Source of the DNA: Firmicutes bacterium TM09-10
GTDB lineage: Bacteria; Bacillota; Clostridia; Lachnospirales; Lachnospiraceae
Assembly (NCBI GenBank): GCA_003481005.1
Contig: QUKC01000016.1
Location: 323 to 64,322, forward strand
Direction: 5' to 3'
DNA: 64,000 bases
Shown: piece by piece, positions 1 to 64,000 of the stretch
Layout of the letters: the number at the start of each line of letters is the position of its first letter
Numbering within the stretch: position 1 is the first letter of the stretch
The notes under the pieces: generated by a model
The model's database searches: none
Told to the model about the DNA's origin: nothing
The model's input: only the letters and a program-made list of their open reading frames with translations
Translations under genes and position numbers: made by a program

Positions 1-352
1 GGCTTTTGCCCCCGACATCATAGATTTAATATAAACGATATTTCGGAAAAAATCAACAGCAACCGCTGTCTGCGTAATTTCATATTCTTTTTCCCGTGGT
101 CAGGCACTAAATGGCTCTTCAATTTTTAAATGTATTTTGATTACCAATAGTGAAGAGACTGTCCTTGATTGTGAAGGCATTCGTATTGAAGTGATTCCAA
201 TCTGGAAATGGCTGTTGATGAATGATTTTATAAAGTAAATGAACCAGCAAAGGGTGGGAAAATCCACTTTTTTTCTCACCCCTTACGACTTCTAGCAATA
301 CATCATATTTAAAATCTTAGTATCTGCTCCCGTTTCACGCACCGCAACATTT
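1..352. other. Left edge without an intact gene
   Basis: The plus strand is open from about 35 to a TAA at 236-238. Only the last 30 or so codons (ITNSEETVLDCEGIRIEVIP and onward) look protein-like, and I do not recognise the family; it may be the tail of a broken gene. Bases 249-284 form an imperfect hairpin (AAGGGTGGGAAAA against TTTTCTCACCCCTT) just past the last ABC gene. It could end the ABC operon, but it lacks a following T run on the minus strand. The first 20 bases match the CCCCCGACATCAT module also present near 46450 and 55860. Confidence 0.4.
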
Positions 353-1954
353 TTATCTCTGTACCGCGATTTTCCGATCCGCAAGCTGAATCATACTTTC
401 TTCATGCGAAACATAAATCATCGTCTGATCGAAATTTCGAACAAAATCCATCAACCATTGTTTTGCCGCCTCGTCCAGGTGGTTCGTCGGCTCGTCCAGA
501 ATCAACACCTCTGCATTTCGTAAAAGCGCCCGCGCAATCGCGATTTTCTGACATTCTCCGCCGGACAGTTCCGATTTTTCTCCACCAACCCTGCGGTCTG
601 CCAGATGGACGATTCCAACACGTTCCAGGACCTGATCGACTTTTTTCTCAGAAACCTCCTGTCCCAGCTTCACATTTTCCCGTACAGTCCCCTCAAAGAG
701 GAACGGAACCTGTTCCACAAAAGCACATTTTTCCCGCCATTTTGCAGGATTTAAGCTGCCAAGCTCCTTTCCGTTGATCAGGATTTCGCCCTGATAGCCC
801 GGGTACAAGCCGAGCAGAAGCTTTAACAGCGTTGATTTTCCGGTTCCGTTTTCGCCGTAGATCACGTTTTTTTCATGCATTGCGATCTGCTCGCTGCAGT
901 TTTTTAGGATGTCGTTTTTTCCGTCATATGAAAACGTCACGTTCCGAAAAGTGATCGACGTAACCTCCCCGACCGTTTCTCCATCCGTTCTTTCCTGAGC
1001 CTCATAAAAAACAGAAATCCGCTGCACCAGATTTTTGCAGATCGGAAGCTGCTTGACGATTTCCAGCACATATCCGGCTTCGGTCTGAAACACATAGTAA
1101 AAGCCGATCATGGCGGTGACGCTCTCTACGCCCATTTTGCCCGAAGAAATTGCGATTGCTGCTACCGCCAGAAGCACCAGCATGCAGAACGAATCCATTC
1201 CGCCCAGAATATTTTTCTGCCAGGTTTCAAGCTTCGCCTTTTTGACAAAAAGCGTTTCCAGATAGTCCTTTTGCAAACACTTTAACCGCGCCAGCTCGTC
1301 GTTTTGCAGACCGTAAAGGCAAAGTTCCACCGGTTTTTCCAGCATCTCCTGCTCGAGATTCCGCATCTTTGTCCGACTTTCCCGCTCCAGCCTGTCGTAT
1401 TCTTCTGTTTTTTTCCGGAAAAATATGGGCACGAAAATTCGAACACAACAGACTGCTGCGACGAACAGTGTAAACCATCCCATCACCGGAACCATCTGCC
1501 AGAGCAGATAGGTCACGACAATCGGAACAGAAATCAGATACATTCCTGTCGTATTCCAGTAACCTCCAAGCTGTATCTGATCTTCTTCCAGGCGAAACTG
1601 TGCATCGCTCCCCCGCAGTCCGACTGCCGCCGCATAGGTTTTATTCAAATATCGGTTGAGCACCGCCCGCTCATGGTTTAAGGACGCCCAAAACATCAAC
1701 AATTCGCCAAGCGTCGAGCATACGAGCGGCAGCGTCACCGAAATTGCCACGCAGATTAAAATCTGCCAGAGGCAGCCAAGCCCCTTTTGCATTTCATTAT
1801 TTAAGATATCTGCCGAGAACACACCCAGCATTCTTGCAGAATACGCGACCGCAACCTGGCTGACAATCAGCTGCAACGCATAAAAAAGAATCGAGCTCCA
1901 GTACGCTTTTGTGCAGTCAGCGGCGATCTGTCTGTAAATCCTGTTCTTATACAT
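353..1954 (-). CDS. ABC exporter half-transporter, last of the array (ABC1)
   Basis: A 533-residue membrane-ATPase fusion of the type I exporter kind. Residues about 15-310 carry the hydrophobic segments and 333-533 the ATPase: Walker A GENGTGKS (367-374), signature LSGGE (463-467), Walker B VLILDE with catalytic Glu488, switch His517. The start MYKNRIYRQ has GGAGGG 8 nt upstream and overlaps the TAA of the preceding gene by 8 bp, so the two are translationally coupled and probably form a heterodimer. Substrate is unknown; a peptide is an inference from the LytTR two-component system at the head of the array. The signature and catalytic residues are intact, unlike the SEGQ partner. Confidence 0.9.
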   Translation of the reverse strand: MYKNRIYRQIAADCTKAYWSSILFYALQLIVSQVAVAYSARMLGVFSADILNNEMQKGLGCLWQILICVAISVTLPLVCSTLGELLMFWASLNHERAVLNRYLNKTYAAAVGLRGSDAQFRLEEDQIQLGGYWNTTGMYLISVPIVVTYLLWQMVPVMGWFTLFVAAVCCVRIFVPIFFRKKTEEYDRLERESRTKMRNLEQEMLEKPVELCLYGLQNDELARLKCLQKDYLETLFVKKAKLETWQKNILGGMDSFCMLVLLAVAAIAISSGKMGVESVTAMIGFYYVFQTEAGYVLEIVKQLPICKNLVQRISVFYEAQERTDGETVGEVTSITFRNVTFSYDGKNDILKNCSEQIAMHEKNVIYGENGTGKSTLLKLLLGLYPGYQGEILINGKELGSLNPAKWREKCAFVEQVPFLFEGTVRENVKLGQEVSEKKVDQVLERVGIVHLADRRVGGEKSELSGGECQKIAIARALLRNAEVLILDEPTNHLDEAAKQWLMDFVRNFDQTMIYVSHEESMIQLADRKIAVQR

Positions 1955-3506
1955 AAGCCAGCCCTCCGTTCTGCAGCTTCCAGCAAACCGCATCCACCGC
2001 TTCAAATACACTGTCATGGCTGATGACCACGACTCCCCTGCCCCGTTGTGCAATCCATTCTGCCAGAGTCTTGCGTCCGGCGTCGTCTAAATGGTTGGTC
2101 GGCTCATCCAGAATCAGGAGCGTTGCATCGCCGGAAAATGCCAGCGCCAGATAAAACTTCTTCCGCTGCCCTTCCGACATCTCAGCGAGCGGCTTTTCGC
2201 AAAACTCGTTGAAATCCTCGCCCAGTTGGGAAAGGCGCTGCGCAAACGCGCGCTCGCGTACAGTCACTGCTAAGAGCATCTGCCCTACCGTCAAATCAAA
2301 GACCGGCGCTTTCTGCGGCAGATAAAAAATTTCCGATGGGAACAGCGTTTTGTCAAGCTGTCCTGTCGCGCTCCCGAGCACGGAAATCTCTCCGGACTGC
2401 GGTGTTTCCATGCCTAGCAGCAGTTTGATCAGCGTGGATTTTCCAGCGCCGTTCTCGCCCCGGATGATGTGGTTTTGAGTTAAGTCCATGCGGGCGGTGA
2501 CATTTTTCAAAACTGGCTTATCGTAAGAAAAGGAAACTCCGCGCCATTCGATTTCCATGCGGGTGGGTAACGCTGTGCTCGGGGCACTTGCATTCTCCCA
2601 CTCCTCCAGGCGTTTTTGTGCGCGGCTGCTTTCCACAAACCGCGGATAGATTTCGAACGCGCTTTTGACCGCAGCATATATGCTGCCGGACAGCGCAATC
2701 GCCTGGATGCCGGTTTCGAGGTTGGTTTTTCCGAACAGGACGAAAACGCCGATCAGGCAGTAGGTTCCGTATTTCAGGACGTGATCCAAAACCGCATACA
2801 TACCGGCTTCCGAACGGTTGGCAAAGATCGAGTTGCTTCCGATTTTTATATATGCCTGAAACAGCTCTTCCAGATGCGAAAGCCACCAGTCCTTGAGCCG
2901 ATAGAGCTTGATCGTCATAAAGCCCTGAAATGCGGAAACCGTATAATCCGTAATTTTTCCTTCGATTTCCCGGCACTTGTCGTAATTGACCTGAATATAT
3001 TTTTTTACCAGAAGCGGCGGAATAACCTGCAGAAGCGAAATCAGAATCAGGCAGATTCCGACCAACGGATTTTTCCAGCAAAGATAGCCGCCGAACAAAA
3101 CTGCTTCCGCCAGCGAAGCTGCAAACATCGGTCGATGTTCTGTCATCAGCTCCGTCACCGCGTTGAAATCGTCTTTCATATTTTCCAGATTTTTCCCAAG
3201 CCCGGAATGATACAGCTTTTCAAAGGAATCGGAAAAAATCGTCCGATACTGTTTCATTTTGCACGCCTGAACCGCCTGCTCCTTTTCTTTTCGGAACGCG
3301 ATTTCCAGCCTGCCGTAAAAATAAGTATAACAAAACACGATTGCCAGAATGCCTGCTGCCGTCGTCAGAACGCTCTTCGTCCTCCCCGCAAGCGCGTTCG
3401 TTACCTCCGTTGAAATCAAAATCGGAATGAGAATTCCATACGGAAGATGAAGCAGCTTTAAAAACAGCGACTTTCGTGCCGTCTGTTGTAATTCCCTCTT
3501 GTACAT
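1947..3506 (-). CDS. ABC exporter half-transporter with degenerate signature (ABC2)
   Basis: A 519-residue half exporter with an N-terminal membrane domain and a C-terminal ATPase. Walker A is GENGAGKS (350-357) and Walker B LLILDE (463-468), but the signature reads MSEGQ (443-447) instead of LSGGQ. It is the likely partner of the downstream ABC1, which has a normal signature; such asymmetry is known in heterodimeric exporters. I chose the start MYKRELQQ at 3506 because AAGGAGAAGG lies just upstream; an in-frame ATG at 3527 lacks a ribosome site. The two partners share similar N-termini (MYKRELQQ and MYKNRIYRQ), which points to gene duplication. Confidence 0.88.
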   Translation of the reverse strand: MYKRELQQTARKSLFLKLLHLPYGILIPILISTEVTNALAGRTKSVLTTAAGILAIVFCYTYFYGRLEIAFRKEKEQAVQACKMKQYRTIFSDSFEKLYHSGLGKNLENMKDDFNAVTELMTEHRPMFAASLAEAVLFGGYLCWKNPLVGICLILISLLQVIPPLLVKKYIQVNYDKCREIEGKITDYTVSAFQGFMTIKLYRLKDWWLSHLEELFQAYIKIGSNSIFANRSEAGMYAVLDHVLKYGTYCLIGVFVLFGKTNLETGIQAIALSGSIYAAVKSAFEIYPRFVESSRAQKRLEEWENASAPSTALPTRMEIEWRGVSFSYDKPVLKNVTARMDLTQNHIIRGENGAGKSTLIKLLLGMETPQSGEISVLGSATGQLDKTLFPSEIFYLPQKAPVFDLTVGQMLLAVTVRERAFAQRLSQLGEDFNEFCEKPLAEMSEGQRKKFYLALAFSGDATLLILDEPTNHLDDAGRKTLAEWIAQRGRGVVVISHDSVFEAVDAVCWKLQNGGLAYV

Positions 3507-3547
3507 GACCTTCTCCTTCAAAAACATAATACTTACATAGACATATT

Positions 3548-3577
3548 GCCGGGCTGCAATATGACATGCAGCCCGGC
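3548..3577. repeat. Perfect 11-bp hairpin between ABC3 and ABC2
   Basis: GCCGGGCTGCA, an 8-nt loop and TGCAGCCCGGC form a perfect inverted repeat in the 184-bp gap between two exporter pairs. No long T run follows on either strand, so it may be an mRNA stabiliser or weak attenuator rather than a full terminator. Confidence 0.6.
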
Positions 3578-3690
3578 TTTCTGACGTTTTACGCTGCCCG
3601 GCAGTTCAGCGCTGGTGCGCCGGATTACCTGCCGGAACGACAAACTTCTGAGTTTGATCAGGGACTGAGTTTGATCGGTCTGACCCCGTT

Positions 3691-5469
3691 TCACGCATAT
3701 CCCCGCCTCTGCTTCTCCCACATTTTCCAGTAGCGCCCCTTTTGCGCCAAAAGCTCCTGATGGCTGCCGCACTCCGTAATTCGTCCATGCTCCATGACGT
3801 AAATTCGATCCGTCAGTGCCGTCACGGAAAGTCTGTGCGAAATCACGATCACGCCCTGATCGGGATGTCCCTGCAGCAGCGTTTTGTTAAACGCATCCTC
3901 TGCAAACGGATCAAGCGAAGCCGCCGCTTCATCCGCAATCAGAAACTCCGTGTTATAATAGCAGGCACGCGCCAGCGCAATCTTCTGTTTCTGTCCCTCT
4001 GAAAACAGGAAACCGTCCTCGCAAAATTCCCGCAACACCTGTTTTTCGACCGGAACAAAAGTCCCTTTTCGATACAAACCGCTCTCGCACAACGCGTCCG
4101 CAGCCCGACTCTTATCTGCGTTTTCGGAAAGCGCCACATTCTCCGCCAAAGACGCCGCATACAGCAGATTTCCGGCAAACAGCACCGTGAAATGCTTCCG
4201 ACATTCCTCCCATTCTGCCTTCGTCGAAACGGCTGCTCCATCCGCAAAAATCGTCCCACTGTCCGTTTTTCCAAGTCCGAGCAATACCTTGATGAACGTC
4301 GTTTTTCCAGCGCCGCTGTCTCCGACCAATGCGATCTTTTCCCCCTTTTTCATCTGAAAACAGATGTCCTGTAAGACTTTCTTCTCCCCGTATCCGAAAT
4401 CGACATGCTCCATCGAAATCTCAGAAACCGTTTCGCCGTCTGTTGTCCCGGATTCCTGCTCTTTCTCCTCTGCTTTCTTTTCATTTTGCTCACAAAAACT
4501 AAAAAATGCATCGATGTATCCGGCGTACTCCCCGGCTCTTCCTGCCATCTGCTCAAACAGCACAGACAGCGCATACAGGATGATATGCGTCCCGTTCAAA
4601 AGCGCCGCAAAATCGTCCAGTCCGATCGTCTTTTTCCAGAAAAAACAATACCCCAGATACGCGATCATCAGACAGTCGATAAACAGGAAATCGCTCCCGA
4701 TCTCCCGTCCGAACGCAATTGGAAAAATACGCCGGTTCCACTGTTTTGTCTGCTCCGCCTTTTGCGAAAAGCTGTCCTGATCCCGTTTTACGAAAAATGG
4801 CAGGCAGCCCAGAATCCGTCCCTCTGCTGCATATTCCTTTCGCAGAAAAATCCGTAAATAGTTCTGGTGCAATGCATCTTTTTTGTTCTGTTCATCCCGC
4901 TTTGCGTTCGTTTTTTCCACCAGACTTTTGACACAGAAACGGCTTGCCACAAACGCCAGCAAAACGAAAACAACGATCATCTGATCCATGCGGATATAAA
5001 TGACGACCGCTACCGCACCAGCCAGAAAACTGCCGAACAGCTGCCGGTAAAATTCCAGCGTTTCCTCCATCTTCGTCTGCGTAAACTGCAGCGCCCGACG
5101 GTATCCATGAAAATACGCTTCGTCGTTATATTTCCTGCAGTCGGCGTCCAGCATAATCCGGTACAACCTACGGTTTAATTTATATTCCAGACGTTCCTTC
5201 CACTGCGGATAAACCCGTTCAAAATACCAGTGCCACAAAAAGCTCACTGACAGCTGGTACACCAGAAATCCTCCCAGCACCCACGCTGCCCGTATCAGAT
5301 CACGCCCCATCAGCGCGCCGATCATCCATTTCAAAACAAGGACATTCGCCAGCACATCCGCCAGGTCATATCCACCTGTCAGCACAATTTCCAGTAAAAA
5401 CAGCCCCGGTGCATCCAGAAAGCGGAGCTTCTGCAGCCGCAGATGACTTTTCAACCCGTTAAACCGCAT
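3691..5469 (-). CDS. ABC exporter half-transporter (ABC3)
   Basis: A 592-residue half exporter: membrane domain about 20-320, ATPase from about 350. Walker A GDSGAGKT (383-390); signature FSEGQ (489-493) with Glu replacing the first Gly; Walker B ends FLIADE (Glu514) and is followed by AAASLD, so the usual DEPT proline is also lost; switch region VISHRLS is intact. The start at 5469 has GGAGGGGG upstream and overlaps the end of ABC4 by 11 bp, marking a coupled pair. After its stop the mRNA reads GCGTGAAACGGGGTCAGA, very like the sequence after ABC1. Confidence 0.88.
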   Translation of the reverse strand: MRFNGLKSHLRLQKLRFLDAPGLFLLEIVLTGGYDLADVLANVLVLKWMIGALMGRDLIRAAWVLGGFLVYQLSVSFLWHWYFERVYPQWKERLEYKLNRRLYRIMLDADCRKYNDEAYFHGYRRALQFTQTKMEETLEFYRQLFGSFLAGAVAVVIYIRMDQMIVVFVLLAFVASRFCVKSLVEKTNAKRDEQNKKDALHQNYLRIFLRKEYAAEGRILGCLPFFVKRDQDSFSQKAEQTKQWNRRIFPIAFGREIGSDFLFIDCLMIAYLGYCFFWKKTIGLDDFAALLNGTHIILYALSVLFEQMAGRAGEYAGYIDAFFSFCEQNEKKAEEKEQESGTTDGETVSEISMEHVDFGYGEKKVLQDICFQMKKGEKIALVGDSGAGKTTFIKVLLGLGKTDSGTIFADGAAVSTKAEWEECRKHFTVLFAGNLLYAASLAENVALSENADKSRAADALCESGLYRKGTFVPVEKQVLREFCEDGFLFSEGQKQKIALARACYYNTEFLIADEAAASLDPFAEDAFNKTLLQGHPDQGVIVISHRLSVTALTDRIYVMEHGRITECGSHQELLAQKGRYWKMWEKQRRGYA

Positions 5470-7222
5470 CGTTTTCCCCCTCCTGTGCAAAATACTGCCG
5501 TCGCTGCGTCGTAAACATCCTGCAGTAGTCGCCGCCCTTTTCCATCAGCTCTTCGTGCGTTCCATGCTCTGCAATCATTCCGTTTTTCAGATATAAAATC
5601 TGATCTGCCTGCCGTGCAAAGGATAACCGATGCGTCACGAAAATCATCAGCTTTCCCTTTGTCGCTTCCAGCACCTCCTGCAAAATATCCGCTTCTGTCA
5701 GCGGGTCTAAAAATGCTGTCGGTTCATCCAGAATTACCGCATCGAAATCGCCCGCAAACACCCTGCACAGAGCAAGCCGCTGTCCTTCCCCGGTGGAAAA
5801 CATGGCTTTTTCCCCTTCTTCAAACAGCTCCACTGCAGTATGAATGCCCTGCGGCAGGCTTTTGATTTTTTCTTCCAGACCGACCTTTCGCAGCGCCTCC
5901 CAGACAAGCGGCTCGTCCTCTTTTCTGCATTCCCGCAGCAAAACATTTTCCGCCACGGTCGCCGGATACAGCCGGTAATCCTGCAGCAGCGCAAACACGT
6001 TTTTCCCGATTCCGGTTCGGCTGACTGCCCCATTTCTGTACAGCTTCCCGGTAAAATCCGGATAAAGCCCCAGCAGCACTTTCAGGAAGGTGGACTTTCC
6101 TGCGCCATTCTCCCCGACCAGCACAACGCATTCCCCTTTTTTCGCTAAAAAGCTGATATCATGCAGTCCAGCCGTCCCGTTCGGATAAGTAAACGAAAGC
6201 TGTTTCGCCTCAACAGACTGCAGAATTTCTTCCTGCGTTTCGTCCTTTTGTGCCGGTTTTTCTTCGGCAAAAAAGTTCAGAAAATCCTCTACATAAAGCA
6301 AATTTTCCGTAAAACGTGCATACTCTGTTCCAAGACGAACCAGTTTCGCATTCAGGTTTGCAATCGATAATACCAGCACGGAATATTCCGAAACCGGAAG
6401 CCCCTCCTGTGTCCAGAATTTCCACAGCGCATAAATATTTCCTGCGGTAAATGCGAACGTCGCGCCAAGATTATCCGCCAGAAAACCGAGCAATACCAGC
6501 GTTCCGCCCTTTTCCCGAGCAAGCATACAATTTCCCGTTTCCGCCTCCCGGTTTAAATGATCCAGAATGCTGTAGGCATCCGAAGTCCGCAGCTCCTCCA
6601 TATTTTCGTGGAAGAAAAATTTGCGCCATACATACGCCTTTTTCCGGTCATGGACACTTTTTTCCACTTCGTAATCATGCCGCACTGCTCCCTGTCTGCG
6701 CAGCACCAGCGTCAGCAAAAACGGTGCAATCGCCACGACAAACAGAACCGGATCAAGCGTCGCCAGATAGGTCAAAACCGCCACAAGCGCCGATGCCAGC
6801 CGAACCGTATTTCCGATATTTCCCATGATTTTTTCATAAGTCGCAGATGCATGATTGGCAAGATATTCCAGCCGGTTCAAAAACGCCGTTTTCTCATAGG
6901 AGGCATACGGCACCGCAGTTGCACGTTCCTCGATCCGGTGCACAATCCGCCCTTCCTGCAAAATATCCGCCTGTTCGCTGTAGCATTCCCGATACCATCT
7001 GCTCACGCCCCGAAGCACCAGATTCAGCACACAAAAGAGCGCCAGTCCTGCAAAAAAACGTTTCCCGTCCCCCTCCTGCAGACAGGAAATATAAAAGCTC
7101 ACTGCGAAAATATTGACTACAAATTCCCGCACACCGTCCAGTACATGAATCAGGATATGCAGAAAAATCCGTCCTTTCCCCAATCCGATGAGACGGAGAT
7201 ATTGTATGTATTTCTGAATCAT
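5459..7222 (-). CDS. ABC exporter half-transporter (ABC4)
   Basis: A 587-residue half exporter and first member of the ABC4-ABC3 pair. Six hydrophobic segments lie in about residues 20-310. The ATPase has Walker A GENGAGKS, signature FSTGE (Thr in place of Gly), Walker B AVILDE followed by PTAFLDP, and switch FVTHRLS. The start has GGAGGAG at good spacing. Its leader, 21 nt upstream, holds a complete copy of the 33-bp palindrome also found before other genes here. Both members of this pair have altered signatures, which is unusual because heterodimers normally keep one normal site. Confidence 0.88.
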   Translation of the reverse strand: MIQKYIQYLRLIGLGKGRIFLHILIHVLDGVREFVVNIFAVSFYISCLQEGDGKRFFAGLALFCVLNLVLRGVSRWYRECYSEQADILQEGRIVHRIEERATAVPYASYEKTAFLNRLEYLANHASATYEKIMGNIGNTVRLASALVAVLTYLATLDPVLFVVAIAPFLLTLVLRRQGAVRHDYEVEKSVHDRKKAYVWRKFFFHENMEELRTSDAYSILDHLNREAETGNCMLAREKGGTLVLLGFLADNLGATFAFTAGNIYALWKFWTQEGLPVSEYSVLVLSIANLNAKLVRLGTEYARFTENLLYVEDFLNFFAEEKPAQKDETQEEILQSVEAKQLSFTYPNGTAGLHDISFLAKKGECVVLVGENGAGKSTFLKVLLGLYPDFTGKLYRNGAVSRTGIGKNVFALLQDYRLYPATVAENVLLRECRKEDEPLVWEALRKVGLEEKIKSLPQGIHTAVELFEEGEKAMFSTGEGQRLALCRVFAGDFDAVILDEPTAFLDPLTEADILQEVLEATKGKLMIFVTHRLSFARQADQILYLKNGMIAEHGTHEELMEKGGDYCRMFTTQRRQYFAQEGENDAV

Positions 7223-7243
7223 TGTCTCCTCCAGTTATATCAA

Positions 7244-7285
7244 ACAATAGAATGCACGCTCTGCGAGCATTCTATTGTCATGAAT
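7244..7285. repeat. Family A palindromic repeat, copy 1
   Basis: ACAATAGAATGC, CGC-TCT-GCG centre and GCATTCTATTGT, followed by CATGAAT. It is almost fully self-complementary over 33 bases. Other copies: 20687-20710 (half), 31093-31134, 41182-41223 and a diverged one at 50623-50664. Here it sits in the leader of ABC4. Confidence 0.85.
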
Positions 7286-7316
7286 CAAAAATAATTTGAA
7301 GACTTTTTTGAAGTTC

Positions 7317-7490
7317 CTATCGTTTTTCCCAGGGGCAGGTAGCAATATTGTTTTTATAATCTGAACCATATATTCCAGCACATGCCGCAATTGGTTGATC
7401 AATACACGATAGTTCATCTGCATTAAATAAATCATCAAAAAAACCAATATTAAGATCAAATTGCCCTCTTTATTTTAAAATTTGTTCCAT
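7317..7490 (-). pseudogene. Small Cys-containing peptide frame with an internal stop
   Basis: Read on the minus strand, ATG at 7490 follows AGAGGAAAAGAG just after the ABC5 stop. It encodes MEQILK, then TAA, then 50 in-frame codons to a TAG at 7317. The second part contains FDLNIGFFDDLFNADELS followed by a segment with three cysteines (SCID, AACAG, ATCPW) and ends PWEKR. An acidic FDLN-type leader before a Cys-rich tail resembles precursors of ribosomally made modified peptides. With the stop at codon 7 it is either a broken precursor gene or chance. No family is recognised. Confidence 0.35.
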
Positions 7491-7501
7491 TCTCTTTTCC
7501 T

Positions 7502-9319
7502 CTACACTTTATAATACTGCGCCTGAGCCTGCCATAGCTGCGCATAGAGCCCGTTTTTGGAAAGCAGCGCCTCATGCGTTCCGCTCTCCGCTATTTTCCC
7601 GTTATCCAGAACAAAAATCCGGTCACTGAACTTGCAGCTGGAAAGCCTATGGGAAATGTAAACCGCAGTTTTACCCTTGACGATCTCATCAAAGCTCTCA
7701 TAAACCCTGCTTTCTGAAACAGGATCAAGCGCCGCAGTCGGCTCATCCAGAATGCAAATCTGACCGCCCTTATAAATCGCCCTTGCGATCGCAATCTTCT
7801 GCTCTTCTCCTCCGGAAAACGAAACGCCATCCTGCTCGTATTCCGGATATACCACGGTTTCCAGACCTTTCTTTAGTTTATTCAGACGTTCCCCAAAGCC
7901 TGCCAGCTGCAGCACCTCTTTTGCACGCTCTGCTTCATACTGCTCAGAAGCGGCTACATTTTGCCCAAGCGTCAGGGATAACAGGGAATAATCCTGAAAA
8001 ACGATCGCAAAAATCTTCTGCCACTCCCTCAAATCATATTCCCGGATATTTTTGCCGTTCCAGAGGATTTCTCCCTCCTCCGGCTCATACAGCCTGCAAA
8101 GAAGCTTTACGAGCGTCGTTTTCCCGCTTCCATTCTTCCCGACCACTGCGATTTTCTCAGACGGCTCGATTTTCAGACTGACATGATCCAGAACCAGCTC
8201 TTTTGTCCCCGGATACCGGAAAGAAACATTCCGAAACTCAATCACCCCTTTTGTCATCTCTGTGAAAGAATCTCCCTTTGTTTTCTCTGCTTCCAGGTTC
8301 AGATATTCCAGGGTACTTGCGATCCTGCCAACATCCGTCCGAAATTCCCCTGCCAACCGGATGGATGCTGAAACCGACATACATGCCTGAAAAATTGCCT
8401 GCGCATACCGCAGCACCATGCCGACCGTGATCGTCCCGGCAATTGCCAGCGCCAGCACGCAATAATAGGAAACACACAGCAAAATTCCCTGAATCATGCC
8501 AGTTCCAAGCCCGCCTGCACTATTGATTCTGGCAATGGTAAATACATTTTTCCTGACACCTTCCCGTTCTGTATCGATCGTTTTCTGGATCATTTTCTTC
8601 GCACGGTACATAAAAATATCTTTCAAAGACTGTGCCCCGATCGCACCGCTTCCGCCTTCATCCATATACCAGAAGCGGCTGTCCTTTTCTGCCTGAGTCA
8701 TTTGATTCATCGCAGCAGATTCTTTCTTCTGATACCATTTGGCATAAACCGACGCGCCGACCACAGCCAGACCTATATTGAACAGAAGCGCTGCCGCAAC
8801 CCTCCCCGCCGCGCTCCCGGAAACCTGCATTGCAAGCGGAATCAGCATAATAACCGAACCAAGCAGTTCGAACCCGGAATTGCAGAGGTTGCAAAACTTA
8901 TCTGCGACTCCAAAAAATCCGCTTCCCCAGCTTCGGTCTGCCAAAATCCTCGCCCGCATTTCCTTTGCATAATCCGATTCCAGATCAGAAAAAGAAATAT
9001 TCAGGGTATTTACCGGAACAAGCGTCTCAAAACGCATGGCAATCTGATAGCTTCTGGTTTTCATCTCCTTTTCCAGAAGCGCTTTTACACCTTTCAAAAG
9101 CCAGATTCCGACCAGTCCAACAACTGCTATAGAAACCGGATCTGCAGAATTTTCCCTGTAAACCAGCAAATCCAGAATTCTGGCAACCAAAAGTACCGGC
9201 AGATAGAAAAGCAGGGCATTCAATCCTCCCTGAAGAATCACAATTACAGGGAACTTCCGATCCATCGCCCAAAGCAATTTTATTGTATCCCGAACAGGAA
9301 CTTTTCGTTTTTCTTTCAT
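7502..9319 (-). CDS. ABC exporter half-transporter (ABC5)
   Basis: A 605-residue half exporter with a complete consensus ATPase: Walker A GKNGSGKT, signature FSGGE, Walker B ICILDE with PTAALDP, switch YISHRLS. The N-terminal about 320 residues carry the membrane segments. The start has GGAGGAGG and its ATG overlaps the TGA of ABC6 (ATGA), so the two form a tightly coupled pair. Both members look catalytically competent. A 280-bp gap follows, with the broken peptide frame and a Family A palindrome. Confidence 0.9.
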   Translation of the reverse strand: MKEKRKVPVRDTIKLLWAMDRKFPVIVILQGGLNALLFYLPVLLVARILDLLVYRENSADPVSIAVVGLVGIWLLKGVKALLEKEMKTRSYQIAMRFETLVPVNTLNISFSDLESDYAKEMRARILADRSWGSGFFGVADKFCNLCNSGFELLGSVIMLIPLAMQVSGSAAGRVAAALLFNIGLAVVGASVYAKWYQKKESAAMNQMTQAEKDSRFWYMDEGGSGAIGAQSLKDIFMYRAKKMIQKTIDTEREGVRKNVFTIARINSAGGLGTGMIQGILLCVSYYCVLALAIAGTITVGMVLRYAQAIFQACMSVSASIRLAGEFRTDVGRIASTLEYLNLEAEKTKGDSFTEMTKGVIEFRNVSFRYPGTKELVLDHVSLKIEPSEKIAVVGKNGSGKTTLVKLLCRLYEPEEGEILWNGKNIREYDLREWQKIFAIVFQDYSLLSLTLGQNVAASEQYEAERAKEVLQLAGFGERLNKLKKGLETVVYPEYEQDGVSFSGGEEQKIAIARAIYKGGQICILDEPTAALDPVSESRVYESFDEIVKGKTAVYISHRLSSCKFSDRIFVLDNGKIAESGTHEALLSKNGLYAQLWQAQAQYYKV

Positions 9320-11100
9320 TGCTGTTCCTCCTCCCTGTAATACCGGCTCTGAATTTCATAGAGACGCGCATACATTCTGTTTTGCGCCATCAGTTCTTTA
9401 TGGGTTCCGCTTTCCTGTATTTTCCCGTCTTTTAGCAGAATGATACGATCCATAAATTGTGTGCTCGCAAGCCTGTGGGAAATATAGATACAGGTTTTCT
9501 CTTTTCCAAGTTCCCGGAATTTTTCATAAACTTCACTCTCCGCAATTGCATCCAGCGCTGCTGTCGGCTCGTCCAGAATCCAGATCTGTGCCGATTTATG
9601 ATACAGCATCCTCGCCATCAGAAGTTTCTGCGCTTCTCCACCGGACAGGGAAATTCCATCCCCGGATACTGCCTTTGTCATCTGGGTCAGAATTCCGTTT
9701 GGCTCCTGCTTTATCCGCTCCGAAAGTCCCGCCTGTTCCAGAGCTGCCCAGACCTGATTCTGATCCGTCTCTTCCAACGGTTTCAACGAAACATTCTCCG
9801 CTACGGTATATGGAAGAACCAGCGCATCCTGAAACAATACAGCAACCTGATCCCGGATAAAATCTGCCTGTCCTCTGGAAACCTCCGTCCCCTGTATGGT
9901 AATTTTCCCGGACGAAACCGGATACAGGCCGCATAGAAGCTTGACCAGCGTTGTTTTGCCAGCCCCATTTTCCCCGATCAGCGCAAGCTTTTCCCCTTTC
10001 CGGATGTTCAGATTCAGTCCGTCAATTACGAGCCTGCCTGCATTATACCCAAACGACACATCCTGAAAGGAGATCTCCTCCGCTGCCCGCGCGCATTCCA
10101 CTTTTTGCGTACATTCCGTTTTCTGCTGTCCGGCAGGCGCTTCGCCCTCCTGCATGTATGTCCGGATTTTTTCGATTCCCTTGCTTCCGGTCTGCAGCTG
10201 ACTATAGCTATGTACAAATACCGTAACAAAATTGGAAAACTGCATCGCAATACCATAATACAGGACAAATTCAGCCGCCGAAATTTCCTGCGCAGCGCAC
10301 TTTTGAATCAGATACAGAAATACCACAATATCCCGTACACAGGCGATCGCGCCCTCCAGCATTCCGGAACGCGCAAGTACAGAAAAGTATTTTTTCTGCA
10401 GCTGTACCAGGCTTTTCAGACACCCGTCTATTTTCCCGGAAACAACCTCTGACAACTGATACAGGCGCATATCTTTACCGTATTTTTCATTCTGCGCAGC
10501 CCCGATAAAATAGAAAAAGCGTCGGTTTTCCCCAGCCTGCTCCTCCAGAAGTCTCTGGTACGCTTTTTCATTTTTATGACAGACAACATATCCTGCTGCG
10601 GATAACAAAAGCAACACGAAAAACAGTCCCGGCTGCAGACCAAAGATTGCCCCTCCGAACAACACGAAGGAGCCAATACACACGCACAGATCCAGAATGC
10701 CTTCCAGAAATATGCGAAAATCACTTCCCCACAGGGCAGTCTGCCGCGCCATCCCGTATGCTTTCTGTCCCTCTGTACTCTCTGCATAAGCGCAGGCTTT
10801 ATCAAAACGTTTTAAAAAGATTTCATACAGAAAATCCCGGCACAAAAACAGCTGCCGCATTCCCCTCCCGGAAGACGCCATCTGCTGCAGTCCATAAACA
10901 CAGACCGCAACAAGCCCTGCCGCCGCCAGCTGCGCTGCATCTGCCTTTCCGGTGGAAATTCTGGAAACCACAAATGCCGGAAACCAGACAGCGACCACAG
11001 AAATTCCCAAAGACGACAGAACACATAAAATCAGGTAGCAAAGCAACCCCCGATGCTTTTGCCATATTTTCTGAAATACAAAAGAAATAATTTTTATCAT
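9316..11100 (-). CDS. ABC exporter half-transporter (ABC6)
   Basis: A 594-residue half exporter, first member of the ABC6-ABC5 pair. The N-terminal domain starts MIKIISFVFQKIWQKHRG and has about six hydrophobic stretches. The ATPase carries Walker A GENGAGKT, signature LSGGE, Walker B IWILDE with PTAALDA, switch YISHRLA. A ribosome site AAGGGGGG precedes the ATG. It begins 39 bp after the remnant ABC7, so it would still be transcribed with the genes upstream. Confidence 0.9.
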   Translation of the reverse strand: MIKIISFVFQKIWQKHRGLLCYLILCVLSSLGISVVAVWFPAFVVSRISTGKADAAQLAAAGLVAVCVYGLQQMASSGRGMRQLFLCRDFLYEIFLKRFDKACAYAESTEGQKAYGMARQTALWGSDFRIFLEGILDLCVCIGSFVLFGGAIFGLQPGLFFVLLLLSAAGYVVCHKNEKAYQRLLEEQAGENRRFFYFIGAAQNEKYGKDMRLYQLSEVVSGKIDGCLKSLVQLQKKYFSVLARSGMLEGAIACVRDIVVFLYLIQKCAAQEISAAEFVLYYGIAMQFSNFVTVFVHSYSQLQTGSKGIEKIRTYMQEGEAPAGQQKTECTQKVECARAAEEISFQDVSFGYNAGRLVIDGLNLNIRKGEKLALIGENGAGKTTLVKLLCGLYPVSSGKITIQGTEVSRGQADFIRDQVAVLFQDALVLPYTVAENVSLKPLEETDQNQVWAALEQAGLSERIKQEPNGILTQMTKAVSGDGISLSGGEAQKLLMARMLYHKSAQIWILDEPTAALDAIAESEVYEKFRELGKEKTCIYISHRLASTQFMDRIILLKDGKIQESGTHKELMAQNRMYARLYEIQSRYYREEEQQ

Positions 11101-11139
11101 TCTATACGTCCCCCCTTATATCGGTGAACTCTTTCCGTT

Positions 11140-11715
11140 TTAACGATACCACTCTGCCTGGCTTTCGTACAGCTTCTGATACACCGGGCACGTTTGGGAC
11201 AGTTCTTCATGACTTCCTGTTCCGGCAATTTTATGATTTTTGTCCATGACGATGACCTGATCCATCAGGCGGCAGATTCCGATTCGGTGCGTAATAATCA
11301 ACACGGTTTTATCCTTCAATTGTTCCAGGATTTCAGCCACTGCCTCTGCCTCGTGGGATGGGTCAAGATACGCGGTCGGTTCATCCAGCACATAGAATTC
11401 CGCGTCCTTATGCAAACAACGATATAATGCTACGCGCTGCCATTGTCCGCCAGACAGCTCCTGCCCGCCATATTCTTTTCCGAGGAACCAGTTTTCCAGC
11501 GAAAAATTCTCCGGGTGCACACTGTCTGCATCGTCAAAGCCGATGTTCTCCGCAACCGTCAGGCAGTATCGCCCAAACTCGTGCGGCATCACGGAAATAT
11601 TGCTGTAGTCGCAGTCTCGCTCCGCGCTCACCAAAACTTTGTCGTAGCTAATGCTGCCGCTCTTTAAAGGATACAGACCCAGCAGGCATTTTATGAGAGT
11701 GGTCTTGCCCCTCTG
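11140..11715 (-). pseudogene. Truncated ABC exporter: ATPase tail only (ABC7 remnant)
   Basis: About 190 codons of an ATPase domain. It opens directly after the TAA of ABC8 with CAGAGGGG and then reads GKTTLIKCLLGLYP, so it begins inside the Walker A motif. Signature LSGGQ, Walker B FYVLDE with PTAYLDP and switch IITHRIG are all present. The whole membrane domain and the front of the ATPase are missing. CAGAGGGG looks like the original ribosome site, so a deletion appears to have joined it to the P-loop codons. A weak TTG start (11634) exists, but the product could not bind ATP normally. Confidence 0.85.
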
Positions 11716-13494
11716 TTAAACAACGTAATTCTCCGCCTGTGCTTTCCACATCCGGCTGTAAAGTCCGCCTGCCGCAAGCAGCTCCTCATGCGTTCCTGCT
11801 TCGGCAATCCGACCTTTTTCCATCACCAAAATCCGGTCAGCCAGGCGTGCAGAAGCGAGCCGGTGTGTTACGATCACCGCTGTTTTTCCCTTTACCATCT
11901 GTAAAAATTTCTCATACACAGCGCTTTCTTCCACAGGATCGATCGCCGCGGTCGGTTCGTCCAGCACAATCAGGTCATGTTCCCGGTACTGTCCCCTCGC
12001 AATCGCCACCTGCTGCCAGAGCCCTCCGGACAGGTCGATTCCCTCAAACTCCCGCGACAGCATCAGTTCGCTGCACTGCGCAACTGCTTCCGGCTTTAAG
12101 CCCGTTCGCTCCAGCAGCGGTTTTACCGGCGCATTCTTTTTCGGGTCGCTGATCGTCACGTTGTCCTGCAGCGTCATCTGGTATCTCATGTAATTCTGGA
12201 ACACGGCAGAGCGCCCGATACAGCCGTCCTGCGTGGTTCCCTGTTCCGCGCCGCACGGCTGCGTCACTGCTCCATCCTCCACTGTCACAGCCCCTTGTGT
12301 CGGCGGGTACAGCCCCAGGATCAGCTTCGCCAGCGTCGATTTTCCCGCGCCGTTCTCCCCGACAATCGCCAGGTGCTCTTTTTCCGGGATCGTCAGGTTC
12401 AGCTGCTCAATCGAAGGCTCCTTTGCGCTGGGATAGGTAAAGGAAACATCCGAAAACTGCATCGTCTTCCCCATCCGCGGCACGTCCTTCCAGCTCCTGC
12501 CCGGATCTTTTTCCAGGAATGCCACATAGTTCTCCACAGCAGGCAGACTGCCTACTGCACTTCCAAGAAATCCACAGACCAGTGCAAATACCATGTCAAA
12601 TAACGAATTTAACGCATAGTATACTGCCGCAAATGCACCGACCGAGATGCTTCCCTTTAAAACGCTCACCACTAAAATCAGCACAGCGCCCAGATACCCA
12701 ATCATCCCGACCGTCTGGTTGATGGCATCCAGCCCGTTCGCCTTTGTGCGGACTGCAGCCTCTTTTTCACACAGCTGCTGCTGTTCGGTTTTCATCTTCC
12801 CAAAGAAAAACGGCACAGCGCGCAGCACCCTCGTCTCCTTGATAAATGCAAGGTCTGTCAGGCACTTCCGGTAGCCCTGATATTTCCGTCTGACCGGCGC
12901 TGCCGTATCTTCATAGCTATAAAAAATATTTCTCTGCATGTACAGTGTCACGATGGACGGCACAAATGAAATCACGATACACAACAGCAGCACAGGGTTC
13001 AGGGATGCCGCATAAATCGCAAAAAATACCAGATACGGCGGAACCATGTCGATGATGCCGATCATATGGAACATGAAAACATTCGCATCGTCCCGTCCAG
13101 CCTGTGCCTTCTGGATTTCATCCAGCGACTCGCTCTGCTCAAATGCCAGCGGAAAAAGCTTCGAAATTTTCTCGTTAAATTCATAACGATACGTCTCGTC
13201 ACAGATTTCCAGAAATTCCGTCAGCGCATAGTTAAACAGCGTATTCAACAGCTGGTAGCCGATAATTCCGCATACATAAAAAGCTGTCGCAGCGATCAGC
13301 GCTGCCTCAAACCGCCCCTTTCCGACAGAAGCGATCAGCTCATTCACAAAATTCGAAAGCAGCAAGGTATTTGCGCCCATCACGACTGACTGCGAAATGC
13401 CCAGCACATTGATCAGGATAAACCGCAGCGGCGCTGCATGAAACGCCATCGGAAACATGACGCGCACGGTATGGAAAAAGCTTCTTTTTTTCAC
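11716..13494 (-). CDS. ABC exporter half-transporter (ABC8)
   Basis: A 592-residue half exporter starting at GTG 13494, with AGGAGGTGG upstream. GTG overlaps the TGA of ABC9, so these two are a coupled pair. Membrane domain about 15-330; ATPase with Walker A GENGAGKS, signature LSGGL followed by WQQ, Walker B LIVLDE with PTAAIDP, switch IVTHRLA. The fifth signature position is Leu instead of Gln/Glu; the partner has VSGGE-WQR. Its stop codon abuts the deleted ABC7 gene. Confidence 0.88.
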   Translation of the reverse strand: MKKRSFFHTVRVMFPMAFHAAPLRFILINVLGISQSVVMGANTLLLSNFVNELIASVGKGRFEAALIAATAFYVCGIIGYQLLNTLFNYALTEFLEICDETYRYEFNEKISKLFPLAFEQSESLDEIQKAQAGRDDANVFMFHMIGIIDMVPPYLVFFAIYAASLNPVLLLCIVISFVPSIVTLYMQRNIFYSYEDTAAPVRRKYQGYRKCLTDLAFIKETRVLRAVPFFFGKMKTEQQQLCEKEAAVRTKANGLDAINQTVGMIGYLGAVLILVVSVLKGSISVGAFAAVYYALNSLFDMVFALVCGFLGSAVGSLPAVENYVAFLEKDPGRSWKDVPRMGKTMQFSDVSFTYPSAKEPSIEQLNLTIPEKEHLAIVGENGAGKSTLAKLILGLYPPTQGAVTVEDGAVTQPCGAEQGTTQDGCIGRSAVFQNYMRYQMTLQDNVTISDPKKNAPVKPLLERTGLKPEAVAQCSELMLSREFEGIDLSGGLWQQVAIARGQYREHDLIVLDEPTAAIDPVEESAVYEKFLQMVKGKTAVIVTHRLASARLADRILVMEKGRIAEAGTHEELLAAGGLYSRMWKAQAENYVV

Positions 13495-15236
13495 AGATAC
13501 CACCTCCTCTGCGTTTCGTACATTTCGCAATAGATGCCGTTTTTCACCATCAGGTCTTCATGGGATCCCTGCTCCATCGCCTTTCCGTCCTCAATCGCGA
13601 TGATCCAGTCGCACAAAGATGTGGCGCCCAATCGGTGCGTAATCATAATCGTTGTCGTATCCTGATACAGCTTCAAAAACTTCTGGTAAATCTGCTGCTC
13701 CCGCACCGGGTCGATCGCCGCGGTCGGCTCGTCTAAAATTTTCAGTTCTGCATCCTGATAATACAGGCGTGCCATCGCAATCCGCTGCCACTCACCGCCG
13801 GAGACGTCCACGCCGTCCTCTGCGATTTTCCCAAGTACCGTGTCCATGCCCTGCGGCAGCTTTTCCAGCACATTGTCCAGTTCGGAGGTTTCCGCCGCTT
13901 TGGCAATTTTTGCCCGCTGCCCTGCATCCGCGCCGGGCGCGATATTGTCCGCTACCGAGACCGGATACTTCGCATAATCCTGGAACAGCACGCCGAACAG
14001 CTTCCAGATCTGCTCCCTCGAAAACGTCTCGATCTTTTCCCCATTTAACAAAATCTCACCGGAATCCGGCTCATACAAGCGTAAAATCAGCTTTACAATC
14101 GTCGATTTGCCGCAGCCGTTGCGCCCGACAAACGCGTAGTGGTGCCCTTTTTCGATCCGAAAGCACATATCCTTTAACACCATCGCTTCGGTGTTCGGAT
14201 AATGGAACGAAACATGGGAAAATTCCAGCGACTCAAACGAAAGCGCTGCGCTACTGTCCGGTTTTTCCTCATATTCCGGCAGCTCCAAAATACGTTTCAT
14301 GTCGCCCAACAGCTGTCTGCCCTGCTCCATCTCCTTGAGCATTCCCGGCAACTGCCAGGTCAGGTTCTGCGCCATTGCCATAAAGGACGTCACCAGCGAA
14401 ACGAAAACACCGACGGAAGTATTGCCCTGCACAACCGGGAAAATCAGCGCAAAGATCACCAGAATCGACAGTGCGATCGCCAGAAATCCGCCCATGTTCA
14501 TGCCGATGAACCACCAGCGTCTCGCTTTCCGCTCCCGCAGCCTTGCGGTCTGTCTTTCTTTTAAGAAAATCCCGTTGACCCAATCGCCAAATCCGAACAG
14601 AACCCGTTCATTTGCCGCGTCGCGGTTCCCCAGAATCTCTTCTGCATAAGCAGCTTTCCGCTTTCCGAGTGTGACCTCTTTTTTCGCCTCATACTGCTTC
14701 TGCCCGCCTTTTACCGCAAAGAACCCGAAGCCGACCAGCAGCACCATGATAACCGGAGAAATCCAGACCGGAGCCTGCGTAATCAGCCACACAACCAGAC
14801 AGCCGTTGGAAATCAGGAAGCAGACCATCGAAAAGCCGCTTTCCAGGACGCCGTTTAGCACCTCCTCTGGGTCTTTCGACACCCGCTCCAGCGCGTCCTG
14901 AATCTCCGTATTCTCCAGAAATCCATACGGAATCCGCGAAATTTTTCCGATCATCCGCTCGTCCAGATATGGAAAAAGCACCTTCCGCTGGTGAATCCGC
15001 ATCCAGGTATCCAGATTTCCGCCCAGCCGCTGGCACAGGATCAAAGCTCCCAACAGGCAGGCGTCGCGGATCGCCTCTTCCATCCGCTGATTTAACACCA
15101 GGTCGATAAACCGCGCGCTGACCAGCATTGTTAAAAACGGCAGCAACGCAGATACGATTTTTTCAAGGAATCTCCCAACTACCAGAAACTTCCCCGGCGC
15201 ATGCCGAAGCGACATGCCAGTTTCCCCTTGTTTCAT
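13491..15236 (-). CDS. ABC exporter half-transporter (ABC9)
   Basis: A 581-residue half exporter, first of the ABC9-ABC8 pair. The ATPase has Walker A GRNGCGKS, signature VSGGEWQR, Walker B LKILDE with PTAAIDP and switch MITHRLG, all compatible with activity. The N-terminal half carries the hydrophobic segments. Ribosome site AAGGGGG lies before ATG 15236, 33 bp after ABC10 ends. The SGGEWQR-type signature and the PTAAIDP block link it to ABC8 more than to the other pairs. Confidence 0.9.
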   Translation of the reverse strand: MKQGETGMSLRHAPGKFLVVGRFLEKIVSALLPFLTMLVSARFIDLVLNQRMEEAIRDACLLGALILCQRLGGNLDTWMRIHQRKVLFPYLDERMIGKISRIPYGFLENTEIQDALERVSKDPEEVLNGVLESGFSMVCFLISNGCLVVWLITQAPVWISPVIMVLLVGFGFFAVKGGQKQYEAKKEVTLGKRKAAYAEEILGNRDAANERVLFGFGDWVNGIFLKERQTARLRERKARRWWFIGMNMGGFLAIALSILVIFALIFPVVQGNTSVGVFVSLVTSFMAMAQNLTWQLPGMLKEMEQGRQLLGDMKRILELPEYEEKPDSSAALSFESLEFSHVSFHYPNTEAMVLKDMCFRIEKGHHYAFVGRNGCGKSTIVKLILRLYEPDSGEILLNGEKIETFSREQIWKLFGVLFQDYAKYPVSVADNIAPGADAGQRAKIAKAAETSELDNVLEKLPQGMDTVLGKIAEDGVDVSGGEWQRIAMARLYYQDAELKILDEPTAAIDPVREQQIYQKFLKLYQDTTTIMITHRLGATSLCDWIIAIEDGKAMEQGSHEDLMVKNGIYCEMYETQRRWYL

Positions 15237-15269
15237 TTGTGCAGTCCCCCTTACTAAATTTTCTCCTTC

Positions 15270-16862
15270 TCATCCAATCTGTTCTATCTGCGCATCCTTT
15301 AAAAGAATCCTCTTATCGTGAGTAATCACGATGTACTTTTTGTCCATGCTTTCAAGCAAACGCCGGATATCTTCGATATTTGCCCCATCCAGATTCGATA
15401 CCGGCTCATCCAGCACTACATATGTCGTATCCCGCATCAGAGTTCCGCACAGAGCCAGGCGTTGCCGCTGTCCGGTCGATATAGTTTTGGCATTCACCTT
15501 CGTATCCATTCCCTCCGGCAAAGCCATCACCGTCTCAAACAGGTTGGCCTTTTTTAAATAGTCCTCGTAAAAGCGATCTTCTTTTCCCGGAGCAGCAAGC
15601 TGGAAATTCTCCCGGATCGTCAAATCCAAAATCGGAAAATCCTGCGGCAGATAGGCATATCCGTTTATCAAGGCTTCCTCCGAAATCTTCTTTAACTCTA
15701 CCCCATTACAGAGAAAACTCCCCCGATAGTCCCGGTATAAACCAAGCATTATTTTGGTAAACGTCGATTTTCCAGCCCCTTTTTCGCCGATCAAAAACAG
15801 ATTCTTTTTTCCGGAATATTCGAGATTTTGCAGATGCAGCCCTACTTTTTTGCCGTAAGCATACGACAGCTGTGTGACTTTCCATTCTAGCTTGTCCACA
15901 TCGATCTTTTCCTTCTGGCTTTCTTCTGTCTCCCTACCGAAATAGGGTTCAATCCGTTCAAATCCGGCTCTGCATTTCTTCAGCTCTCCGATTCCTCTGC
16001 CCATTACTCTGAAAATAGACATGAAAGCGGTGATATTGGTAATCAGCGCCAGCATCATGCCAATTGTAAACTCATGGAACAGGACTCCCACCAAAAACAG
16101 TGGCAAATACGTCTGCAAAAAGCCGATACCATACTCAAACACTGAGGTAATCACTTGCCACTTACACTGTTCCAAATTCGAATCCAGATAAGCCCGATAC
16201 AGGTCTTTCCATTTGCTTTTCAAACAGGAAAAACGGAAAAAAGAACTGTATTCCCTGCTTTCATATCTTTGTATCAAAACATCGTTGAGGAGCGCATTAT
16301 AGTCCTGAATTTCCCGCTGATACTTTCCCAGCCGCGGGCTTACCAGCACCCGATAAAGAATCAACACACAGCCCAGAGCCGTCAGGCTGAGCCCGATTAC
16401 AACGTTCGTCCCATAAATATAAACGATGGCTCCCGCCGATACTGCGATCTGAGCGAAAAGCTGATCGAGCTGCGTATAAAAATCCGATGCCAGCTGCAAA
16501 TCCGAATAGCAGGCGCTGTAAATTTCAGAATCCCTGGTTCCCCGCTGACTTTCATAGGGCTGCTTCCATATATGATGGAAGATGTTCTGCATATTTTCAT
16601 ATTGTCTTTTATACATAAAAATACTCTTGCCGTATTGCAGGAGATATTCTGCCAGCCCAAGGCAGCAAATAAGGCAAAGCATTCCCAAATACTGCGGCAA
16701 ATAGGAACCGATTTCCCGTTCGATGATATCGTCCACCAAATTTTGCATGATTTGAGCCGACAGCCACACAAGAATCCCTTTTATGGCACTGTCGATCAAA
16801 ACGATTGCAAAATAAGGAAGATTATACCCCCCATAAATAGAGAAAATACTTTTTTTACTCAT
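15270..16862 (-). CDS. ABC exporter half-transporter (ABC10)
   Basis: A 530-residue half exporter starting MSKKSIFSIYGGYN. Its ATG overlaps the TGA of ABC11 (ATGA), with CAGGGGAC upstream. Walker A GEKGAGKS; signature ISTGQ (Thr for Gly); Walker B YVVLDE with PVSNLDG; switch VITHDKR. It is shorter than the other exporters and, with ABC11, forms the most divergent pair, placed first in the array. The altered signature suggests an asymmetric heterodimer with ABC11, which keeps FSGGQ. Confidence 0.88.
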   Translation of the reverse strand: MSKKSIFSIYGGYNLPYFAIVLIDSAIKGILVWLSAQIMQNLVDDIIEREIGSYLPQYLGMLCLICCLGLAEYLLQYGKSIFMYKRQYENMQNIFHHIWKQPYESQRGTRDSEIYSACYSDLQLASDFYTQLDQLFAQIAVSAGAIVYIYGTNVVIGLSLTALGCVLILYRVLVSPRLGKYQREIQDYNALLNDVLIQRYESREYSSFFRFSCLKSKWKDLYRAYLDSNLEQCKWQVITSVFEYGIGFLQTYLPLFLVGVLFHEFTIGMMLALITNITAFMSIFRVMGRGIGELKKCRAGFERIEPYFGRETEESQKEKIDVDKLEWKVTQLSYAYGKKVGLHLQNLEYSGKKNLFLIGEKGAGKSTFTKIMLGLYRDYRGSFLCNGVELKKISEEALINGYAYLPQDFPILDLTIRENFQLAAPGKEDRFYEDYLKKANLFETVMALPEGMDTKVNAKTISTGQRQRLALCGTLMRDTTYVVLDEPVSNLDGANIEDIRRLLESMDKKYIVITHDKRILLKDAQIEQIG

Positions 16863-18466
16863 AATGTCCCCTGTTTTAATGTTCCGTCCTCCAGTATGTA
16901 GCACGCATCCATCCTTCTGCACAGCTCTTCATCATGGCTTGCCACGATCACGCAGAGGGACTTCGACAATTCTTCTATCTGATTTACAACTTCCTTCTTT
17001 GTATTCTCATCCAGCGATGCAGTCGGTTCATCCAAAACCAGCAGGGCGCTCTTTTTGGCCGCCGCACGGGCGAATCCGATCAGTTTCTGTTGTCCTCCGG
17101 AGAAATTACTTCCGTTTTCGTCAACTACCGTGTTTATTTCTGATTCTAAGAACTGGTTGATTCTGGGCGCATCGGCAAACAACGCCGACCGTTCCGACTC
17201 CAGAAAGATATTTTTTTCCACCGTATCTTCCACAAAAAAAGAATTGGTGCTCAGATAAGAGACGGCATCCGGCACAAACGCCGGGAAAAATCGTTGATTG
17301 TAAACAATCGTCCCCTTCTTCGGTCCATATAATCCGGAGATCACTTTTAACAGAGTACTCTTTCCCTCGCCGGACATTCCCTTTATGGCAATCGAACCGG
17401 TAACGGGTATTGTCATATCGATCTGCGACAAGACAGGCTTATCCCCGTAAGAAAAGGATAGCTGCTGCAATAAAATCAAATGATCTTCAATATCTCTGCG
17501 TTCATAAACAACCGGCTCTTCTTCCTCTTCTTCGATCACTTGCAACACATTCCTGACCACCGGCTCAGCCCCACGAAAATCCTTATACATCTGAATCAGC
17601 TGAAATACGGAAGGAACTAAAAAGCTGGAAAAAATTGCCGTTGAAACCGCAATCCCGCCGGGCGTAATCTCGCCCCGCCGATACAGCAATACGGCGTATA
17701 TCGGCACGACCAGTTTGATCCCATTTTCCAGCAAAAATTGCACCCAGGAAAATCCGGCCTTTTTCCTTTCCATGCTCTTCTGCGAAGCGCAGATTGCCCC
17801 ATTCTTCTTCTGATAGATTGCATCGATCTTTTCGCCATACCCATTTGCCTTCACCAAATCCAGCTTCGCCAGGGTATCGATAAAAAAATGACGGCTGGAA
17901 GCCTGTGCATCGACGATTTTCCGGTTCACCAGACGCATTCTTTCCGTAATGACCTTGAAAAAATACGCAAATGGAATCAGCAGCAATAAAACCAAATCCA
18001 ATTTCCAGCTCACAAAAAAGCCAATAAACAGCACAAAACCAAGGGACTCAAAGACGCAGTATGGAAGGGAATAAGCAATTGTTAAAAACAGTTCACTCAG
18101 ATCTTCCACGAGTTCATTGGTATTGAGTAGATCTCCCAGTTCCTTTTTCTGTGCAAACCCATAGGACTTCTTTTCATAGGCTTCCACCAGTTTTTCACGG
18201 ATCTCCTTGACAAACAATATCCGGTATTTTTCAGCCAGATATCCTTCTCCCAACCGGTCTGTCACAAAGGTGCTGATAGCCATGATCAGGAACCAGGTAA
18301 CAGCAATCCACAGCCGTGTCCCCTCTCTTCCAAAGGCGTAATCCACCGCATACTTAAGAGAATAGTTCATAATCAAAGAAGTGCAGGAAGAGACAATTCC
18401 CAGCAGTCCCAGAACCAACAGTTCTTTTTTGAAATTTTGAAGGATGAAATCAATAAATTTATTCAT
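16859..18466 (-). CDS. ABC exporter half-transporter, first of the array (ABC11)
   Basis: A 535-residue half exporter starting MNKFIDFILQNFKKE with GGAAG upstream. About six hydrophobic segments precede an ATPase with Walker A GMSGEGKS, signature FSGGQ, Walker B LLVLDE with PTASLDE and switch VIVASHDEE. It is the first gene after the two-component system, behind a good -10 box (18502-18507). The pair ABC11-ABC10 is followed by four more pairs, all in the same direction with short gaps, so one long transcript is plausible. Confidence 0.9.
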   Translation of the reverse strand: MNKFIDFILQNFKKELLVLGLLGIVSSCTSLIMNYSLKYAVDYAFGREGTRLWIAVTWFLIMAISTFVTDRLGEGYLAEKYRILFVKEIREKLVEAYEKKSYGFAQKKELGDLLNTNELVEDLSELFLTIAYSLPYCVFESLGFVLFIGFFVSWKLDLVLLLLIPFAYFFKVITERMRLVNRKIVDAQASSRHFFIDTLAKLDLVKANGYGEKIDAIYQKKNGAICASQKSMERKKAGFSWVQFLLENGIKLVVPIYAVLLYRRGEITPGGIAVSTAIFSSFLVPSVFQLIQMYKDFRGAEPVVRNVLQVIEEEEEEPVVYERRDIEDHLILLQQLSFSYGDKPVLSQIDMTIPVTGSIAIKGMSGEGKSTLLKVISGLYGPKKGTIVYNQRFFPAFVPDAVSYLSTNSFFVEDTVEKNIFLESERSALFADAPRINQFLESEINTVVDENGSNFSGGQQKLIGFARAAAKKSALLVLDEPTASLDENTKKEVVNQIEELSKSLCVIVASHDEELCRRMDACYILEDGTLKQGTL

Positions 18467-18656
18467 AGTTTCAGCTTCCGTATACTTTTTATCTATTTTA
18501 CATTATATCACTTATTTTCTCTTATTTTTTTAACATGTAAAAAATAACCAGTTTCCTGTAAAAACTGACAACTTAACATATCCTGTAATTCTTTCAAACA
18601 AACCAAAATATCGCCAAGGTATAGAAAATTCTACATCCTGACGACATTTTATATAC
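18467..18656 (-). promoter_or_regulatory. Promoter region of the exporter array
   Basis: On the minus strand a perfect TATAAT (18502-18507) lies about 35 bp before the ABC11 start, with no recognisable -35 box, as expected for an activated promoter. Upstream are two copies of TTACAGGA (18581-18588 and 18554-18561) 27 bp apart, with GTCAGTTT between them. These could be binding sites for the adjacent LytTR regulator, although the spacing is larger than the usual 21-22 bp. A 17-codon ATG frame at 18647 has no clear ribosome site. Confidence 0.5.
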
Positions 18657-19670
18657 CTATACATAAAAATATAAATCCACACAGAACATTTGTTCATCAT
18701 GTGTTATTTTCATTATCCCACTATATTTTTTCACAACCCTTTCTACGCTCTGCAGTCCATATCCATGTTTTACATCATCCCGCTTTCTTGTCTTAAACTT
18801 ACTATTTGAACTTTTATATACAACTCCATCAAAGCTATTATATATGCTTAAATATAAAATTCCTCGTTCATATTTTAAACGTATATCCAAATGTTTTTCG
18901 TCAGATTTCTGCAATGCCTCCCCTGCATTATCCAAAAGGTTTCCAAGAACAATATTTAAATCTGCCTCTGATATCATAGACTCACATGGAATATCAATTT
19001 GAAGTTGCGGCTTACATCCTGTTTGCCTTTCTATTACCTCCAATTTATAATTTAAGATACTGTCAACAGCTACATTACCGGTCTTAACGTACTCGCCCTT
19101 TACGCTCTGGAGTTCTTCCATGCTTTCGATATAATCAGCTGCTTTTTCGTACTCGCCTTTTTCAAGATAGGAAGAAATCAATTGCAAATGATTTTTTAAA
19201 TCATGTCTTAAAATTCTAATATTCTGTCGTGACTGCTGTAGTATTTCTAACTGCTTCAAATACATCCTGTTTTCCTGTAAAATTTCCGCTTTTTCAATTC
19301 GTTCTTCATAATTTTCCACTACTTTGTGATAAATATGATATGTTCCAAGATTAATCATACAAATAAGTTCCAAAGATATCATCGTCCACTCATACGATTC
19401 CATTCTTTCTGTTACAATCTCTGCCAAGAAAACACTTCCCAAAAACAACAAAATCAGATTCCCGCATCCACTAGCAGGAATACTTGCTCTCTTTGTAAAA
19501 ACTTTTAATCTTTCAAGTAATAAAAGTAAAAGTAACGCAAATATTCCAGAGCACAAACACCCCATAGCTTCTTCTTCAATTGGCTTTCCGATCAGATTGA
19601 AAAATATCCATACAACATCTTCTGAAAGAAGACCAAGCGCAAATGCTCCAACTGTTGCAAGAATTTTCAT
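18657..19670 (-). CDS. GHKL sensor histidine kinase, C-terminal part (AgrC-like)
   Basis: 337 residues: the last membrane segments (about 1-115), a coiled dimerisation region with RHDLKNHL (His156, the probable phosphorylation site), the N-box LGNLLDNAGEAL (242-253) and G-box GYGLQSV (303-309). This is the AgrC/GHKL architecture that usually senses peptides. The frame continues in phase upstream through one TAG into an 81-codon membrane segment, so the natural protein is probably about 420 residues. GGAAG 7 nt before this ATG could allow separate initiation. It should phosphorylate the neighbouring LytTR regulator. Confidence 0.85.
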   Translation of the reverse strand: MKILATVGAFALGLLSEDVVWIFFNLIGKPIEEEAMGCLCSGIFALLLLLLLERLKVFTKRASIPASGCGNLILLFLGSVFLAEIVTERMESYEWTMISLELICMINLGTYHIYHKVVENYEERIEKAEILQENRMYLKQLEILQQSRQNIRILRHDLKNHLQLISSYLEKGEYEKAADYIESMEELQSVKGEYVKTGNVAVDSILNYKLEVIERQTGCKPQLQIDIPCESMISEADLNIVLGNLLDNAGEALQKSDEKHLDIRLKYERGILYLSIYNSFDGVVYKSSNSKFKTRKRDDVKHGYGLQSVERVVKKYSGIMKITHDEQMFCVDLYFYV

Positions 19671-19673
19671 TTT

Positions 19674-19919
19674 CTAACTTCCTTCATATAATATAAAGGC
19701 AAAGCAAAGATATCCTATTATAATCGAGATTCTAACAACAATAATTCCTGTAGAAAATACATACAACAATGAATTTATCAACCATACGATGAAATAGAGA
19801 CAAAGCTTTTTTCCCCATTTTATTTTTTTGCTTACAAGAAATAACTCTATCGTACGATATCCAACATACACACTCAATATATTGTATAAAAATCTGAATA
19901 TTGTTTCGTAAATTTCCAT
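19674..19919 (-). CDS. Membrane N-terminal part of the split sensor kinase
   Basis: 81 residues with two or three hydrophobic segments (VYVGYRTIELFLVS, LYFIVWLINSLLYVF, ISIIIGYLCFAFILY). It ends in TAG at 19674-19676. The next codons in the same frame are AAA then the ATG of the kinase part. Together they match the length and layout of an AgrC-type sensor, whose N-terminal half is a polytopic ligand-sensing domain. Thus this is either the front of a gene broken by one nonsense change, a readthrough site, or a two-piece sensor. It starts 2 bp after the response regulator stop. Confidence 0.75.
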   Translation of the reverse strand: MEIYETIFRFLYNILSVYVGYRTIELFLVSKKIKWGKKLCLYFIVWLINSLLYVFSTGIIVVRISIIIGYLCFAFILYEGS

Positions 19920-19921
19920 TA

Positions 19922-20650
19922 TTATCTTTTCCCAACTCTTTCATCTAATAATCTTTTTTGTACTTCCTCCTTGTAACTCCTGCTGATAGGCAATTCGACT
20001 CCATTCGTTAAATACATTTGAGATGCTTGGAAAAAAGCAATATAATTTTTGTTGACTAAATAGGATTTATGTATACGCCAAAATTTATCTTCACTTATCT
20101 GCCTTTTCACCTCATTTATTTGTCCATAAAATTCTACTTCCTCCTCATTTTTTGTAAACATCTGAATTTTCCGTCCCCTACATTGGAAATAAATAATTTC
20201 ATCTTCTAAAAGTCTATAATGAGTTTTTCCTACATTATAATCAAAATACTGTTTGTTTCTATTGCCAAAAAGCCGAAGATATTCTTCCATGATATGATCA
20301 ACCCGTTCCTGCTTCACTGGCTTTACTAAAAAATCCATTGGTCTATTCTGAAACAACTGCATTGCATAGCTTTCTATTCCTGAAATATAAATAATTTGTG
20401 TCATTTCATTTTTAATATCAGCGCGTAACTCTTTTCCGATTTGTACCCCATCTAGCCCCTTTTCAAATTGAATATCTAAAAATATCAGATCAACTGGAAG
20501 TTCTTCGATCAGGAACTCCAGATATTCTTCCCCTCGTGCAAACACTAAAACATCTATTGGAATCCTACGGGTCTTTGCAAAATTCTGTAAATACTGCTCT
20601 AGCAGACTTCCAAATACCAGGTCGTCGTCACAAATCGCTATTCTGTACAT
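19922..20650 (-). CDS. LytTR-family response regulator
   Basis: 242 residues. The receiver domain has the acidic cluster CDDD (7-10), phospho-acceptor Asp59 (FLDI) and Lys110. A LytTR DNA-binding domain fills about 135-238 (YRLLEDEIIYFQCRGRK at its start, then KFWRIHKSYLVN). The start at 20650 has GGGGGAG upstream; a longer in-frame ATG at 20695 lacks one. LytTR regulators paired with GHKL kinases usually control peptide-related genes, and the exporter array directly downstream is the obvious target. A half copy of the Family A palindrome lies in its leader. Confidence 0.92.
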   Translation of the reverse strand: MYRIAICDDDLVFGSLLEQYLQNFAKTRRIPIDVLVFARGEEYLEFLIEELPVDLIFLDIQFEKGLDGVQIGKELRADIKNEMTQIIYISGIESYAMQLFQNRPMDFLVKPVKQERVDHIMEEYLRLFGNRNKQYFDYNVGKTHYRLLEDEIIYFQCRGRKIQMFTKNEEEVEFYGQINEVKRQISEDKFWRIHKSYLVNKNYIAFFQASQMYLTNGVELPISRSYKEEVQKRLLDERVGKR

Positions 20651-20686
20651 ATTTTTTACTCCCCCCAAATGCACTTTTGCAAAATT

Positions 20687-20710
20687 TGCGAGCATTCTAT
20701 TGTCATGAAT
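20687..20710. repeat. Family A repeat, right half only (copy 2)
   Basis: TGCGAGCATTCTATTGTCATGAAT is identical to the right half of the 7244-7285 copy; the left half is absent. It marks the boundary between the exporter island and the carbohydrate locus, so a rearrangement through the repeat is possible. Confidence 0.7.
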
Positions 20711-20757
20711 TAAAATTTATTTCCTGCGGCAATAAATTCATATTGCCGCAGGAAATC
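20711..20757 (-). terminator. Terminator after the GH38 gene
   Basis: A 16-bp perfect stem, ATTTCCTGCGGCAATA (20719-20734) against TATTGCCGCAGGAAAT (20741-20756), lies right after the mannosidase stop. An AT-rich tail follows on the minus strand. Confidence 0.8.
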
Positions 20758-20769
20758 CTTTATATATTT

Positions 20770-23613
20770 TTACAACCGAACCTTCACCGCAAACAGTGCA
20801 TTGCCATCTACTTCCACGGTTACGGTGCTGCCGTCTGTTTCTACGGCATTGTCTTTTGTTTCCTCGAACAGGTCAACTGCCTGTGCTTCTTTGACTTCTG
20901 TACCGAAGCTTAACTTCACTGCAGAACGCTCACCGGAGGTCTCGCAGCCGCGAACCAGAACGCAGCCATCTGTAGTAGGCTGTACTGCTGTGATCACCGC
21001 GCTGTCGGAAGCAACGGATACCAGGCTGTCCTCCAGAGGCAGCTCGCCGTGGTGGCAGTTGGTGGGCTGGTAGAAGATCTTATGGTTGCAGCCGGTTGCG
21101 ATATCTTCTGCTTCCTTCGCATCTCCGCTCGCTGCGCCAACCCAGAGGGTAATGGTGTGGATGCCGCGTTCCGGATAAGGATCGGGGCTTACAGAGCTGT
21201 TGATCAGTGTCAGGTTCAGGCTCTCCTTCTGTCCGCGATAGCCGTATTTGCTGTCGGAAACGAGGATTGCGGAGCTGCCGTCCATGCGAAGCGCCATGCC
21301 ATAGCGCAGTCCGGGAACATCGTTGTTGATACCCCTGCGGACAGTGCTGCCTGCGGGCACGTCATAACGGAAGGCATCGGTCTGATAGGACAGAGGCGTC
21401 TGCCAGGTCAGAACCGGAATGATGTCTTTGCCGATTTCTTTCCAGTCTACCTTCAGCTCTACGCGAACCAGCGGCTGGTCTTTTTCCAGAACATAGGTCA
21501 CCTCTGCGGTAGAATTTTCTACGGTAAAGTGTGCGGTTACACTGCTTCTGAGTTCTCCGATCACAGCTCTGCCCAGTTCTACGCAACGATCCACCGGCAC
21601 GTTTTTGATCGCTCTGCCGATGTTCCATGCGCTGGAGGTCTTGCATTCCGTTTCCTGATATACAAGTCCGGCTTCTTTGCCTTCGCCGATCAGCTCCTGT
21701 CCGGTCGTCTTGTCCACCAGGGATTTGATGCGTCCGGTCTCTGCGCTGATCGTAACGATGGTCTGCTCATTTTCCAGAACAACATCGTCATAGCAGCGAC
21801 TTACCTGCTCATTTGTCTGTAAGTAAACCGGATAGGAATCCAATCCCTTTTCATACAGCACAACAGTGGTATAGCCGAGGGCAGGAACCTCCTGATCTAC
21901 TAAAACGCGGATATATTTGTGATCCCAGTACTGCTGCAGCTCGTGGTCCACCAGCTGGAACGGAATATCGTTTCCGTCTGCATCGCGCATTGCCAGTCGG
22001 CGCAGATCTCCGGTCCAGTCCCAGACGGTCAGCTCTGCAACCTCACGGCGTGCATGGGACAGGCTGTTGAACAGATGGAAAATACGGGTTCTGCCGCTGC
22101 CTCTTTCGGTGCTGGGCACTCCCACAAAGTTTTCAATGCCGTAGCCTGCGCCTGCGCCTTCAGACTGGCTGTTGTATGCATCGATATCGACCGGAATCGA
22201 GGATGTATCGATCTTTTCTGCGATCACGCGCATTGCGTTTGTGATCTGGGTGTTGGCAGTTGCCATAGAGGTCTGGAACAGTCCCATTGCATGCTCTCTG
22301 GAATCCTGTACGCAGGAGCCGGTCAGGATGTCGTGGAAATGGGTAAATAATACATCCTCCCATGCCTTGGTCAGCTTTTCCTTCGCATACGGGAAGCCAA
22401 CCTTCTGTCCAGCCAGTGCGCTCATCGCTTCTGCATCGTAGAACGCAGCCTCCAAACGGCGATTGCCTCTCTTGATGCGGCTCTGGGTGGTGTAGCAGCC
22501 GTTTGCAAAGTAGTTTAATTCTTCGTTTACAACCGGCAGTTTTTCCCGGATTTTTTCTGCTTCATGGAAGTAGTCGCGGAAGGTGCCGAAACGGATCTTC
22601 GGATAAATTTTCCAGGTCTGCATTTCCAGTGCACGCTCTACGTCGCGTCTGGTAGGTCCGCCGCCGTGGTCACCCACACCATACACCACCAGACCGGTCT
22701 TTAAGCCGCTGCTCTTTTTCACGATTTCCATAAATCCTGCGCCAATCTGCGGTGTGATCGCTCCGTTATACCAGTTGGGCTCGCGGTAGGTAAGGACTTC
22801 TTTTCCGGATGGAGCCTGATAACGGTACAGCACGTCACGGCGGGCATTGCCTCTGCAGTGGTAGAAATATTTTACGCCGCCGAACTGATCGATTTCCGGC
22901 ACGTTTGCGCTGTGTCCGAAGGTATCGGGGGAGAAATCCAGATCAAAATCCTTTACGCCCCAAACCTTGGACAGATATTCTCTCGTGTACTGGATATGAC
23001 GCAGCAGAGACTCGCCGGAAGGCATGTTCTTGTCTGTCTCTACCCATGCAGAGGCGGTTACTTCCCAGCGTCCCTCTGCAATACGGGCTTTGATGCGCTC
23101 CATCAGCTCCGGATCATATTCTTCCACAATCTTGTATACAGAAGCCTGAGACTGGGAGAAGCAGAACTCCGGATACTGATCCATGATATTTAAAATCGAA
23201 CGGAAGGTTGCAAGAACGATGGAAACGGTTTCGTTGAAGCTCCACATCCAGTTCATGTCAATATGCGCATGGGCTGCCAGGATCAGCTCATAGGATTTTG
23301 CTTCCTCTGCGATCGGCTCAAGGATTTCCTCTGCCTCTTCACAGGCCTGATCGGTCAGTACGCCCTCGGTCTGCTGTTTTTCCAGCAGATAATCCAGCGC
23401 TTCCTCCAAAGCAGCGTCGTATTTGCCGTTTTCTGCCTCGGATAAATGCAGGGCAAATTCCAGCTCTGCAAGGATTCTTGCGTTCGCGCGGCCGGGGCGG
23501 GTGATGTGCGCCTGCTCCTCCTTCGGCATGCCGAAGGTGTCCTCAAAGTGCATTTTTTCCCGGTTGCCGCCGACGGAGGTCTTGAGCCGGGTAAATTTTT
23601 CTGCGAGTGTCAT
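20770..23613 (-). CDS. GH38 alpha-mannosidase
   Basis: A 947-residue retaining alpha-mannosidase of family GH38, releasing mannose from glycans. Motifs seen: HAHIDMNWMW (115-124, metal-binding His and Asp), FSPDTFGHS (228-235; Asp230 is the expected nucleophile), and HDILTGSC in the middle helical domain; the long C-terminal half is beta-rich. There is no signal peptide, so it acts in the cytoplasm on imported sugars. It has GGAGGATAC before the ATG and starts 29 bp after the glycyl radical enzyme stop, last gene of the operon. Family and general activity are firm; exact linkage is not shown. Confidence 0.93.
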   Translation of the reverse strand: MTLAEKFTRLKTSVGGNREKMHFEDTFGMPKEEQAHITRPGRANARILAELEFALHLSEAENGKYDAALEEALDYLLEKQQTEGVLTDQACEEAEEILEPIAEEAKSYELILAAHAHIDMNWMWSFNETVSIVLATFRSILNIMDQYPEFCFSQSQASVYKIVEEYDPELMERIKARIAEGRWEVTASAWVETDKNMPSGESLLRHIQYTREYLSKVWGVKDFDLDFSPDTFGHSANVPEIDQFGGVKYFYHCRGNARRDVLYRYQAPSGKEVLTYREPNWYNGAITPQIGAGFMEIVKKSSGLKTGLVVYGVGDHGGGPTRRDVERALEMQTWKIYPKIRFGTFRDYFHEAEKIREKLPVVNEELNYFANGCYTTQSRIKRGNRRLEAAFYDAEAMSALAGQKVGFPYAKEKLTKAWEDVLFTHFHDILTGSCVQDSREHAMGLFQTSMATANTQITNAMRVIAEKIDTSSIPVDIDAYNSQSEGAGAGYGIENFVGVPSTERGSGRTRIFHLFNSLSHARREVAELTVWDWTGDLRRLAMRDADGNDIPFQLVDHELQQYWDHKYIRVLVDQEVPALGYTTVVLYEKGLDSYPVYLQTNEQVSRCYDDVVLENEQTIVTISAETGRIKSLVDKTTGQELIGEGKEAGLVYQETECKTSSAWNIGRAIKNVPVDRCVELGRAVIGELRSSVTAHFTVENSTAEVTYVLEKDQPLVRVELKVDWKEIGKDIIPVLTWQTPLSYQTDAFRYDVPAGSTVRRGINNDVPGLRYGMALRMDGSSAILVSDSKYGYRGQKESLNLTLINSSVSPDPYPERGIHTITLWVGAASGDAKEAEDIATGCNHKIFYQPTNCHHGELPLEDSLVSVASDSAVITAVQPTTDGCVLVRGCETSGERSAVKLSFGTEVKEAQAVDLFEETKDNAVETDGSTVTVEVDGNALFAVKVRL

Positions 23614-23642
23614 AACTTGTATCCTCCTCTTTTTTTATGATT

Positions 23643-25829
23643 TTATTCGTCCAGGAAACGGTCTACGATCTGCTGCCTGTATTCTTTGGACAGCGATGCG
23701 AAAAATGCCGAATATCCTGTGACACGCACTACCAGATCCGGATAAGCCTTCGGATCCTCGTGCGCTTTTAACAGTTTTTCTTTGGATACGCAGTTCATAT
23801 TGATCAGCGTACCGCCTGCCTGCTCATGCGCATGGATCAGCGCAACGAGGGCGTCCACACCGCCGGAATGCTGAATCAGTCCGGTGTCGATATCCAGATG
23901 CAGCGGAGCAGAGTTGCCGTAGCCCGCCTGTGTCAGCGCTACCGCATTTGCCTTTAAAACCGGCGAAAAGGTATCCACACCTCTTGCAAATCCGGGATCC
24001 GGTTCAGAAGAATGGGAAATCGCATCTCCTGCAAAGCGGCCGTTGGGCGTTGCCTCCAGCGTCTTTCCATAGGCATACACATCTCCGTGGGAGAACAGTC
24101 CGGGAACGATCATCAGATGATGCTTCCTGGTCGGAGAGCCCTTGCACAGTGCTACATAATAGTCCCGGATGCGCACTGCCCAGTCCTGAGCGCGGGAGCC
24201 GGGAGAACCGAAACGGCGAATGTTTTTGAGCATCAGACGTTCTCTTTCTGCACCCTCATAGTTGGTATCCAGCAATTCAAAGAGTCGATCCCAGGTCAGC
24301 TTCTTCTCTTCTACAACACGCTGTTCGATCGCCGCAAAGGAATCTGCTACGGTGGCCAGCGCAATGCCGTCGATATTCAGATCCAGAATGTCCACGCCGC
24401 CGTTGGAGCAGTTTAAGCCCCGTTCGATCGGTCCGTGCATAAACAGATTCAGAACGATTTCCGGGCGGTTTCTCTGCATGACTTCATAATGCTTGTCATA
24501 GCCAGCCTTGACACATTCCACCATCGCCTGCAAATGATAAGTGAAGCGCTCCCAGAGCAGATCCAGGTCGCGTGTTTCCTGCGCCTGCAGATCCTTTAAC
24601 CCATAGTGCAGTGCCACTGCCATGTTCACGCGGGTTACATCCTGCAGCGGATATTCCCGTCCGGGAATCGCCACCCAGTTGCAGCCGCATTTCACACGCA
24701 TGCGTCCCAGCTCCAGCGGGAAACCATTTTTGGAAAAGCCCTCCGAAATTCCCTTTTCCAGAGAATAGCACACGCCATATCCATCTTCGATCGTATACTC
24801 TACCGCCCTCTTTAACAAAATCTCCGGCTCCGGGCCCTGTCCCGCAATGGGAGCATGGACGCGGATTCCCAGGTTGGTCGGGATCTTTAACAGGTGCATC
24901 GCGTCCAGAATCAGGAACGACAGGCGGCTCGTCACTTCCCGGTCTCCTGCCGGCGTCAGTCCGCCGATCTGGGTGTAATGCGTATCGTTGAAGAACAGGC
25001 TGGCAATCATCCAGACTGCCTCTTCTTCCGTCAGGATACCGCTTTCGATATCCCGTTCAAAATATTCTTCCAGAAGCGTATCCAGCGCCCCCAGCGCACC
25101 GCCTGCATAAAACGTGCGATCCACCGCCTGGAAATGTGCTAAAAACTGCACTGCTTCCCGGAAGGTGCGGGGCTCATGCTCGCACAGCTCGCCGTTTACC
25201 TTTGCAATCGCCAGATAATTGTCTCTCAAAAACGGATCGCTTTCCTTTGCAGCCAGCTCCTGCGCATAAACCTGATGTGCCTTTACCCATTCCAGGATCC
25301 CCAGCACGAGCTGCTCCTCGCCCTCATAAAAATCCGGATCCGGCGGGTTGTTTTTCTTTCTGTAATAACGAATCTTTTCCAGAAGTCCCTTCCAGCCCTC
25401 TCTTAAACCGATCTCCATGTCCGGGCACAGATGGTTCATGCCGCCGAAGCCCGCCTGGGTGATGCGGTACTTTTGGATGGTCTCATCCAGCTCGTGGGGT
25501 CTGTCCGCATCCGCAATCTGCAGCGGTGCGAACCGGTCAAATGTGCCGACCCAGCAGCATGCCAGCGCGCTGTTGGGATTGATATATTTCGGCATTTCAT
25601 TTAAAAAACGTCTGAAATTTCGCCCGATACATGCACAGCCGTGTACCAGACCGTCCTCGCAGGTTTCCGGCTCAAAGGTAAATTCCGAAAAATCAATAAA
25701 TCCGTGGTCATCGATATCGATGGACCCATGCCGTGCAAGCTTTGCATCGTTGATCTTTAACTTATCCTGATGCATCCCCTCAATCAGCTGCAGGTATAAC
25801 GGCGATACCTTCGCTTTCTCCGTATTCAT
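23643..25829 (-). CDS. Glycyl radical enzyme of unknown substrate
   Basis: A 728-residue member of the pyruvate formate-lyase/glycyl radical superfamily. The C-terminal radical motif is RVTGYSAFF (Gly705). The thiyl-radical loop reads KCGCNWVAIPG (Cys381 and Cys383), where dehydratases have GCVE and PFL has a Cys-Cys pair. The Glu that acts as base in dehydratases appears replaced by Trp. It is also shorter than the 780-850 residues usual for the superfamily. Its activase is immediately upstream (21-bp gap), and GH38 lies downstream. Known families are therefore poor guides to its reaction; a sugar-derived substrate is inferred from context only. Confidence 0.85.
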   Translation of the reverse strand: MNTEKAKVSPLYLQLIEGMHQDKLKINDAKLARHGSIDIDDHGFIDFSEFTFEPETCEDGLVHGCACIGRNFRRFLNEMPKYINPNSALACCWVGTFDRFAPLQIADADRPHELDETIQKYRITQAGFGGMNHLCPDMEIGLREGWKGLLEKIRYYRKKNNPPDPDFYEGEEQLVLGILEWVKAHQVYAQELAAKESDPFLRDNYLAIAKVNGELCEHEPRTFREAVQFLAHFQAVDRTFYAGGALGALDTLLEEYFERDIESGILTEEEAVWMIASLFFNDTHYTQIGGLTPAGDREVTSRLSFLILDAMHLLKIPTNLGIRVHAPIAGQGPEPEILLKRAVEYTIEDGYGVCYSLEKGISEGFSKNGFPLELGRMRVKCGCNWVAIPGREYPLQDVTRVNMAVALHYGLKDLQAQETRDLDLLWERFTYHLQAMVECVKAGYDKHYEVMQRNRPEIVLNLFMHGPIERGLNCSNGGVDILDLNIDGIALATVADSFAAIEQRVVEEKKLTWDRLFELLDTNYEGAERERLMLKNIRRFGSPGSRAQDWAVRIRDYYVALCKGSPTRKHHLMIVPGLFSHGDVYAYGKTLEATPNGRFAGDAISHSSEPDPGFARGVDTFSPVLKANAVALTQAGYGNSAPLHLDIDTGLIQHSGGVDALVALIHAHEQAGGTLINMNCVSKEKLLKAHEDPKAYPDLVVRVTGYSAFFASLSKEYRQQIVDRFLDE

Positions 25830-25850
25830 ACACGTTCCTTTCTATTCAAA

Positions 25851-26723
25851 TCACTGGAATCCATACTTCTTTTTCAGCATTTCCACCTCGTCCTTTAGCG
25901 GAACGGTCCCCTCAAACACGTTCTGTGCCTCCAGCGCCCTGTACTTGGAATTTCCCAGCTTGTGGTACGGCAGAAGCTCTGCTTCAATCTGCTGCCACCG
26001 GTGTAAAAACTCTGCGATCTTTTCCACCTGATCATCGTTCATGCCCGGAATGTAAGGATAGCGAACGAAAATATTCGCTCCCAGATCCGCAAGCCTTGTG
26101 AAATTTTCCAGAATCCGTTCATTTCCCACTCCGGTGCAGGTTTTATGGACATCGGAATCCATCGCCTTGATGTCGTATAAAAACAGATCCGTATAGGGCA
26201 GCACCTGTTCAAAGGATTCCCACGGGACATTTCCGGCAGTATCCACCGCGGTGTGTATGCCTGCCGCCTGACAGCCCTTTAACAGCTCCGTCAGGGCATC
26301 CGGCTGCAGCATACATTCTCCCCCTGAAAATGTCACGCCGCCCTTTGACTGGTCGAAATATCCCTTATTTTCCAGAATCTCTTTTAAGATGCTGTCCGTA
26401 TCCCGCCATTCTCCGACGCTGACCAGTGCATCCGCATAGCATTCCTCACAGCATTTGAAGCAGTGGATACATTTGCTTCTGTCGATCCAGTGTCCCGTCT
26501 CGTCAAAGACCTGCGCCCCCACCGGACAGACCTCCCGACATGCCATACAGCCAATACAGCGGTCCGGATAGAGTAAAATTTCCTTTGCGGCATGGATGGA
26601 TTCCGGATTGTGGCACCAGCGGCAGTGCAGGCTGCAGCCCTTGAAAAAAACTACAGTCCGCACACCGGGCCCGTCATGGACGCTGAAATGCTGAATATTA
26701 AAAATATTCGCTTTTATGCCCAT
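25851..26723 (-). CDS. Glycyl radical enzyme activating enzyme (radical SAM)
   Basis: 290 residues. The N-terminal GPGVRTVVFFKGC and CSLHCRWC carry the radical SAM cluster that cleaves S-adenosylmethionine to install the glycyl radical on the neighbouring enzyme. Two further clusters are marked by CIGCMACREVCPVG and CIHCFKCCEECYADAL, as in activases of dehydratase-type enzymes rather than PflA. The start is uncertain: ATG 26723 overlaps the upstream gene by 10 bp and has AACAGG close by; GTG 26738 is possible. Confidence 0.92.
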   Translation of the reverse strand: MGIKANIFNIQHFSVHDGPGVRTVVFFKGCSLHCRWCHNPESIHAAKEILLYPDRCIGCMACREVCPVGAQVFDETGHWIDRSKCIHCFKCCEECYADALVSVGEWRDTDSILKEILENKGYFDQSKGGVTFSGGECMLQPDALTELLKGCQAAGIHTAVDTAGNVPWESFEQVLPYTDLFLYDIKAMDSDVHKTCTGVGNERILENFTRLADLGANIFVRYPYIPGMNDDQVEKIAEFLHRWQQIEAELLPYHKLGNSKYRALEAQNVFEGTVPLKDEVEMLKKKYGFQ

Positions 26724-28987
26724 TTTCCTGTTACACACACTTCCTTCGATACGCTCTGATAAGATACCAGCAGGGTATTTGTCTCCTCATCCCAGGAGCT
26801 TTCCACTGCAACCGCTTCGCCAGCTTCGTCAACTCCTTTGATATCTGTGGGCTGCTTGGGCAGGCGTACTCTGGTGAATGCCTTGATCTTATCTGCGGTT
26901 TTGAGTCTCAACATTACACCGTTTTCTGTTGTCTCGCCTTCTTCTACGCGGGCAGAGGTTCCGACAATACGGAAATCTTCGCCTTCAATTTTGGAAAAAT
27001 CAAACAGCAGGGTTACATCATCCGGTGCAACATCTTTTTCATGGATAATTGCATAATCGTTTGTCATCAGATCCGCATAAACGCCTGTAAATACCTTCTT
27101 CTCGTCGCTTACGCTCTCTGCCATAACGGAAGAAATCACATAAGGTCCGCGATGGAGGGTCAGGTCGTTTCTGTAGGTCCAGGTGATGCCGGTATCTGCC
27201 AGCGTCTTCTGAACCAGGCTGCGGTACTGATCTGCCAGCTCTTTACTTAAGCAGATTCTTGCAGGAAGTTCCTTCCAGACAACGATCTTGCCGGCGCCAA
27301 CTTCATGTACGCCTTCCTTGGGATCTCTCCCCAGTCCGGCCAGCTCGAACAGATGCTCTGCAGGATTTGCATAGCCTCTCTGTCCCCACCATGCGTCGAT
27401 CTTATGGAACGGGTCACTGCCATCGCCGACATAGATCAGCGTGCCGCCCTCTCTGATCCAGGAAACAACGGCTGCGTTTACGTCCGGTGCATCGGGTTTC
27501 ATATATTCATAGCTCAGTACGAGGCACTTGTAATCCTCCAGATAGCCGGCGAAACGACGCACATTGTCCAGCTGAACCGGATGGATCGGCAGACCATATT
27601 TTACAAGGGGCATTGCCACGCCGAAGAAGTTCGGGAATGCTGCGCTCTGAATAAAGTCGTACATCAGGGAATCCTTTTCCCCGATCTCCTTCATCAGCCT
27701 GGCAGCTGCTTCTTCATCCACAGGATTACCGGAGTTTTTGTGCATTGCAGCTCTGAAACGGTCGCCCAGCTCTTCGCCGTCCACGATACCGTCCGGGAAG
27801 GTTCTCTGGAACAGTCCGCTGTCGGACATAAATACGCCTACTCCGTCTGTACCACCCTCAAAAAGGATATCCCTCTGCTCCATGTCACCGAAAAGCTGGA
27901 ACATGCCGGACAGCAGCGTGGAATAGCTCTGAGGGATCGGCTTGGACTGGTCGGTCTCGAAGCTTGTTTCAATCTTTTCTGCAATTCTGGGCTGGAATCT
28001 TGGGTAGCGTCCGTCAAATACGCGGTGAGGCCACGGGCAGATCTCATAATGCCAGATATGCGGATGCAGCAGAGATGCCACTGCAGTTCTCCTGTAATTG
28101 TATTCGTAATTTTCCCAGGTATAGGAGGGAAGGTCTTCGATGGGGTCATTTAAAAACCACATCCGGCGGCCGGTGCCCTTTACCAGCTCCTGCATCACAC
28201 CATACTCCAGATATGCCGTTTCAAAGGTACGCTCTTTGTATACACCCTCGTAAACGTTCGCTTCCCGGCTCGTACCGGTCCAGATCTGCGCGATGTAGCC
28301 ATCTACCGTCGGAATGCTGATCAGCTCAGCCTCCGGGCTCATGATCTTCCACTGCGTGTAGTTCAACAGACTGTGAGTGGGAACATAGAAGCGCAGATCC
28401 TTCTGATAGGTTACCTTTGCGTATTCCTTCAGCGCCGCACTCACGCGGTCGATGGTTCTCTTATATAAATAAGCCTTCAGTCTCGCACACTTATACTGTG
28501 CATCCAGACTTTCATGCTGAGGCTTCCAGGGTTCTTTGTAATAAATTTCATATTCTCTCTTGAACGCTTCTGAGTAACCGCTCTTATCCCAGAACTCCGG
28601 CTCTTCCACATGGATTGCTTCCACGCCGGCATCTACGGCAACCTTCAGACGATCTGTCAGATATTCCGAAAAGGAAACCGTCGGAACCATATAGGGTACC
28701 GTCGGGTTATGGATCACGTCTTTACCGTTTCTGTCCACCTGACCTTCATCCCAGTGCTTTCTGCCATCCCACTTGCCGTCCAGATATTCCTGATATTCGC
28801 CCCATGCGATACCGGTCATCAGATGGATAACATAGCCCTTTTCTCTGTACTGACGGATTCTCTCCGGCATTGTCGGATCGATTCCGTACACCATGATAAA
28901 GTCACAGCCAAGGTCTACCGAAGGCCGGATCTCCCCGCTTGCCTGATAGCCTGTCAATTCCTCTTTTTTCGATCTGATATAAGCCAT
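26714..28987 (-). CDS. Putative glycoside hydrolase, unassigned family
   Basis: A 757-residue cytoplasmic protein. The N-terminal about 400 residues look like a barrel hydrolase, with HLMTGIAWGEYQEYLDGKWD, HVEEPEFWDKSG (a candidate acidic residue pair) and WFLNDPIEDLPSYTWE. About residues 470-560 resemble the glutamine-amidotransferase-like fold found in GH42-like enzymes (CLVLSYEYMKPDAPDVNAAV, then WIREGGTLIYVGDGSDPF). The C-terminal part is beta-rich. I cannot place it in a numbered family. GGGAGG precedes the ATG, and it opens the segment encoding activase, radical enzyme and mannosidase, so it probably works on the same glycan. Confidence 0.65.
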   Translation of the reverse strand: MAYIRSKKEELTGYQASGEIRPSVDLGCDFIMVYGIDPTMPERIRQYREKGYVIHLMTGIAWGEYQEYLDGKWDGRKHWDEGQVDRNGKDVIHNPTVPYMVPTVSFSEYLTDRLKVAVDAGVEAIHVEEPEFWDKSGYSEAFKREYEIYYKEPWKPQHESLDAQYKCARLKAYLYKRTIDRVSAALKEYAKVTYQKDLRFYVPTHSLLNYTQWKIMSPEAELISIPTVDGYIAQIWTGTSREANVYEGVYKERTFETAYLEYGVMQELVKGTGRRMWFLNDPIEDLPSYTWENYEYNYRRTAVASLLHPHIWHYEICPWPHRVFDGRYPRFQPRIAEKIETSFETDQSKPIPQSYSTLLSGMFQLFGDMEQRDILFEGGTDGVGVFMSDSGLFQRTFPDGIVDGEELGDRFRAAMHKNSGNPVDEEAAARLMKEIGEKDSLMYDFIQSAAFPNFFGVAMPLVKYGLPIHPVQLDNVRRFAGYLEDYKCLVLSYEYMKPDAPDVNAAVVSWIREGGTLIYVGDGSDPFHKIDAWWGQRGYANPAEHLFELAGLGRDPKEGVHEVGAGKIVVWKELPARICLSKELADQYRSLVQKTLADTGITWTYRNDLTLHRGPYVISSVMAESVSDEKKVFTGVYADLMTNDYAIIHEKDVAPDDVTLLFDFSKIEGEDFRIVGTSARVEEGETTENGVMLRLKTADKIKAFTRVRLPKQPTDIKGVDEAGEAVAVESSWDEETNTLLVSYQSVSKEVCVTGKWA

Positions 28988-29045
28988 TTATAAGCCCTCC
29001 CTTTTATCCGGTCCCCACCCGGAATGTGATTCTGTATGTTTTTAT

Positions 29046-29075
29046 CGTATGGAAACGAAGTTTCCTATACGATGA
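29046..29075. repeat. Family D palindrome, copy 1
   Basis: ATCGTATGGAAAC-GAA-GTTTCCTATACGAT, a near-perfect hairpin with one bulge. It is almost identical to 35864-35893 (one base differs). Both are preceded by TTTTT and lie in intergenic DNA. Confidence 0.8.
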
Positions 29076-29081
29076 AAAAAA

Positions 29082-29145
29082 GAGCGGGAAGCTTCCCTTA
29101 ATCCAATGAAATCCTTCCTTGCATTAAGTTCCGTTTCCCGCCCTG
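29082..29145 (-). terminator. Terminator after the binding-protein gene
   Basis: On the minus strand GGGCGGGAA and CTTAAT pair with ATTAAG and TTCCCGC around a central loop, followed by CTCTTTTTTT. Partial readthrough would explain strong binding-protein expression with weaker expression of the downstream enzymes. Confidence 0.7.
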
Positions 29146-29229
29146 ATTCCTTATTCCTCAGAGAACGTTACCTGTTATACTCTGTATTTTATATTGTAAT
29201 CTGTCTCCATTGATAAGTTGAATTCTGTC

Positions 29230-31017
29230 TTAGTAAGCGAAGTCATCTCTGGTCTTAGACTGTTCAGTCATGTAGTCCAGGAATTTTTCCATCTCGCCGC
29301 CATTGTTTGTCTTTAAGTATTCCTGATAGTCAAGAATGATCTGTCTTGCTTCTTCTTCGGTATCAGCGAAGAATGCACGCTCAGTGTATTCTTTTTCTTT
29401 TACATCATCGAATGCCCATTCGGAGAAGTCGGAGTAGTTCTCATATCCAGGAGCCATAGCATCGATAGCATAACCCTTAAGGATTTCTACAGGATGAACT
29501 TTCTTATAAGCGGTGATGTACTCGTTCTCAGCATCAGCTTCGAAAGGAGCGGACTCGCCAAACCACTTGGCGTTCTTCTTTGCAACATAGGTTCTGCCTG
29601 CCATGTAGCCGATACCTCTCTGACGCAGTTCCTTTTTTACAGACTCAGAATCGGTTGCATAACGCTCGCTCAGTTCCGCATTCATACGAGGCTGTCCATC
29701 TGCATTCAGCTCGTAGGTATCGCCTTCGAAGCCGTAGCAGATCAGCTTTGTGCCTTCTTTGCTGTTTACATAGTCCAGCCATGTCATAGCAGCATCGATG
29801 TTGGAGCAGGTGGTAGGGAAGATAATAGCAGGAGATCCGCTTCTACCTTCGGATTCAACCTGAACCTGTGCAGAACCGTCAGAGTAGTTCAGAGGTCCAA
29901 CCCATGTGTAGCGCATTTCAGGATTGCTGTCATACAGACCGCTCTGCTTGGTTGCATCGATGGTTACACCATACTGTGCGCAGGTAAACAGTGCAGTACC
30001 GTTGCCGACTTTTTCTTTTGCAGCATCATCCGTTGTTGTGAAGCACTCTTTGTCCAGCAGTCCGTCATGAACCATCTTCCATACAACCAGATTCTTGTTT
30101 ACATAGTTTTCGCTTAACTTATCATAAGTTACGTTTCCGTCAGCATCCAGCGAGTAGCCAGTCAGCTTCTTCTCATTGTAGCTCTGTAAGTAGTTATCAT
30201 AGGACCAGCCGTTATGGAAGGTGGTAGCGACGATACAATCGTTGCCGTTTACATCCTTAAAGCCATAGTCCTTTGCCTTCTGCATGAAGTCCAGCAGCTC
30301 TTCCGTGGTCTTGATGGAGGTAGGATCGATGCCCAGAGCTTCCGGAACGTCGCCACGAACGAATACACCGTAGTTCCACATTGCGATATCTTCTACATCA
30401 CCTGCAACCTCGGTAGGCAGAACGTATCTTGCACCATTGAAGGAAGGATCGTCGATATCGTTTTCCAGATATTTCTGGCTGATAACGCCTACATCCCAGG
30501 CATCAGAGATATTAGGATAGTTGGGAAGCATGTCTTTGATATCGATCAGACGGCCTTCTGCACCAGCCTTTTTGATGATTGCAGTCTCACCGGAGTTGCC
30601 CCCCCAGTAAGGCGCATTGATCATATCGGGCATATCGCCGGAAGCGAACATCATGTTCAGCTTCTCTGCTTCACTCATCATGATTCCTTCAAATTCTACG
30701 GTAACGCCGATCTTGTCACGAATTGCAGCTGCAACCTCGTTGTTATACTGATCGTCAGCTGTGTTGAAGCCGCCGTTCCAGCATACCAGCATCTTCAGCT
30801 GAACATCGTCAAACTTCTTATACTTGTTTCCGTCCTCGTCTACGTAATAGTCACCGTCTTCTTCGGTGTCAGCCGCAGCTGTGTCATCCTTTGCTGTATC
30901 CTCCGATGCAGCGGGTGTTGTGGATGCTGAGCCAGTGTCTGTGCTGCTTCCGCAGCCTGCCAATGCTGTAGCCGCCATTGCTGCGGTCAGCACCAGTGCT
31001 AATGCCTTTCTCTTCAT
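29230..31017 (-). CDS. Extracellular sugar-binding lipoprotein (CUT1-type ABC importer)
   Basis: A 595-residue solute-binding protein with a lipoprotein signal: MKRKALALVLTAAMAATALA then lipobox Cys, followed by a Ser/Thr/Asp-rich linker. The length and the neighbouring LplB/YtcP-like permeases place it in the large family-1 group that binds complex oligosaccharides. GGAGGACATAGGT precedes the chosen ATG 31017. No ATPase gene is in the operon; such systems usually share an MsmK-like ATPase encoded elsewhere. A stable hairpin (31045-31077) sits just upstream. Confidence 0.9.
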   Translation of the reverse strand: MKRKALALVLTAAMAATALAGCGSSTDTGSASTTPAASEDTAKDDTAAADTEEDGDYYVDEDGNKYKKFDDVQLKMLVCWNGGFNTADDQYNNEVAAAIRDKIGVTVEFEGIMMSEAEKLNMMFASGDMPDMINAPYWGGNSGETAIIKKAGAEGRLIDIKDMLPNYPNISDAWDVGVISQKYLENDIDDPSFNGARYVLPTEVAGDVEDIAMWNYGVFVRGDVPEALGIDPTSIKTTEELLDFMQKAKDYGFKDVNGNDCIVATTFHNGWSYDNYLQSYNEKKLTGYSLDADGNVTYDKLSENYVNKNLVVWKMVHDGLLDKECFTTTDDAAKEKVGNGTALFTCAQYGVTIDATKQSGLYDSNPEMRYTWVGPLNYSDGSAQVQVESEGRSGSPAIIFPTTCSNIDAAMTWLDYVNSKEGTKLICYGFEGDTYELNADGQPRMNAELSERYATDSESVKKELRQRGIGYMAGRTYVAKKNAKWFGESAPFEADAENEYITAYKKVHPVEILKGYAIDAMAPGYENYSDFSEWAFDDVKEKEYTERAFFADTEEEARQIILDYQEYLKTNNGGEMEKFLDYMTEQSKTRDDFAY

Positions 31018-31044
31018 ACCTATGTCCTCCTTTTTTATTGACAA

Positions 31045-31077
31045 ACGGCTGCAGGAACCCCCGTCCTGCATTGCCGT
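31045..31077. repeat. Hairpin in the leader of the binding-protein gene
   Basis: ACGGC and TGCAGGA pair with TCCTGCA and GCCGT around a short loop, 28 nt before the start. Such intercistronic hairpins often protect the binding-protein mRNA from decay. Confidence 0.55.
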
Positions 31078-31092
31078 ATGTTTCAAGTTGTA

Positions 31093-31134
31093 ACAATAGA
31101 ATGCACGCTCTGCAAGCATTCCATTGTCATGAAT
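31093..31134. repeat. Family A palindromic repeat, copy 3
   Basis: Differs from the 7244-7285 copy at only two positions (GCAAGCATTCCATTG). It lies between the YtcP-like permease and the binding-protein gene. Confidence 0.85.
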
Positions 31135-31163
31135 AACAGCTGTCGCCGTTTTTGTCTCAGGCG

Positions 31164-32054
31164 TCAGCCCTTGACGGATCCTACCATAACGCCCTTTACG
31201 TAATATTTCTGTAAGAACGGATAGATCACAACGATGGGCATCGTCAGGATCATTACGAATGCCATCTGCAGAGACTGAGAGGTAAAGCTTGTTACATTAC
31301 CAAGCTGTGTTTCCTGTCCTGCCTTGATCTGGCTGGAAGCAGTTGCTTCACTTAAAATCTTCTGTAATACGGTAGCCGCCGGATACAGAGCTGCTTTACT
31401 CTGATAGTAGGCGCCTGTGAACCAGTCATTCCACTTGCCGACACCGATGAACAAGGTCAGAGTTGCCAGGATCGGTTTGGAAAGAGGAAGGTAAATCCTG
31501 CTCAGGATGGTCCAGTCATTCGCACCATCGAGCTGTGCGGATTCTCTCAATTCTGCCGGGATCGTTGCGAAGTTACTTCTCAGCAGGACGAAGTTGTAAA
31601 AGCTGTATAAGCCAGGGATGACATACAGCCAGAAGCTGCTGGTCAGTTTCAGGTCACGCAGCACCATGTAGTAAGGAACCATGCCGCCGCCGAAGATTGT
31701 TGTGAAGTACCAGAAGAAGTTCATGAAGGTTTTTCCCGGTAAAGTCTTAACGCTCAGCGCATATGCGGCAAGTGCGGTAACAATCAGACCTAATACAATT
31801 GATAACAATGTTGCTGAAACAGAGATCAGCAGGGAAGTTCCGATGGTCGGATCCTCAAATGCCATCTGGTAGTTCTCCAGTGTGAAGGCTCTCGGCCAGA
31901 TCCACACGCCGCCTCGCATGAAGTCACGTCCTGTATTAAAGGAAGCGATCAACACGTACCAGAACGGATAGAATGTTGCAAGTCCTAACAAAGTCAGGAA
32001 AGTATAGTTAAAAACCTTAAATATTTTGCGGCTTCTTGACTCTTTGATTTTCAT
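31164..32054 (-). CDS. Sugar ABC transporter permease, YtcP/LplC type
   Basis: A 296-residue inner-membrane permease with about six helices. The ATPase-coupling loop reads ELRESAQLDGANDWTILSRI with the conserved EAA-like motif (Glu, Ala, Gly spacing), and the C-terminus YPFLQKYYVKGVMVGSVKG is typical of the group. GAGGAGGGG precedes the ATG, 18 bp after the first permease. It works as a heterodimer with the 32073-33032 product to import the sugar captured by the lipoprotein. Confidence 0.93.
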   Translation of the reverse strand: MKIKESRSRKIFKVFNYTFLTLLGLATFYPFWYVLIASFNTGRDFMRGGVWIWPRAFTLENYQMAFEDPTIGTSLLISVSATLLSIVLGLIVTALAAYALSVKTLPGKTFMNFFWYFTTIFGGGMVPYYMVLRDLKLTSSFWLYVIPGLYSFYNFVLLRSNFATIPAELRESAQLDGANDWTILSRIYLPLSKPILATLTLFIGVGKWNDWFTGAYYQSKAALYPAATVLQKILSEATASSQIKAGQETQLGNVTSFTSQSLQMAFVMILTMPIVVIYPFLQKYYVKGVMVGSVKG

Positions 32055-32072
32055 GTGTTTCCCCTCCTCTTT

Positions 32073-33032
32073 TTACCACAAGCCTACTTCAGCGTATTTC
32101 TGGGTCAGGTAGTTCGTACCTGCCACCATAATCAGGGAGAACACGGATTTAAACAAACCTATCGCCGTTGCATATTCAAACTTACCATATCGGATACCGG
32201 TTTGAATGATGTATGTATCAAGTACCTGAGAAATCTGGTTGTTAGCCGGCTGCTGTAACAGAAGAATCTGGTCGTAACCTGCGTTTAACATACCGCCGAC
32301 TGCCATGATGAACATGATACCAATCGTAACGGAAATTTCAGGGATTGTGATGTGCCAGGTACATTTCCAACGTCCCGCGCCATCGATTGCCGCCGCTTCG
32401 TATAATCCCTGGTCAACACCGGTAATCGCTGCCAGATATACAATAGAGCCCCAGCCTACGTTCTTCCAGAGGTCTGAGAAAATAACCAGCGGAAGGAATG
32501 CATTTTTCTCACCCATTACGAAGATCGCTTCTTTTCCCATCATCTGACGGATGTCATTGAAGATACCGCCGTAGGGTGTGAAGATCGTCGTCATCAGCTG
32601 TACTACTACGACCCAGGATACGAAATTGGGCAGGTAGCTCAGGGTCTGAACGGTCTTTTTGAATCGTTCTGCTTTTACTTCATTTAACAGAAGCGCCAGG
32701 ATGATCGGTGCCGGGAAGCAGACGACCAGCTTCAAGCTGGTGATTACCAGAGTGTTCTTAATGGTCATCCAGAACTCCGGTGATGTAACGAACTTCCTGA
32801 AATGCTTGAGTCCAGCCCATTCGCTTCCGAAGATTCCGAGGTCAAACCGATAGTTCTTAAAAGCAAGAACAATGCCTGCCATCGGCGCATAGCAGAATAC
32901 AAGCAGCCAGACGATGCAGGGAAGGAGGAACAAATAGAGCATCCAGTGCCGTTTTATTTGTATCCTTAGTTGTTTCTTGTTTTTCTGTTTCTGCTCTGCG
33001 CTGATGGCAGGCTTTGCAATTGCTTTTGCCAT
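32073..33032 (-). CDS. Sugar ABC transporter permease, LplB type
   Basis: A 319-residue permease with a charged N-terminus, then about six helices. The coupling loop is GLYEAAAIDGAGRWKCTWHI (EAA motif), followed by PEISVTIGIMFIMAVGGMLNAG. The C-terminus NYLTQKYAEVGLW is characteristic of LplB-like proteins. AGGAGAGG precedes the ATG. First gene of the transporter operon, transcribed away from the GntR/LacI-type regulator. Confidence 0.93.
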   Translation of the reverse strand: MAKAIAKPAISAEQKQKNKKQLRIQIKRHWMLYLFLLPCIVWLLVFCYAPMAGIVLAFKNYRFDLGIFGSEWAGLKHFRKFVTSPEFWMTIKNTLVITSLKLVVCFPAPIILALLLNEVKAERFKKTVQTLSYLPNFVSWVVVVQLMTTIFTPYGGIFNDIRQMMGKEAIFVMGEKNAFLPLVIFSDLWKNVGWGSIVYLAAITGVDQGLYEAAAIDGAGRWKCTWHITIPEISVTIGIMFIMAVGGMLNAGYDQILLLQQPANNQISQVLDTYIIQTGIRYGKFEYATAIGLFKSVFSLIMVAGTNYLTQKYAEVGLW

Positions 33033-33587
33033 GTTTTCCTCTCCTTTTTATACCGTAAGGTGGATCACTCCCCGATCGCAGCTCTGTCCTTTCCCCATCG
33101 CACAGAGTACGCTCCCTTGCAAGACCAGCTCTCAATACAAACATGATAAATAATACTCACTCGTCTCATTCGCATCTCAGGCTTGTTTGTTTTGTCTTGC
33201 CCCTTGTGAATACTATGTTACCACCTTCTGTTCATTTTGCAAGCTTTTTTTAATAAAATATGTCCATTTTGTGAATTATGAATAACTTTGTTCCGTGAAT
33301 TATGTCGATATTGACATAGCAAATATAGCAAAGCATAATTTGACTTTCTAATCAAATCATGGTATAGTTTTTATAGGTAGTGTGGTAAAGAGTATTGTTT
33401 TCGTCAGAATTATCTCTTTTCGATCATATTTTGCAGATTATTAAGAGAATATTACAAGATGCTTTTTACTATTATCAGATTATTTTCATATATCAAGGCA
33501 TAACATACATAACAAAGTCAAATATAATAATATAATATAGAAGTTATAAATTATATAGAAGGATTACTTCAGAAATGAGGATTTTAG
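33033..33587. promoter_or_regulatory. Divergent control region, transporter operon / GntR regulator
   Basis: AT-rich, 555 bp. Minus strand: TTGCAA (33237-33242) and TAACAT (33215-33220), 16-bp spacer, a candidate promoter for the permeases. Just upstream, GTGAATTATG occurs twice as a direct repeat (33271-33280 and 33295-33304, period 24), a candidate operator. Plus strand: TTGACA (33311-33316), 17 bp, CATAAT (33334-33339) is a good promoter 250 bp before the regulator. TATAAT also occurs at 33523-33528. GAGG precedes the regulator ATG. No other gene seen. Confidence 0.5.
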
Positions 33588-34769
33588 ATGGAAAAGACAA
33601 ATCAACCCCTTTATCAGCAGCTCATGGAGGATGTTCGTTCCCAGATTGAAAACAGCCTGCTTCTTCCGGGCGATAAGCTGCCGACAGAGCGGGAATTCAT
33701 GCAAAAATACAATGTCAGCCGAATTACGGTTTCCAAGGCCCTGAACGAATTGAAAGCAGAGGGTCTGATCACCCGCTTTCCAAATAAAGGCTCCTTTGTC
33801 GCCAGAAGCGCTTCTCCTCTTGCTGCTGCGGCTCAGGTTCCGCTGGAAGCCCCCAGTGCCCTGCTGCCGGCTTCTGCCTCCATGCAGCTTCCTGCTGTCC
33901 CGGAAGGCAGCACCTCCGATACTGCTTTTACCGAAATTGCCTGTATCCTGCCGTCCATCTCCGATCAGTTTTCTTTATCTATGGTAAACGGCATACTTTC
34001 TGCATTTCCCATGGATTCCTATATCTGTCACCTTTTCCAGAGCTTCAATCCTTCTCTGGAAAACCGGCTGCTGCAAAAATGTATCGACACCGGCATCAGC
34101 GGGATCGTTCTGTTCCCCCAGGATCAGCCATTTTTCAGTGAGCAGCTGCTTTATCTGCTGCTGCAGAAATATCCCCTGGTCCTCATTGACCGGAATCTTC
34201 CGCGTCTGGACACCAGCTATGTCATTGGGGACAACAAAACCGGCGGCGCACTCTGTCTGCGTCATCTCCACACCCTCGGACATCAGCGCTTCTGCTTCAT
34301 CTCTTCTGCCCGACGGGATACCTTCACGGTACGCTCCCGTATTAACGGCATTTTGCAGGAAGCGGAGGCACGCAATATTCCGGAATCCTCCATTACGATC
34401 TGGGATTCCTTCAACAAGCATCAGCCCTACGTTCATTATCAGAAGCAAATGATGAAGCTGATCCGGGAGGAGCGCATTACTGCCTTCATTGCCGCAGAGT
34501 CCACTACCTGTGCCTATCTCTACAGCCTGTTTGCCACAATGAACCTCCGGGTTCCTGAAGATATCTCCCTGATGTCCTTTGACAAACCGCTGGTAGAATC
34601 CCAGCGTCCCGATTTCTTTACCCACATCAGTCAGTCCGAATACCTGATGGGAAAAGAAGCCGGCACGATTCTGAAACATCAGATTGAAACCCGTGATCCC
34701 CAGGTAACGCACCGTGTGATATCGCCTTTACTGGAGGTTCGCAAATCCACAAGGGCAATAGTGCTGTAG
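33588..34769 (+). CDS. GntR/LacI-type sugar-responsive regulator
   Basis: 393 residues. The N-terminal GntR winged helix (about 8-75: LPTEREFMQKYNVSRITVSK, then GLITRFPNKGSFV) is joined by an Ala/Pro/Ser linker to a periplasmic-binding-protein-like sugar domain (from about 115), ending VRKSTRAIVL. This is the AraR/GntR-LacI chimera architecture, normally a repressor released by a sugar. It is divergent from the permease operon and is its likely regulator. Linker Ala/Pro-richness is unusual in length but not disruptive. Confidence 0.9.
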   Translation: MEKTNQPLYQQLMEDVRSQIENSLLLPGDKLPTEREFMQKYNVSRITVSKALNELKAEGLITRFPNKGSFVARSASPLAAAAQVPLEAPSALLPASASMQLPAVPEGSTSDTAFTEIACILPSISDQFSLSMVNGILSAFPMDSYICHLFQSFNPSLENRLLQKCIDTGISGIVLFPQDQPFFSEQLLYLLLQKYPLVLIDRNLPRLDTSYVIGDNKTGGALCLRHLHTLGHQRFCFISSARRDTFTVRSRINGILQEAEARNIPESSITIWDSFNKHQPYVHYQKQMMKLIREERITAFIAAESTTCAYLYSLFATMNLRVPEDISLMSFDKPLVESQRPDFFTHISQSEYLMGKEAGTILKHQIETRDPQVTHRVISPLLEVRKSTRAIVL

Positions 34770-34783
34770 CTTTTTCCTATTTG

Positions 34784-34812
34784 TTGACATATCAATAAAT
34801 ATGTGTTATGCT
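34784..34812 (+). promoter_or_regulatory. Promoter of the DegV gene
   Basis: TTGACA (34784-34789), 17-bp spacer, TATGCT (34807-34812), about 70 bp before the start codon. Confidence 0.7.
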
Positions 34813-34883
34813 TTCCAGGCCGACTCGGGAAATCCATCGGCCACGCAGCCCAACGGGCCTGCGGAATGGAGGTAACGAATCAC

Positions 34884-35729
34884 ATGAATCAGATACAGAT
34901 TATTACAGACGCGGGATCGGATATCATCGATTGCTCCCGCACAGACCTGACCGTCCTTCCGATGACCATCCGTTTTGGCGAGGAAGAATATCTGGACGGC
35001 GTCAACTTAACCCACAAACAGTTTTATGAAAAAATGATCGAAACACAGGTGCTGCCCACCACCAGCCAGCCTTCCCCCTATGCCTTCGAGACTGCGATCC
35101 GAAAAATCCATGAGCAGGGAGACATTGCACTGATCATCACGATCTCCTCCAAGCTCTCCGGAACCTGGCAAAGTGCCAACATCGCAGCAGCCGAAACCGG
35201 CGGAGAGGTTTATATCGTAGACAGCTTAAACGTTGCCGTCGGGGAAAAGGCCATCGTGGAATATGCATTGCGTATGAAGGATGCAGGCACAGATATCCAC
35301 ACCATCGTAGATACCCTGAACCGTGAAAAAGAAAATCTGCGGGTAATCGCTCTTTTGGATACCCTGGAATATCTGCAAAAAGGCGGCAGAATTTCCAAAA
35401 CCGTTGCCATCGCCGGAAGCCTGCTTTCCATCAAGCCGGTGGTCTCCGTTGTGGATGGTGAGGTTGCACTGCTGGGTAAGGCACGGGGCTCCCGCCAGGG
35501 CAACAACTTTCTGATCCAGCAGATCCAGAAGGACGGCATTGATTTTTCCCGGCCGTTTTTTCTGGGCTACACCGGGTTAAGCGACGCGCTGCTGCAGAAA
35601 TACATTTCCGACAGTGCAGAGCTCTGGAAGGAGCATGTTGCGCATCTGCCCATCGGAACCATTGGAGGTGCCATCGGAACCCATGTCGGTCCCGGTGCCA
35701 TCGCGGTGGCGTTTTTTGCAGAAAAATAA
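34884..35729 (+). CDS. DegV family fatty-acid-binding protein
   Basis: 281 residues with the DegV layout: MNQIQIITDAGSDI at the N-terminus, TTSQPSPYAFE with the conserved ligand-binding TSQPS, ISSKLSGTWQSA, and the C-terminal GAIGTHVGPGAIAVAF. DegV proteins bind fatty acids; in Firmicutes, FakB proteins of this family hand them to the FakA kinase. Whether this one is a FakB is not shown, as no fakA is adjacent. The start at 34884 follows GGAGG with 10-nt spacing; an upstream in-frame ATG at 34866 overlaps that site. Confidence 0.92.
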   Translation: MNQIQIITDAGSDIIDCSRTDLTVLPMTIRFGEEEYLDGVNLTHKQFYEKMIETQVLPTTSQPSPYAFETAIRKIHEQGDIALIITISSKLSGTWQSANIAAAETGGEVYIVDSLNVAVGEKAIVEYALRMKDAGTDIHTIVDTLNREKENLRVIALLDTLEYLQKGGRISKTVAIAGSLLSIKPVVSVVDGEVALLGKARGSRQGNNFLIQQIQKDGIDFSRPFFLGYTGLSDALLQKYISDSAELWKEHVAHLPIGTIGGAIGTHVGPGAIAVAFFAEK

Positions 35730-35771
35730 TCTTTGAACTTAAGGGGGATCCTCCTCCAGAAATAGGAAAAA

Positions 35772-35821
35772 GAATGTGCCTTGGCACATTCTCGCGCCGA
35801 GGCGCGGTTGCTTTAGCAACC
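35772..35821. repeat. Row of three small perfect hairpins
   Basis: GAATGTGCC-TT-GGCACATTC (35772-35791), CGCGCC-GA-GGCGCG (35793-35806) and GGTTGC-TTTA-GCAACC (35806-35821) follow each other after DegV. A CATCCTCGCGGAGCGTTTTTAT stretch (35844-35865) and a Family D hairpin come next. The same CATCCTCG..GAGCGTTTT block recurs before a hairpin at 53610. Confidence 0.7.
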
Positions 35822-35863
35822 ATCTACCCTTGCGCCGAGTGCGCATCCTCGCGGAGCGTTTTT

Positions 35864-35893
35864 ATCGTATGGAAACAAAGTTTCCTATACGAT
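35864..35893. repeat. Family D palindrome, copy 2
   Basis: ATCGTATGGAAAC-AAA-GTTTCCTATACGAT; one base from the 29046-29075 copy. Confidence 0.8.
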
Positions 35894-35897
35894 AATA

Positions 35898-35942
35898 AAA
35901 GCACCTCAACCTTTCTTGTGATCGGTTGAGGTGCTTTCTTTT
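35898..35942. terminator. Bidirectional terminator between DegV and ArsR genes
   Basis: AAAGCACCTCAACC (35898-35911) pairs with GGTTGAGGTGCTTT (35924-35937). CTTTT follows on plus and TTATT on minus. The flanking genes converge. Confidence 0.85.
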
Positions 35943-35959
35943 CTGACAGCAGGATCGGT

Positions 35960-36331
35960 TCAATCCTCCTCGATATGTTCCAGTCCCTGATTGATGATCG
36001 TGCGGACATGTCCGTCCGCCAGGGAATAAAAGATGGATTTGCCTTCTCTTCTGCTTTTCACCAGTTTGTTCTGTTTTAAAATGCGCAGCTGATGGGAAAT
36101 CGCCGATTGCGTCATCTGCAGGGCTGCCGCAAGGTCGCAGACGCAGACCTCCGCCTCAAACAAAACAAACAGAATCCGGATACGGGTAGAATCTCCAAAT
36201 ACCTTATAAAGCTCCGCCAGATCATAAAGCTCTTCCTCTTTTGGAAGCTTTTCCTGTACGATCCTGAGCAGTTCTTCATGAACCTCCGTTTCTTCACAGT
36301 GATCCATTTCCAGTTCTTCTTTTTCCTGCAT
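35960..36331 (-). CDS. ArsR/SmtB-type metal-sensing repressor (CadC/CzrA-like)
   Basis: About 123 residues. A winged helix (QMTQSAISHQLRILKQNKLV) is preceded by EVCVCDLA, the CadC-type Cys-x-Cys metal site, and by a His-Cys near the N-terminus. The C-terminal helix has DGHVRTIINQGLEHIEE, matching the SmtB/CzrA zinc site Asp-x-His...His-x-x-Glu. Both site types are thus visible, suggesting zinc plus soft metals such as cadmium. Start chosen at 36331 (GGAGAG upstream); 36343 is possible. It lies directly after the ATPase and probably represses its own operon at the 38583-38604 operator. Confidence 0.9.
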   Translation of the reverse strand: MQEKEELEMDHCEETEVHEELLRIVQEKLPKEEELYDLAELYKVFGDSTRIRILFVLFEAEVCVCDLAAALQMTQSAISHQLRILKQNKLVKSRREGKSIFYSLADGHVRTIINQGLEHIEED

Positions 36332-36348
36332 GGTTCTCTCCATTTTCT

Positions 36349-38220
36349 TTACAGCTTTTTCACATTCAGGGCGCGGATCGCATTGAGCACGGCAATAATC
36401 ATAACGCCCACATCTGCGAAGATCGCCGCCCACATATTCGCAATGCCGAGCGCGCCGAGGATCAGGCAGATCACTTTTACACCGATTGCAAAATAAATAT
36501 TTTCATAAACGATTCTCAGACACTTTCTGGAAATTCTGATGGCCTTGGAAATCTTTAAGGGATCATCATCCATCAGAACAATATCCGCCGCCTCGATGGC
36601 TGCATCCGAGCCCAGTGCCCCCATTGCGATGCCGATATCCGCACGGGAAAGCACCGGTGCATCGTTGATGCCGTCTCCCACAAAGGCAAGCCTTTCCTTT
36701 TCCCCTTTTTCATCCAGAAGCTTCTCTACCTGCGCTACCTTATCGCCGGGCAGAAGCTCGCTGTGTACCTCATCAATACCGAGCTCCTCCGCAACCTGGC
36801 GTGCTGCCTCACGGCGGTCGCCGGTCAACATGATCGTCTTTTTCACGCCGCATTTTTTCAATGCCGCAATGGCTTCCTTTGCATGAGGCTTGATCTGATC
36901 CGAAATCAGGATATGTCCGGCATATTTGCCATCCACCGCCATGTGAACAACGGTTCCGACGCTGTGACATTCCATACAATCCACACCGAGTTTTTCCATC
37001 AGCTTGCTGTTGCCTGCAGCAACTCTCACGCCATCCACCTTTGCAGTTACACCGTTGCCGCTGATCTCTTCGACCTCTGTTACACGGCCCGGATCCAGGG
37101 GCTTGCCGTATGCCTTCTTAAGGCTCTTGCTGATCGGATGGGAGGAATGGCATTCCGCCAGTGCTGCGTATTCCAACAGCTTCTCTGTATCCATGGAAGA
37201 ATGATGCACACCGCTTACTTCGAACACGCCCTGTGTCATGGTTCCTGTCTTATCAAATACAACATATTTGGTTTCCGAAAGCGTTTCCAGATAGTTGGAG
37301 CCTTTTACCAGAACACCTGCGTTGCTCGCACCGCCGATTCCGGCAAAGAAGCTCAGAGGAATACTGATGACCAGCGCGCACGGACAGCTGATTACCAGGA
37401 AGGTCAGCGCCCTCATAACCCAGTCGCCCCATTCCGGTGTCATTCCAAGAAACAGCAGCCGCACAAGAGGAGGTAAAATTGCCAGCGCCAGAGCGCCGTA
37501 GCAGACCGCAGGCGTATAGTATTTTGCAAATTTGGAAATAAAATTCTCGGATCTGGATTTTTTGGAGCTTGCATTTTCTACCATATCCAGGATCTTCGAT
37601 ACCGTCGATTCGCCAAACTCCTTTGTCGTCCGGATTTTCAGCACGCCGGACATGTTGATACAGCCGCTGATGACTTCGTCCCCAACGCCGGCTTCCCTCG
37701 GAAGGCTCTCACCGGTCAGGGCGCTGGTGTTTAAGCTTGTGCGTCCCTCTTCGATCACGCCATCAATCGGCACCTTTTCTCCGGGCTGTACAACGATCAC
37801 GCTGCCGATTTCGACTTCATCCGGATCAACCTGCTCCAGTGCTCCATCTTCCTTTTCGATATTCGCATAATCCGGGCGGATATCCATCAGCTCACTGATG
37901 TTTCTGCGACTCTTACCCACCGCATAGCTCTGGAACAGCTCACCGATCTGATAAAAGAGCATAACCGCAACGCCCTCTTTATAATCCCCCAGAAGGATCG
38001 CGCCGATGGTCGCAACCGCCATCAGAAAGTTCTCATCAAAAACCTGTCTGTTTAAAATACCTTTCCAGGCCTTTAACAAAATATCATGGCCGATCACCAG
38101 ATACGGAATCATAAACAGCACAAATTTCAGCCAGCCATCTATCGGAAGCAGGCTCAGTACAACCATCAGCACTGCTGCCACGATAATTCTGATAAATACT
38201 TTTTTCTGTTTCTTATTCAT
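36349..38220 (-). CDS. Zn/Cd/Pb-exporting P1B-type ATPase
   Basis: A 623-residue heavy-metal pump of the ZntA/CadA group. Seen in order: membrane helices, phosphatase loop TGES, metal-binding SCPCALV in a helix, phosphorylation site DKTGTMT, SHPI, hinge GDGINDAP, and two final helices. There is no metal-binding domain at the N-terminus; instead a separate small HMA protein is encoded upstream. AAAGGGG precedes the start. The operon order HMA protein, pump, repressor indicates induction by zinc or cadmium. Confidence 0.95.
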   Translation of the reverse strand: MNKKQKKVFIRIIVAAVLMVVLSLLPIDGWLKFVLFMIPYLVIGHDILLKAWKGILNRQVFDENFLMAVATIGAILLGDYKEGVAVMLFYQIGELFQSYAVGKSRRNISELMDIRPDYANIEKEDGALEQVDPDEVEIGSVIVVQPGEKVPIDGVIEEGRTSLNTSALTGESLPREAGVGDEVISGCINMSGVLKIRTTKEFGESTVSKILDMVENASSKKSRSENFISKFAKYYTPAVCYGALALAILPPLVRLLFLGMTPEWGDWVMRALTFLVISCPCALVISIPLSFFAGIGGASNAGVLVKGSNYLETLSETKYVVFDKTGTMTQGVFEVSGVHHSSMDTEKLLEYAALAECHSSHPISKSLKKAYGKPLDPGRVTEVEEISGNGVTAKVDGVRVAAGNSKLMEKLGVDCMECHSVGTVVHMAVDGKYAGHILISDQIKPHAKEAIAALKKCGVKKTIMLTGDRREAARQVAEELGIDEVHSELLPGDKVAQVEKLLDEKGEKERLAFVGDGINDAPVLSRADIGIAMGALGSDAAIEAADIVLMDDDPLKISKAIRISRKCLRIVYENIYFAIGVKVICLILGALGIANMWAAIFADVGVMIIAVLNAIRALNVKKL

Positions 38221-38295
38221 GCCTTTCCCCTTTCAGTAAAAATATCAAATCTGCAGGCTGCCCATAACGGGTACAGCCTGCAGATTTGTCTTCTT

Positions 38296-38514
38296 TTACA
38301 GGAAGATCTCGCAGTCATCCTCTACCTTTTTGCAGTTCTTGTATACCTCCTGCATAACGGTCTTTACATCTGCGCCCTCTTCAAATTCCACGGACATTTT
38401 CAGGGTCATGAAGTTTACCGTTGCGTCCTTAACGCCTGCCGTCTTCTTTGCAGCGTCTTCCATCTTGTTTGCACAGTTTGCGCAGTCAACGTCGATTTTG
38501 TAGGTTTTTTTCAT
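38296..38514 (-). CDS. Small heavy-metal-associated (HMA) protein
   Basis: 72 residues, a ferredoxin-like HMA domain with the metal-binding motif DCANCANKME (Cys-x-x-Cys) near residue 10 and a terminal FEEGADVKTVMQEVYK stretch. It begins after AGAGGAT and is the first gene of the metal operon. It looks like the N-terminal metal domain of the pump encoded as a separate chain, probably delivering or sensing metal for it. Confidence 0.92.
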   Translation of the reverse strand: MKKTYKIDVDCANCANKMEDAAKKTAGVKDATVNFMTLKMSVEFEEGADVKTVMQEVYKNCKKVEDDCEIFL

Positions 38515-38582
38515 GATAAAATCCTCTCTCTTCCTGTCTTGCAGCATCTATGGGTGCTTCTGTCCCCCATTGCTTTTTCTTT

Positions 38583-38641
38583 CATATGAACAATTATTCA
38601 TATGTTTGATTTCATTATAGCACTCTTTTCGATTCTGTCAA
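38583..38641 (-). promoter_or_regulatory. Promoter and metal-repressor operator
   Basis: On the minus strand TTGACA (38636-38641), 16 bp, TATAAT (38614-38619). Directly downstream is CATATGAATAATTGTTCATATG (38583-38604), an inverted repeat of the classic SmtB/CzrA operator form. Bound repressor would cover the start of transcription. Confidence 0.88.
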
Positions 38642-38694
38642 TGAAAAAATAAGGTTTTCCGTTTTTCCTTTTTTATAATGTCAGGATCCTATGT

Positions 38695-39264
38695 TTAATT
38701 TCTCCAGGGTTCTTTTCCTTCCTTCTCTACTTCGATCTGGCACAGCTTCATTGCCGCCAGCGCAGTATCATGAGAAGCAGGCGTCACACAGGCACACGCT
38801 GCCGCATCAACGATTACATCTGCCTCAGGAAATGCAGCCTTACACAAAATCGCGTTGGAGAGCACGCAGATTCCGGTGCAGAGTCCGACCAGTTCGATCT
38901 GCAGGTTCGAATCCGCAACGATTTTCTCGTCCGAGCGCAGTTTCTCAATCAACTCCATGGAGCCAAAGGTTGGCTTCTGAATTTTTCTCCCTGCATCCAC
39001 CTGTTTTTCTTCCAGCGCCTGCTCCACTGCCGGGCACAGGCAATGTCCATCCGTTCCCTCAATGCAATGTGCAACCGGAAGATGATGCCCCTCTTTTGTC
39101 TGCAGATACTGTTCCGGATGCGTGTCCTGCGTCACATAAATCTGTTCTGCCGGAGTTTCTTTGATTTTGCAGATGACGTTTTCTACAATCGCCTGAGCCT
39201 CCTTTGTTCCAAGGCTCCCTGTAACAAAATCGTTCTGCATGTCTACTACGATCAAAAGCTTCAT
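38695..39264 (-). CDS. Isochorismatase-family hydrolase (nicotinamidase-like)
   Basis: 189 residues of the cysteine-hydrolase fold. Seen: LLIVVDMQNDF (catalytic Asp), a Lys in QKPTFGS, and GLCTGICVLS with the nucleophile Cys in the usual place. HPEQYLQTKEGHHLP resembles the metal-binding Asp/His segment of nicotinamidases, so NAD salvage is the likely role; other amidohydrolase activities are possible. Start at 39264 has GGAGG 5 nt upstream. Single gene, not clearly part of an operon. Confidence 0.85.
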   Translation of the reverse strand: MKLLIVVDMQNDFVTGSLGTKEAQAIVENVICKIKETPAEQIYVTQDTHPEQYLQTKEGHHLPVAHCIEGTDGHCLCPAVEQALEEKQVDAGRKIQKPTFGSMELIEKLRSDEKIVADSNLQIELVGLCTGICVLSNAILCKAAFPEADVIVDAAACACVTPASHDTALAAMKLCQIEVEKEGKEPWRN

Positions 39265-39280
39265 AAAATCCTCCATTCCT

Positions 39281-39357
39281 CAGGCGTTTTGCGCCGAAGG
39301 AACCGCGAGGCGAACCTCCAGTTCGGCTCTGCGATCCTGGCTACTTTGTGACGCCTG
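39281..39357. repeat. GC-rich long inverted repeat
   Basis: CAGGCGT (39281-39287) and ACGCCTG (39351-39357) close a loop whose inner arms also pair (GCGCCGAA with TTCGGC). It lies just upstream of the hydrolase gene ribosome site. Function unknown. Confidence 0.5.
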
Positions 39358-39413
39358 CGGCACAAATAGCTGTGTGAAAACGTTTTTTCTTATTATACCT
39401 GAAAAGAAAAGAC

Positions 39414-39457
39414 AAAAAAACACCCTTCTGCATGTTTCCATACAAAAGGGTGCCTTT
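39414..39457 (-). terminator. Terminator after the Thr/Glu-rich lipoprotein gene
   Basis: On the minus strand CACCCTT pairs with AAGGGTG, followed by TTTTTTT. Confidence 0.8.
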
Positions 39458-39544
39458 TTCGTTTCCTTTATCCGATGTGCTTTCCACATGAGGACTGATC
39501 AAATGCCTGAAAAAACACATCCTGTCAAAGCTGTCTGGGTATAA

Positions 39545-39847
39545 TTACTCAGCAACAGTCTCGGTAGCTGTCTCAGTTGCAGCTTCTTCTGTAGCTGCTT
39601 CTGTGGTAGCTGCTTCGGTTGTAGCTTCTTCTGTGGTAGCTGCTTCAGTTGTAGCTTCTACTGTGGTAGCTTCTTCAGTTGTAGCTTCTACAGTGGTCTC
39701 TTCTACAGTAGACTCAACTGCTACTGTGCTCTCTTCTGCAACGGTTGCGGTCTCAACAGTTGTCTCTGTAGCTGCTGCGCTGCCGCAAGCTACCATGGAT
39801 GCTGTCATAACTACTGCTGCTAAAACTGCTACTAAATTCTTTTTCAT
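39545..39847 (-). CDS. Small Thr/Glu/Ala-repeat lipoprotein
   Basis: 100 residues: a lipoprotein signal (MKKNLVAVLAAVVMTASMVA then Cys) and about 75 residues built only from Thr, Glu, Ala, Val and Ser in units such as ATTEEATTVE and ATTEAATTEE. It has no folded domain and a strong negative charge, so it is probably a surface-anchored flexible stalk, possibly glycosylated on Thr (inference). GGAGGAG precedes the ATG. The repeats make the gene prone to length change. Confidence 0.8.
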   Translation of the reverse strand: MKKNLVAVLAAVVMTASMVACGSAAATETTVETATVAEESTVAVESTVEETTVEATTEEATTVEATTEAATTEEATTEAATTEAATEEAATETATETVAE

Positions 39848-40084
39848 AATAATTTCTCCTCCTAAATCAAAACCAGGCATTTTAAAACTATGCCGTTTCT
39901 TTAATACGAAAGTGAGGATACCACCTTTTTTTTGGTTTGTAAATAGTTTTTTTCTAATTTTAAAACATTTTATGAATTTTATAAGGTTTTGTTCACAATT
40001 CGTACATATTTCAATTTTTTCTTCCTTTTTACGCCGATTTTGCATTTGTAAATACGAAAAAATCCTGTATCATATAGGATGCCA

Positions 40085-40148
40085 GGGTCAAAAAGTCAAA
40101 AAAGCCGACGCAAGCTTGCTTGCAGAAGGCGTTTTGACTTCTTGACCC
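40085..40148. repeat. 64-bp nested palindrome
   Basis: GGGTCAA, AGTCAAAA, GCC and GCAAGC each pair, in nested order, with GCTTGC, GGC, TTTTGACT and TTGACCC. A further hairpin GTGGGA..TCCCAC follows at 40169-40186, then a Family C copy. Together these fill the gap before cutC. Confidence 0.8.
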
Positions 40149-40202
40149 GCCAAGATAGGAGCATAAAAGTGGGATGCTAATCCCACGATATGCGACTATC
40201 GA

Positions 40203-40240
40203 GCAGGATTGTGGGAGTGCGCAGCACGGAACAATCCTGC
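40203..40240. repeat. Family C repeat, copy 1
   Basis: GCAGGATTGT, GTGGGAGTGCGCAGCACGGA-type centre, ACAATCCTGC. The core is present in reverse orientation at 46484-46515. Confidence 0.8.
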
Positions 40241-40338
40241 TGGCATCCTGCCCAGGGTCATCGAAAAAACATTAACAACCGCACAAAGAAATACAGCATT
40301 TCCTTCCCGGGAAATCCTGCAAAATGGAGAAGCAATTC

Positions 40339-41106
40339 ATGAAATCATCCAATTACCTGTTAGAATGCTGCGTCGATTCCGCATATTCTGCCCGTATGGC
40401 CAAAAAAGGAGGTGCAGACCGCCTCGAGCTTTGCTCTAATCTTGTCATCGGCGGTACGACGCCCACCCTCGCCCTTTATGAACAGATCAGAAACCAGACC
40501 GACATCCGCATCCATGTTCTGATCCGCCCCCGCTTCGGCGATTTCCTGTACTCGGAGGATGAGACAGCCCTCATCTGTAAAGAAATCGACGCGTTTCGGG
40601 CAGCCGGAGCCGACGGCGTTGTAATCGGAAGTCTTTCTCCGGACGGTTCCCTGTGTACCGAACAGATGAAACGTTTCCGCGAACATGCCCGGGATATGTC
40701 CGTCACGCTGCATCGTGCATTTGATATGTGCCGCGATCCCTTTGCAGCCCTTGAGGAAGCGATTTCCCTGGATATTCAGACCATCCTGACCTCCGGTCAG
40801 GCTCTGGACTGTCTGCACGGCGTCGATCTGCTCAACAAACTCCATCAGGCAGCTGACGGCAGAATCCATCTCCTTGCAGGCGCAGGCGTCTCTGCCAAAA
40901 CGGTTCCTGCTCTCCTTAAAAAAACGTCCCTGACCCAATTCCATATGTCCGGCAAGACCATTAAAAACAGTGAGATGGTCTACCGCAACCCGGAGGTTTT
41001 TATGGGAATTCCCGGTATGAGCGAATATGAGATCTGGCAGACTGATCCGGAGGCTGTCGCAGCTGTGCGCGCGATGCTCGACCGCGCGGCAGATGAAGAA
41101 GCGTAA
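40339..41106 (+). CDS. cutC: CutC family protein
   Basis: 255 residues. The CutC barrel is recognised from LECCVDSAYSARMAKKGGAD, RLELCSNLVIGGTTPT, IHVLIRPRFGDFLYS and LTSGQALDCLHG. The family was named for copper homeostasis, but its biochemical role is unsettled. Start at 40339 follows GGAG with 9-nt spacing; an ATG at 40324 is possible. Upstream sequence is filled with palindromic repeats and no clear promoter was found. Confidence 0.92.
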   Translation: MKSSNYLLECCVDSAYSARMAKKGGADRLELCSNLVIGGTTPTLALYEQIRNQTDIRIHVLIRPRFGDFLYSEDETALICKEIDAFRAAGADGVVIGSLSPDGSLCTEQMKRFREHARDMSVTLHRAFDMCRDPFAALEEAISLDIQTILTSGQALDCLHGVDLLNKLHQAADGRIHLLAGAGVSAKTVPALLKKTSLTQFHMSGKTIKNSEMVYRNPEVFMGIPGMSEYEIWQTDPEAVAAVRAMLDRAADEEA

Positions 41107-41181
41107 ATGCGCAAGAATGCGAGCTGCTGTGTAAGGGAGATGCCGGACATGCGGCACAGCGCAATGCCGATCACTGATTGA

Positions 41182-41223
41182 ACAATAGAATGCACGCTCT
41201 GCGAGCATTCTATTGTCATGAAT
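41182..41223. repeat. Family A palindromic repeat, copy 4
   Basis: Identical to the 7244-7285 copy through the palindrome and the CATGAAT tail. It lies between the convergent cutC and amylase genes. Confidence 0.88.
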
Positions 41224-41225
41224 AA

Positions 41226-41266
41226 AGACGTTCCCGAACAGATTTGTTTCGGGAACGTCTCTTTTT
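41226..41266. terminator. Bidirectional terminator, cutC / amylase
   Basis: AGACGTTCCCGAA (41226-41238) pairs with TTCGGGAACGTCT (41248-41260), followed by CTTTTT on plus and TTATT on minus. Confidence 0.88.
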
Positions 41267-41272
41267 CGACTA

Positions 41273-42583
41273 TTATCTCTCACATTTCCAGAAGTAAGCA
41301 CTATATCCCGGCAGCTCACTTCCGCCGCCAAAATCATGCTCCTGTCCGGTGATCAGATCCACCGCACGACCACAGCCTGCATCGAAGTGGGCTGTATAGG
41401 GTTGCTCCTCTGCATTGATCGCAACCAAAACCCGTTCTCCATCTACGGCGCGTTCAAAAATGCACTGGCGGTTCGTCAGCACAACACTGCGGAATGCGCC
41501 ATAATTGAGGGCATTGGAGTGTTTTTTAGCTTCTGCAAGCTTTGCGATCCACTCTGTCAGCCCGTTTGTCTGAGGTCCATCGAAGCATGCACGCAGTGCA
41601 GGATCTCCCTGGCTTTTCTCTCCCTTTGCGCCCCATTCACTTCCATAATAAACGCAGGGGATTCCGGGCATACCAAACATCAGCGCATAAATAAGCGGCA
41701 GATGCTTTTCATTGGTAAGGATGCTTGCCACTCGCGTCACATCATGGTTGTCCACAAAGCTAAGCAGATGCTTTCCTTTATAAAGGGTCCAGTTTTCCGG
41801 GCCGAACTGGCGCAGCAGAGAATGGACAATTTCAAACATATTCATACTGTTGAAGCTGGAATACAGTCCCTTATAGCATTCATAGTTGGTGGCAGAATGC
41901 AGCATGGAATCATTCATCAACCGGTTGTAATCCCCATGCAGCATTTCTCCGACGAGAAAGAAATCCGGCTTTAAGCTGTCGCAGAAGCTTCTCAGACGGC
42001 GGACGAAATTTTCGTCCAGACAATAAGCGACATCCAGCCGCAGACCGTCAATGTCAAACTCGTCAACCCAGCCTCTTACGCTTTCCAGAAGATACTGAAC
42101 AACCTCCTCGTTCTGTAAATTCAGCTTGACAAGATCGTAATTACCTTCCCAGCCCTCGTACCATAAGCCATCGTTGTAATTGGAGTTGCCGCCAAGATTG
42201 ATATGAAACCAGTTTAAATAGGGGGAATTTTCCCTGTTTTTCAAAACATCCTGAAATGCCCAGAAGCCGCGTCCCGCATGATTGAACACGCCATCCAGTA
42301 CAACCCGGATGCCTTCGCTGTGCAGCTTATCGCAAACCTGTTTAAAGTCCTCATTCGAACCGAGACGGCAGTCGATTTTACGATAGTCTCTTGTATTATA
42401 TCCATGGGTATCCGATTCAAAGACCGGCGAAAAATAAATCGCATTTGCTCCCAGCTTTTTGATATGATCTGTCCAGTCCAGCACCTTCAAAATCCGATGT
42501 GTCTCCACTCCGTCATTTTCAAACGGTGCTCCGACAAAACCAAGGGGATAAATCTGATAAAATACACTTTCATATGCCCACAT
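41273..42583 (-). CDS. GH13 alpha-amylase-family hydrolase
   Basis: 436 residues, cytoplasmic (no signal). GH13 blocks: DGVFNH, GLRLDVA with nucleophile Asp, GEML with the acid/base Glu, and FVDNHD. It begins directly with the barrel (MWAYESVFYQIYPLGF) and lacks N-terminal carbohydrate modules, so it probably acts on short imported maltodextrins. GAGG precedes the ATG. Confidence 0.92.
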   Translation of the reverse strand: MWAYESVFYQIYPLGFVGAPFENDGVETHRILKVLDWTDHIKKLGANAIYFSPVFESDTHGYNTRDYRKIDCRLGSNEDFKQVCDKLHSEGIRVVLDGVFNHAGRGFWAFQDVLKNRENSPYLNWFHINLGGNSNYNDGLWYEGWEGNYDLVKLNLQNEEVVQYLLESVRGWVDEFDIDGLRLDVAYCLDENFVRRLRSFCDSLKPDFFLVGEMLHGDYNRLMNDSMLHSATNYECYKGLYSSFNSMNMFEIVHSLLRQFGPENWTLYKGKHLLSFVDNHDVTRVASILTNEKHLPLIYALMFGMPGIPCVYYGSEWGAKGEKSQGDPALRACFDGPQTNGLTEWIAKLAEAKKHSNALNYGAFRSVVLTNRQCIFERAVDGERVLVAINAEEQPYTAHFDAGCGRAVDLITGQEHDFGGGSELPGYSAYFWKCER

Positions 42584-42625
42584 AGTAAATTCCTCTTTCC
42601 TGCCAGTATATTTGCTGACCTGTCT

Positions 42626-42654
42626 ATTTTACCATTTTCCTCCGGACTGCTCAA
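42626..42654 (-). promoter_or_regulatory. Promoter of the GH13 gene at 41273
   Basis: TTGAGC (42649-42654), 17 bp, TAAAAT (42626-42631) on the minus strand, about 40 bp before the start. Confidence 0.65.
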
Positions 42655-42683
42655 TATCAGAATCCTACACTTTTTCCACAGGA

Positions 42684-42783
42684 TCAGACAGTTCCTGATG
42701 TTTTCAGAAAATGATTCGTTAATATGACATCGATCCCCATATCAAAGAAGGCTTTTGCTTCTTCATCATCTGACCAAAATAAA
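42684..42783 (-). pseudogene. Tail fragment of a glycerophosphodiester phosphodiesterase
   Basis: Minus-strand frame LFWSDDEEAKAFFDMGIDVILTN followed by HFLKTSGTV and a stop resembles the C-terminus of GDPD enzymes (pattern Trp-x-Asp-Asp-Glu-Glu...Gly-Ile-Asp...Leu-Thr-Asn). No upstream part remains; the frame is abutted by a different gene fragment. Confidence 0.6.
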
Positions 42784-42945
42784 TTACAGATCCTCCGCAT
42801 CACATACCTCGCCGTTCTGGAAGGTAACATTTTCCCGGATTTTTACATTTAATGTTGTATCATCCTGCCATTCCCAGTCATGAATCTTGGCTTTCTCCTT
42901 GGTGTGAATGACCATTGGCTTATCATCCACTTTCTTTATCTTCAA
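42784..42945 (-). pseudogene. Chimeric small ORF (mobile-element start, binding-protein tail)
   Basis: From TTG 42945 (AAGGTGAG upstream) the frame gives 53 residues. KIKKVDDKPMVIHTKEKAKIH is like the opening of small proteins carried by Clostridial conjugative elements. The rest, LNVKIRENVTFQNGEVCDAEDL, looks like an internal piece of a family-5 peptide-binding protein. I read this as a recombination scar; it could still be translated. Homology calls are from memory of the motifs. Confidence 0.5.
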
Positions 42946-43038
42946 TGTTCTCACCTTCTTTCTACATCCATTACCACAAAAATGGGTAAAAAAATGGCCT
43001 TCTGGATGGTTAGTCCAAATGGCTTATGTAAAAAAGTA

Positions 43039-43608
43039 TTATTTTAATTTATTGTAAAGAACTGTCTCTGTTCCTCTTATTAAATCTGTCTTTTTCTTAT
43101 AAAGAAGAGTCCATGATGCCTGATTCTTAGAATAATCCATCTTTTCTTCTGGAAAAAACGAACGGCAGAAATACTTATCTCCATCATCATTTGATAAGAA
43201 TAAAAATAAATTTCTGCTTTCCATTTTATTTTCCATAAGATAATCTGCCTCAATCATTGAATACATATTTGCCTTTTTATTGTATTTATACACTGTATCA
43301 TTACTATCTATCATTTGTTCGAGTAATGGCAAAAAATGTATTCTTTGCTCTATCTTTTTATAAAAATCAGATGATTCTATTTTCTCAATTGTAATTGTTC
43401 CATCTGCTATTTCATCAAATACTTTGCCTCTGTCTCTACTCAATTCAGGTCTATCAACAAGATATTGCAATCCCATAAGATGAAAACAATCTTTTTTGTC
43501 AAACAAGATTCTTAATGTAACTGCAACGCCTTTTCTGCCCAACACAAGCTCATATTCTGTCGATAATAGCGGAATAAATGCATTTATACAATCTATAACA
43601 TTTCTCAT
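43039..43608 (-). CDS. PBECR4-like putative nuclease-fold protein
   Basis: 189 residues with no signal or membrane segment. The pattern DKKDCFHLMGLQYLVDRPEL, then FYKKIEQRIHFLPLLEQMI, and a late KNQASWTLLYKKK resembles PBECR4 proteins (phage-associated Barnase-EndoU-colicin-RelE-like nuclease folds); this match is moderate. GGAGAAC precedes the ATG. The gene lies 28 nt after the terminator of a small RNA read in the same direction, an order like that of type III toxin-antitoxin loci. AT-rich compared with its neighbours, suggesting transfer. Confidence 0.55.
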   Translation of the reverse strand: MRNVIDCINAFIPLLSTEYELVLGRKGVAVTLRILFDKKDCFHLMGLQYLVDRPELSRDRGKVFDEIADGTITIEKIESSDFYKKIEQRIHFLPLLEQMIDSNDTVYKYNKKANMYSMIEADYLMENKMESRNLFLFLSNDDGDKYFCRSFFPEEKMDYSKNQASWTLLYKKKTDLIRGTETVLYNKLK

Positions 43609-43635
43609 TACAGTTCTCCACTACTTCTTTAGATT

Positions 43636-43800
43636 AAGAAAGGCTCTGCAAAAGCAGAGCCCTTCTAACATTTTCTTTCGAGGATTAACCTCTAGCCAGA
43701 TTGTGGTAAATGTTAAACCCTTATAAAGCTCATAAGGCACTGCTCTCTGGCACAACACCTTACTTTGCCGCTTGGCAGACACTCAAGTTGCCTGTCTTTA
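43636..43800 (-). ncRNA. Structured small RNA upstream of the PBECR4-like gene
   Basis: About 165 nt on the minus strand between a strong promoter (TTGACA 43829-43834, 17 bp, TAATAT 43806-43811) and a terminator (GGCTCTGC-TTTT-GCAGAGCC then TTTCTT, 43636-43661). No open frame with a ribosome site is evident. Predicted stems: AGACA/TGTCT, GCC/GGC, CCTTAT/ATAAGG, and AACATTT/AAATGTT enclosing GAGG/CCTC. It is not tandem-repetitive as in typical type III antitoxins. I recognise no Rfam family. Confidence 0.6.
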
Positions 43801-43805
43801 ATATT

Positions 43806-43834
43806 ATATTATTTGTCATATGAAAATATGTCAA
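43806..43834 (-). promoter_or_regulatory. Promoter of the small RNA
   Basis: Perfect TTGACA, 17-bp spacer and TAATAT (TATAAT also overlaps at 43803-43808). Confidence 0.75.
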
Positions 43835-43915
43835 TCCAAATTTCGTGATTTCATAAAGAATTAACATTTTTCGTTTGTATGTTTCCTTTGTTCGATGATT
43901 TCGTGAATATTGGTG

Positions 43916-44104
43916 TTATACAGTCTGTAAAGGTCTGTATCGCACAAAAAGCTCCAATGACAATGCAATGCCTTTTGCCTCATCCTCCGGCTGTGCCATA
44001 AGGATATCGTAAAAATCACTCATTACTGGGATATTCTTCTCTTTACTCCTTGCAATGTCGATATACAATTTTCTAACACAGCGGTCAATGATTGATTTTT
44101 TTCA
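43916..44104 (-). pseudogene. Fragment of a VirB4-like conjugation ATPase
   Basis: Minus-strand frame SIIDRCVRKLYIDIARSKEK, then NIPVMSDFYDILMAQPEDEA and KGIALSLELFV, resembles the middle of VirB4/TraE-type ATPases of Clostridial conjugative elements (SIIDRCV...PTLSDFY...LALALELYV). It has no start and ends in a frame change to TAA. It shows that an integrative element once lay here. Confidence 0.6.
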
Positions 44105-44211
44105 TTAAACCTGTAATTGAATATTCAGTTGTTCATCAGGTTATCCCTGACTTGCATTCAGTCTAACTCATTATTTGAAATTGCAGAATATTCTCTCGCG
44201 GACTTTTTAAA

Positions 44212-44276
44212 AAAATAGGACTTAAATCATTCAAACCCTTGTTTTATAAGGTTTCTCTTGATTTAGTCCTATTTTA
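44212..44276. terminator. Long inverted repeat, probable terminator or element end
   Basis: AAATAGGACTTAAATCA and TGATTTAGTCCTATTT are the outer arms, with AAACC/GGTTT inside and T/A runs on both sides. It could be a bidirectional terminator of the lost element. The 44277-44440 stretch after it shows nothing recognisable. Confidence 0.55.
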
Positions 44277-44444
44277 ACGTATGCCCCTTCAAGATTAAAG
44301 GCTTGCGGTAGGGAGAATTCTTCCAAGCCAGCAATTTTTTTAAGATAAATCGTTCCTCACATTTTTATTGGTGTTTTGCGTTCCATAATCACACTTTTAT
44401 TATATGCGAGATCCATGAAAATTACAACCGATTGTGCTTTTCTC

Positions 44445-44645
44445 CTATTTTTTGACAACACAGTGTTCCAACACTCGACGCAGCGGCTTATACAATACCA
44501 GCATCAGAACAAAATTGCTGACTCCGTGGATCATATCAAACGGGATTCCAGACACCCACCATGCAACTGCAGTATGGATTCCCCCGATAAACAGATAGGG
44601 AATCGAGCACATCGCTCCGAATCCAAGACCGAACGCTTTCTTCCT
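44445..44645 (-). pseudogene. C-terminal remnant of an ECF transporter S component
   Basis: Minus-strand frame KAFGLGFGAMCSIPYLFIGG, then IHTAVAWWVSGIPFDMIHGV and SNFVLMLVLYKPL, stop at 44445. The PFD-IIHG-SNF-YKPL pattern is typical of S components. About 65 codons remain and there is no start; it directly follows the corrinoid-activation gene, so a vitamin such as cobalamin is a reasonable guess for the lost substrate. Confidence 0.65.
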
Positions 44646-44647
44646 TT

Positions 44648-46354
44648 CTATTCATCAAACATCATATATTCCATATAAAATTCCTGAAATTTCGCACTCG
44701 ATCCAAGATTGATGGTCTTTGCCCGCTCTGCCAGTGCTGTTGCTTCTTTTTCCATCCCGCGGTCATGCAGAATCCTTACCGCACCCGCCAGTGCCGCGTT
44801 TCCGCAGATTTTAATACGGGACAGGTCAATTTTTGGAAAAAGTCCGATTCTTTCCGCGCTTTTGGCCGACATATAGGAGCCAAAGCCACCTGCCACATAC
44901 AGGCCTTCCAGCCCGGCAGCATCTATTTTTTCCTCCGCCAAAAGTGTTTCCATTCCTGCCCGGATCGCTCCCTTGGCAAGCTGAACCTCACGAATATCCT
45001 CTGCAGTCAGACCGACGTTTCCAGCAAAGCATACATCCTCTTCCAGATAACCGGTATCCTCCAGCAATCCGCTTTCCAGCAATCCTGCCACACCGTCGAT
45101 CACGCCGCTGCCGCAGATGCCTTCTGCTGTAGAAGCCTCCCTGTCGCCAATCACATGTACCTTCCAGCTGCCGTTTTCCCAGTTCACATGGTCAATGGCA
45201 CCTGCCACACCTCGCATGCCGCAGGAAAGCCCGGCGCCCTCAAAAGCCGGTCCCGCCGCTGTCGCGCAGCAGATCAGGCGTTCCTTATGAAACAGGACAA
45301 TCTCGCCGTTCGTCCCCACATCCACCATCAGCCGGGATCTGCCGCCGCGCGCGGCTGAGACGCCATCCATTTCTCCGCAGCTGACATTCGTGCCAATTGC
45401 TGCCTCAGCTTCTTTGCGGCTGCCGTCCGCTCCGGGTATGCGGTCCGTTTCTGTAAGACCCGATCCAAGAATCGCTGTCGTAATATCCGCACCGACAAAC
45501 GCAGACATGCAGCGCGGAAGATATACGTCTGCTTTCCGGCAGCTCAAATCCAGTGCTTCTCCTATCGTCCACCAGCCAAACAGCTCGTCCGCTTCAAACG
45601 GCGCCCTTGACAGGCATCTGGGATCCTTCTGCGTCAGGAAATACAGCATCGACGTATTTCCGGTAATGATAACTGTCTCAATGGCCTCTGCACTTTCTCC
45701 TGCGTGTTCTGCCAGCTCCGTAAGCAGGCACGACACTGCCTCCCGGACGATTGCCGCAAGTTTATCTGCTTTTCCCTCCAGAGAAGCTTCCATCCGGCTG
45801 ATGACATCCGCTCCGAACACGGACTGGGGATTCCATGCACCCATCGTTCCGACAGCCCTGCCTTCCCGATAGAGGACGGCTGCAATTGTCGTTGTACCGA
45901 TATCCACTGCCGCGCCGAGGTGACGGTAGAGCCGCGCTCCGGGCGCAGCTTCTGCAGACGGCGCAGCACTGGCGCGCTCTGACGGCTGTGCGGGCGACAT
46001 GCCGGCGGCGTTGGCAACTGGCGGCGCAGACGGCGTGCTTACACAAATCGTCTCATCCCCGTCTGCTTCCTGCCGCAACGCATCAATTTTCCCGTCCGGC
46101 ACTGCTTCCAGAAAGCAGGCAAGCCGGATTCCCTGCGCAAGACGCTCGGCTCCAAGAAGTTTTTGTTCCGTCTCGGACGGCGCTGCAAAACTTCCTTCCG
46201 CATACACCATACATTTCCCGCAGGCATGCCGTCCGCCGCAGGGCATCTCCACACCATGTGATTTTTTCAGCAAACTGCTGACTGTTGTTCCCAGCTCTGT
46301 GAAAAGAGCTTCTCCATTGATCCAAAAACGGATTTTTTCGCTGTTGTCTGTCAT
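44648..46354 (-). CDS. Corrinoid-activation / ferredoxin-ASKHA protein (RACE type, DUF4445)
   Basis: 568 residues. The N-terminal [2Fe-2S] domain has CGGRHACGKCMVYAEG and a later LAC; an Ala/Pro/Ser linker (about 110-145) joins an ASKHA ATPase-like core (AAVDIGTTTIAAVLY, VIITGNTSMLYFL, LMVDVGTNGEIVL, YVAGGFGSYM). Such proteins use ATP to reduce inactive cob(II)alamin in methyltransferase systems. The expected partners are missing: a methyltransferase fragment lies upstream and an ECF fragment downstream. The gene is visibly richer in GC than the flanking scar DNA. Confidence 0.9.
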   Translation of the reverse strand: MTDNSEKIRFWINGEALFTELGTTVSSLLKKSHGVEMPCGGRHACGKCMVYAEGSFAAPSETEQKLLGAERLAQGIRLACFLEAVPDGKIDALRQEADGDETICVSTPSAPPVANAAGMSPAQPSERASAAPSAEAAPGARLYRHLGAAVDIGTTTIAAVLYREGRAVGTMGAWNPQSVFGADVISRMEASLEGKADKLAAIVREAVSCLLTELAEHAGESAEAIETVIITGNTSMLYFLTQKDPRCLSRAPFEADELFGWWTIGEALDLSCRKADVYLPRCMSAFVGADITTAILGSGLTETDRIPGADGSRKEAEAAIGTNVSCGEMDGVSAARGGRSRLMVDVGTNGEIVLFHKERLICCATAAGPAFEGAGLSCGMRGVAGAIDHVNWENGSWKVHVIGDREASTAEGICGSGVIDGVAGLLESGLLEDTGYLEEDVCFAGNVGLTAEDIREVQLAKGAIRAGMETLLAEEKIDAAGLEGLYVAGGFGSYMSAKSAERIGLFPKIDLSRIKICGNAALAGAVRILHDRGMEKEATALAERAKTINLGSSAKFQEFYMEYMMFDE

Positions 46355-46483
46355 TTTTTATTCTGTCCTGTCAAATAGGCTCCAAACCGTCCGTTTTCTG
46401 CCTGTCCGTCAACAGCCCGGTCTCCTATTTGTCCTTTGCTTCATATGATGTCGGGGTCAAAAGCCCCCGACCTTGATGCCTGC

Positions 46484-46515
46484 GGATTGTTCCGTGCTGC
46501 GCACTCCCACAATCC
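46484..46515. repeat. Family C repeat, copy 2
   Basis: GGATTGTTCCGTGCTGCGCACTCCCACAATCC, the reverse complement of the core at 40203-40240. It directly follows the GTCGGGGTCAAAAGCCCCCGAC hairpin. Confidence 0.8.
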
Positions 46516-46516
46516 G

Positions 46517-46618
46517 GAGGTCTTCCTTATTGACTGCATTTCCAAAATGATATCCCATCGCACCGATAGATGCAAGCGGATTTGTCATCTCAGTCGCAGT
46601 GTTGCCGCAGAATAAAAT
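46517..46618 (-). pseudogene. Fragment of a UroD/MtaA-type corrinoid methyltransferase
   Basis: Minus-strand frame ILFCGNTATEMTNPLASIGA then MGYHFGNAVNKEDL matches the region of UroD-family methyltransferases with CGNT...G...GNAVD. The frame then runs into Family C repeat codons and stops. The fragment starts next to the trpS terminator. It fits the nearby corrinoid-activation gene functionally. Confidence 0.55.
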
Positions 46619-46665
46619 CAGGGCGTGCAAAAAATGATTTCTCATCCTTCACACGCCCTGATTAT
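46619..46665 (-). terminator. Terminator after trpS
   Basis: CAGGGCGTG and CACGCCCTG form a 9-bp stem with a 24-nt loop; ATTTTATT follows on the minus strand. Confidence 0.75.
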
Positions 46666-46708
46666 TTCCGATAATCCTTTATTTTCCCGTGAAACACGCA
46701 GCTATTTT

Positions 46709-47779
46709 TCATTCGCCCTTTAACAGGCTGCTGTCCTCGAAGTAATTGATCTTCATTGCTGCCTTGACATCCTTTAAGGTTTCCGCAGCCTTTGCTTCTG
46801 CAACCTCACTGCCCTTTTTCAGAATGTCGTAAACATCCGTCAGATGCTCTTCCCAGTATTTTCTTCTCTCACGGATCGGCGCAAGCTCAGACTGCATAAC
46901 GTTGTTTAAGAACTTCTTCACTTTGACGTCGCCCAGACCGCCCCGCTGATAATGTGCTTTCAATTCGTCCAGATTCTGGTAATCCGGTAAAAACTCTGCA
47001 AAATGCTCCGGTCTGCAGAACGCATCCAGATAAATAAATACAGGGTTGCCGTCCACGTTGCCGGGATCCTCCACACGCAAATGGTTCGGATCTGTGAACA
47101 TGCTCATAACCTTTTTCTTTACATCTGCTTCTGTGTCGGACAGATAGATACAGTTGCCAAGGGATTTGCTCATCTTCGCCTTGCCGTCGATGCCGGGCAG
47201 TCTTAAGCATGCCTTATTGGAGGGCAGGATGATCTCAGGCTCTGTCAGGGTGTCCCCGTAAACGCTGTTGAACTTATGTACGATTTCCTTACACTGTTCC
47301 AGCATAGGCAGCTGGTCTTCGCCAACCGGAACAGCAGTTGCACGGAATGCAGTAATGTCCGCAGCCTGGCTGATGGGATAGCAGAAAAATCCAACCGGAA
47401 TGCTTGCTTCGAAATTACGCATCTGGATCTCTGCTTTCACGGTAGGGTTTCTCTGTACTCTGGAAACCGTTACCAGATTCATATAGTAAAAGGTCAGCTC
47501 TGTCAGCTCCGGAACCATGGACTGAATGAAAATCGTTGCCTTTTCCGGATCAAGGCCGCATGCCAGATAATCCAGCGCCACCTGTAAAATGTTCTGACGT
47601 ACCTTTTCCGGATGCTCTGCATTGTCTGTCAACGCCTGTGCATCCGCAATCATAATATAAATCTCGTCAAACTGACCGGAATTCTGCAGTCTTACACGCT
47701 CCTTCAAAGAGCCTACATAATGGCCCACATGAAGACGTCCTGTGGGGCGATCCCCCGTTAAAATAATCTTTTTGCTCAT
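46709..47779 (-). CDS. trpS: Tryptophanyl-tRNA synthetase
   Basis: 356 residues of the class I enzyme that charges tRNA-Trp. ATP-binding HVGH (TGRLHVGHYVGS) and KMSKS (KAKMSKSLGN) are both present. Its length is near the usual 330-350. The start MSKKIILTG follows GAGAGGGACAGG. The leader is short with no T-box elements, so regulation by tRNA is not apparent. Confidence 0.97.
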   Translation of the reverse strand: MSKKIILTGDRPTGRLHVGHYVGSLKERVRLQNSGQFDEIYIMIADAQALTDNAEHPEKVRQNILQVALDYLACGLDPEKATIFIQSMVPELTELTFYYMNLVTVSRVQRNPTVKAEIQMRNFEASIPVGFFCYPISQAADITAFRATAVPVGEDQLPMLEQCKEIVHKFNSVYGDTLTEPEIILPSNKACLRLPGIDGKAKMSKSLGNCIYLSDTEADVKKKVMSMFTDPNHLRVEDPGNVDGNPVFIYLDAFCRPEHFAEFLPDYQNLDELKAHYQRGGLGDVKVKKFLNNVMQSELAPIRERRKYWEEHLTDVYDILKKGSEVAEAKAAETLKDVKAAMKINYFEDSSLLKGE

Positions 47780-47885
47780 ATGCCTGTCCCTCTCGCTTCT
47801 CCTGGGATACCGCAGCACTGTCTGAAGCCTGCCGCATCCTGATAACCCTGCAGTCTGTTGATTTCCACAGCTGCAGCTCTTTCCA

Positions 47886-47914
47886 ATTATATCCCGTAAA
47901 AAGCACAGAGTCAA
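47886..47914 (-). promoter_or_regulatory. Promoter of trpS
   Basis: TTGACT (47909-47914), 17 bp, TATAAT (47886-47891). The -35 box lies inside one arm of the upstream gene terminator. Confidence 0.85.
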
Positions 47915-47944
47915 CAGTTGCGTAGATTCGCATCTGTTGACTCT
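47907..47944 (-). terminator. Terminator after the cation ATPase, overlapping the trpS promoter
   Basis: AGAGTCAACAG and CTGTTGACTCT form a perfect 11-bp stem; GTGCTTTTT follows on the minus strand. Confidence 0.8.
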
Positions 47945-47960
47945 GAAGTTTACGTTACAG

Positions 47961-50594
47961 TTATCTCGTACTGCGCCGCTGGATCCACTTTACAAGCTCC
48001 ACGACGGGAACTACCAGCACACTCAAAAGAAGTGCAACAAGATACTCTAAAGGCTCCACACTCGTAAAACCGAATGCTCCGGCAAGCAACGGGATCTCAC
48101 ACACTGCAGTGGTTGCAAGCAGGGAAACCGCTGCTGCTCCAAACAGAAGCCGGTTTTTCGAGCCAAGACGGAAAATACTTCCTCTCTGGGAACGCATATT
48201 CATGCTGTGGAAAATTTCCGCCATTGACATTGTAACAAAGGCCATCGTAGTGCCATGGGCGCTGTTTGTGATGGTCCACTCTCCGGTTTCCATGAAATGT
48301 CCGATAAAATAGGAAACCATGACAAGTGCGGTTACCAAAAGTCCCTGATAAGCAATATCAAAGCCCATTCCATCCGCAAAAATACCGGCCTTCGCATCCC
48401 TGGGTCTGCGCTTCATAATGTCCGGCTCTGCCTTTTCCGTACCCAGCGCCAGCGCCGGGAAGCAGTCCGTTACAAGATTGATCCACAGAAGATGCACCGG
48501 CTGCAGAATCGTAAAGCCCAGGAGTGTCGCAAAGAAAATACTCAGCACTTCACTCATATTGGAGCCTAACAGAAACTGGATTGCCTTCCGGATGTTGTCA
48601 TAGATTCTGCGGCCCTCTTCCACCGCGCCGACAATCGTTGCAAAATTATCGTCCGCCAGCACCATATCTGCCACATTTTTGGTAACGTCCGTTCCTGTGA
48701 TACCCATTCCGATGCCGATGTCCGCAGCCTTGATGGAGGGCGCGTCGTTAACGCCGTCACCGGTCATTGCCGTCACATAGCCGGCATTTCTCCAGGCGTT
48801 TACGATACGGGTCTTGTGCTCTGGCTGTACGCGGGCATAAACGCTGATGTTCTGAAACTTCTCTGCAAATTCTGCATCGTCCATTTTTTCCAGCTCTGCT
48901 CCCGTCACTGCCAGGCTGCCATCCTGTAAAATACCAAGCTCTCTTGCGATCGCTGCTGCCGTATCCACATGGTCGCCCGTGATCATAACCGGTCGGATCC
49001 CCGCTTCCCGACATTCGTCAATTGCTGCCTTTACCTCCGGGCGCACCGGATCGATCATGCCGCACAGTCCCAAAAAGCAAAGCTCCTGCTCCAGCAGATC
49101 CGCATCCTCACTTTCCGGCTTTTTCGTCCAGACTCTCTGTCCGCATGCCAGCACACGCAGTGCCCGGTCTGCCATGGACTTATTTGCCTGCAGAACCTTT
49201 TTCCGATATTCTTCTGTCATGGGCAGAAGCTGTCCATCCTCCAGATAAAACCCACAACGAGTGAGAACCACATCCGGCGCCCCTTTTGTAAACTGAATAT
49301 AATCGTCCTTGCGTTTATGGATCGTGGACATCATTTTCCGTCCGGAATCAAAGGGAGCCTCCAGCACACGGGGCATACTCTGTTTTAAAAGATTCTTATC
49401 CTGCCCGATCCTGCTCGCCCAGGCAACCAGGGCAGCCTCCGTCGGTTCACCTGTCACACTGCCGTCTGCATCCAGCTCTGCGTCACTGCACAGTGCCATT
49501 GCTGCCGAAAGCTCCTGCTCCTTTACTCCGAAGGAATCTACAACTGTCATCTGGTTCTGGGTCAGCGTTCCGGTCTTATCCGAACAGATCACCTGGGCAC
49601 AGCCAAGGGTTTCCACTGCTGTCAGCCGGCGGATGATCGCGTTTCGTTTTGACATGTTCGTTACACCGATGGAAAGTACCACTGTCACAACTGCCGCAAG
49701 TCCTTCCGGGATCGCCGCCACTGCAAGGGAAACCGCGATCATAAAGGAGTTCAGTGCGACCTCAAAATTCAGGCTGCCTGCCCGGATCATCTGAATTGCA
49801 AAAACCAGTACGCAGATTCCGATCACCAGCTTTGTCAACACCTTCGAAAGCTGTGTCAGTTTTCTCTGCAGCGGTGTCTGTCCTTCCTGTGCCTGAGACA
49901 GAGCATCCGCAATTTTTCCCATTTCCGTATCCATACCGGTGGCCGTCACGACTGCCACAGCACGTCCATATACGATCGTGCTTCCCATATAGACCATATT
50001 TTTACGGTCGCCCAGGGGCACATCCCGTTCCCCGTCTGCCAAAAAGATCTGATCGATCAGCTTCGTGACCGGCACGGATTCTCCTGTCAGTGCAGCTTCC
50101 TCTGCTTTCAGGCTTGCGCTTTCCAGAATCCTTGCATCCGCCGGAACCGCATCCCCTGCTTCCAGACAGATGATATCCCCCACCACAAGGTCTTTGCTCA
50201 AAATCGAGGACATTTTCCCGTCCCGCACAACCTTCGAGGTGGCTGCTGCCATGTCCTGCAGCGCTTCGATGGCCTTTTCCGCCTTGCTTTCCTGATACAC
50301 ACCCAGCACGGCATTGATCAGCACCACTGCCAGAATAATAATGACATCCGCAAAGCTGTCATTTTCCAGAACTGCAAGCACACCGCTGATGGCCGCTGCC
50401 GCCAGCAGGATCACAATCATCGGATCTGCCACCTGTTCTGCAAACCGGCGCAGCAGGGACTTTCCCTTCGCCGCCTTTAACTCGTTCGCCCCGTTCTGCA
50501 AAAGCCGCTCTGCCGCTTCTTTTTCTGTCAAGCCGCTTTTTTGGCTGTTAAGCTCCTGCAGTACCTGTTGTGAGTCTTCACAATAATACTTCAT
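47961..50594 (-). CDS. P2-type cation (Ca/Mn) transporting ATPase
   Basis: 877 residues. The actuator motif TGESVPVTK, membrane motif PEGLAAVVT, phosphorylation site DKTGTLTQN, KGAPDVVL and hinge TGDGVNDAPSIKAADIG are in order, with about ten helices: a SERCA-like P2A pump. Calcium is the textbook ion of the family. The probable manganese riboswitch in its leader argues that this one exports manganese as well or instead. GGGAGG precedes the ATG; single-gene unit. Confidence 0.93.
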   Translation of the reverse strand: MKYYCEDSQQVLQELNSQKSGLTEKEAAERLLQNGANELKAAKGKSLLRRFAEQVADPMIVILLAAAAISGVLAVLENDSFADVIIILAVVLINAVLGVYQESKAEKAIEALQDMAAATSKVVRDGKMSSILSKDLVVGDIICLEAGDAVPADARILESASLKAEEAALTGESVPVTKLIDQIFLADGERDVPLGDRKNMVYMGSTIVYGRAVAVVTATGMDTEMGKIADALSQAQEGQTPLQRKLTQLSKVLTKLVIGICVLVFAIQMIRAGSLNFEVALNSFMIAVSLAVAAIPEGLAAVVTVVLSIGVTNMSKRNAIIRRLTAVETLGCAQVICSDKTGTLTQNQMTVVDSFGVKEQELSAAMALCSDAELDADGSVTGEPTEAALVAWASRIGQDKNLLKQSMPRVLEAPFDSGRKMMSTIHKRKDDYIQFTKGAPDVVLTRCGFYLEDGQLLPMTEEYRKKVLQANKSMADRALRVLACGQRVWTKKPESEDADLLEQELCFLGLCGMIDPVRPEVKAAIDECREAGIRPVMITGDHVDTAAAIARELGILQDGSLAVTGAELEKMDDAEFAEKFQNISVYARVQPEHKTRIVNAWRNAGYVTAMTGDGVNDAPSIKAADIGIGMGITGTDVTKNVADMVLADDNFATIVGAVEEGRRIYDNIRKAIQFLLGSNMSEVLSIFFATLLGFTILQPVHLLWINLVTDCFPALALGTEKAEPDIMKRRPRDAKAGIFADGMGFDIAYQGLLVTALVMVSYFIGHFMETGEWTITNSAHGTTMAFVTMSMAEIFHSMNMRSQRGSIFRLGSKNRLLFGAAAVSLLATTAVCEIPLLAGAFGFTSVEPLEYLVALLLSVLVVPVVELVKWIQRRSTR

Positions 50595-50622
50595 TCTTTT
50601 TCCTCCCGATGGTGTTTTTCGT

Positions 50623-50664
50623 ACAATAGATCTCTCACTTCGTGATCGCTCTATTGTCTTGAAT
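50623..50664. repeat. Family A-like palindrome, diverged copy 5
   Basis: ACAATAGA..TCTATTGT with CAC-TTC-GTG centre and the CTTGAAT tail. It lies 28 nt before the ATPase start. Confidence 0.7.
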
Positions 50665-50713
50665 CACAAAAGACCCAAATACTGCTTTTCAAAAAGAAAA
50701 CAGTATCTGAGTC
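50665..50713 (-). terminator. Leader terminator of the cation ATPase
   Basis: GACTCAGATACTG pairs with CAGTATTTGGGTC (G-U pairs allowed) around TTTTC..GAAAA, followed by TTTTG. It sits between the aptamer and the coding region, so it is the likely riboswitch expression platform. Confidence 0.7.
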
Positions 50714-50856
50714 TCGCAATTTAAAACAAGCCAGATCGGCACGGGATCGGGGTTGTTGACTTGTTACGCTGATGCAAAGGCGATCCGCCGGCTCTGTTCC
50801 ATTCCGGCAGCTGCACTTGCTGCGCTCGCTACTCCCTCACAGGGAATTTTGTTTAG
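50714..50856 (-). promoter_or_regulatory. Probable yybP-ykoY (manganese) riboswitch
   Basis: The transcript reads GAGGGAGTAGCGAGCGCAGC near its 5' end and later ACAAGTCAACAACC, then GGCTTG. These match the two conserved segments of the yybP-ykoY aptamer (GGGGAGUAGC and GUCAACA), which senses manganese. It precedes a P-type ATPase, a known target class, and is followed by a terminator hairpin. Confidence 0.75.
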
Positions 50857-50861
50857 CAGTA

Positions 50862-50890
50862 AGGTTATCATATGCAAAGTCTTCTGTCAA
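50862..50890 (-). promoter_or_regulatory. Promoter of the riboswitch-ATPase transcript
   Basis: TTGACA (50885-50890), 17 bp, TAACCT (50862-50867), giving a leader of about 260 nt. Confidence 0.75.
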
Positions 50891-50960
50891 TATACCTGCC
50901 GATAAAGTTTTGGTGAATTTTTTGTCCGCTTTGGCAACTGTCTGACCGGAACGTCTGCAC

Positions 50961-52712
50961 TTACAGCCGTTCCACCAATACGCCGCCTGCCCGCAGCACC
51001 CCATTCTCATAACCTCTTGCAAACAGCACGCTGCCCTCTGTCTCCACATCGGTCTCTTTTCCGGATGCGTTCAACACAACCCGGAGCCTGCTGCCCTCTG
51101 CCCCGGTTTTGACATATTCCACCACCCGGTCAGAGCTGTTATTATTTTCAAATGTGATTTCCATGCTGCGGGCCGCAGGCTCTTTTCGAAGGGCTATCAG
51201 CTGCTTTACCTGCTCCGTAATCTCTGCATAGTTTCCCTGTTCGATCTGATCCCAGGGCATACAGCGTCTGCAATCCGGGTCAGCGCCGCCCTCTATCGCG
51301 ATTTCCGTCCCATAATAGATACAGGGACTTCCAGGCATTGTAAATAGCATTGCAAGCTGCTGGAAAAAGAGATCCTGATTTCCACCTGTCTGATGGATCA
51401 GCCGATCTGTATCATGGGAATCCAGAAGGTTAAACAAAACCTCTGTCGTCTGACGCATATAACGCACCAGATTTTCATGAATCGCCTCTTCCAAATCCGA
51501 TTTCGTCTTTTCCGGCTGATACCAAAACTCCCGGATGGATGCCGCAAAGGGATAGTTCATAACGGCGTCGAATTCGTCCCCGCCAAGCCACGGCATTGCG
51601 TCATGCCAGATTTCCCCCAGCAGATAAAAATCCGGTTTTAACTGCTTTGTCATCTGCCGCAGCTCACGGCAAAACAGATGGGAAATTTCGTTTGCAACAT
51701 CTAACCGAAGTCCGTCAATGTCAAAGGTCTCGATCCAATAACGAACCGTATCCAAAAAGTAGTCCCGCACCTTTTTTTCACTCGTATTGAGCTTTGGCAT
51801 CCGCTCCGCAAAGGCAAAGGAATAATAGCGTCCATCCCGGGTGCTGCCCTCCTGCTCCCGACAGGGCCAGCGATTGATCATAAACCAGTCATAATAGGGG
51901 GACTTGGGCCCCTTTTCCATCACATCCCGCCACGGTAAAAAGTTACTGCCGCAATGGTTGAATACACCGTCCAACATCACGCGGATGCCTCTGTCATGGG
52001 CCTCCTTAACGAGCAGCTTCATAGTCTTTTCATCTCCGAAGCCCGGATCGATCTTCCGGTAATCTGTCGTATCATATTTATGACTTGAGGGAGATTCAAA
52101 CACCGGCGTCAGATACAGTCCGGTAATACCAAGCTCCTGTAAATAAGGAAGCTTCTGACGAATTCCATCCAGATCGCCGCCGTAAAAATCGAGATTACTT
52201 ACGGTATGGTATCCCCAGGGCTTTACCCAGTCCGGATCATTTTCTTTGTTGCCGTTGCAAAAGCGCTCCGGAAAAATCTGATACCAGACCGTCTCCCGCA
52301 CCCACTTTGGCGTCACGTTGATATCCACCGAATTCATCCACGGAAACGTAAAGCACTGTCCCAGCTGTCCGTTTTTCACATCCTCTGGCGAATGAAAGCC
52401 ATCCTCAAAATAAAAAACCCGTTCTGCTCCTGCCTGCAGCTCGAAGAAATACCGGCACCGTTTATAGGGAGGCTGCACGGGAATTTCCCACCAGAGGTGC
52501 TTGGGCAGACGCATTTTTGTCACGATCTCCTCCCGGCTGCCTTCCCAGGCCTCATTTCCGCCCAGAATACCGGTAGAAAACGGGTCGCCGTAATGAATCC
52601 AAACCTGTTCCACTTCTTCTCCGGTCTGCAGACCTACCATCAAAATTTCCTCATCCAATGCATAACAAAACTGCTGTGACGCTCTATGATAAACCGCTTC
52701 TAAATGAATCAT
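50961..52712 (-). CDS. GH13 cyclomaltodextrinase/neopullulanase-like enzyme
   Basis: 583 residues, no signal peptide. The first about 120 residues form the N-terminal beta domain (CBM34-like) typical of cyclomaltodextrinases and neopullulanases. GH13 blocks: DGVFNHCG, GLRLDVANE, GEIW (acid/base Glu) and LLDSHDTDR. It hydrolyses alpha-1,4-glucans or cyclodextrins in the cytoplasm. AAGGAGGTC precedes the ATG. A TrmB-type regulator lies 54 bp upstream in the same direction and may control it. Confidence 0.92.
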   Translation of the reverse strand: MIHLEAVYHRASQQFCYALDEEILMVGLQTGEEVEQVWIHYGDPFSTGILGGNEAWEGSREEIVTKMRLPKHLWWEIPVQPPYKRCRYFFELQAGAERVFYFEDGFHSPEDVKNGQLGQCFTFPWMNSVDINVTPKWVRETVWYQIFPERFCNGNKENDPDWVKPWGYHTVSNLDFYGGDLDGIRQKLPYLQELGITGLYLTPVFESPSSHKYDTTDYRKIDPGFGDEKTMKLLVKEAHDRGIRVMLDGVFNHCGSNFLPWRDVMEKGPKSPYYDWFMINRWPCREQEGSTRDGRYYSFAFAERMPKLNTSEKKVRDYFLDTVRYWIETFDIDGLRLDVANEISHLFCRELRQMTKQLKPDFYLLGEIWHDAMPWLGGDEFDAVMNYPFAASIREFWYQPEKTKSDLEEAIHENLVRYMRQTTEVLFNLLDSHDTDRLIHQTGGNQDLFFQQLAMLFTMPGSPCIYYGTEIAIEGGADPDCRRCMPWDQIEQGNYAEITEQVKQLIALRKEPAARSMEITFENNNSSDRVVEYVKTGAEGSRLRVVLNASGKETDVETEGSVLFARGYENGVLRAGGVLVERL

Positions 52713-52766
52713 GCTCAGACCTCCTTTTTCCAGGCCGCATCCTTTTACACTGCAGCCGATCTCATT

Positions 52767-53501
52767 TCAATGAATTTCCAGTCCATATTTTTCCTGCAAC
52801 TGCAACAGAGTGATGTCGTGTTGAATATGCTCCGACAAGATCTTCACCATCAGCCCATTGTTGCTGACCGTGCCGCTCCAGTTGGCAAATGCACCGCAGT
52901 CCGCTGTCAGTGTCATCTGCCTGTCTGTCACAAGCATCAGACGGGAGGGCTGATGTGCTGTCAGCATTCCTCCGTGGGTATAAAACTCCACATCCTCCCG
53001 GTTCAGTCCAAGATCATAAAAGGAAAACGCAACGATCCGCACGCCTTTTTTCTTTAGCCGATGGAAGGTCTCTGCAAAACAGGAAAGATCAAAATCCGCA
53101 TTCAGATAAACCTCCTCCCGGGCATCCTCCAGAAGCTTCCCTGCCCTTGCCATCGCCGTTTCAAAGCCCCGGAATACGAAATGCACCTCCGGCTGCTTCG
53201 CCGTCTCGTATTCTTCCAGCTGTTGCCTGGCGAGAGAAAGGTTCGCTGTCATTTCCGCCTGCATCCGCCCCAAAAGCACCTCCGGCTCCTGGGCGGTATA
53301 CAGTGCTGTCTGATCCGGAACCAGCTCCACCATCCCCTTATCCAGCATGTGCTCCAGCGCATTGTAAATAGAAGGGCGCGCAATTGCGATTTTTTTAGCA
53401 AGCTGATAGGCAGACATGGGCTCAGAACCGATCAATGCCATATAAATCTGTGCTTCCAGCCTTGAAAAATTCAGATGTTCCAGGGTTTCCTGCAGCTTCA
53501 T
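52767..53501 (-). CDS. TrmB-family transcriptional regulator
   Basis: 244 residues. The N-terminal winged helix (LNFSRLEAQIYMALIGSEP, YQLAKKIAIARPSIYNAL) is followed by a coiled linker and a ligand domain with a phospholipase-D-like look (EEVYLNADFDLSC). TrmB proteins usually sense maltose-type sugars. Start at 53501, with AAAGGA upstream; longer in-frame starts lack support. Its promoter contains a palindrome that may be its own operator, and the GH13 gene follows. Confidence 0.88.
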   Translation of the reverse strand: MKLQETLEHLNFSRLEAQIYMALIGSEPMSAYQLAKKIAIARPSIYNALEHMLDKGMVELVPDQTALYTAQEPEVLLGRMQAEMTANLSLARQQLEEYETAKQPEVHFVFRGFETAMARAGKLLEDAREEVYLNADFDLSCFAETFHRLKKKGVRIVAFSFYDLGLNREDVEFYTHGGMLTAHQPSRLMLVTDRQMTLTADCGAFANWSGTVSNNGLMVKILSEHIQHDITLLQLQEKYGLEIH

Positions 53502-53526
53502 CGTTCGTTTTCCTTTCGTTGTATAT

Positions 53527-53567
53527 TTTATGCAACTATATATAGCATAAACTTTTGCCCAATGCAA
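53527..53567 (-). promoter_or_regulatory. Promoter and palindromic operator of the TrmB gene
   Basis: TTGCAT (53562-53567), 17 bp, TATATA (53539-53544). TTTATGC (53527-53533) and GCATAAA (53545-53551) form an inverted repeat over the -10 box. Confidence 0.65.
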
Positions 53568-53628
53568 GTATTTTTTTGATTTCCTTGAAAAGGAAGAACA
53601 TCCGGTGCCCATCCTCGTAGAGCGTTTT

Positions 53629-53659
53629 GATTTCATAGGACGCATTTCCTTATGAAATC
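53629..53659. repeat. Hairpin related in context to Family D
   Basis: GATTTCATAGGA..TTCCTTATGAAATC, preceded by CATCCTCGTAGAGCGTTTT, the same block found before the Family D copy at 35864. Confidence 0.6.
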
Positions 53660-53697
53660 AAAAAGGAGCGGCCGGCAGTTCCCGATCGCTCCTTCTT
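53660..53697 (-). terminator. Terminator after rho
   Basis: AAGGAGCG pairs with CGCTCCTT around a GC-rich loop; TTTTTG follows on the minus strand. Confidence 0.8.
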
Positions 53698-53724
53698 TCG
53701 TATTTTATTGCATGCGCTGTATTT

Positions 53725-55455
53725 TTACAGGTATCTCATCTTTCTCACCGTCTGCACAAACTCTACATTGGTTTTCGTCTTTGCAAACAGATCCAGCACC
53801 TTATCCACAGCTTCATCGGATTTCATACCATTCAGCGCGCGGCGCACCACGTTGATCGCTTCCATCTCTTCTGCACTCAGCAGCAGATCTTCTCTTCTCG
53901 TGCTGGTTTTGGGGATGTCGATGGCAGGGAAAATTCTGCGTTCAGACAGCTTTCGATCCAGCACAAGCTCCATATTACCGGTTCCTTTAAATTCCTCGTA
54001 AATGACATCGTCCATCCTGGATCCGGTGTCCACCAGTGCAGTGGCCAGAATCGTCAGGCTTCCGCCCTCGCGCATATTGCGGGCTGCACCAAAAAAGCGC
54101 TTCGGCATATGCAATGCCGCAGGGTCAATACCACCGGACAGGGTACGTCCGCTGGGCGGAACCACCAGGTTGTAGGCACGGGTCAGGCGGGTAATACTGT
54201 CTAACAGGATCATAACGTCTTGTTTATGCTCGACCAGACGCTTTGCACGCTCAATAACCATTTCAGAAACCCGTTTATGATGTTCCGGTAATTCGTCAAA
54301 CGTGGAATAGATCACTTCTACATTCGGCCCTGCCACCGTCTCCTTCATGTCCGTTACCTCCTCCGGACGTTCATCGATCAGGAGAATGATCAGATGCAGG
54401 TCCGGATAATTTTTCTTTACCGACATGGCCACTTCTTTTAATAGGGTTGTCTTACCAGCCTTCGGCGGGGACACAATCATACCTCTCTGTCCTTTACCGA
54501 TGGGGCTTAACAAATCCATGACCCGCATCGCCACCGGGCAGCCGAAGCGTTCCATTTTCAGTCTGCTGTTCGGAAAGATCGGCGTCATATCTTCAAAGTT
54601 GCTTCGTCTGGATGCTTCCTCTGTGGTATAGCCATTGATGGTCTTGACATAAAGCAGGGCGGAGAATTTTTCATTCTGCGTCCGCACTCTGGTATTTCCC
54701 TCTAAAATATCGCCTGTCCGCAAATTGAACCGGCGGATCTGGCTGGGTGCCACGTAAATATCATTATCTCCCGGCATATAATTATCCGAGCGGATAAAGC
54801 CATAGCCCTCAGCCATGACCTCCAGGATACCCTTTACCGTGATGCCGCTGTCCAGCTCTGTCGGAAACTTGTCGTCCTCCGGACTCTGGATCGGTGCAGT
54901 TCCACGATTATAGGGACTGTTGTAGCGCTCATTATAACGAGGTGCAGGCGCGCTCACACGGTTCTGCGCCTCTTCTGCCACAGGCGCAGCCGCATGGGGC
55001 GCTGCAGCTGCAGTATTTTCCCGTGCACCATTGTTGTCGCGGCTTCCTGTCCGTCCATTATGATAAGAACCATTGCTGATGAAGCGCTTTCCTGTTCTCT
55101 GCTGTCGCCTTTCCTCCCGATCCCCTGCTCTGCTCTCCGGTTCTGCCCCACCATCATGAGAATCCTGCTTTTCCACTGCACCCTTCTTCGGGGTATCTTC
55201 CCGCTCCGCTGCGTCCCTCTTCGGAGCATCCTTGCGCTCTGCCGCGTCCTTCTCCGGGGCATCCTTGCGCTCTGCCGGGCGGTTCTTAGGGGCGCTGGGT
55301 TCTGTTTTGATTTCTGCATTCTCCTGGGCATCCAATCTCAGCATCGCATCAATGACTTCCGCCTTTTTCATTGTAGAAAGTCCTTTTATCCCCCTTGCTT
55401 TTGCAATCTCCTTCAGATCATGCACTGCCAGAGATTCATATTTTTCTCTCATCAT
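53725..55455 (-). CDS. rho: Transcription termination factor Rho
   Basis: 576 residues. The N-terminal helical segment ([20 protein letters not shown]) and the RNA-binding cold-shock-like domain ([15 protein letters not shown]) are separated by about 150 residues of charged, low-complexity insert. The ATPase core has [11 protein letters not shown] (P-loop), [10 protein letters not shown] and [12 protein letters not shown]. The insert includes near-repeats of [11 protein letters not shown] and an Asn/Arg/Tyr-rich stretch, as in other Clostridial Rho proteins where such inserts can phase-separate. Start: two adjacent ATGs (55455/55452) after GAGAGG, just downstream of a 92-bp Family B leader. 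Confidence 0.97.
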
Positions 55456-55463
55456 TTTTTCCT

Positions 55464-55555
55464 CTCATTTCTGCGCACGCTTTTTGCGCATGTCGAGTTT
55501 GTGTCAAGTGCGCGCAGACACAAATCTCGCGATTGAAAAATTTTATTTTTCAATC
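55464..55555 (-). repeat. Family B 92-bp leader element, copy 1 (rho)
   Basis: Read toward rho: hairpin 1 GATTGAAAAAT-AAA-ATTTTTCAATC; hairpin 2 GAG.TTTGTGTC..GACACAAACTC; hairpin 3 GCGCA..TGCGC; then GAAATGAG, ending 8 nt before the start codon. The other copies (57981-58072, 62710-62801) differ at 2-4 positions. Confidence 0.92.
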
Positions 55556-55898
55556 TTTACTCCTTTTACTGCCATCGTGATTCGTCCCTGATTTTCATAC
55601 GGAATTCTACATGAAACGATCTTTTTGAAATGCGCCAGAACATCCCGATCCGGGAAACAGCGGTCTTTTGTCAGAAATCAAAAGTGCCTGTCATTTTAGT
55701 GAATTTTTTTACACGTCGGAGACACAAGTCAAAGGTCTCCTTCTGTTTCGCTCATTGTACCACACTCAAAACAGAATAGGAAGATTTTTTCCTTGATTCA
55801 CTCAAATAAATCAGATATGATGATATACAGAGAGCTACGAATGACGCGTATGCCCCGACATCATCATTCCATATAAAAAAAGAAAGCAGGCAAATCAA
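55556..55898. other. rho leader and malic-enzyme promoter region
   Basis: Divergent control region. Minus strand: GGAGAC..GTCTCC hairpin (55723-55745) and two overlapping short ATG frames (MKIRDESRWQ and MAVKGVKIEK) just before the Family B element, which could be leader peptides of the rho transcript. Plus strand: malic-enzyme promoter. A GCCCCGACATCAT module occurs at 55852-55864. No other gene seen. Confidence 0.45.
55793..55821 (+). promoter_or_regulatory. Promoter of the malic enzyme gene
   Basis: TTGATT (55793-55798), 17 bp, TATGAT (55816-55821), about 80 bp before the start. Confidence 0.7.
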
Positions 55899-57050
55899 AT
55901 GACAAATCAGGAGAAAGCGCTGGAACTGCATGAGAAGCTGCAGGGAAAGCTTGAAACCGTTTCCAAAACACCCGTCCGCACCCGTGAAGACCTTGCACTT
56001 GTCTATACTCCCGGCGTTGCGGAACCTTGTAAGGTCATTGCAAAAGACCCGGCTGCCGCTTACACCTATACGATGAAAGCAAACACTGTAGCTGTTGTTT
56101 CCGATGGTTCCGCCGTACTGGGACTCGGCAATATCGGTCCGAAAGCTGCTATGCCCGTTATGGAAGGCAAGGCTGTCTTATTTAAAGAATTCGGCGGTGT
56201 CAACGCAGTTCCCATCTGCCTGGATACTCAGGACACGGAAGAGATTATCAAAGCCGTTACCTGGCTTGCTCCCGCTTTTGGCGGCATCAACCTGGAGGAT
56301 ATCAGTGCACCCCGCTGCTTCGAAATCGAAGAGCGCTTGAAAGAGACTCTGGATATTCCTGTTTTCCACGATGACCAGCACGGAACTGCTATTGTTGTAC
56401 TCGCCGGCATCATCAATGCCTTAAAGGTAGTCGGTAAGAAAAAGGAAGACTGCCGCGTTGTTGTAAACGGCGCAGGAAGCGCAGGAGTTGCCATCACCCG
56501 CCTGCTGCTGACCTACGGCTTTTCCAATATCATTATGTGCGATAAATCCGGCATCCTCTGCGATGGCGCAGAGGGCTTAAACTGGATGCAGGAAAAGATG
56601 GTAAAACGCACCAATCTGGCTCACGAAACCGGTTCCCTTGCAGATGCTTTAAAGGGTGCTGATATTTTCGTCGGTGTTTCCGCTCCGGGCATTGTAACGG
56701 AAGAGATGGTGGCTTCCATGCATTCCGATGCCATTCTGTTTGCAATGGCTAACCCCGTCCCCGAGATCATGCCTGATCTCGCCAAAAAAGCAGGGGCACG
56801 CGTTGTCGGCACCGGACGCAGCGATTTCCCGAACCAGGTCAACAACGTTGTCGCATTCCCCGGCATTTTCCGCGGTGCTCTGGAAGGACATGCAAAACAG
56901 ATCACCGATAAAATGAAGCTGGCTGCCGCTAATGCCATCGCAGCCCTCGTTTCTGATGAAGACTTAAACGAAGACAATATCATGCCGGAAGCATTCGATC
57001 CCAGAGTTGCGGACGTTGTTGCAGATGCAGTCAAGAGAAACATCCGCTGA
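55899..57050 (+). CDS. NAD(P)-dependent malic enzyme
   Basis: 383 residues, the short bacterial form. It oxidatively decarboxylates malate to pyruvate. Seen: [28 protein letters not shown], the catalytic and metal region [18 protein letters not shown] and [11 protein letters not shown], and the nucleotide fold [19 protein letters not shown] precedes the ATG. The downstream radical SAM gene begins inside its last codons, so the two are co-transcribed. Confidence 0.95.
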
Positions 57051-57993
57051 TCTCTGGCACCAGAAGCCCTACTATTCCCTGGACGCCTGGTGTAAAAATA
57101 CATACGGACGGAAGCTTTACAAGGCTGCGCTGGATATCGGCTGTACCTGTCCCAACCGGGATGGCACCCTCGATACAAGAGGCTGTATTTTCTGTTCTGC
57201 AGGCGGAAGCGGCGATTTTGCCGCTTCCCGGCAGCTTTCTGTAACAGACCAGTTAAATCAGGCCAAGGCACTTTTGTCCTCCAAATGGACACCGGAACCT
57301 GGCAAGCCGTCTCTGATCGCCTATTTTCAGGCATATACCAACACCTATGGCGATCCGGACAGACTGCTTTCCTGTTATGAAGAAGCACTTTCCTCTCCGG
57401 AGGTCGCAGGCATTTCCATTGCGACGCGCCCGGATTGTCTTTCCGATATCATTCTGGAGGGACTGAACCGCCTCCGGTTACGGTATCCTGACCGGTTTAT
57501 CTGGATCGAGCTTGGTCTGCAGTCCATACATGACCACACTGCAGCAAGAATCCGCCGTGGATATCCAACCTCCGTATTTTATGATGCTGCAGCAAAGCTC
57601 CATGCCCGAAGGCTTCCCTTTATTGTCCATCTGATCCTCGGACTCCCGGGGGAAAACCGGCTCGATCTACTGGAAAGCATCCGTGCCGTCAATCAGGTGC
57701 AGCCCTTTGGGGTCAAGCTGCAGCTTCTCCATATTTTAAGGGGAACAGATCTTGCCCTTCTTTACGAATCCGGAAAGCTTCCTGTACTGACACAGGAAGA
57801 ATATCTCGATCTGCTGATCAGCTGTATTACTGCACTCTCTCCGAATATCTGCCTCCACCGGATCACCGGAGACGGTCCCCGCAAGCTTCTGATCGCGCCC
57901 CAGTGGAGTCTTGCGAAACGAAACGTCTTAAACAGGCTGCATGCCCTTATGAAACAACGAAATCTCAGACAAGGGGATAAGATTGAAAAATAA
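57025..57993 (+). CDS. TIGR01212-family radical SAM protein
   Basis: About 322 residues. The cluster motif is CTCPNRDGTLDTRGCIFC, followed by SAGGSGDF; later IELGLQSIHDHTAARIRRG and HLILGLPGENRLDLLESI are family hallmarks. The family is conserved in Firmicutes; members related to YhcC have an unclear, possibly RNA-related role. Start ATG 57025 overlaps the malic enzyme by 26 bp and lacks a good ribosome site, so coupling is likely; TTG 57007 is an alternative. Its last codons (KIEK, stop) are supplied by the Family B repeat. Confidence 0.85.
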   Translation: MQSRETSADLWHQKPYYSLDAWCKNTYGRKLYKAALDIGCTCPNRDGTLDTRGCIFCSAGGSGDFAASRQLSVTDQLNQAKALLSSKWTPEPGKPSLIAYFQAYTNTYGDPDRLLSCYEEALSSPEVAGISIATRPDCLSDIILEGLNRLRLRYPDRFIWIELGLQSIHDHTAARIRRGYPTSVFYDAAAKLHARRLPFIVHLILGLPGENRLDLLESIRAVNQVQPFGVKLQLLHILRGTDLALLYESGKLPVLTQEEYLDLLISCITALSPNICLHRITGDGPRKLLIAPQWSLAKRNVLNRLHALMKQRNLRQGDKIEK

Positions 57994-58072
57994 AATTTTT
58001 CAATCTCGAGATTTGTGTCTGCACACACTTGACACAAACTCGACATGCGCAAAAAACGTGCGCAGAAATGAG
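57981..58072 (+). repeat. Family B 92-bp leader element, copy 2 (DUF4364)
   Basis: Same three-hairpin element in plus orientation, differing from copy 1 at four bases. It overlaps the end of the upstream gene and ends 7 nt before the DUF4364 start. Confidence 0.92.
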
Positions 58073-58079
58073 GATAATT

Positions 58080-58595
58080 ATGAACCAGGAACCTCTTACA
58101 CTCTATAAACTGATCGTTCTTTATCTGCTCAACAAGGTATCCTTTCCACTTACAATGGCGCAGGTCAGCGATCTCATTCTGGAAAAAGAATACACCAATT
58201 ACCTGACACTGCAGCAGGTTATCAATGAGCTGGCACAGGCCGGGCTGATCACTGCTAAAACGCTGGTCAACCGCACCCATCTGCAGATCACAGAGGAGGG
58301 CCGCAATACCCTTTCCTATTTTGAGAACCGCATCAGTGACGCGATCAAGGCAGACATCGGCGAATATCTGAAAAAAAATGAACTGGAAATGCGCAACGAA
58401 TCTTCGATCCAAAGCAATTACTATAAGGCTGTCAACGGGGAATTCGAAACAGAGCTGACTGCAGTGGATAAGGACGTCAACCTGGTGACCATCCGTCTTA
58501 CGGTTCCTACAGAAGAGCTCGCAATTTCCATTTGCGAAAACTGGCAAAAAAATAACAGGGAGATTTATCAGTATCTGACAACCGCCCTGTTTTAA
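58080..58595 (+). CDS. DUF4364 winged-helix protein
   Basis: 171 residues. The N-terminal half is a winged helix (LYKLIVLYLLNKVSFPLTMA, LQQVINELAQAGLITAKTL), the C-terminal half a small alpha/beta domain (VDKDVNLVTIRLTVPTEELA). DUF4364 proteins are conserved in Clostridia and presumed to be DNA-binding regulators. Start at 58080 after GAGGATAATT. The upstream leader is a Family B element. Function not known. Confidence 0.85.
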   Translation: MNQEPLTLYKLIVLYLLNKVSFPLTMAQVSDLILEKEYTNYLTLQQVINELAQAGLITAKTLVNRTHLQITEEGRNTLSYFENRISDAIKADIGEYLKKNELEMRNESSIQSNYYKAVNGEFETELTAVDKDVNLVTIRLTVPTEELAISICENWQKNNREIYQYLTTALF

Positions 58596-58601
58596 AGTAT
58601 G

Positions 58602-59897
58602 TTATTGCAGCATCTCCCGGATCACACTGCCATCTGTTTTTCCGAGGTCTAACTCCAAAAGTGCTGCCAATGTCGCGCCCTCATCCCAGAGCGCGATATT
58701 CTTTTCCACCCGGACGCCAGCTCTTACACAGCAGCCCGACATTGCAAAAAAGGTCTGATAGTCTGCTTCCCCCGGCAGATACCCGTGGGTTCCCTTCATG
58801 CCATGTGCACAGTCCTTCTCTGCTGCCGTCAGCTGTTCCCATTCGTCCAGAAAAAACCATCCTTCCTTTGCTTCCAGCATCAGAAAGCAGTTTTCGTCTG
58901 CGCCCATGTTTGCTGCCTTTTCCCGGGTCAGAATCCTTTCGATTCCAAAATCCTCCCGTCCTTTCAGCGTCTCCAGCACTTTTCTTGTACGCTTTTGCAC
59001 TTCTGCATTGTTTTCTACAGACGGATGCAGATAGATATAGCAGCTTCCGTCACAGTTTTTTGCATAGGCCTTCCAGCTTTTGATCCTGCCATTGCGGACC
59101 GTCAGCAAGCCGGCTTTCCACAGTGCATGATTGACAAAGGCAACCTTGTCCACATCCTTCTGATAATGATCCCCCAGAAGCACGACCGTCGTGCTTTCCA
59201 TCTCTCCGGTTTCCTCCAGTGCCCTTACAATCTCGCCCAGACGCTTATCGTGGCGCTTAAGAGCTTCTTTTGCCTCCTTACTCTCCACGCCATAGAGATG
59301 TCTGTTCGTATCCACATCCGTCAGATGCAGCAAAAACAGCTGCGGATTGTATTTGTAGATCGTATCCAGCGCGCATGCCTGAATAAAATTGTCCAGTTGG
59401 GGCTGTGCGATTCCGTTTCGTAAATGTCCGAAGCGTTTGTTCAGATCCAGCTGATAAAACAACGGACCGTTCGTCGCATTCATCAGGATCTGATTTTGCC
59501 ATTTGCGCGTCACCATAATCTCCGGCACATAGTAGTCCATCCTGCTGCCTGCCACAACAGGCCACAAAAGCCCGGCCGTCGTCATTCCCTTTTTCTTCGC
59601 TTCGTCATAAAGCGTCGTGCTGCGGATCCATTTGCGATGATAAAGCCAGTCCGGATCCTTCCGGTTGGGCTGGATTTTTGTGTTGTTCACAATCCCGTGA
59701 TTTTTCGGCATCCGCCCTGTCACAATGGATGTATGGGCCGGATATGTCAGGGACGGACACACACTGTTTACATGGCTGCACAGCGCTGCCTGTTCAAAAA
59801 AACGCCGAAAATTCGGCAGGGTCTGTAAATATTCCAAATCCTTTGCTCCGACCGCATCAAAGGACACGATCATGACCCGCTTTGGTATCTGTTTCAT
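58602..59897 (-). CDS. Alkaline-phosphatase-superfamily phosphodiesterase
   Basis: 431 residues. VMIVSFDAVGAKDLEYL supplies the first metal Asp and CPSLTYPAHTSIVTG the nucleophile Thr of nucleotide pyrophosphatase/phosphodiesterase enzymes; LTDVDTNRHLYG, LLGDHYQKD and GTHGYLPG hold further metal ligands. No signal peptide, so cytoplasmic. ATG overlaps the rarA stop (ATGA), so it is translated with rarA. Substrate unknown. Confidence 0.88.
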   Translation of the reverse strand: MKQIPKRVMIVSFDAVGAKDLEYLQTLPNFRRFFEQAALCSHVNSVCPSLTYPAHTSIVTGRMPKNHGIVNNTKIQPNRKDPDWLYHRKWIRSTTLYDEAKKKGMTTAGLLWPVVAGSRMDYYVPEIMVTRKWQNQILMNATNGPLFYQLDLNKRFGHLRNGIAQPQLDNFIQACALDTIYKYNPQLFLLHLTDVDTNRHLYGVESKEAKEALKRHDKRLGEIVRALEETGEMESTTVVLLGDHYQKDVDKVAFVNHALWKAGLLTVRNGRIKSWKAYAKNCDGSCYIYLHPSVENNAEVQKRTRKVLETLKGREDFGIERILTREKAANMGADENCFLMLEAKEGWFFLDEWEQLTAAEKDCAHGMKGTHGYLPGEADYQTFFAMSGCCVRAGVRVEKNIALWDEGATLAALLELDLGKTDGSVIREMLQ

Positions 59898-61252
59898 TGC
59901 TCTGCTCCATCCTGCGGCTTTTGCTCTGTCTTAGCCGCTTCCCTGCGTATCCGCTGCATGTGCTCTTTGATTTTTACTTCATATCCCATCCCACCGGGCT
60001 GATAAAACTCTCTTCCGGACAGCTCATAAGGTAAATACTGCTGTCTGACATAGTGGTTTGGATAATCGTGTGCATATTTATAATCTTTTCCGTGTCCCAA
60101 TTTTGCTGCTCCTTTATAATGGGCATCCTGCAAATGCACCGGAATCGCCAGATTTCCGGTTTCTTCCACCGTCTTCATTGCGGACGCAATGGCGTTGACC
60201 GCTGCGTTGCTTTTCGGCGCGCATGCAATGTAGGCCGCCGCCTGTGCCAGAATGATCTGCGCCTCCGGCATGCCTACCCGCTCTGACGCCAGGGATGCAG
60301 AAACCGCCACCTGCAGCGCTGTCGGATCTGCATTTCCAACATCCTCCGACGCACAGATCATCATCCTGCGGGCGATAAATGTCACGCTTTCCCCGGCATA
60401 CAGCATCCGCGCCAGATAATAAACCGCTGCATCCGGATCGGAGCCCCGCATACTCTTGATAAATGCCGAAATCGTATCGTAATGATTATCGCCTGTTTTG
60501 TCGTATTTTACTGCACGTTTTTGAATACATTCCTGGGCAACCTCCAGGGTCAGATGGATTTTTCCATCCTCTGAGCGCTGTGTCGTCATTACGCCAAGCT
60601 CTACTGCATTCAATGCCGCACGTGCATCCCCGCCTGCAATATCCGCCAGAAACTCCAGCGCATCCGGCTCTATCTGTGCCTGATAGGCACCCATTCCTCT
60701 CTGATCGTAGACCGCCCGGCGGATCAGTTCTTCGATATCTTCCTTTGAAAGCGGCTTGAGTTCAAAAATAACCGAACGGGACAGCAGCGCTCCGTTTACC
60801 TCAAAATACGGATTTTCCGTCGTCGCACCGATCAGGATCAGGGTTCCATCCTCCACAAAGGGAAGCAGATAGTCCTGCTGACTCTTGTTGAACCGATGGA
60901 TCTCATCAATGAACAGGATCGTCTTTTTTCCAAACATTCCACGGTTGTCCTTTGCCTTTGCGACAACCTCTTCCATATCCTTTTTGCCTGCCACAGTCGC
61001 ATTGATCTGCATAAACTCCGCGCTGGTCGTATTCGCGATCACCCTCGCAAGAGTCGTTTTGCCCGTTCCGGGCGGTCCGTAAAAAATGATGGAGGAAAGC
61101 TTGTCCGCCTGAATCGCACGGTACAAAAGCTTGTCCTTTCCGATAATGTGCTGCTGCCCGACTACCTCATCCAGCGTCCGGGGCCGCAGCCTTGCCGCCA
61201 GCGGCGCTTCCTTTTCCTGATTGGTCTGTCTCATATAATCGAAAAGATCCAT
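59894..61252 (-). CDS. rarA: Replication-associated recombination ATPase RarA
   Basis: 452 residues. An AAA+ ATPase with ARLRPRTLDEVVGQQHIIG, Walker A GPPGTGKTTLAR, Walker B TILFIDEIHRFNKSQQD and sensor GATTENPYFEVNGALLSR, then the C-terminal helical domain (DPDAAVYYLARML). RarA/MgsA acts at stalled replication forks. AAGGGG precedes the ATG. It lies 6 bp after the CmpB-type membrane gene and overlaps the phosphodiesterase gene, forming a three-gene operon. Confidence 0.95.
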   Translation of the reverse strand: MDLFDYMRQTNQEKEAPLAARLRPRTLDEVVGQQHIIGKDKLLYRAIQADKLSSIIFYGPPGTGKTTLARVIANTTSAEFMQINATVAGKKDMEEVVAKAKDNRGMFGKKTILFIDEIHRFNKSQQDYLLPFVEDGTLILIGATTENPYFEVNGALLSRSVIFELKPLSKEDIEELIRRAVYDQRGMGAYQAQIEPDALEFLADIAGGDARAALNAVELGVMTTQRSEDGKIHLTLEVAQECIQKRAVKYDKTGDNHYDTISAFIKSMRGSDPDAAVYYLARMLYAGESVTFIARRMMICASEDVGNADPTALQVAVSASLASERVGMPEAQIILAQAAAYIACAPKSNAAVNAIASAMKTVEETGNLAIPVHLQDAHYKGAAKLGHGKDYKYAHDYPNHYVRQQYLPYELSGREFYQPGGMGYEVKIKEHMQRIRREAAKTEQKPQDGAEQ

Positions 61253-61258
61253 GTCCCC

Positions 61259-62701
61259 TTATTGTACCTCCACTTTCATGTTCGGCCACACCTTCTCAAT
61301 CCGCTCGTCAGGGTAATTGATGTCAAAGAATGTGTCGATCACGCTCTTCTTTTCCGCCCGCACGGTTCCTGTGGTACTTTCCGTGCCTACGACAGTCCCT
61401 GCGTCCGCGACGCTTTCCTCCTTCGCGGCGTTTTCTACGCCCGCGGCAGTCCCTGCGTCCGCACTGCTCTCCTGCACCGCCGCGCTGTCCTGCCGTTCCA
61501 CATAGCGTACCATGGCGCCTGCCGAAATAACCGCATCGCAGCTCATCAGCACAACAACTGCCCAGGTCGCAATTTTTGCTCCAAGGGGCGGCAGCTTTTC
61601 GATCCATCCACTGATCGTCGGATAACAGATCTTTACCCAAACAACGGATAACAGCCCCCAGAAAATGCAATACAGCAGGTTGGTTCTCCCACCGATATTA
61701 AAGGGCATGTCACTGTAATCCCAGAATGTAGTCCCGAGAAAAATCTCTGTAAATACGCTGCACAGATATTCATATACGCCGCCCAGCACACTGCCCGCCA
61801 GGAAAATATAACGATCCTCTTTTCCGGCAAGCCGCTGCAATACAACTGTCAGAATGACCGCACCGAAGCCCCAGACAATACTGAAGGTGCCGTAAATTAC
61901 GCTGGACCGGCTCATCCATACGCCTCCCGTCACCCTGCAGAACAGCGTTTCGATCAGATCTCCGAGAAATGCACAGATCATAAATACCCAGATCAGCTTA
62001 TCCACACAGACGCCTCTTGCAAAGACATATCGTTCTGCCCGATCTGCCTCCTCCAGAGCTTCCATCTCCGGGTATGCACGGTTTAACCGCTTCCAGACTG
62101 CATGATAGATCTTGCCTCCAAGCTTTTGCTTGACTTTCTTTTGTTCCTGCAGAAGTCTCCCCTGGGTTTCCTTCAGCTCTGTCAGGCTCCTGCTTTTCCT
62201 GACTGCAATCAGAATCGACACCAGGTCGGCAGCCATCAGCCCAAAGCCGGCTATGTCTATGATCCGCAGCACAATTGTCGGAATCATCGAAAACAGGATA
62301 AAGACCGGAGGATGCAAAAGCAGCACCGCCGTCATCACAACTGCTGCCTTGATCAGCGAAAGGAGCACACTCTTTTTCTTCCCGCCAAACAGTGTCACAT
62401 CCTCGTAATTCCACAAATGCTTTTTCCAGATTTTGGCTGCGATCCCTCCGGAAAAATATTCCACAACGGACACGACCATCCAAGTGGTCAGAAACTGCAG
62501 CAGCCATTTTGTCCCCTGCTCCGGCAGCAAAAGGATCAGAATATCCATCATTATGCCGTATTCCGGACAAAAGGGCAGACTGAAAAATCCGCGGTTGCAA
62601 AATCTTCTTTCTTTTACTGCAAAAAAGGCAACCTCCAGTGCCCATCCGATAAAGCTGTACAGCAGCAGATACGCTGCCAGTTCTGTGTAGGTATATTGCA
62701 T
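61259..62701 (-). CDS. CmpB-type (PF06541-like) membrane protein with repeat tail
   Basis: 480 residues with about ten helices in two similar halves; each half carries a membrane block resembling the ABC_trans_CmpB family (YSFIGWALEVAFFAVKERRF in the first, LGDLIETLFCRVTGGVWMSR in the second). Between them is a charged cytosolic segment. The C-terminal tail is Ala/Thr/Glu-rich with near-repeats (ESSADAGTAAGVEN, EESVADAGTVVGTE). Despite the family name, transport is unproven. Start ATG 62701, 8 nt after a Family B element. Confidence 0.75.
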   Translation of the reverse strand: MQYTYTELAAYLLLYSFIGWALEVAFFAVKERRFCNRGFFSLPFCPEYGIMMDILILLLPEQGTKWLLQFLTTWMVVSVVEYFSGGIAAKIWKKHLWNYEDVTLFGGKKKSVLLSLIKAAVVMTAVLLLHPPVFILFSMIPTIVLRIIDIAGFGLMAADLVSILIAVRKSRSLTELKETQGRLLQEQKKVKQKLGGKIYHAVWKRLNRAYPEMEALEEADRAERYVFARGVCVDKLIWVFMICAFLGDLIETLFCRVTGGVWMSRSSVIYGTFSIVWGFGAVILTVVLQRLAGKEDRYIFLAGSVLGGVYEYLCSVFTEIFLGTTFWDYSDMPFNIGGRTNLLYCIFWGLLSVVWVKICYPTISGWIEKLPPLGAKIATWAVVVLMSCDAVISAGAMVRYVERQDSAAVQESSADAGTAAGVENAAKEESVADAGTVVGTESTTGTVRAEKKSVIDTFFDINYPDERIEKVWPNMKVEVQ

Positions 62702-62709
62702 TCTTTCCA

Positions 62710-62801
62710 CTCATTTCTGCGCACGCTTTTTGCGCATGTCGAGTTTGTGTCAAGTGCGCGCAGACACAAATCTCGTGATTGAAACATTTTATTTTTCAAT
62801 C
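62710..62801 (-). repeat. Family B 92-bp leader element, copy 3 (CmpB-type gene)
   Basis: Same element in minus orientation, two bases different from copy 1. It ends 8 nt before the start codon and lies downstream of a TATAAT, so it is transcribed as leader RNA. Confidence 0.92.
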
Positions 62802-62836
62802 TGTGTAACTGTTCAGTGCAAAAGCTTCCACTTTTG

Positions 62837-62842
62837 ATTATA
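62837..62842 (-). promoter_or_regulatory. Extended -10 promoter of the CmpB-type gene operon
   Basis: TGTTATAAT gives an extended -10 box on the minus strand; a weak TGTACA lies 17 bp upstream. A GTTGGAT..ATCCAAC hairpin (62868-62884) may end the deacetylase transcript. Confidence 0.55.
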
Positions 62843-62891
62843 ACAACTATTTTCCCTGCTGTACATGTTGGATTTTATCCAACTGCGGATT

Positions 62892-63632
62892 TCAAGATAC
62901 CAGCATGATTTCTTCGACTGTCACAAAGACATAGCCTTGGCTTTGCAGCTCATCCACAATAAAAAGTGCCGCCTCAATACTGGAAGCATATTCATCATGC
63001 AGCAGGATAATCGCATTTTCCCGCGCTTTGGACAAGATTCGTTTTTCAACATTGGTGCTGCTTTGACTGCACCAGTCCAGGGGATCAATCGTCCAAAGCA
63101 CCGGAAACATATTCAGCTCCTGTTCGAAGCCTTTGTCCCAGCTTCCATAGGGCGGACGGACAAAAATGGTTTCCGCTCCTGTTATCTCCTTCAATACCTC
63201 ATTCGTGGAAATCAGCTCCTGTCGAAAGGCTTCCCGGTTATTGCTTGTCAGCTGAATATGACTATAGGTGTGGTTGCCGATCAGATGTCCCTCCTTCTGC
63301 ATACGCAAAATCAGCTCCGGATATTTTTCTGCATTCTCTCCTGTAACAAAAAAACTGGCTTTTGCGCCCCGCTCTGCCAGGCCGTCCAAAAGTATTTTCG
63401 TATAGACCGGATGGGGACCGTCATCAAAGGTAAGGGCGATCTTTTTGGGCTCTACTGCATCGGATACGCCGCCAGAAGTCTGTATTGCTGCCTTTTCCTT
63501 CCCGTTTTTTTCCTCCCCTGTCAGCTGCCCTCCCGCAGCAGTTCCAAAAAGCAGCAATCCAACCAGAAAAAGTCCCAGTTGAATTGCTGCCCTTTCATTT
63601 CGTTTCTCTTTTTTATGTTCCAGATGTTCCAT
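62892..63632 (-). CDS. Membrane-anchored polysaccharide deacetylase (NodB type)
   Basis: 246 residues. A charged N-terminus and one membrane helix (LGLFLVGLLLFGTAAGG) precede the deacetylase domain: TFDDGPHP (catalytic Asp, metal Asp), GNHTYSH (metal His), RPPYGSWD, WTIDPLDW and ILLHD. It removes N-acetyl groups from peptidoglycan or another cell-surface polymer outside the membrane, commonly giving lysozyme resistance or acting in sporulation. AAAAGGCGG precedes the ATG. Confidence 0.93.
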   Translation of the reverse strand: MEHLEHKKEKRNERAAIQLGLFLVGLLLFGTAAGGQLTGEEKNGKEKAAIQTSGGVSDAVEPKKIALTFDDGPHPVYTKILLDGLAERGAKASFFVTGENAEKYPELILRMQKEGHLIGNHTYSHIQLTSNNREAFRQELISTNEVLKEITGAETIFVRPPYGSWDKGFEQELNMFPVLWTIDPLDWCSQSSTNVEKRILSKARENAIILLHDEYASSIEAALFIVDELQSQGYVFVTVEEIMLVS

Positions 63633-63773
63633 GGAAAACCGCCTTTTCCGGTTCCTTCTTTTTAATCTATGCAGTAGAAGCCCTCTATCATTCGGAAAGG
63701 ACGGCGCAGCAGCGCCAAAACCTTATCTGTCTGCAGAAGAACTACCGGATTTTGACGGTTCTCGTCCCCGGAC

Positions 63774-64000
63774 TCAGCTCTGAAATTCCAGCTGCCGAAA
63801 GCTGTGTCTGAAATAGAGCACCTCCGCCACAGATGTAATCGCCCAAGAGAAAAAGTAGAGAGAGTACAGCGCCGGAATCGTATGAATCCATACAAAAATG
63901 GTATACACCCAGATCACCCGGAACACGCAGGAGCCTAAAATAACGATGACCATCGGTACAATGCTCTTTCCGATTCCTCGGGAGGCTGCGATGCTGCAGT
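63774..64000 (-). CDS. MATE-family efflux transporter, C-terminal end (partial)
   Basis: The last 75 codons of a membrane protein that continues beyond the window. AASRGIGKSIVPMVIVILGS, CVFRVIWVYTIFVWIHTIP and the final LEFQS match the end of MATE multidrug/Na+ antiporters (RGIGKS...P...R.IWV). Stop at 63774-63776. The 141 bp before the deacetylase hold no clear gene. Confidence 0.8.
   Translation of the reverse strand, partial: CSIAASRGIGKSIVPMVIVILGSCVFRVIWVYTIFVWIHTIPALYSLYFFSWAITSVAEVLYFRHSFRQLEFQS

Follow-up and report, generated by a model that had tools for sequence, protein, structure and literature searches.

Five overlapping pairs of half-size ABC exporter genes behind an agrCA-like regulator and kinase: an array that appears to be a mosaic

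The window, the whole 64,000-nt stretch of DNA analysed, carries on its minus strand ten intact genes for fused membrane-ATPase proteins, which lie head to tail at 353-18466 as five overlapping pairs of half-transporters, A to E. Judged by its sequence relationships, the array is a mosaic assembled from separate sources and not built up by copying, with at least three of the five pairs from different lines: other genomes carry relatives of B, C and E, and of D as far as its membrane domains go, and AU tests reject the joining of B, C and D. It is quite possible, and proposed here tentatively as the most probable reading, that these would be five heterodimeric type IV exporters making up an efflux or immunity bank behind an agrCA-type switch that has no agrB among the genes scanned.

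Layout of the array

Pair A (18466-15270) consists of A1 (16859..18466; 535 aa, of a near-orphan family, matching both PF00005 and PF00664) and A2 (15270..16922, with a likely ATG start at 16862), and pair B (15236-11716) of B1 (13491..15236; 581 aa, assigned by Pfam) and B2 (11716..13530, likely GTG start at 13494). They are followed by pair C (11100-7502), with C1 (9316..11100; 594 aa, assigned by Pfam and a structure model) and C2 (7502..9319; 605 aa), by pair D (7222-3691), with D1 (5459..7222; 587 aa, signature FSTGE) and D2 (3691..5490, likely ATG start at 5469, signature FSEGQ), and by pair E (3527-353), with E1 (1947..3527; 526 aa, signature MSEGQ) and E2 (353..2053, likely ATG start at 1954). 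At the starts judged most plausible the two genes of a pair overlap by 4 bases in A, B and C, by 11 in D and by 8 in E.

An earlier note on this DNA had described ten intact half-size exporters and one relic, in five overlapping head-to-tail pairs with no biosynthetic, protease or immunity gene between them, and the description stands: the Pfam scan matched ABC_tran (PF00005) in 10/10 ORFs, of 526-605 aa, and of the ORFs scanned at 353-20695 those with a match are exporters, relic, regulator and kinase only, with no biosynthetic, siderophore or ECF gene matched (a short unannotated precursor is possible). Ten consecutive long ABC ORFs are not due to chance. Walker A, the Walker B glutamate and the pair overlap are kept across all ten open frames; the signature motif is altered in A2, D1, D2 and E1. 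GC content differs by block, being 34% in the regulator and kinase, 45% in A, 53% in B, 48% in C and 50% in D and E.

In every one of the ten the membrane domain is fused N-terminal to the ATPase domain: ABC_tran matches in the C-terminal half, and a simple scan places 3-6 hydrophobic segments before it. The exporter membrane domain PF00664 was matched at E≤0.001 in A1, A2, B1, E1 and E2 (E1 under the curated cut-off), with no match at that threshold in B2, C1, C2, D1 and D2. For two of the latter five the type IV exporter fold was checked by model: C1 (pLDDT 81.7, pTM 0.47), whose first Foldseek match is PCAT1, and D2 (pLDDT 80.1, pTM 0.62), which has the exporter fold, both models aligning almost full-length to MsbA, PCAT1, Atm1 and TmrAB. 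Though top in Foldseek, PCAT1 is absent among the best 50 VIA-align matches listed for C1. Exporters, the IrtAB/YbtPQ importers and lipid flippases cannot be told apart by structure search, and since these importers share the exporter fold, the substrate and export direction of the array's pumps are predictions.

Directly behind the stop of B2, between it and C1, sits the relic (11140..11715, minus strand), in which the ATPase domain survives only C-terminally, from the Walker A GKT onward, and the membrane domain is lost; in tree and sequence comparison its nearest counterparts are B2-type second subunits. The relic interval aside, the pairs are set apart by 33 bp (A2-B1), 279 bp (C2-D1) and 163 bp (D2-E1), a 190-bp gap lies upstream of A1, and the small ORFs tested in the inter-pair gaps gave no Pfam match. 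The C2-D1 spacer holds a palindromic dispersed repeat (7243..7288), of which a degenerate copy (20668-20713) is found at the start of the regulator ORF. Gap lengths, together with the dispersed palindrome before D, suggest that A, B and C could form one unit and D and E others, and separate promoters might lie between C and D and between D and E; the 31 promoter-like sites of the region, against 23.3 expected from shuffling, are not decisive for unit structure. Direct-repeat searches brought out no significant LytTR site: the observed count was reached by 24/200 shuffles ahead of A1, 58/200 ahead of the regulator, 154/200 ahead of D1 and 33/200 ahead of E1, and the LytTR-like repeats upstream of A1, with 24 shuffles reaching their count, are therefore not beyond chance.

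Regulator, kinase and the neighbourhoods of relatives

Preceding the array, and just outside its coordinates, are two minus-strand genes at 18657-20695: an AgrA-like LytTR response regulator (19922..20695, likely true ATG at 20650; PF04397 at 7.5e-19, PF00072 at 1e-11) and the frame of an AgrC-like GHKL kinase (18657..19919; PF14501 at 1.3e-18, PF14689 at 3.3e-11). A LytTR/AgrC-like pair at the head of the array had been proposed earlier; Pfam bears out the identity of both genes, but the kinase is interrupted by a stop and neither gene lies within 353-18466. An in-frame stop splits the kinase into ORFs of 81 aa (19919-19674) and 337 aa (19670-18657) in one frame. In the close homologs P0121-P0123 the kinase is one uninterrupted protein of 419-420 aa that shares 97-98% identity with the second part; the window's copy is therefore taken to be broken, whether by a mutation or by an error in the sequence. 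An ATG behind the stop could allow translation to restart, with the first membrane segments then separate; with the kinase cut in the window's sequence, the switch may be dead.

A kinase homolog at 45% identity in the protein collection is labelled Lachnospiraceae. At 20 loci of kinase relatives the regulators are 26-43% and the kinases 27-37% identical to the window's, and AgrB was confirmed in 6/6 candidates picked by eye from these loci. No AgrB was found among the 18 ORFs scanned in 119-23613, and two ORFs considered as AgrD candidates (18530-18700, 56 aa; 7235-7459, 74 aa) had no Pfam match. Because AgrB accompanies the kinase relatives in all six candidates and none is present in the window's scanned ORFs, the regulator-kinase pair is, by sequence likeness, agrCA-like without AgrB in those ORFs.

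Association of such a regulator and kinase with an exporter pair recurs elsewhere. Among 20 loci chosen by C1 match, which include the near-identical couples L061/L062, L069/L070 and L076/L077, both genes are near the pair in 14, one of them in two (L078, at a contig edge, and L071) and neither in four (L060, at a contig edge, L066, L073 and L074). The 14 regulator-kinase-pair loci have no recognised peptide gene, as expected of an inducible resistance pump. Five later-fetched loci with C-type genes (L109, L112, L113, L124, L126) have no regulator pair. LytTR and GHKL were confirmed by Pfam at the four C-type loci tested (L059, L061, L069, L076) and at the B-type locus L110, which, like B-type L111, has a regulator pair. 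By a simple scan 14/15 kinase hits of the C-type module have 0-1 hydrophobic segments (one is a contig-edge fragment).

Peptide-enzyme neighbours were confirmed at three loci only, two of B type and one of E type. The B-type locus L120 adjoins PqqD and a radical SAM-SPASM protein, and L117 adjoins a phosphopantetheine protein, an S8 protease, a radical SAM protein and YcaO, while the E-type locus L114 adjoins two radical SAM proteins. No peptide gene was recognised at B-type L109, L113 and L121 or at D-type L116, L123, L127 and L128; at L119 a radical SAM gene lies ~3 kb beyond a D-type pair. Left out of the peptide-locus count were L118 (AMP-binding fragment) and L125 (PKS/NRPS, by eye only).

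Smaller runs of exporter genes occur in other genomes. In genome G865 one run is B1-B2-C1-C2 (L113) and another combines three C-type genes with an epimerase and one more pair (L112), G495 has B1-B2-C1 (L109), and G653 has the B-type-only run B1-B2-regulator-kinase-B1 (L110), which ends at a contig edge. Three B1-like half-transporters within ~7 kb were found in at least three of 60 hand-picked genomes (G495, G653, G865).

Ancestry and distribution of the pairs

The full-length tree comprised 100 half-transporter rows, the ten of the window and those from 60 fetched loci. In it the subunits of B, C and E cluster with genes from elsewhere than this genome, and in each case first subunits join first subunits and second subunits join second ones. 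B1 belongs to a clade of 8 (SH-aLRT 98) and B2 to a clade of 7 (SH-aLRT 97), and both clades take their members from the same loci, in genomes G533, G653, G808 and G820; C1 and C2 are each in a clade of 6 (SH-aLRT 99) from the same five loci, two of which are near-identical; E1 is sister of L114_9815 (SH-aLRT 100) and E2 of L114_8248 (99), the two sisters being adjacent in one locus, L114. D1 and D2 are in a clade of 14 (SH-aLRT 99), and A1 and A2 are long branches with no placement. The AU tests were run on 73 rows, 27/100 having been dropped (A, E, long branches and near-duplicates), with quick LG+G4 trees and no mixture model. They reject B1+C1 (p-AU 8e-73) and B2+C2 (1e-27), C1+D1 (0.004) and C2+D2 (0.002), and B1+C1+D1 (1.4e-48) and B2+C2+D2 (3.6e-7).

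A tree of the ATPase and membrane domains had been proposed as a check; separate trees of the two were built, from which 9 rows were dropped, plus 3 without a Walker A match. The membrane-domain tree repeats the full-length pattern by nearest rows and sets D and E apart, D at 99 and E at 97-100, with B1 and C1 in no small starred set. The ATPase-only tree leaves A2, C1, C2, D1 and D2 without a starred set, which makes exchange of ATPase domains inside the array possible. The trees show separate ancestry for B, C and D, taken as whole proteins, and for E.

The nearest of 398 sampled genomes is G146, at 78% RarA identity. The best-scoring C1 match was 36% identical in 79 genomes of the genus of G146; with the 3 best candidates per genome scored, 397 family genomes yielded 12 matches at 1e-84 (best-scoring 37%) and 398 phylum genomes 9 at 1e-60 (best 33%), so that no close C1 relative was met in the sampled genus, family or phylum genomes. 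A search of genome contigs gave 8 distant loci at 28-33%, and viral contigs gave no match for C1. The protein collection holds ten full-length C1 relatives at 91-99% and 18 at 41-52% (P0015-P0032). For A1, the best 120 matches listed are copies at 97-99%, three homologs at 38-42%, then others at ≤31%; no match at 1e-45 was found in the 79 genomes of the nearest genus, in a search without a positive control, and the best in 60 hand-picked genomes was at 2.5e-35. The database clusters of C1 (P0001) and A1 (P0186) contain 913 and 916 sequences. The array looks narrow in range, though close copies are numerous.

Growth of the array by tandem duplication in place, as suggested in the earlier note, is most improbable. 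It could draw on the ATPase-only tree, where by path and without support A2 is nearest D1, and D1 and D2 are nearest C1, and where A1, E1 and E2 are each in a starred set of 6 (95), and also on the joining of D1 and D2 (support 89) in the 73-row tree, flagged there as a long-branch join. Against it, the full-length tree and AU tests reject it for the set of B, C and D, which on this comparison are not recent in-place duplicates of one another, and in the membrane-domain tree D1 and D2 share a group with 12 genes from other genomes (SH-aLRT 99).

Possible functions and known systems

In the efflux or immunity bank proposed at the outset, each pair would work as an obligate heterodimer, and the pumps would expel peptide-type or similar antimicrobials from neighbours, a role that we infer from the absence of producer genes and from some relatives of B, C and E type. 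In this way the cell would have a range of immunities in store but no producer genes. Growth of the bank would be by acquisition, perhaps where dispersed palindromes or related ATPase domains recombine, and pairs would also be lost, as the relic illustrates. Where intact, the kinase would sense an extracellular peptide; the LytTR regulator would switch on at least pair A, with B and C reached by read-through. The block-wise differences in GC count for such a bank, as would the first Foldseek match of the C1 model, PCAT1 being a peptide exporter. What the earlier note had said of an exporter bank is supported as to its LytTR/GHKL head and its want of producer genes, and the B and E relatives near peptide enzymes agree with it; its growth by duplication is not supported. 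A more specific form is rather doubtful: the bank would be swappable, with foreign heterodimers of unrelated specificity behind an agrCA-type switch freed of agrBD, one peptide cue protecting against several competitors and pairs coming and going via palindromes.

Should the pairs instead export the cell's own peptides, with producer genes elsewhere in the genome and the agr-type switch timing secretion, the peptide-modifying enzymes beside some B- and E-type relatives (L114, L117, L120) would be accounted for; there is no producer gene in the array, and visual inspection of the remainder of the window brought up none, which speaks weakly against this on the whole unlikely explanation. The array might also have no common function and be a landing site where varied exporter pairs with their own promoters accumulate and decay, mostly unselected. 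Mosaic ancestry, the relic ATPase, the broken kinase and the dispersed palindromes (one in the C2-D1 gap, one where the regulator begins) fit this idea, which is nevertheless improbable in view of ten open frames that retain their Walker motifs and overlaps and of the many members in the C1 and A1 database clusters. That some pairs serve in uptake, like the siderophore importers IrtAB/YbtPQ with their exporter fold, is very unlikely: exporters of the same fold score within ~1-1.5 Z, and the scanned ORFs gave no match to a siderophore or ECF gene.

If the efflux or immunity bank is real, exporter arrays would be to gut bacteria what resistance islands are to others, and from the number and kind of its pairs one could predict the antimicrobial peptides that a strain withstands.

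Several known identities were rejected. A PCAT-type bacteriocin exporter is excluded, as Pfam found the N-terminal C39 peptidase PF03412 in 0/10 exporters. Bce/LanFEG-type resistance modules have ATPase and permease on separate proteins, and are excluded by the fusion of the two in all ten. A bacteriocin/RiPP biosynthetic cluster was rejected, with no precursor or modifying-enzyme match among the ORFs scanned at 353-20695, as was anti-phage defence, the PADLOC matches being short stretches of shared ATPase motifs (input was nine proteins, A1, A2, B1, B2, D1, E1, E2, kinase and regulator, with C1, C2, D2 and the relic left out). No NCBIfam model reached its cut-off among the best 25 listed per protein, and no title or abstract start describing such an array was found in a literature search with most subscription journals outside its scope.

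TmrAB, BmrCD and TM287/288-type heterodimers carry one degenerate site. The window resembles these and EfrCD-type heterodimers in having two adjacent fused half-transporters with the exporter fold (C1 and D2 models), and differs from TmrAB, BmrCD and TM287/288 in its five contiguous pairs, in the Walker B glutamate, intact in all ten, and in the altered signature motifs of A2, D1, D2 and E1. Seven heterodimeric exporter pairs of E. faecalis, EfrCD among them, are the subject of one study (PMC4997860). The likeness to agrBDCA is in the regulator and kinase, 37-41% and 31-35% identical, respectively, to the window's in the six AgrB-confirmed loci; in the window there is no AgrB among adjacent ORFs scanned, exporters follow and the kinase is interrupted.

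In L109 and L113 exporters lie side by side with B before C as in the window, but the runs in G865, G495 and G653 have three to five half-transporters in the fetched stretches, and L109, L112 and L113, unlike the window, have no regulator pair, with an epimerase inside L112. The LytTR-GHKL-exporter module of related genomes (14/20 loci) resembles the window in its sequence of regulator, kinase and then a C1-C2-type pair. As a recurrent module whose kinases are mostly without a membrane sensor, it would make the idea of the exporter as sensor testable. Its kinases mostly have 0-1 segments and stand before one pair, whereas the window's, a multi-segment kinase of AgrC type, is followed by five.

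The gap ahead of A1

Upstream of A1, the first subunit of the exporter array, the gap at 18467-18700 contains a TATAAT, with no −35 element obvious by eye, and also a promoter-like site that scores 9/12. A 56-aa ORF in the same region overlaps the end of the kinase gene and has Cys as its last residue; a Pfam search with it gave no match.

Repeats and structured RNAs

A 46-bp palindromic repeat is dispersed within the 64 kb window in five copies, two of them just 70-72% identical. One is in the spacer between C2 and D1 (7243-7288), a degenerate one lies where the regulator ORF begins (20668-20713), and the others are at 31092-31137, 41181-41226 and 50622-50667. The D2-E1 gap has an inverted repeat with 11-bp arms (GCCGGGCTGCA; 3548-3577), judged by eye to lack a T run. 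Short-period repeats accompany an ORF rich in Val, Ala and Ser at 39576-40145, and two copies of a 104-nt direct repeat, 96% identical, are spaced 7.2 kb apart (55453-55556 and 62699-62802). Two stretches match Rfam families, Clostridiales-1 RNA (40077-40248; 130.6 bits) and drum RNA (43663-43773; 92.5 bits).

Relatives of the array

Among database proteins matching C1, the 474-aa P0050 combines a CbiQ annotation (PF02361) with an ATPase part 73% identical to that of C1, an arrangement that may be a chimera or a real fusion.

A module of LytTR regulator, short GHKL kinase and exporter pair recurs in relatives (loci L059, L061-L065, L067-L070, L072 and L075-L077), and no peptide gene was recognised in these loci. 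Most of their GHKL kinases lack a membrane sensor, which hints that the exporter of the module may itself be the sensor.
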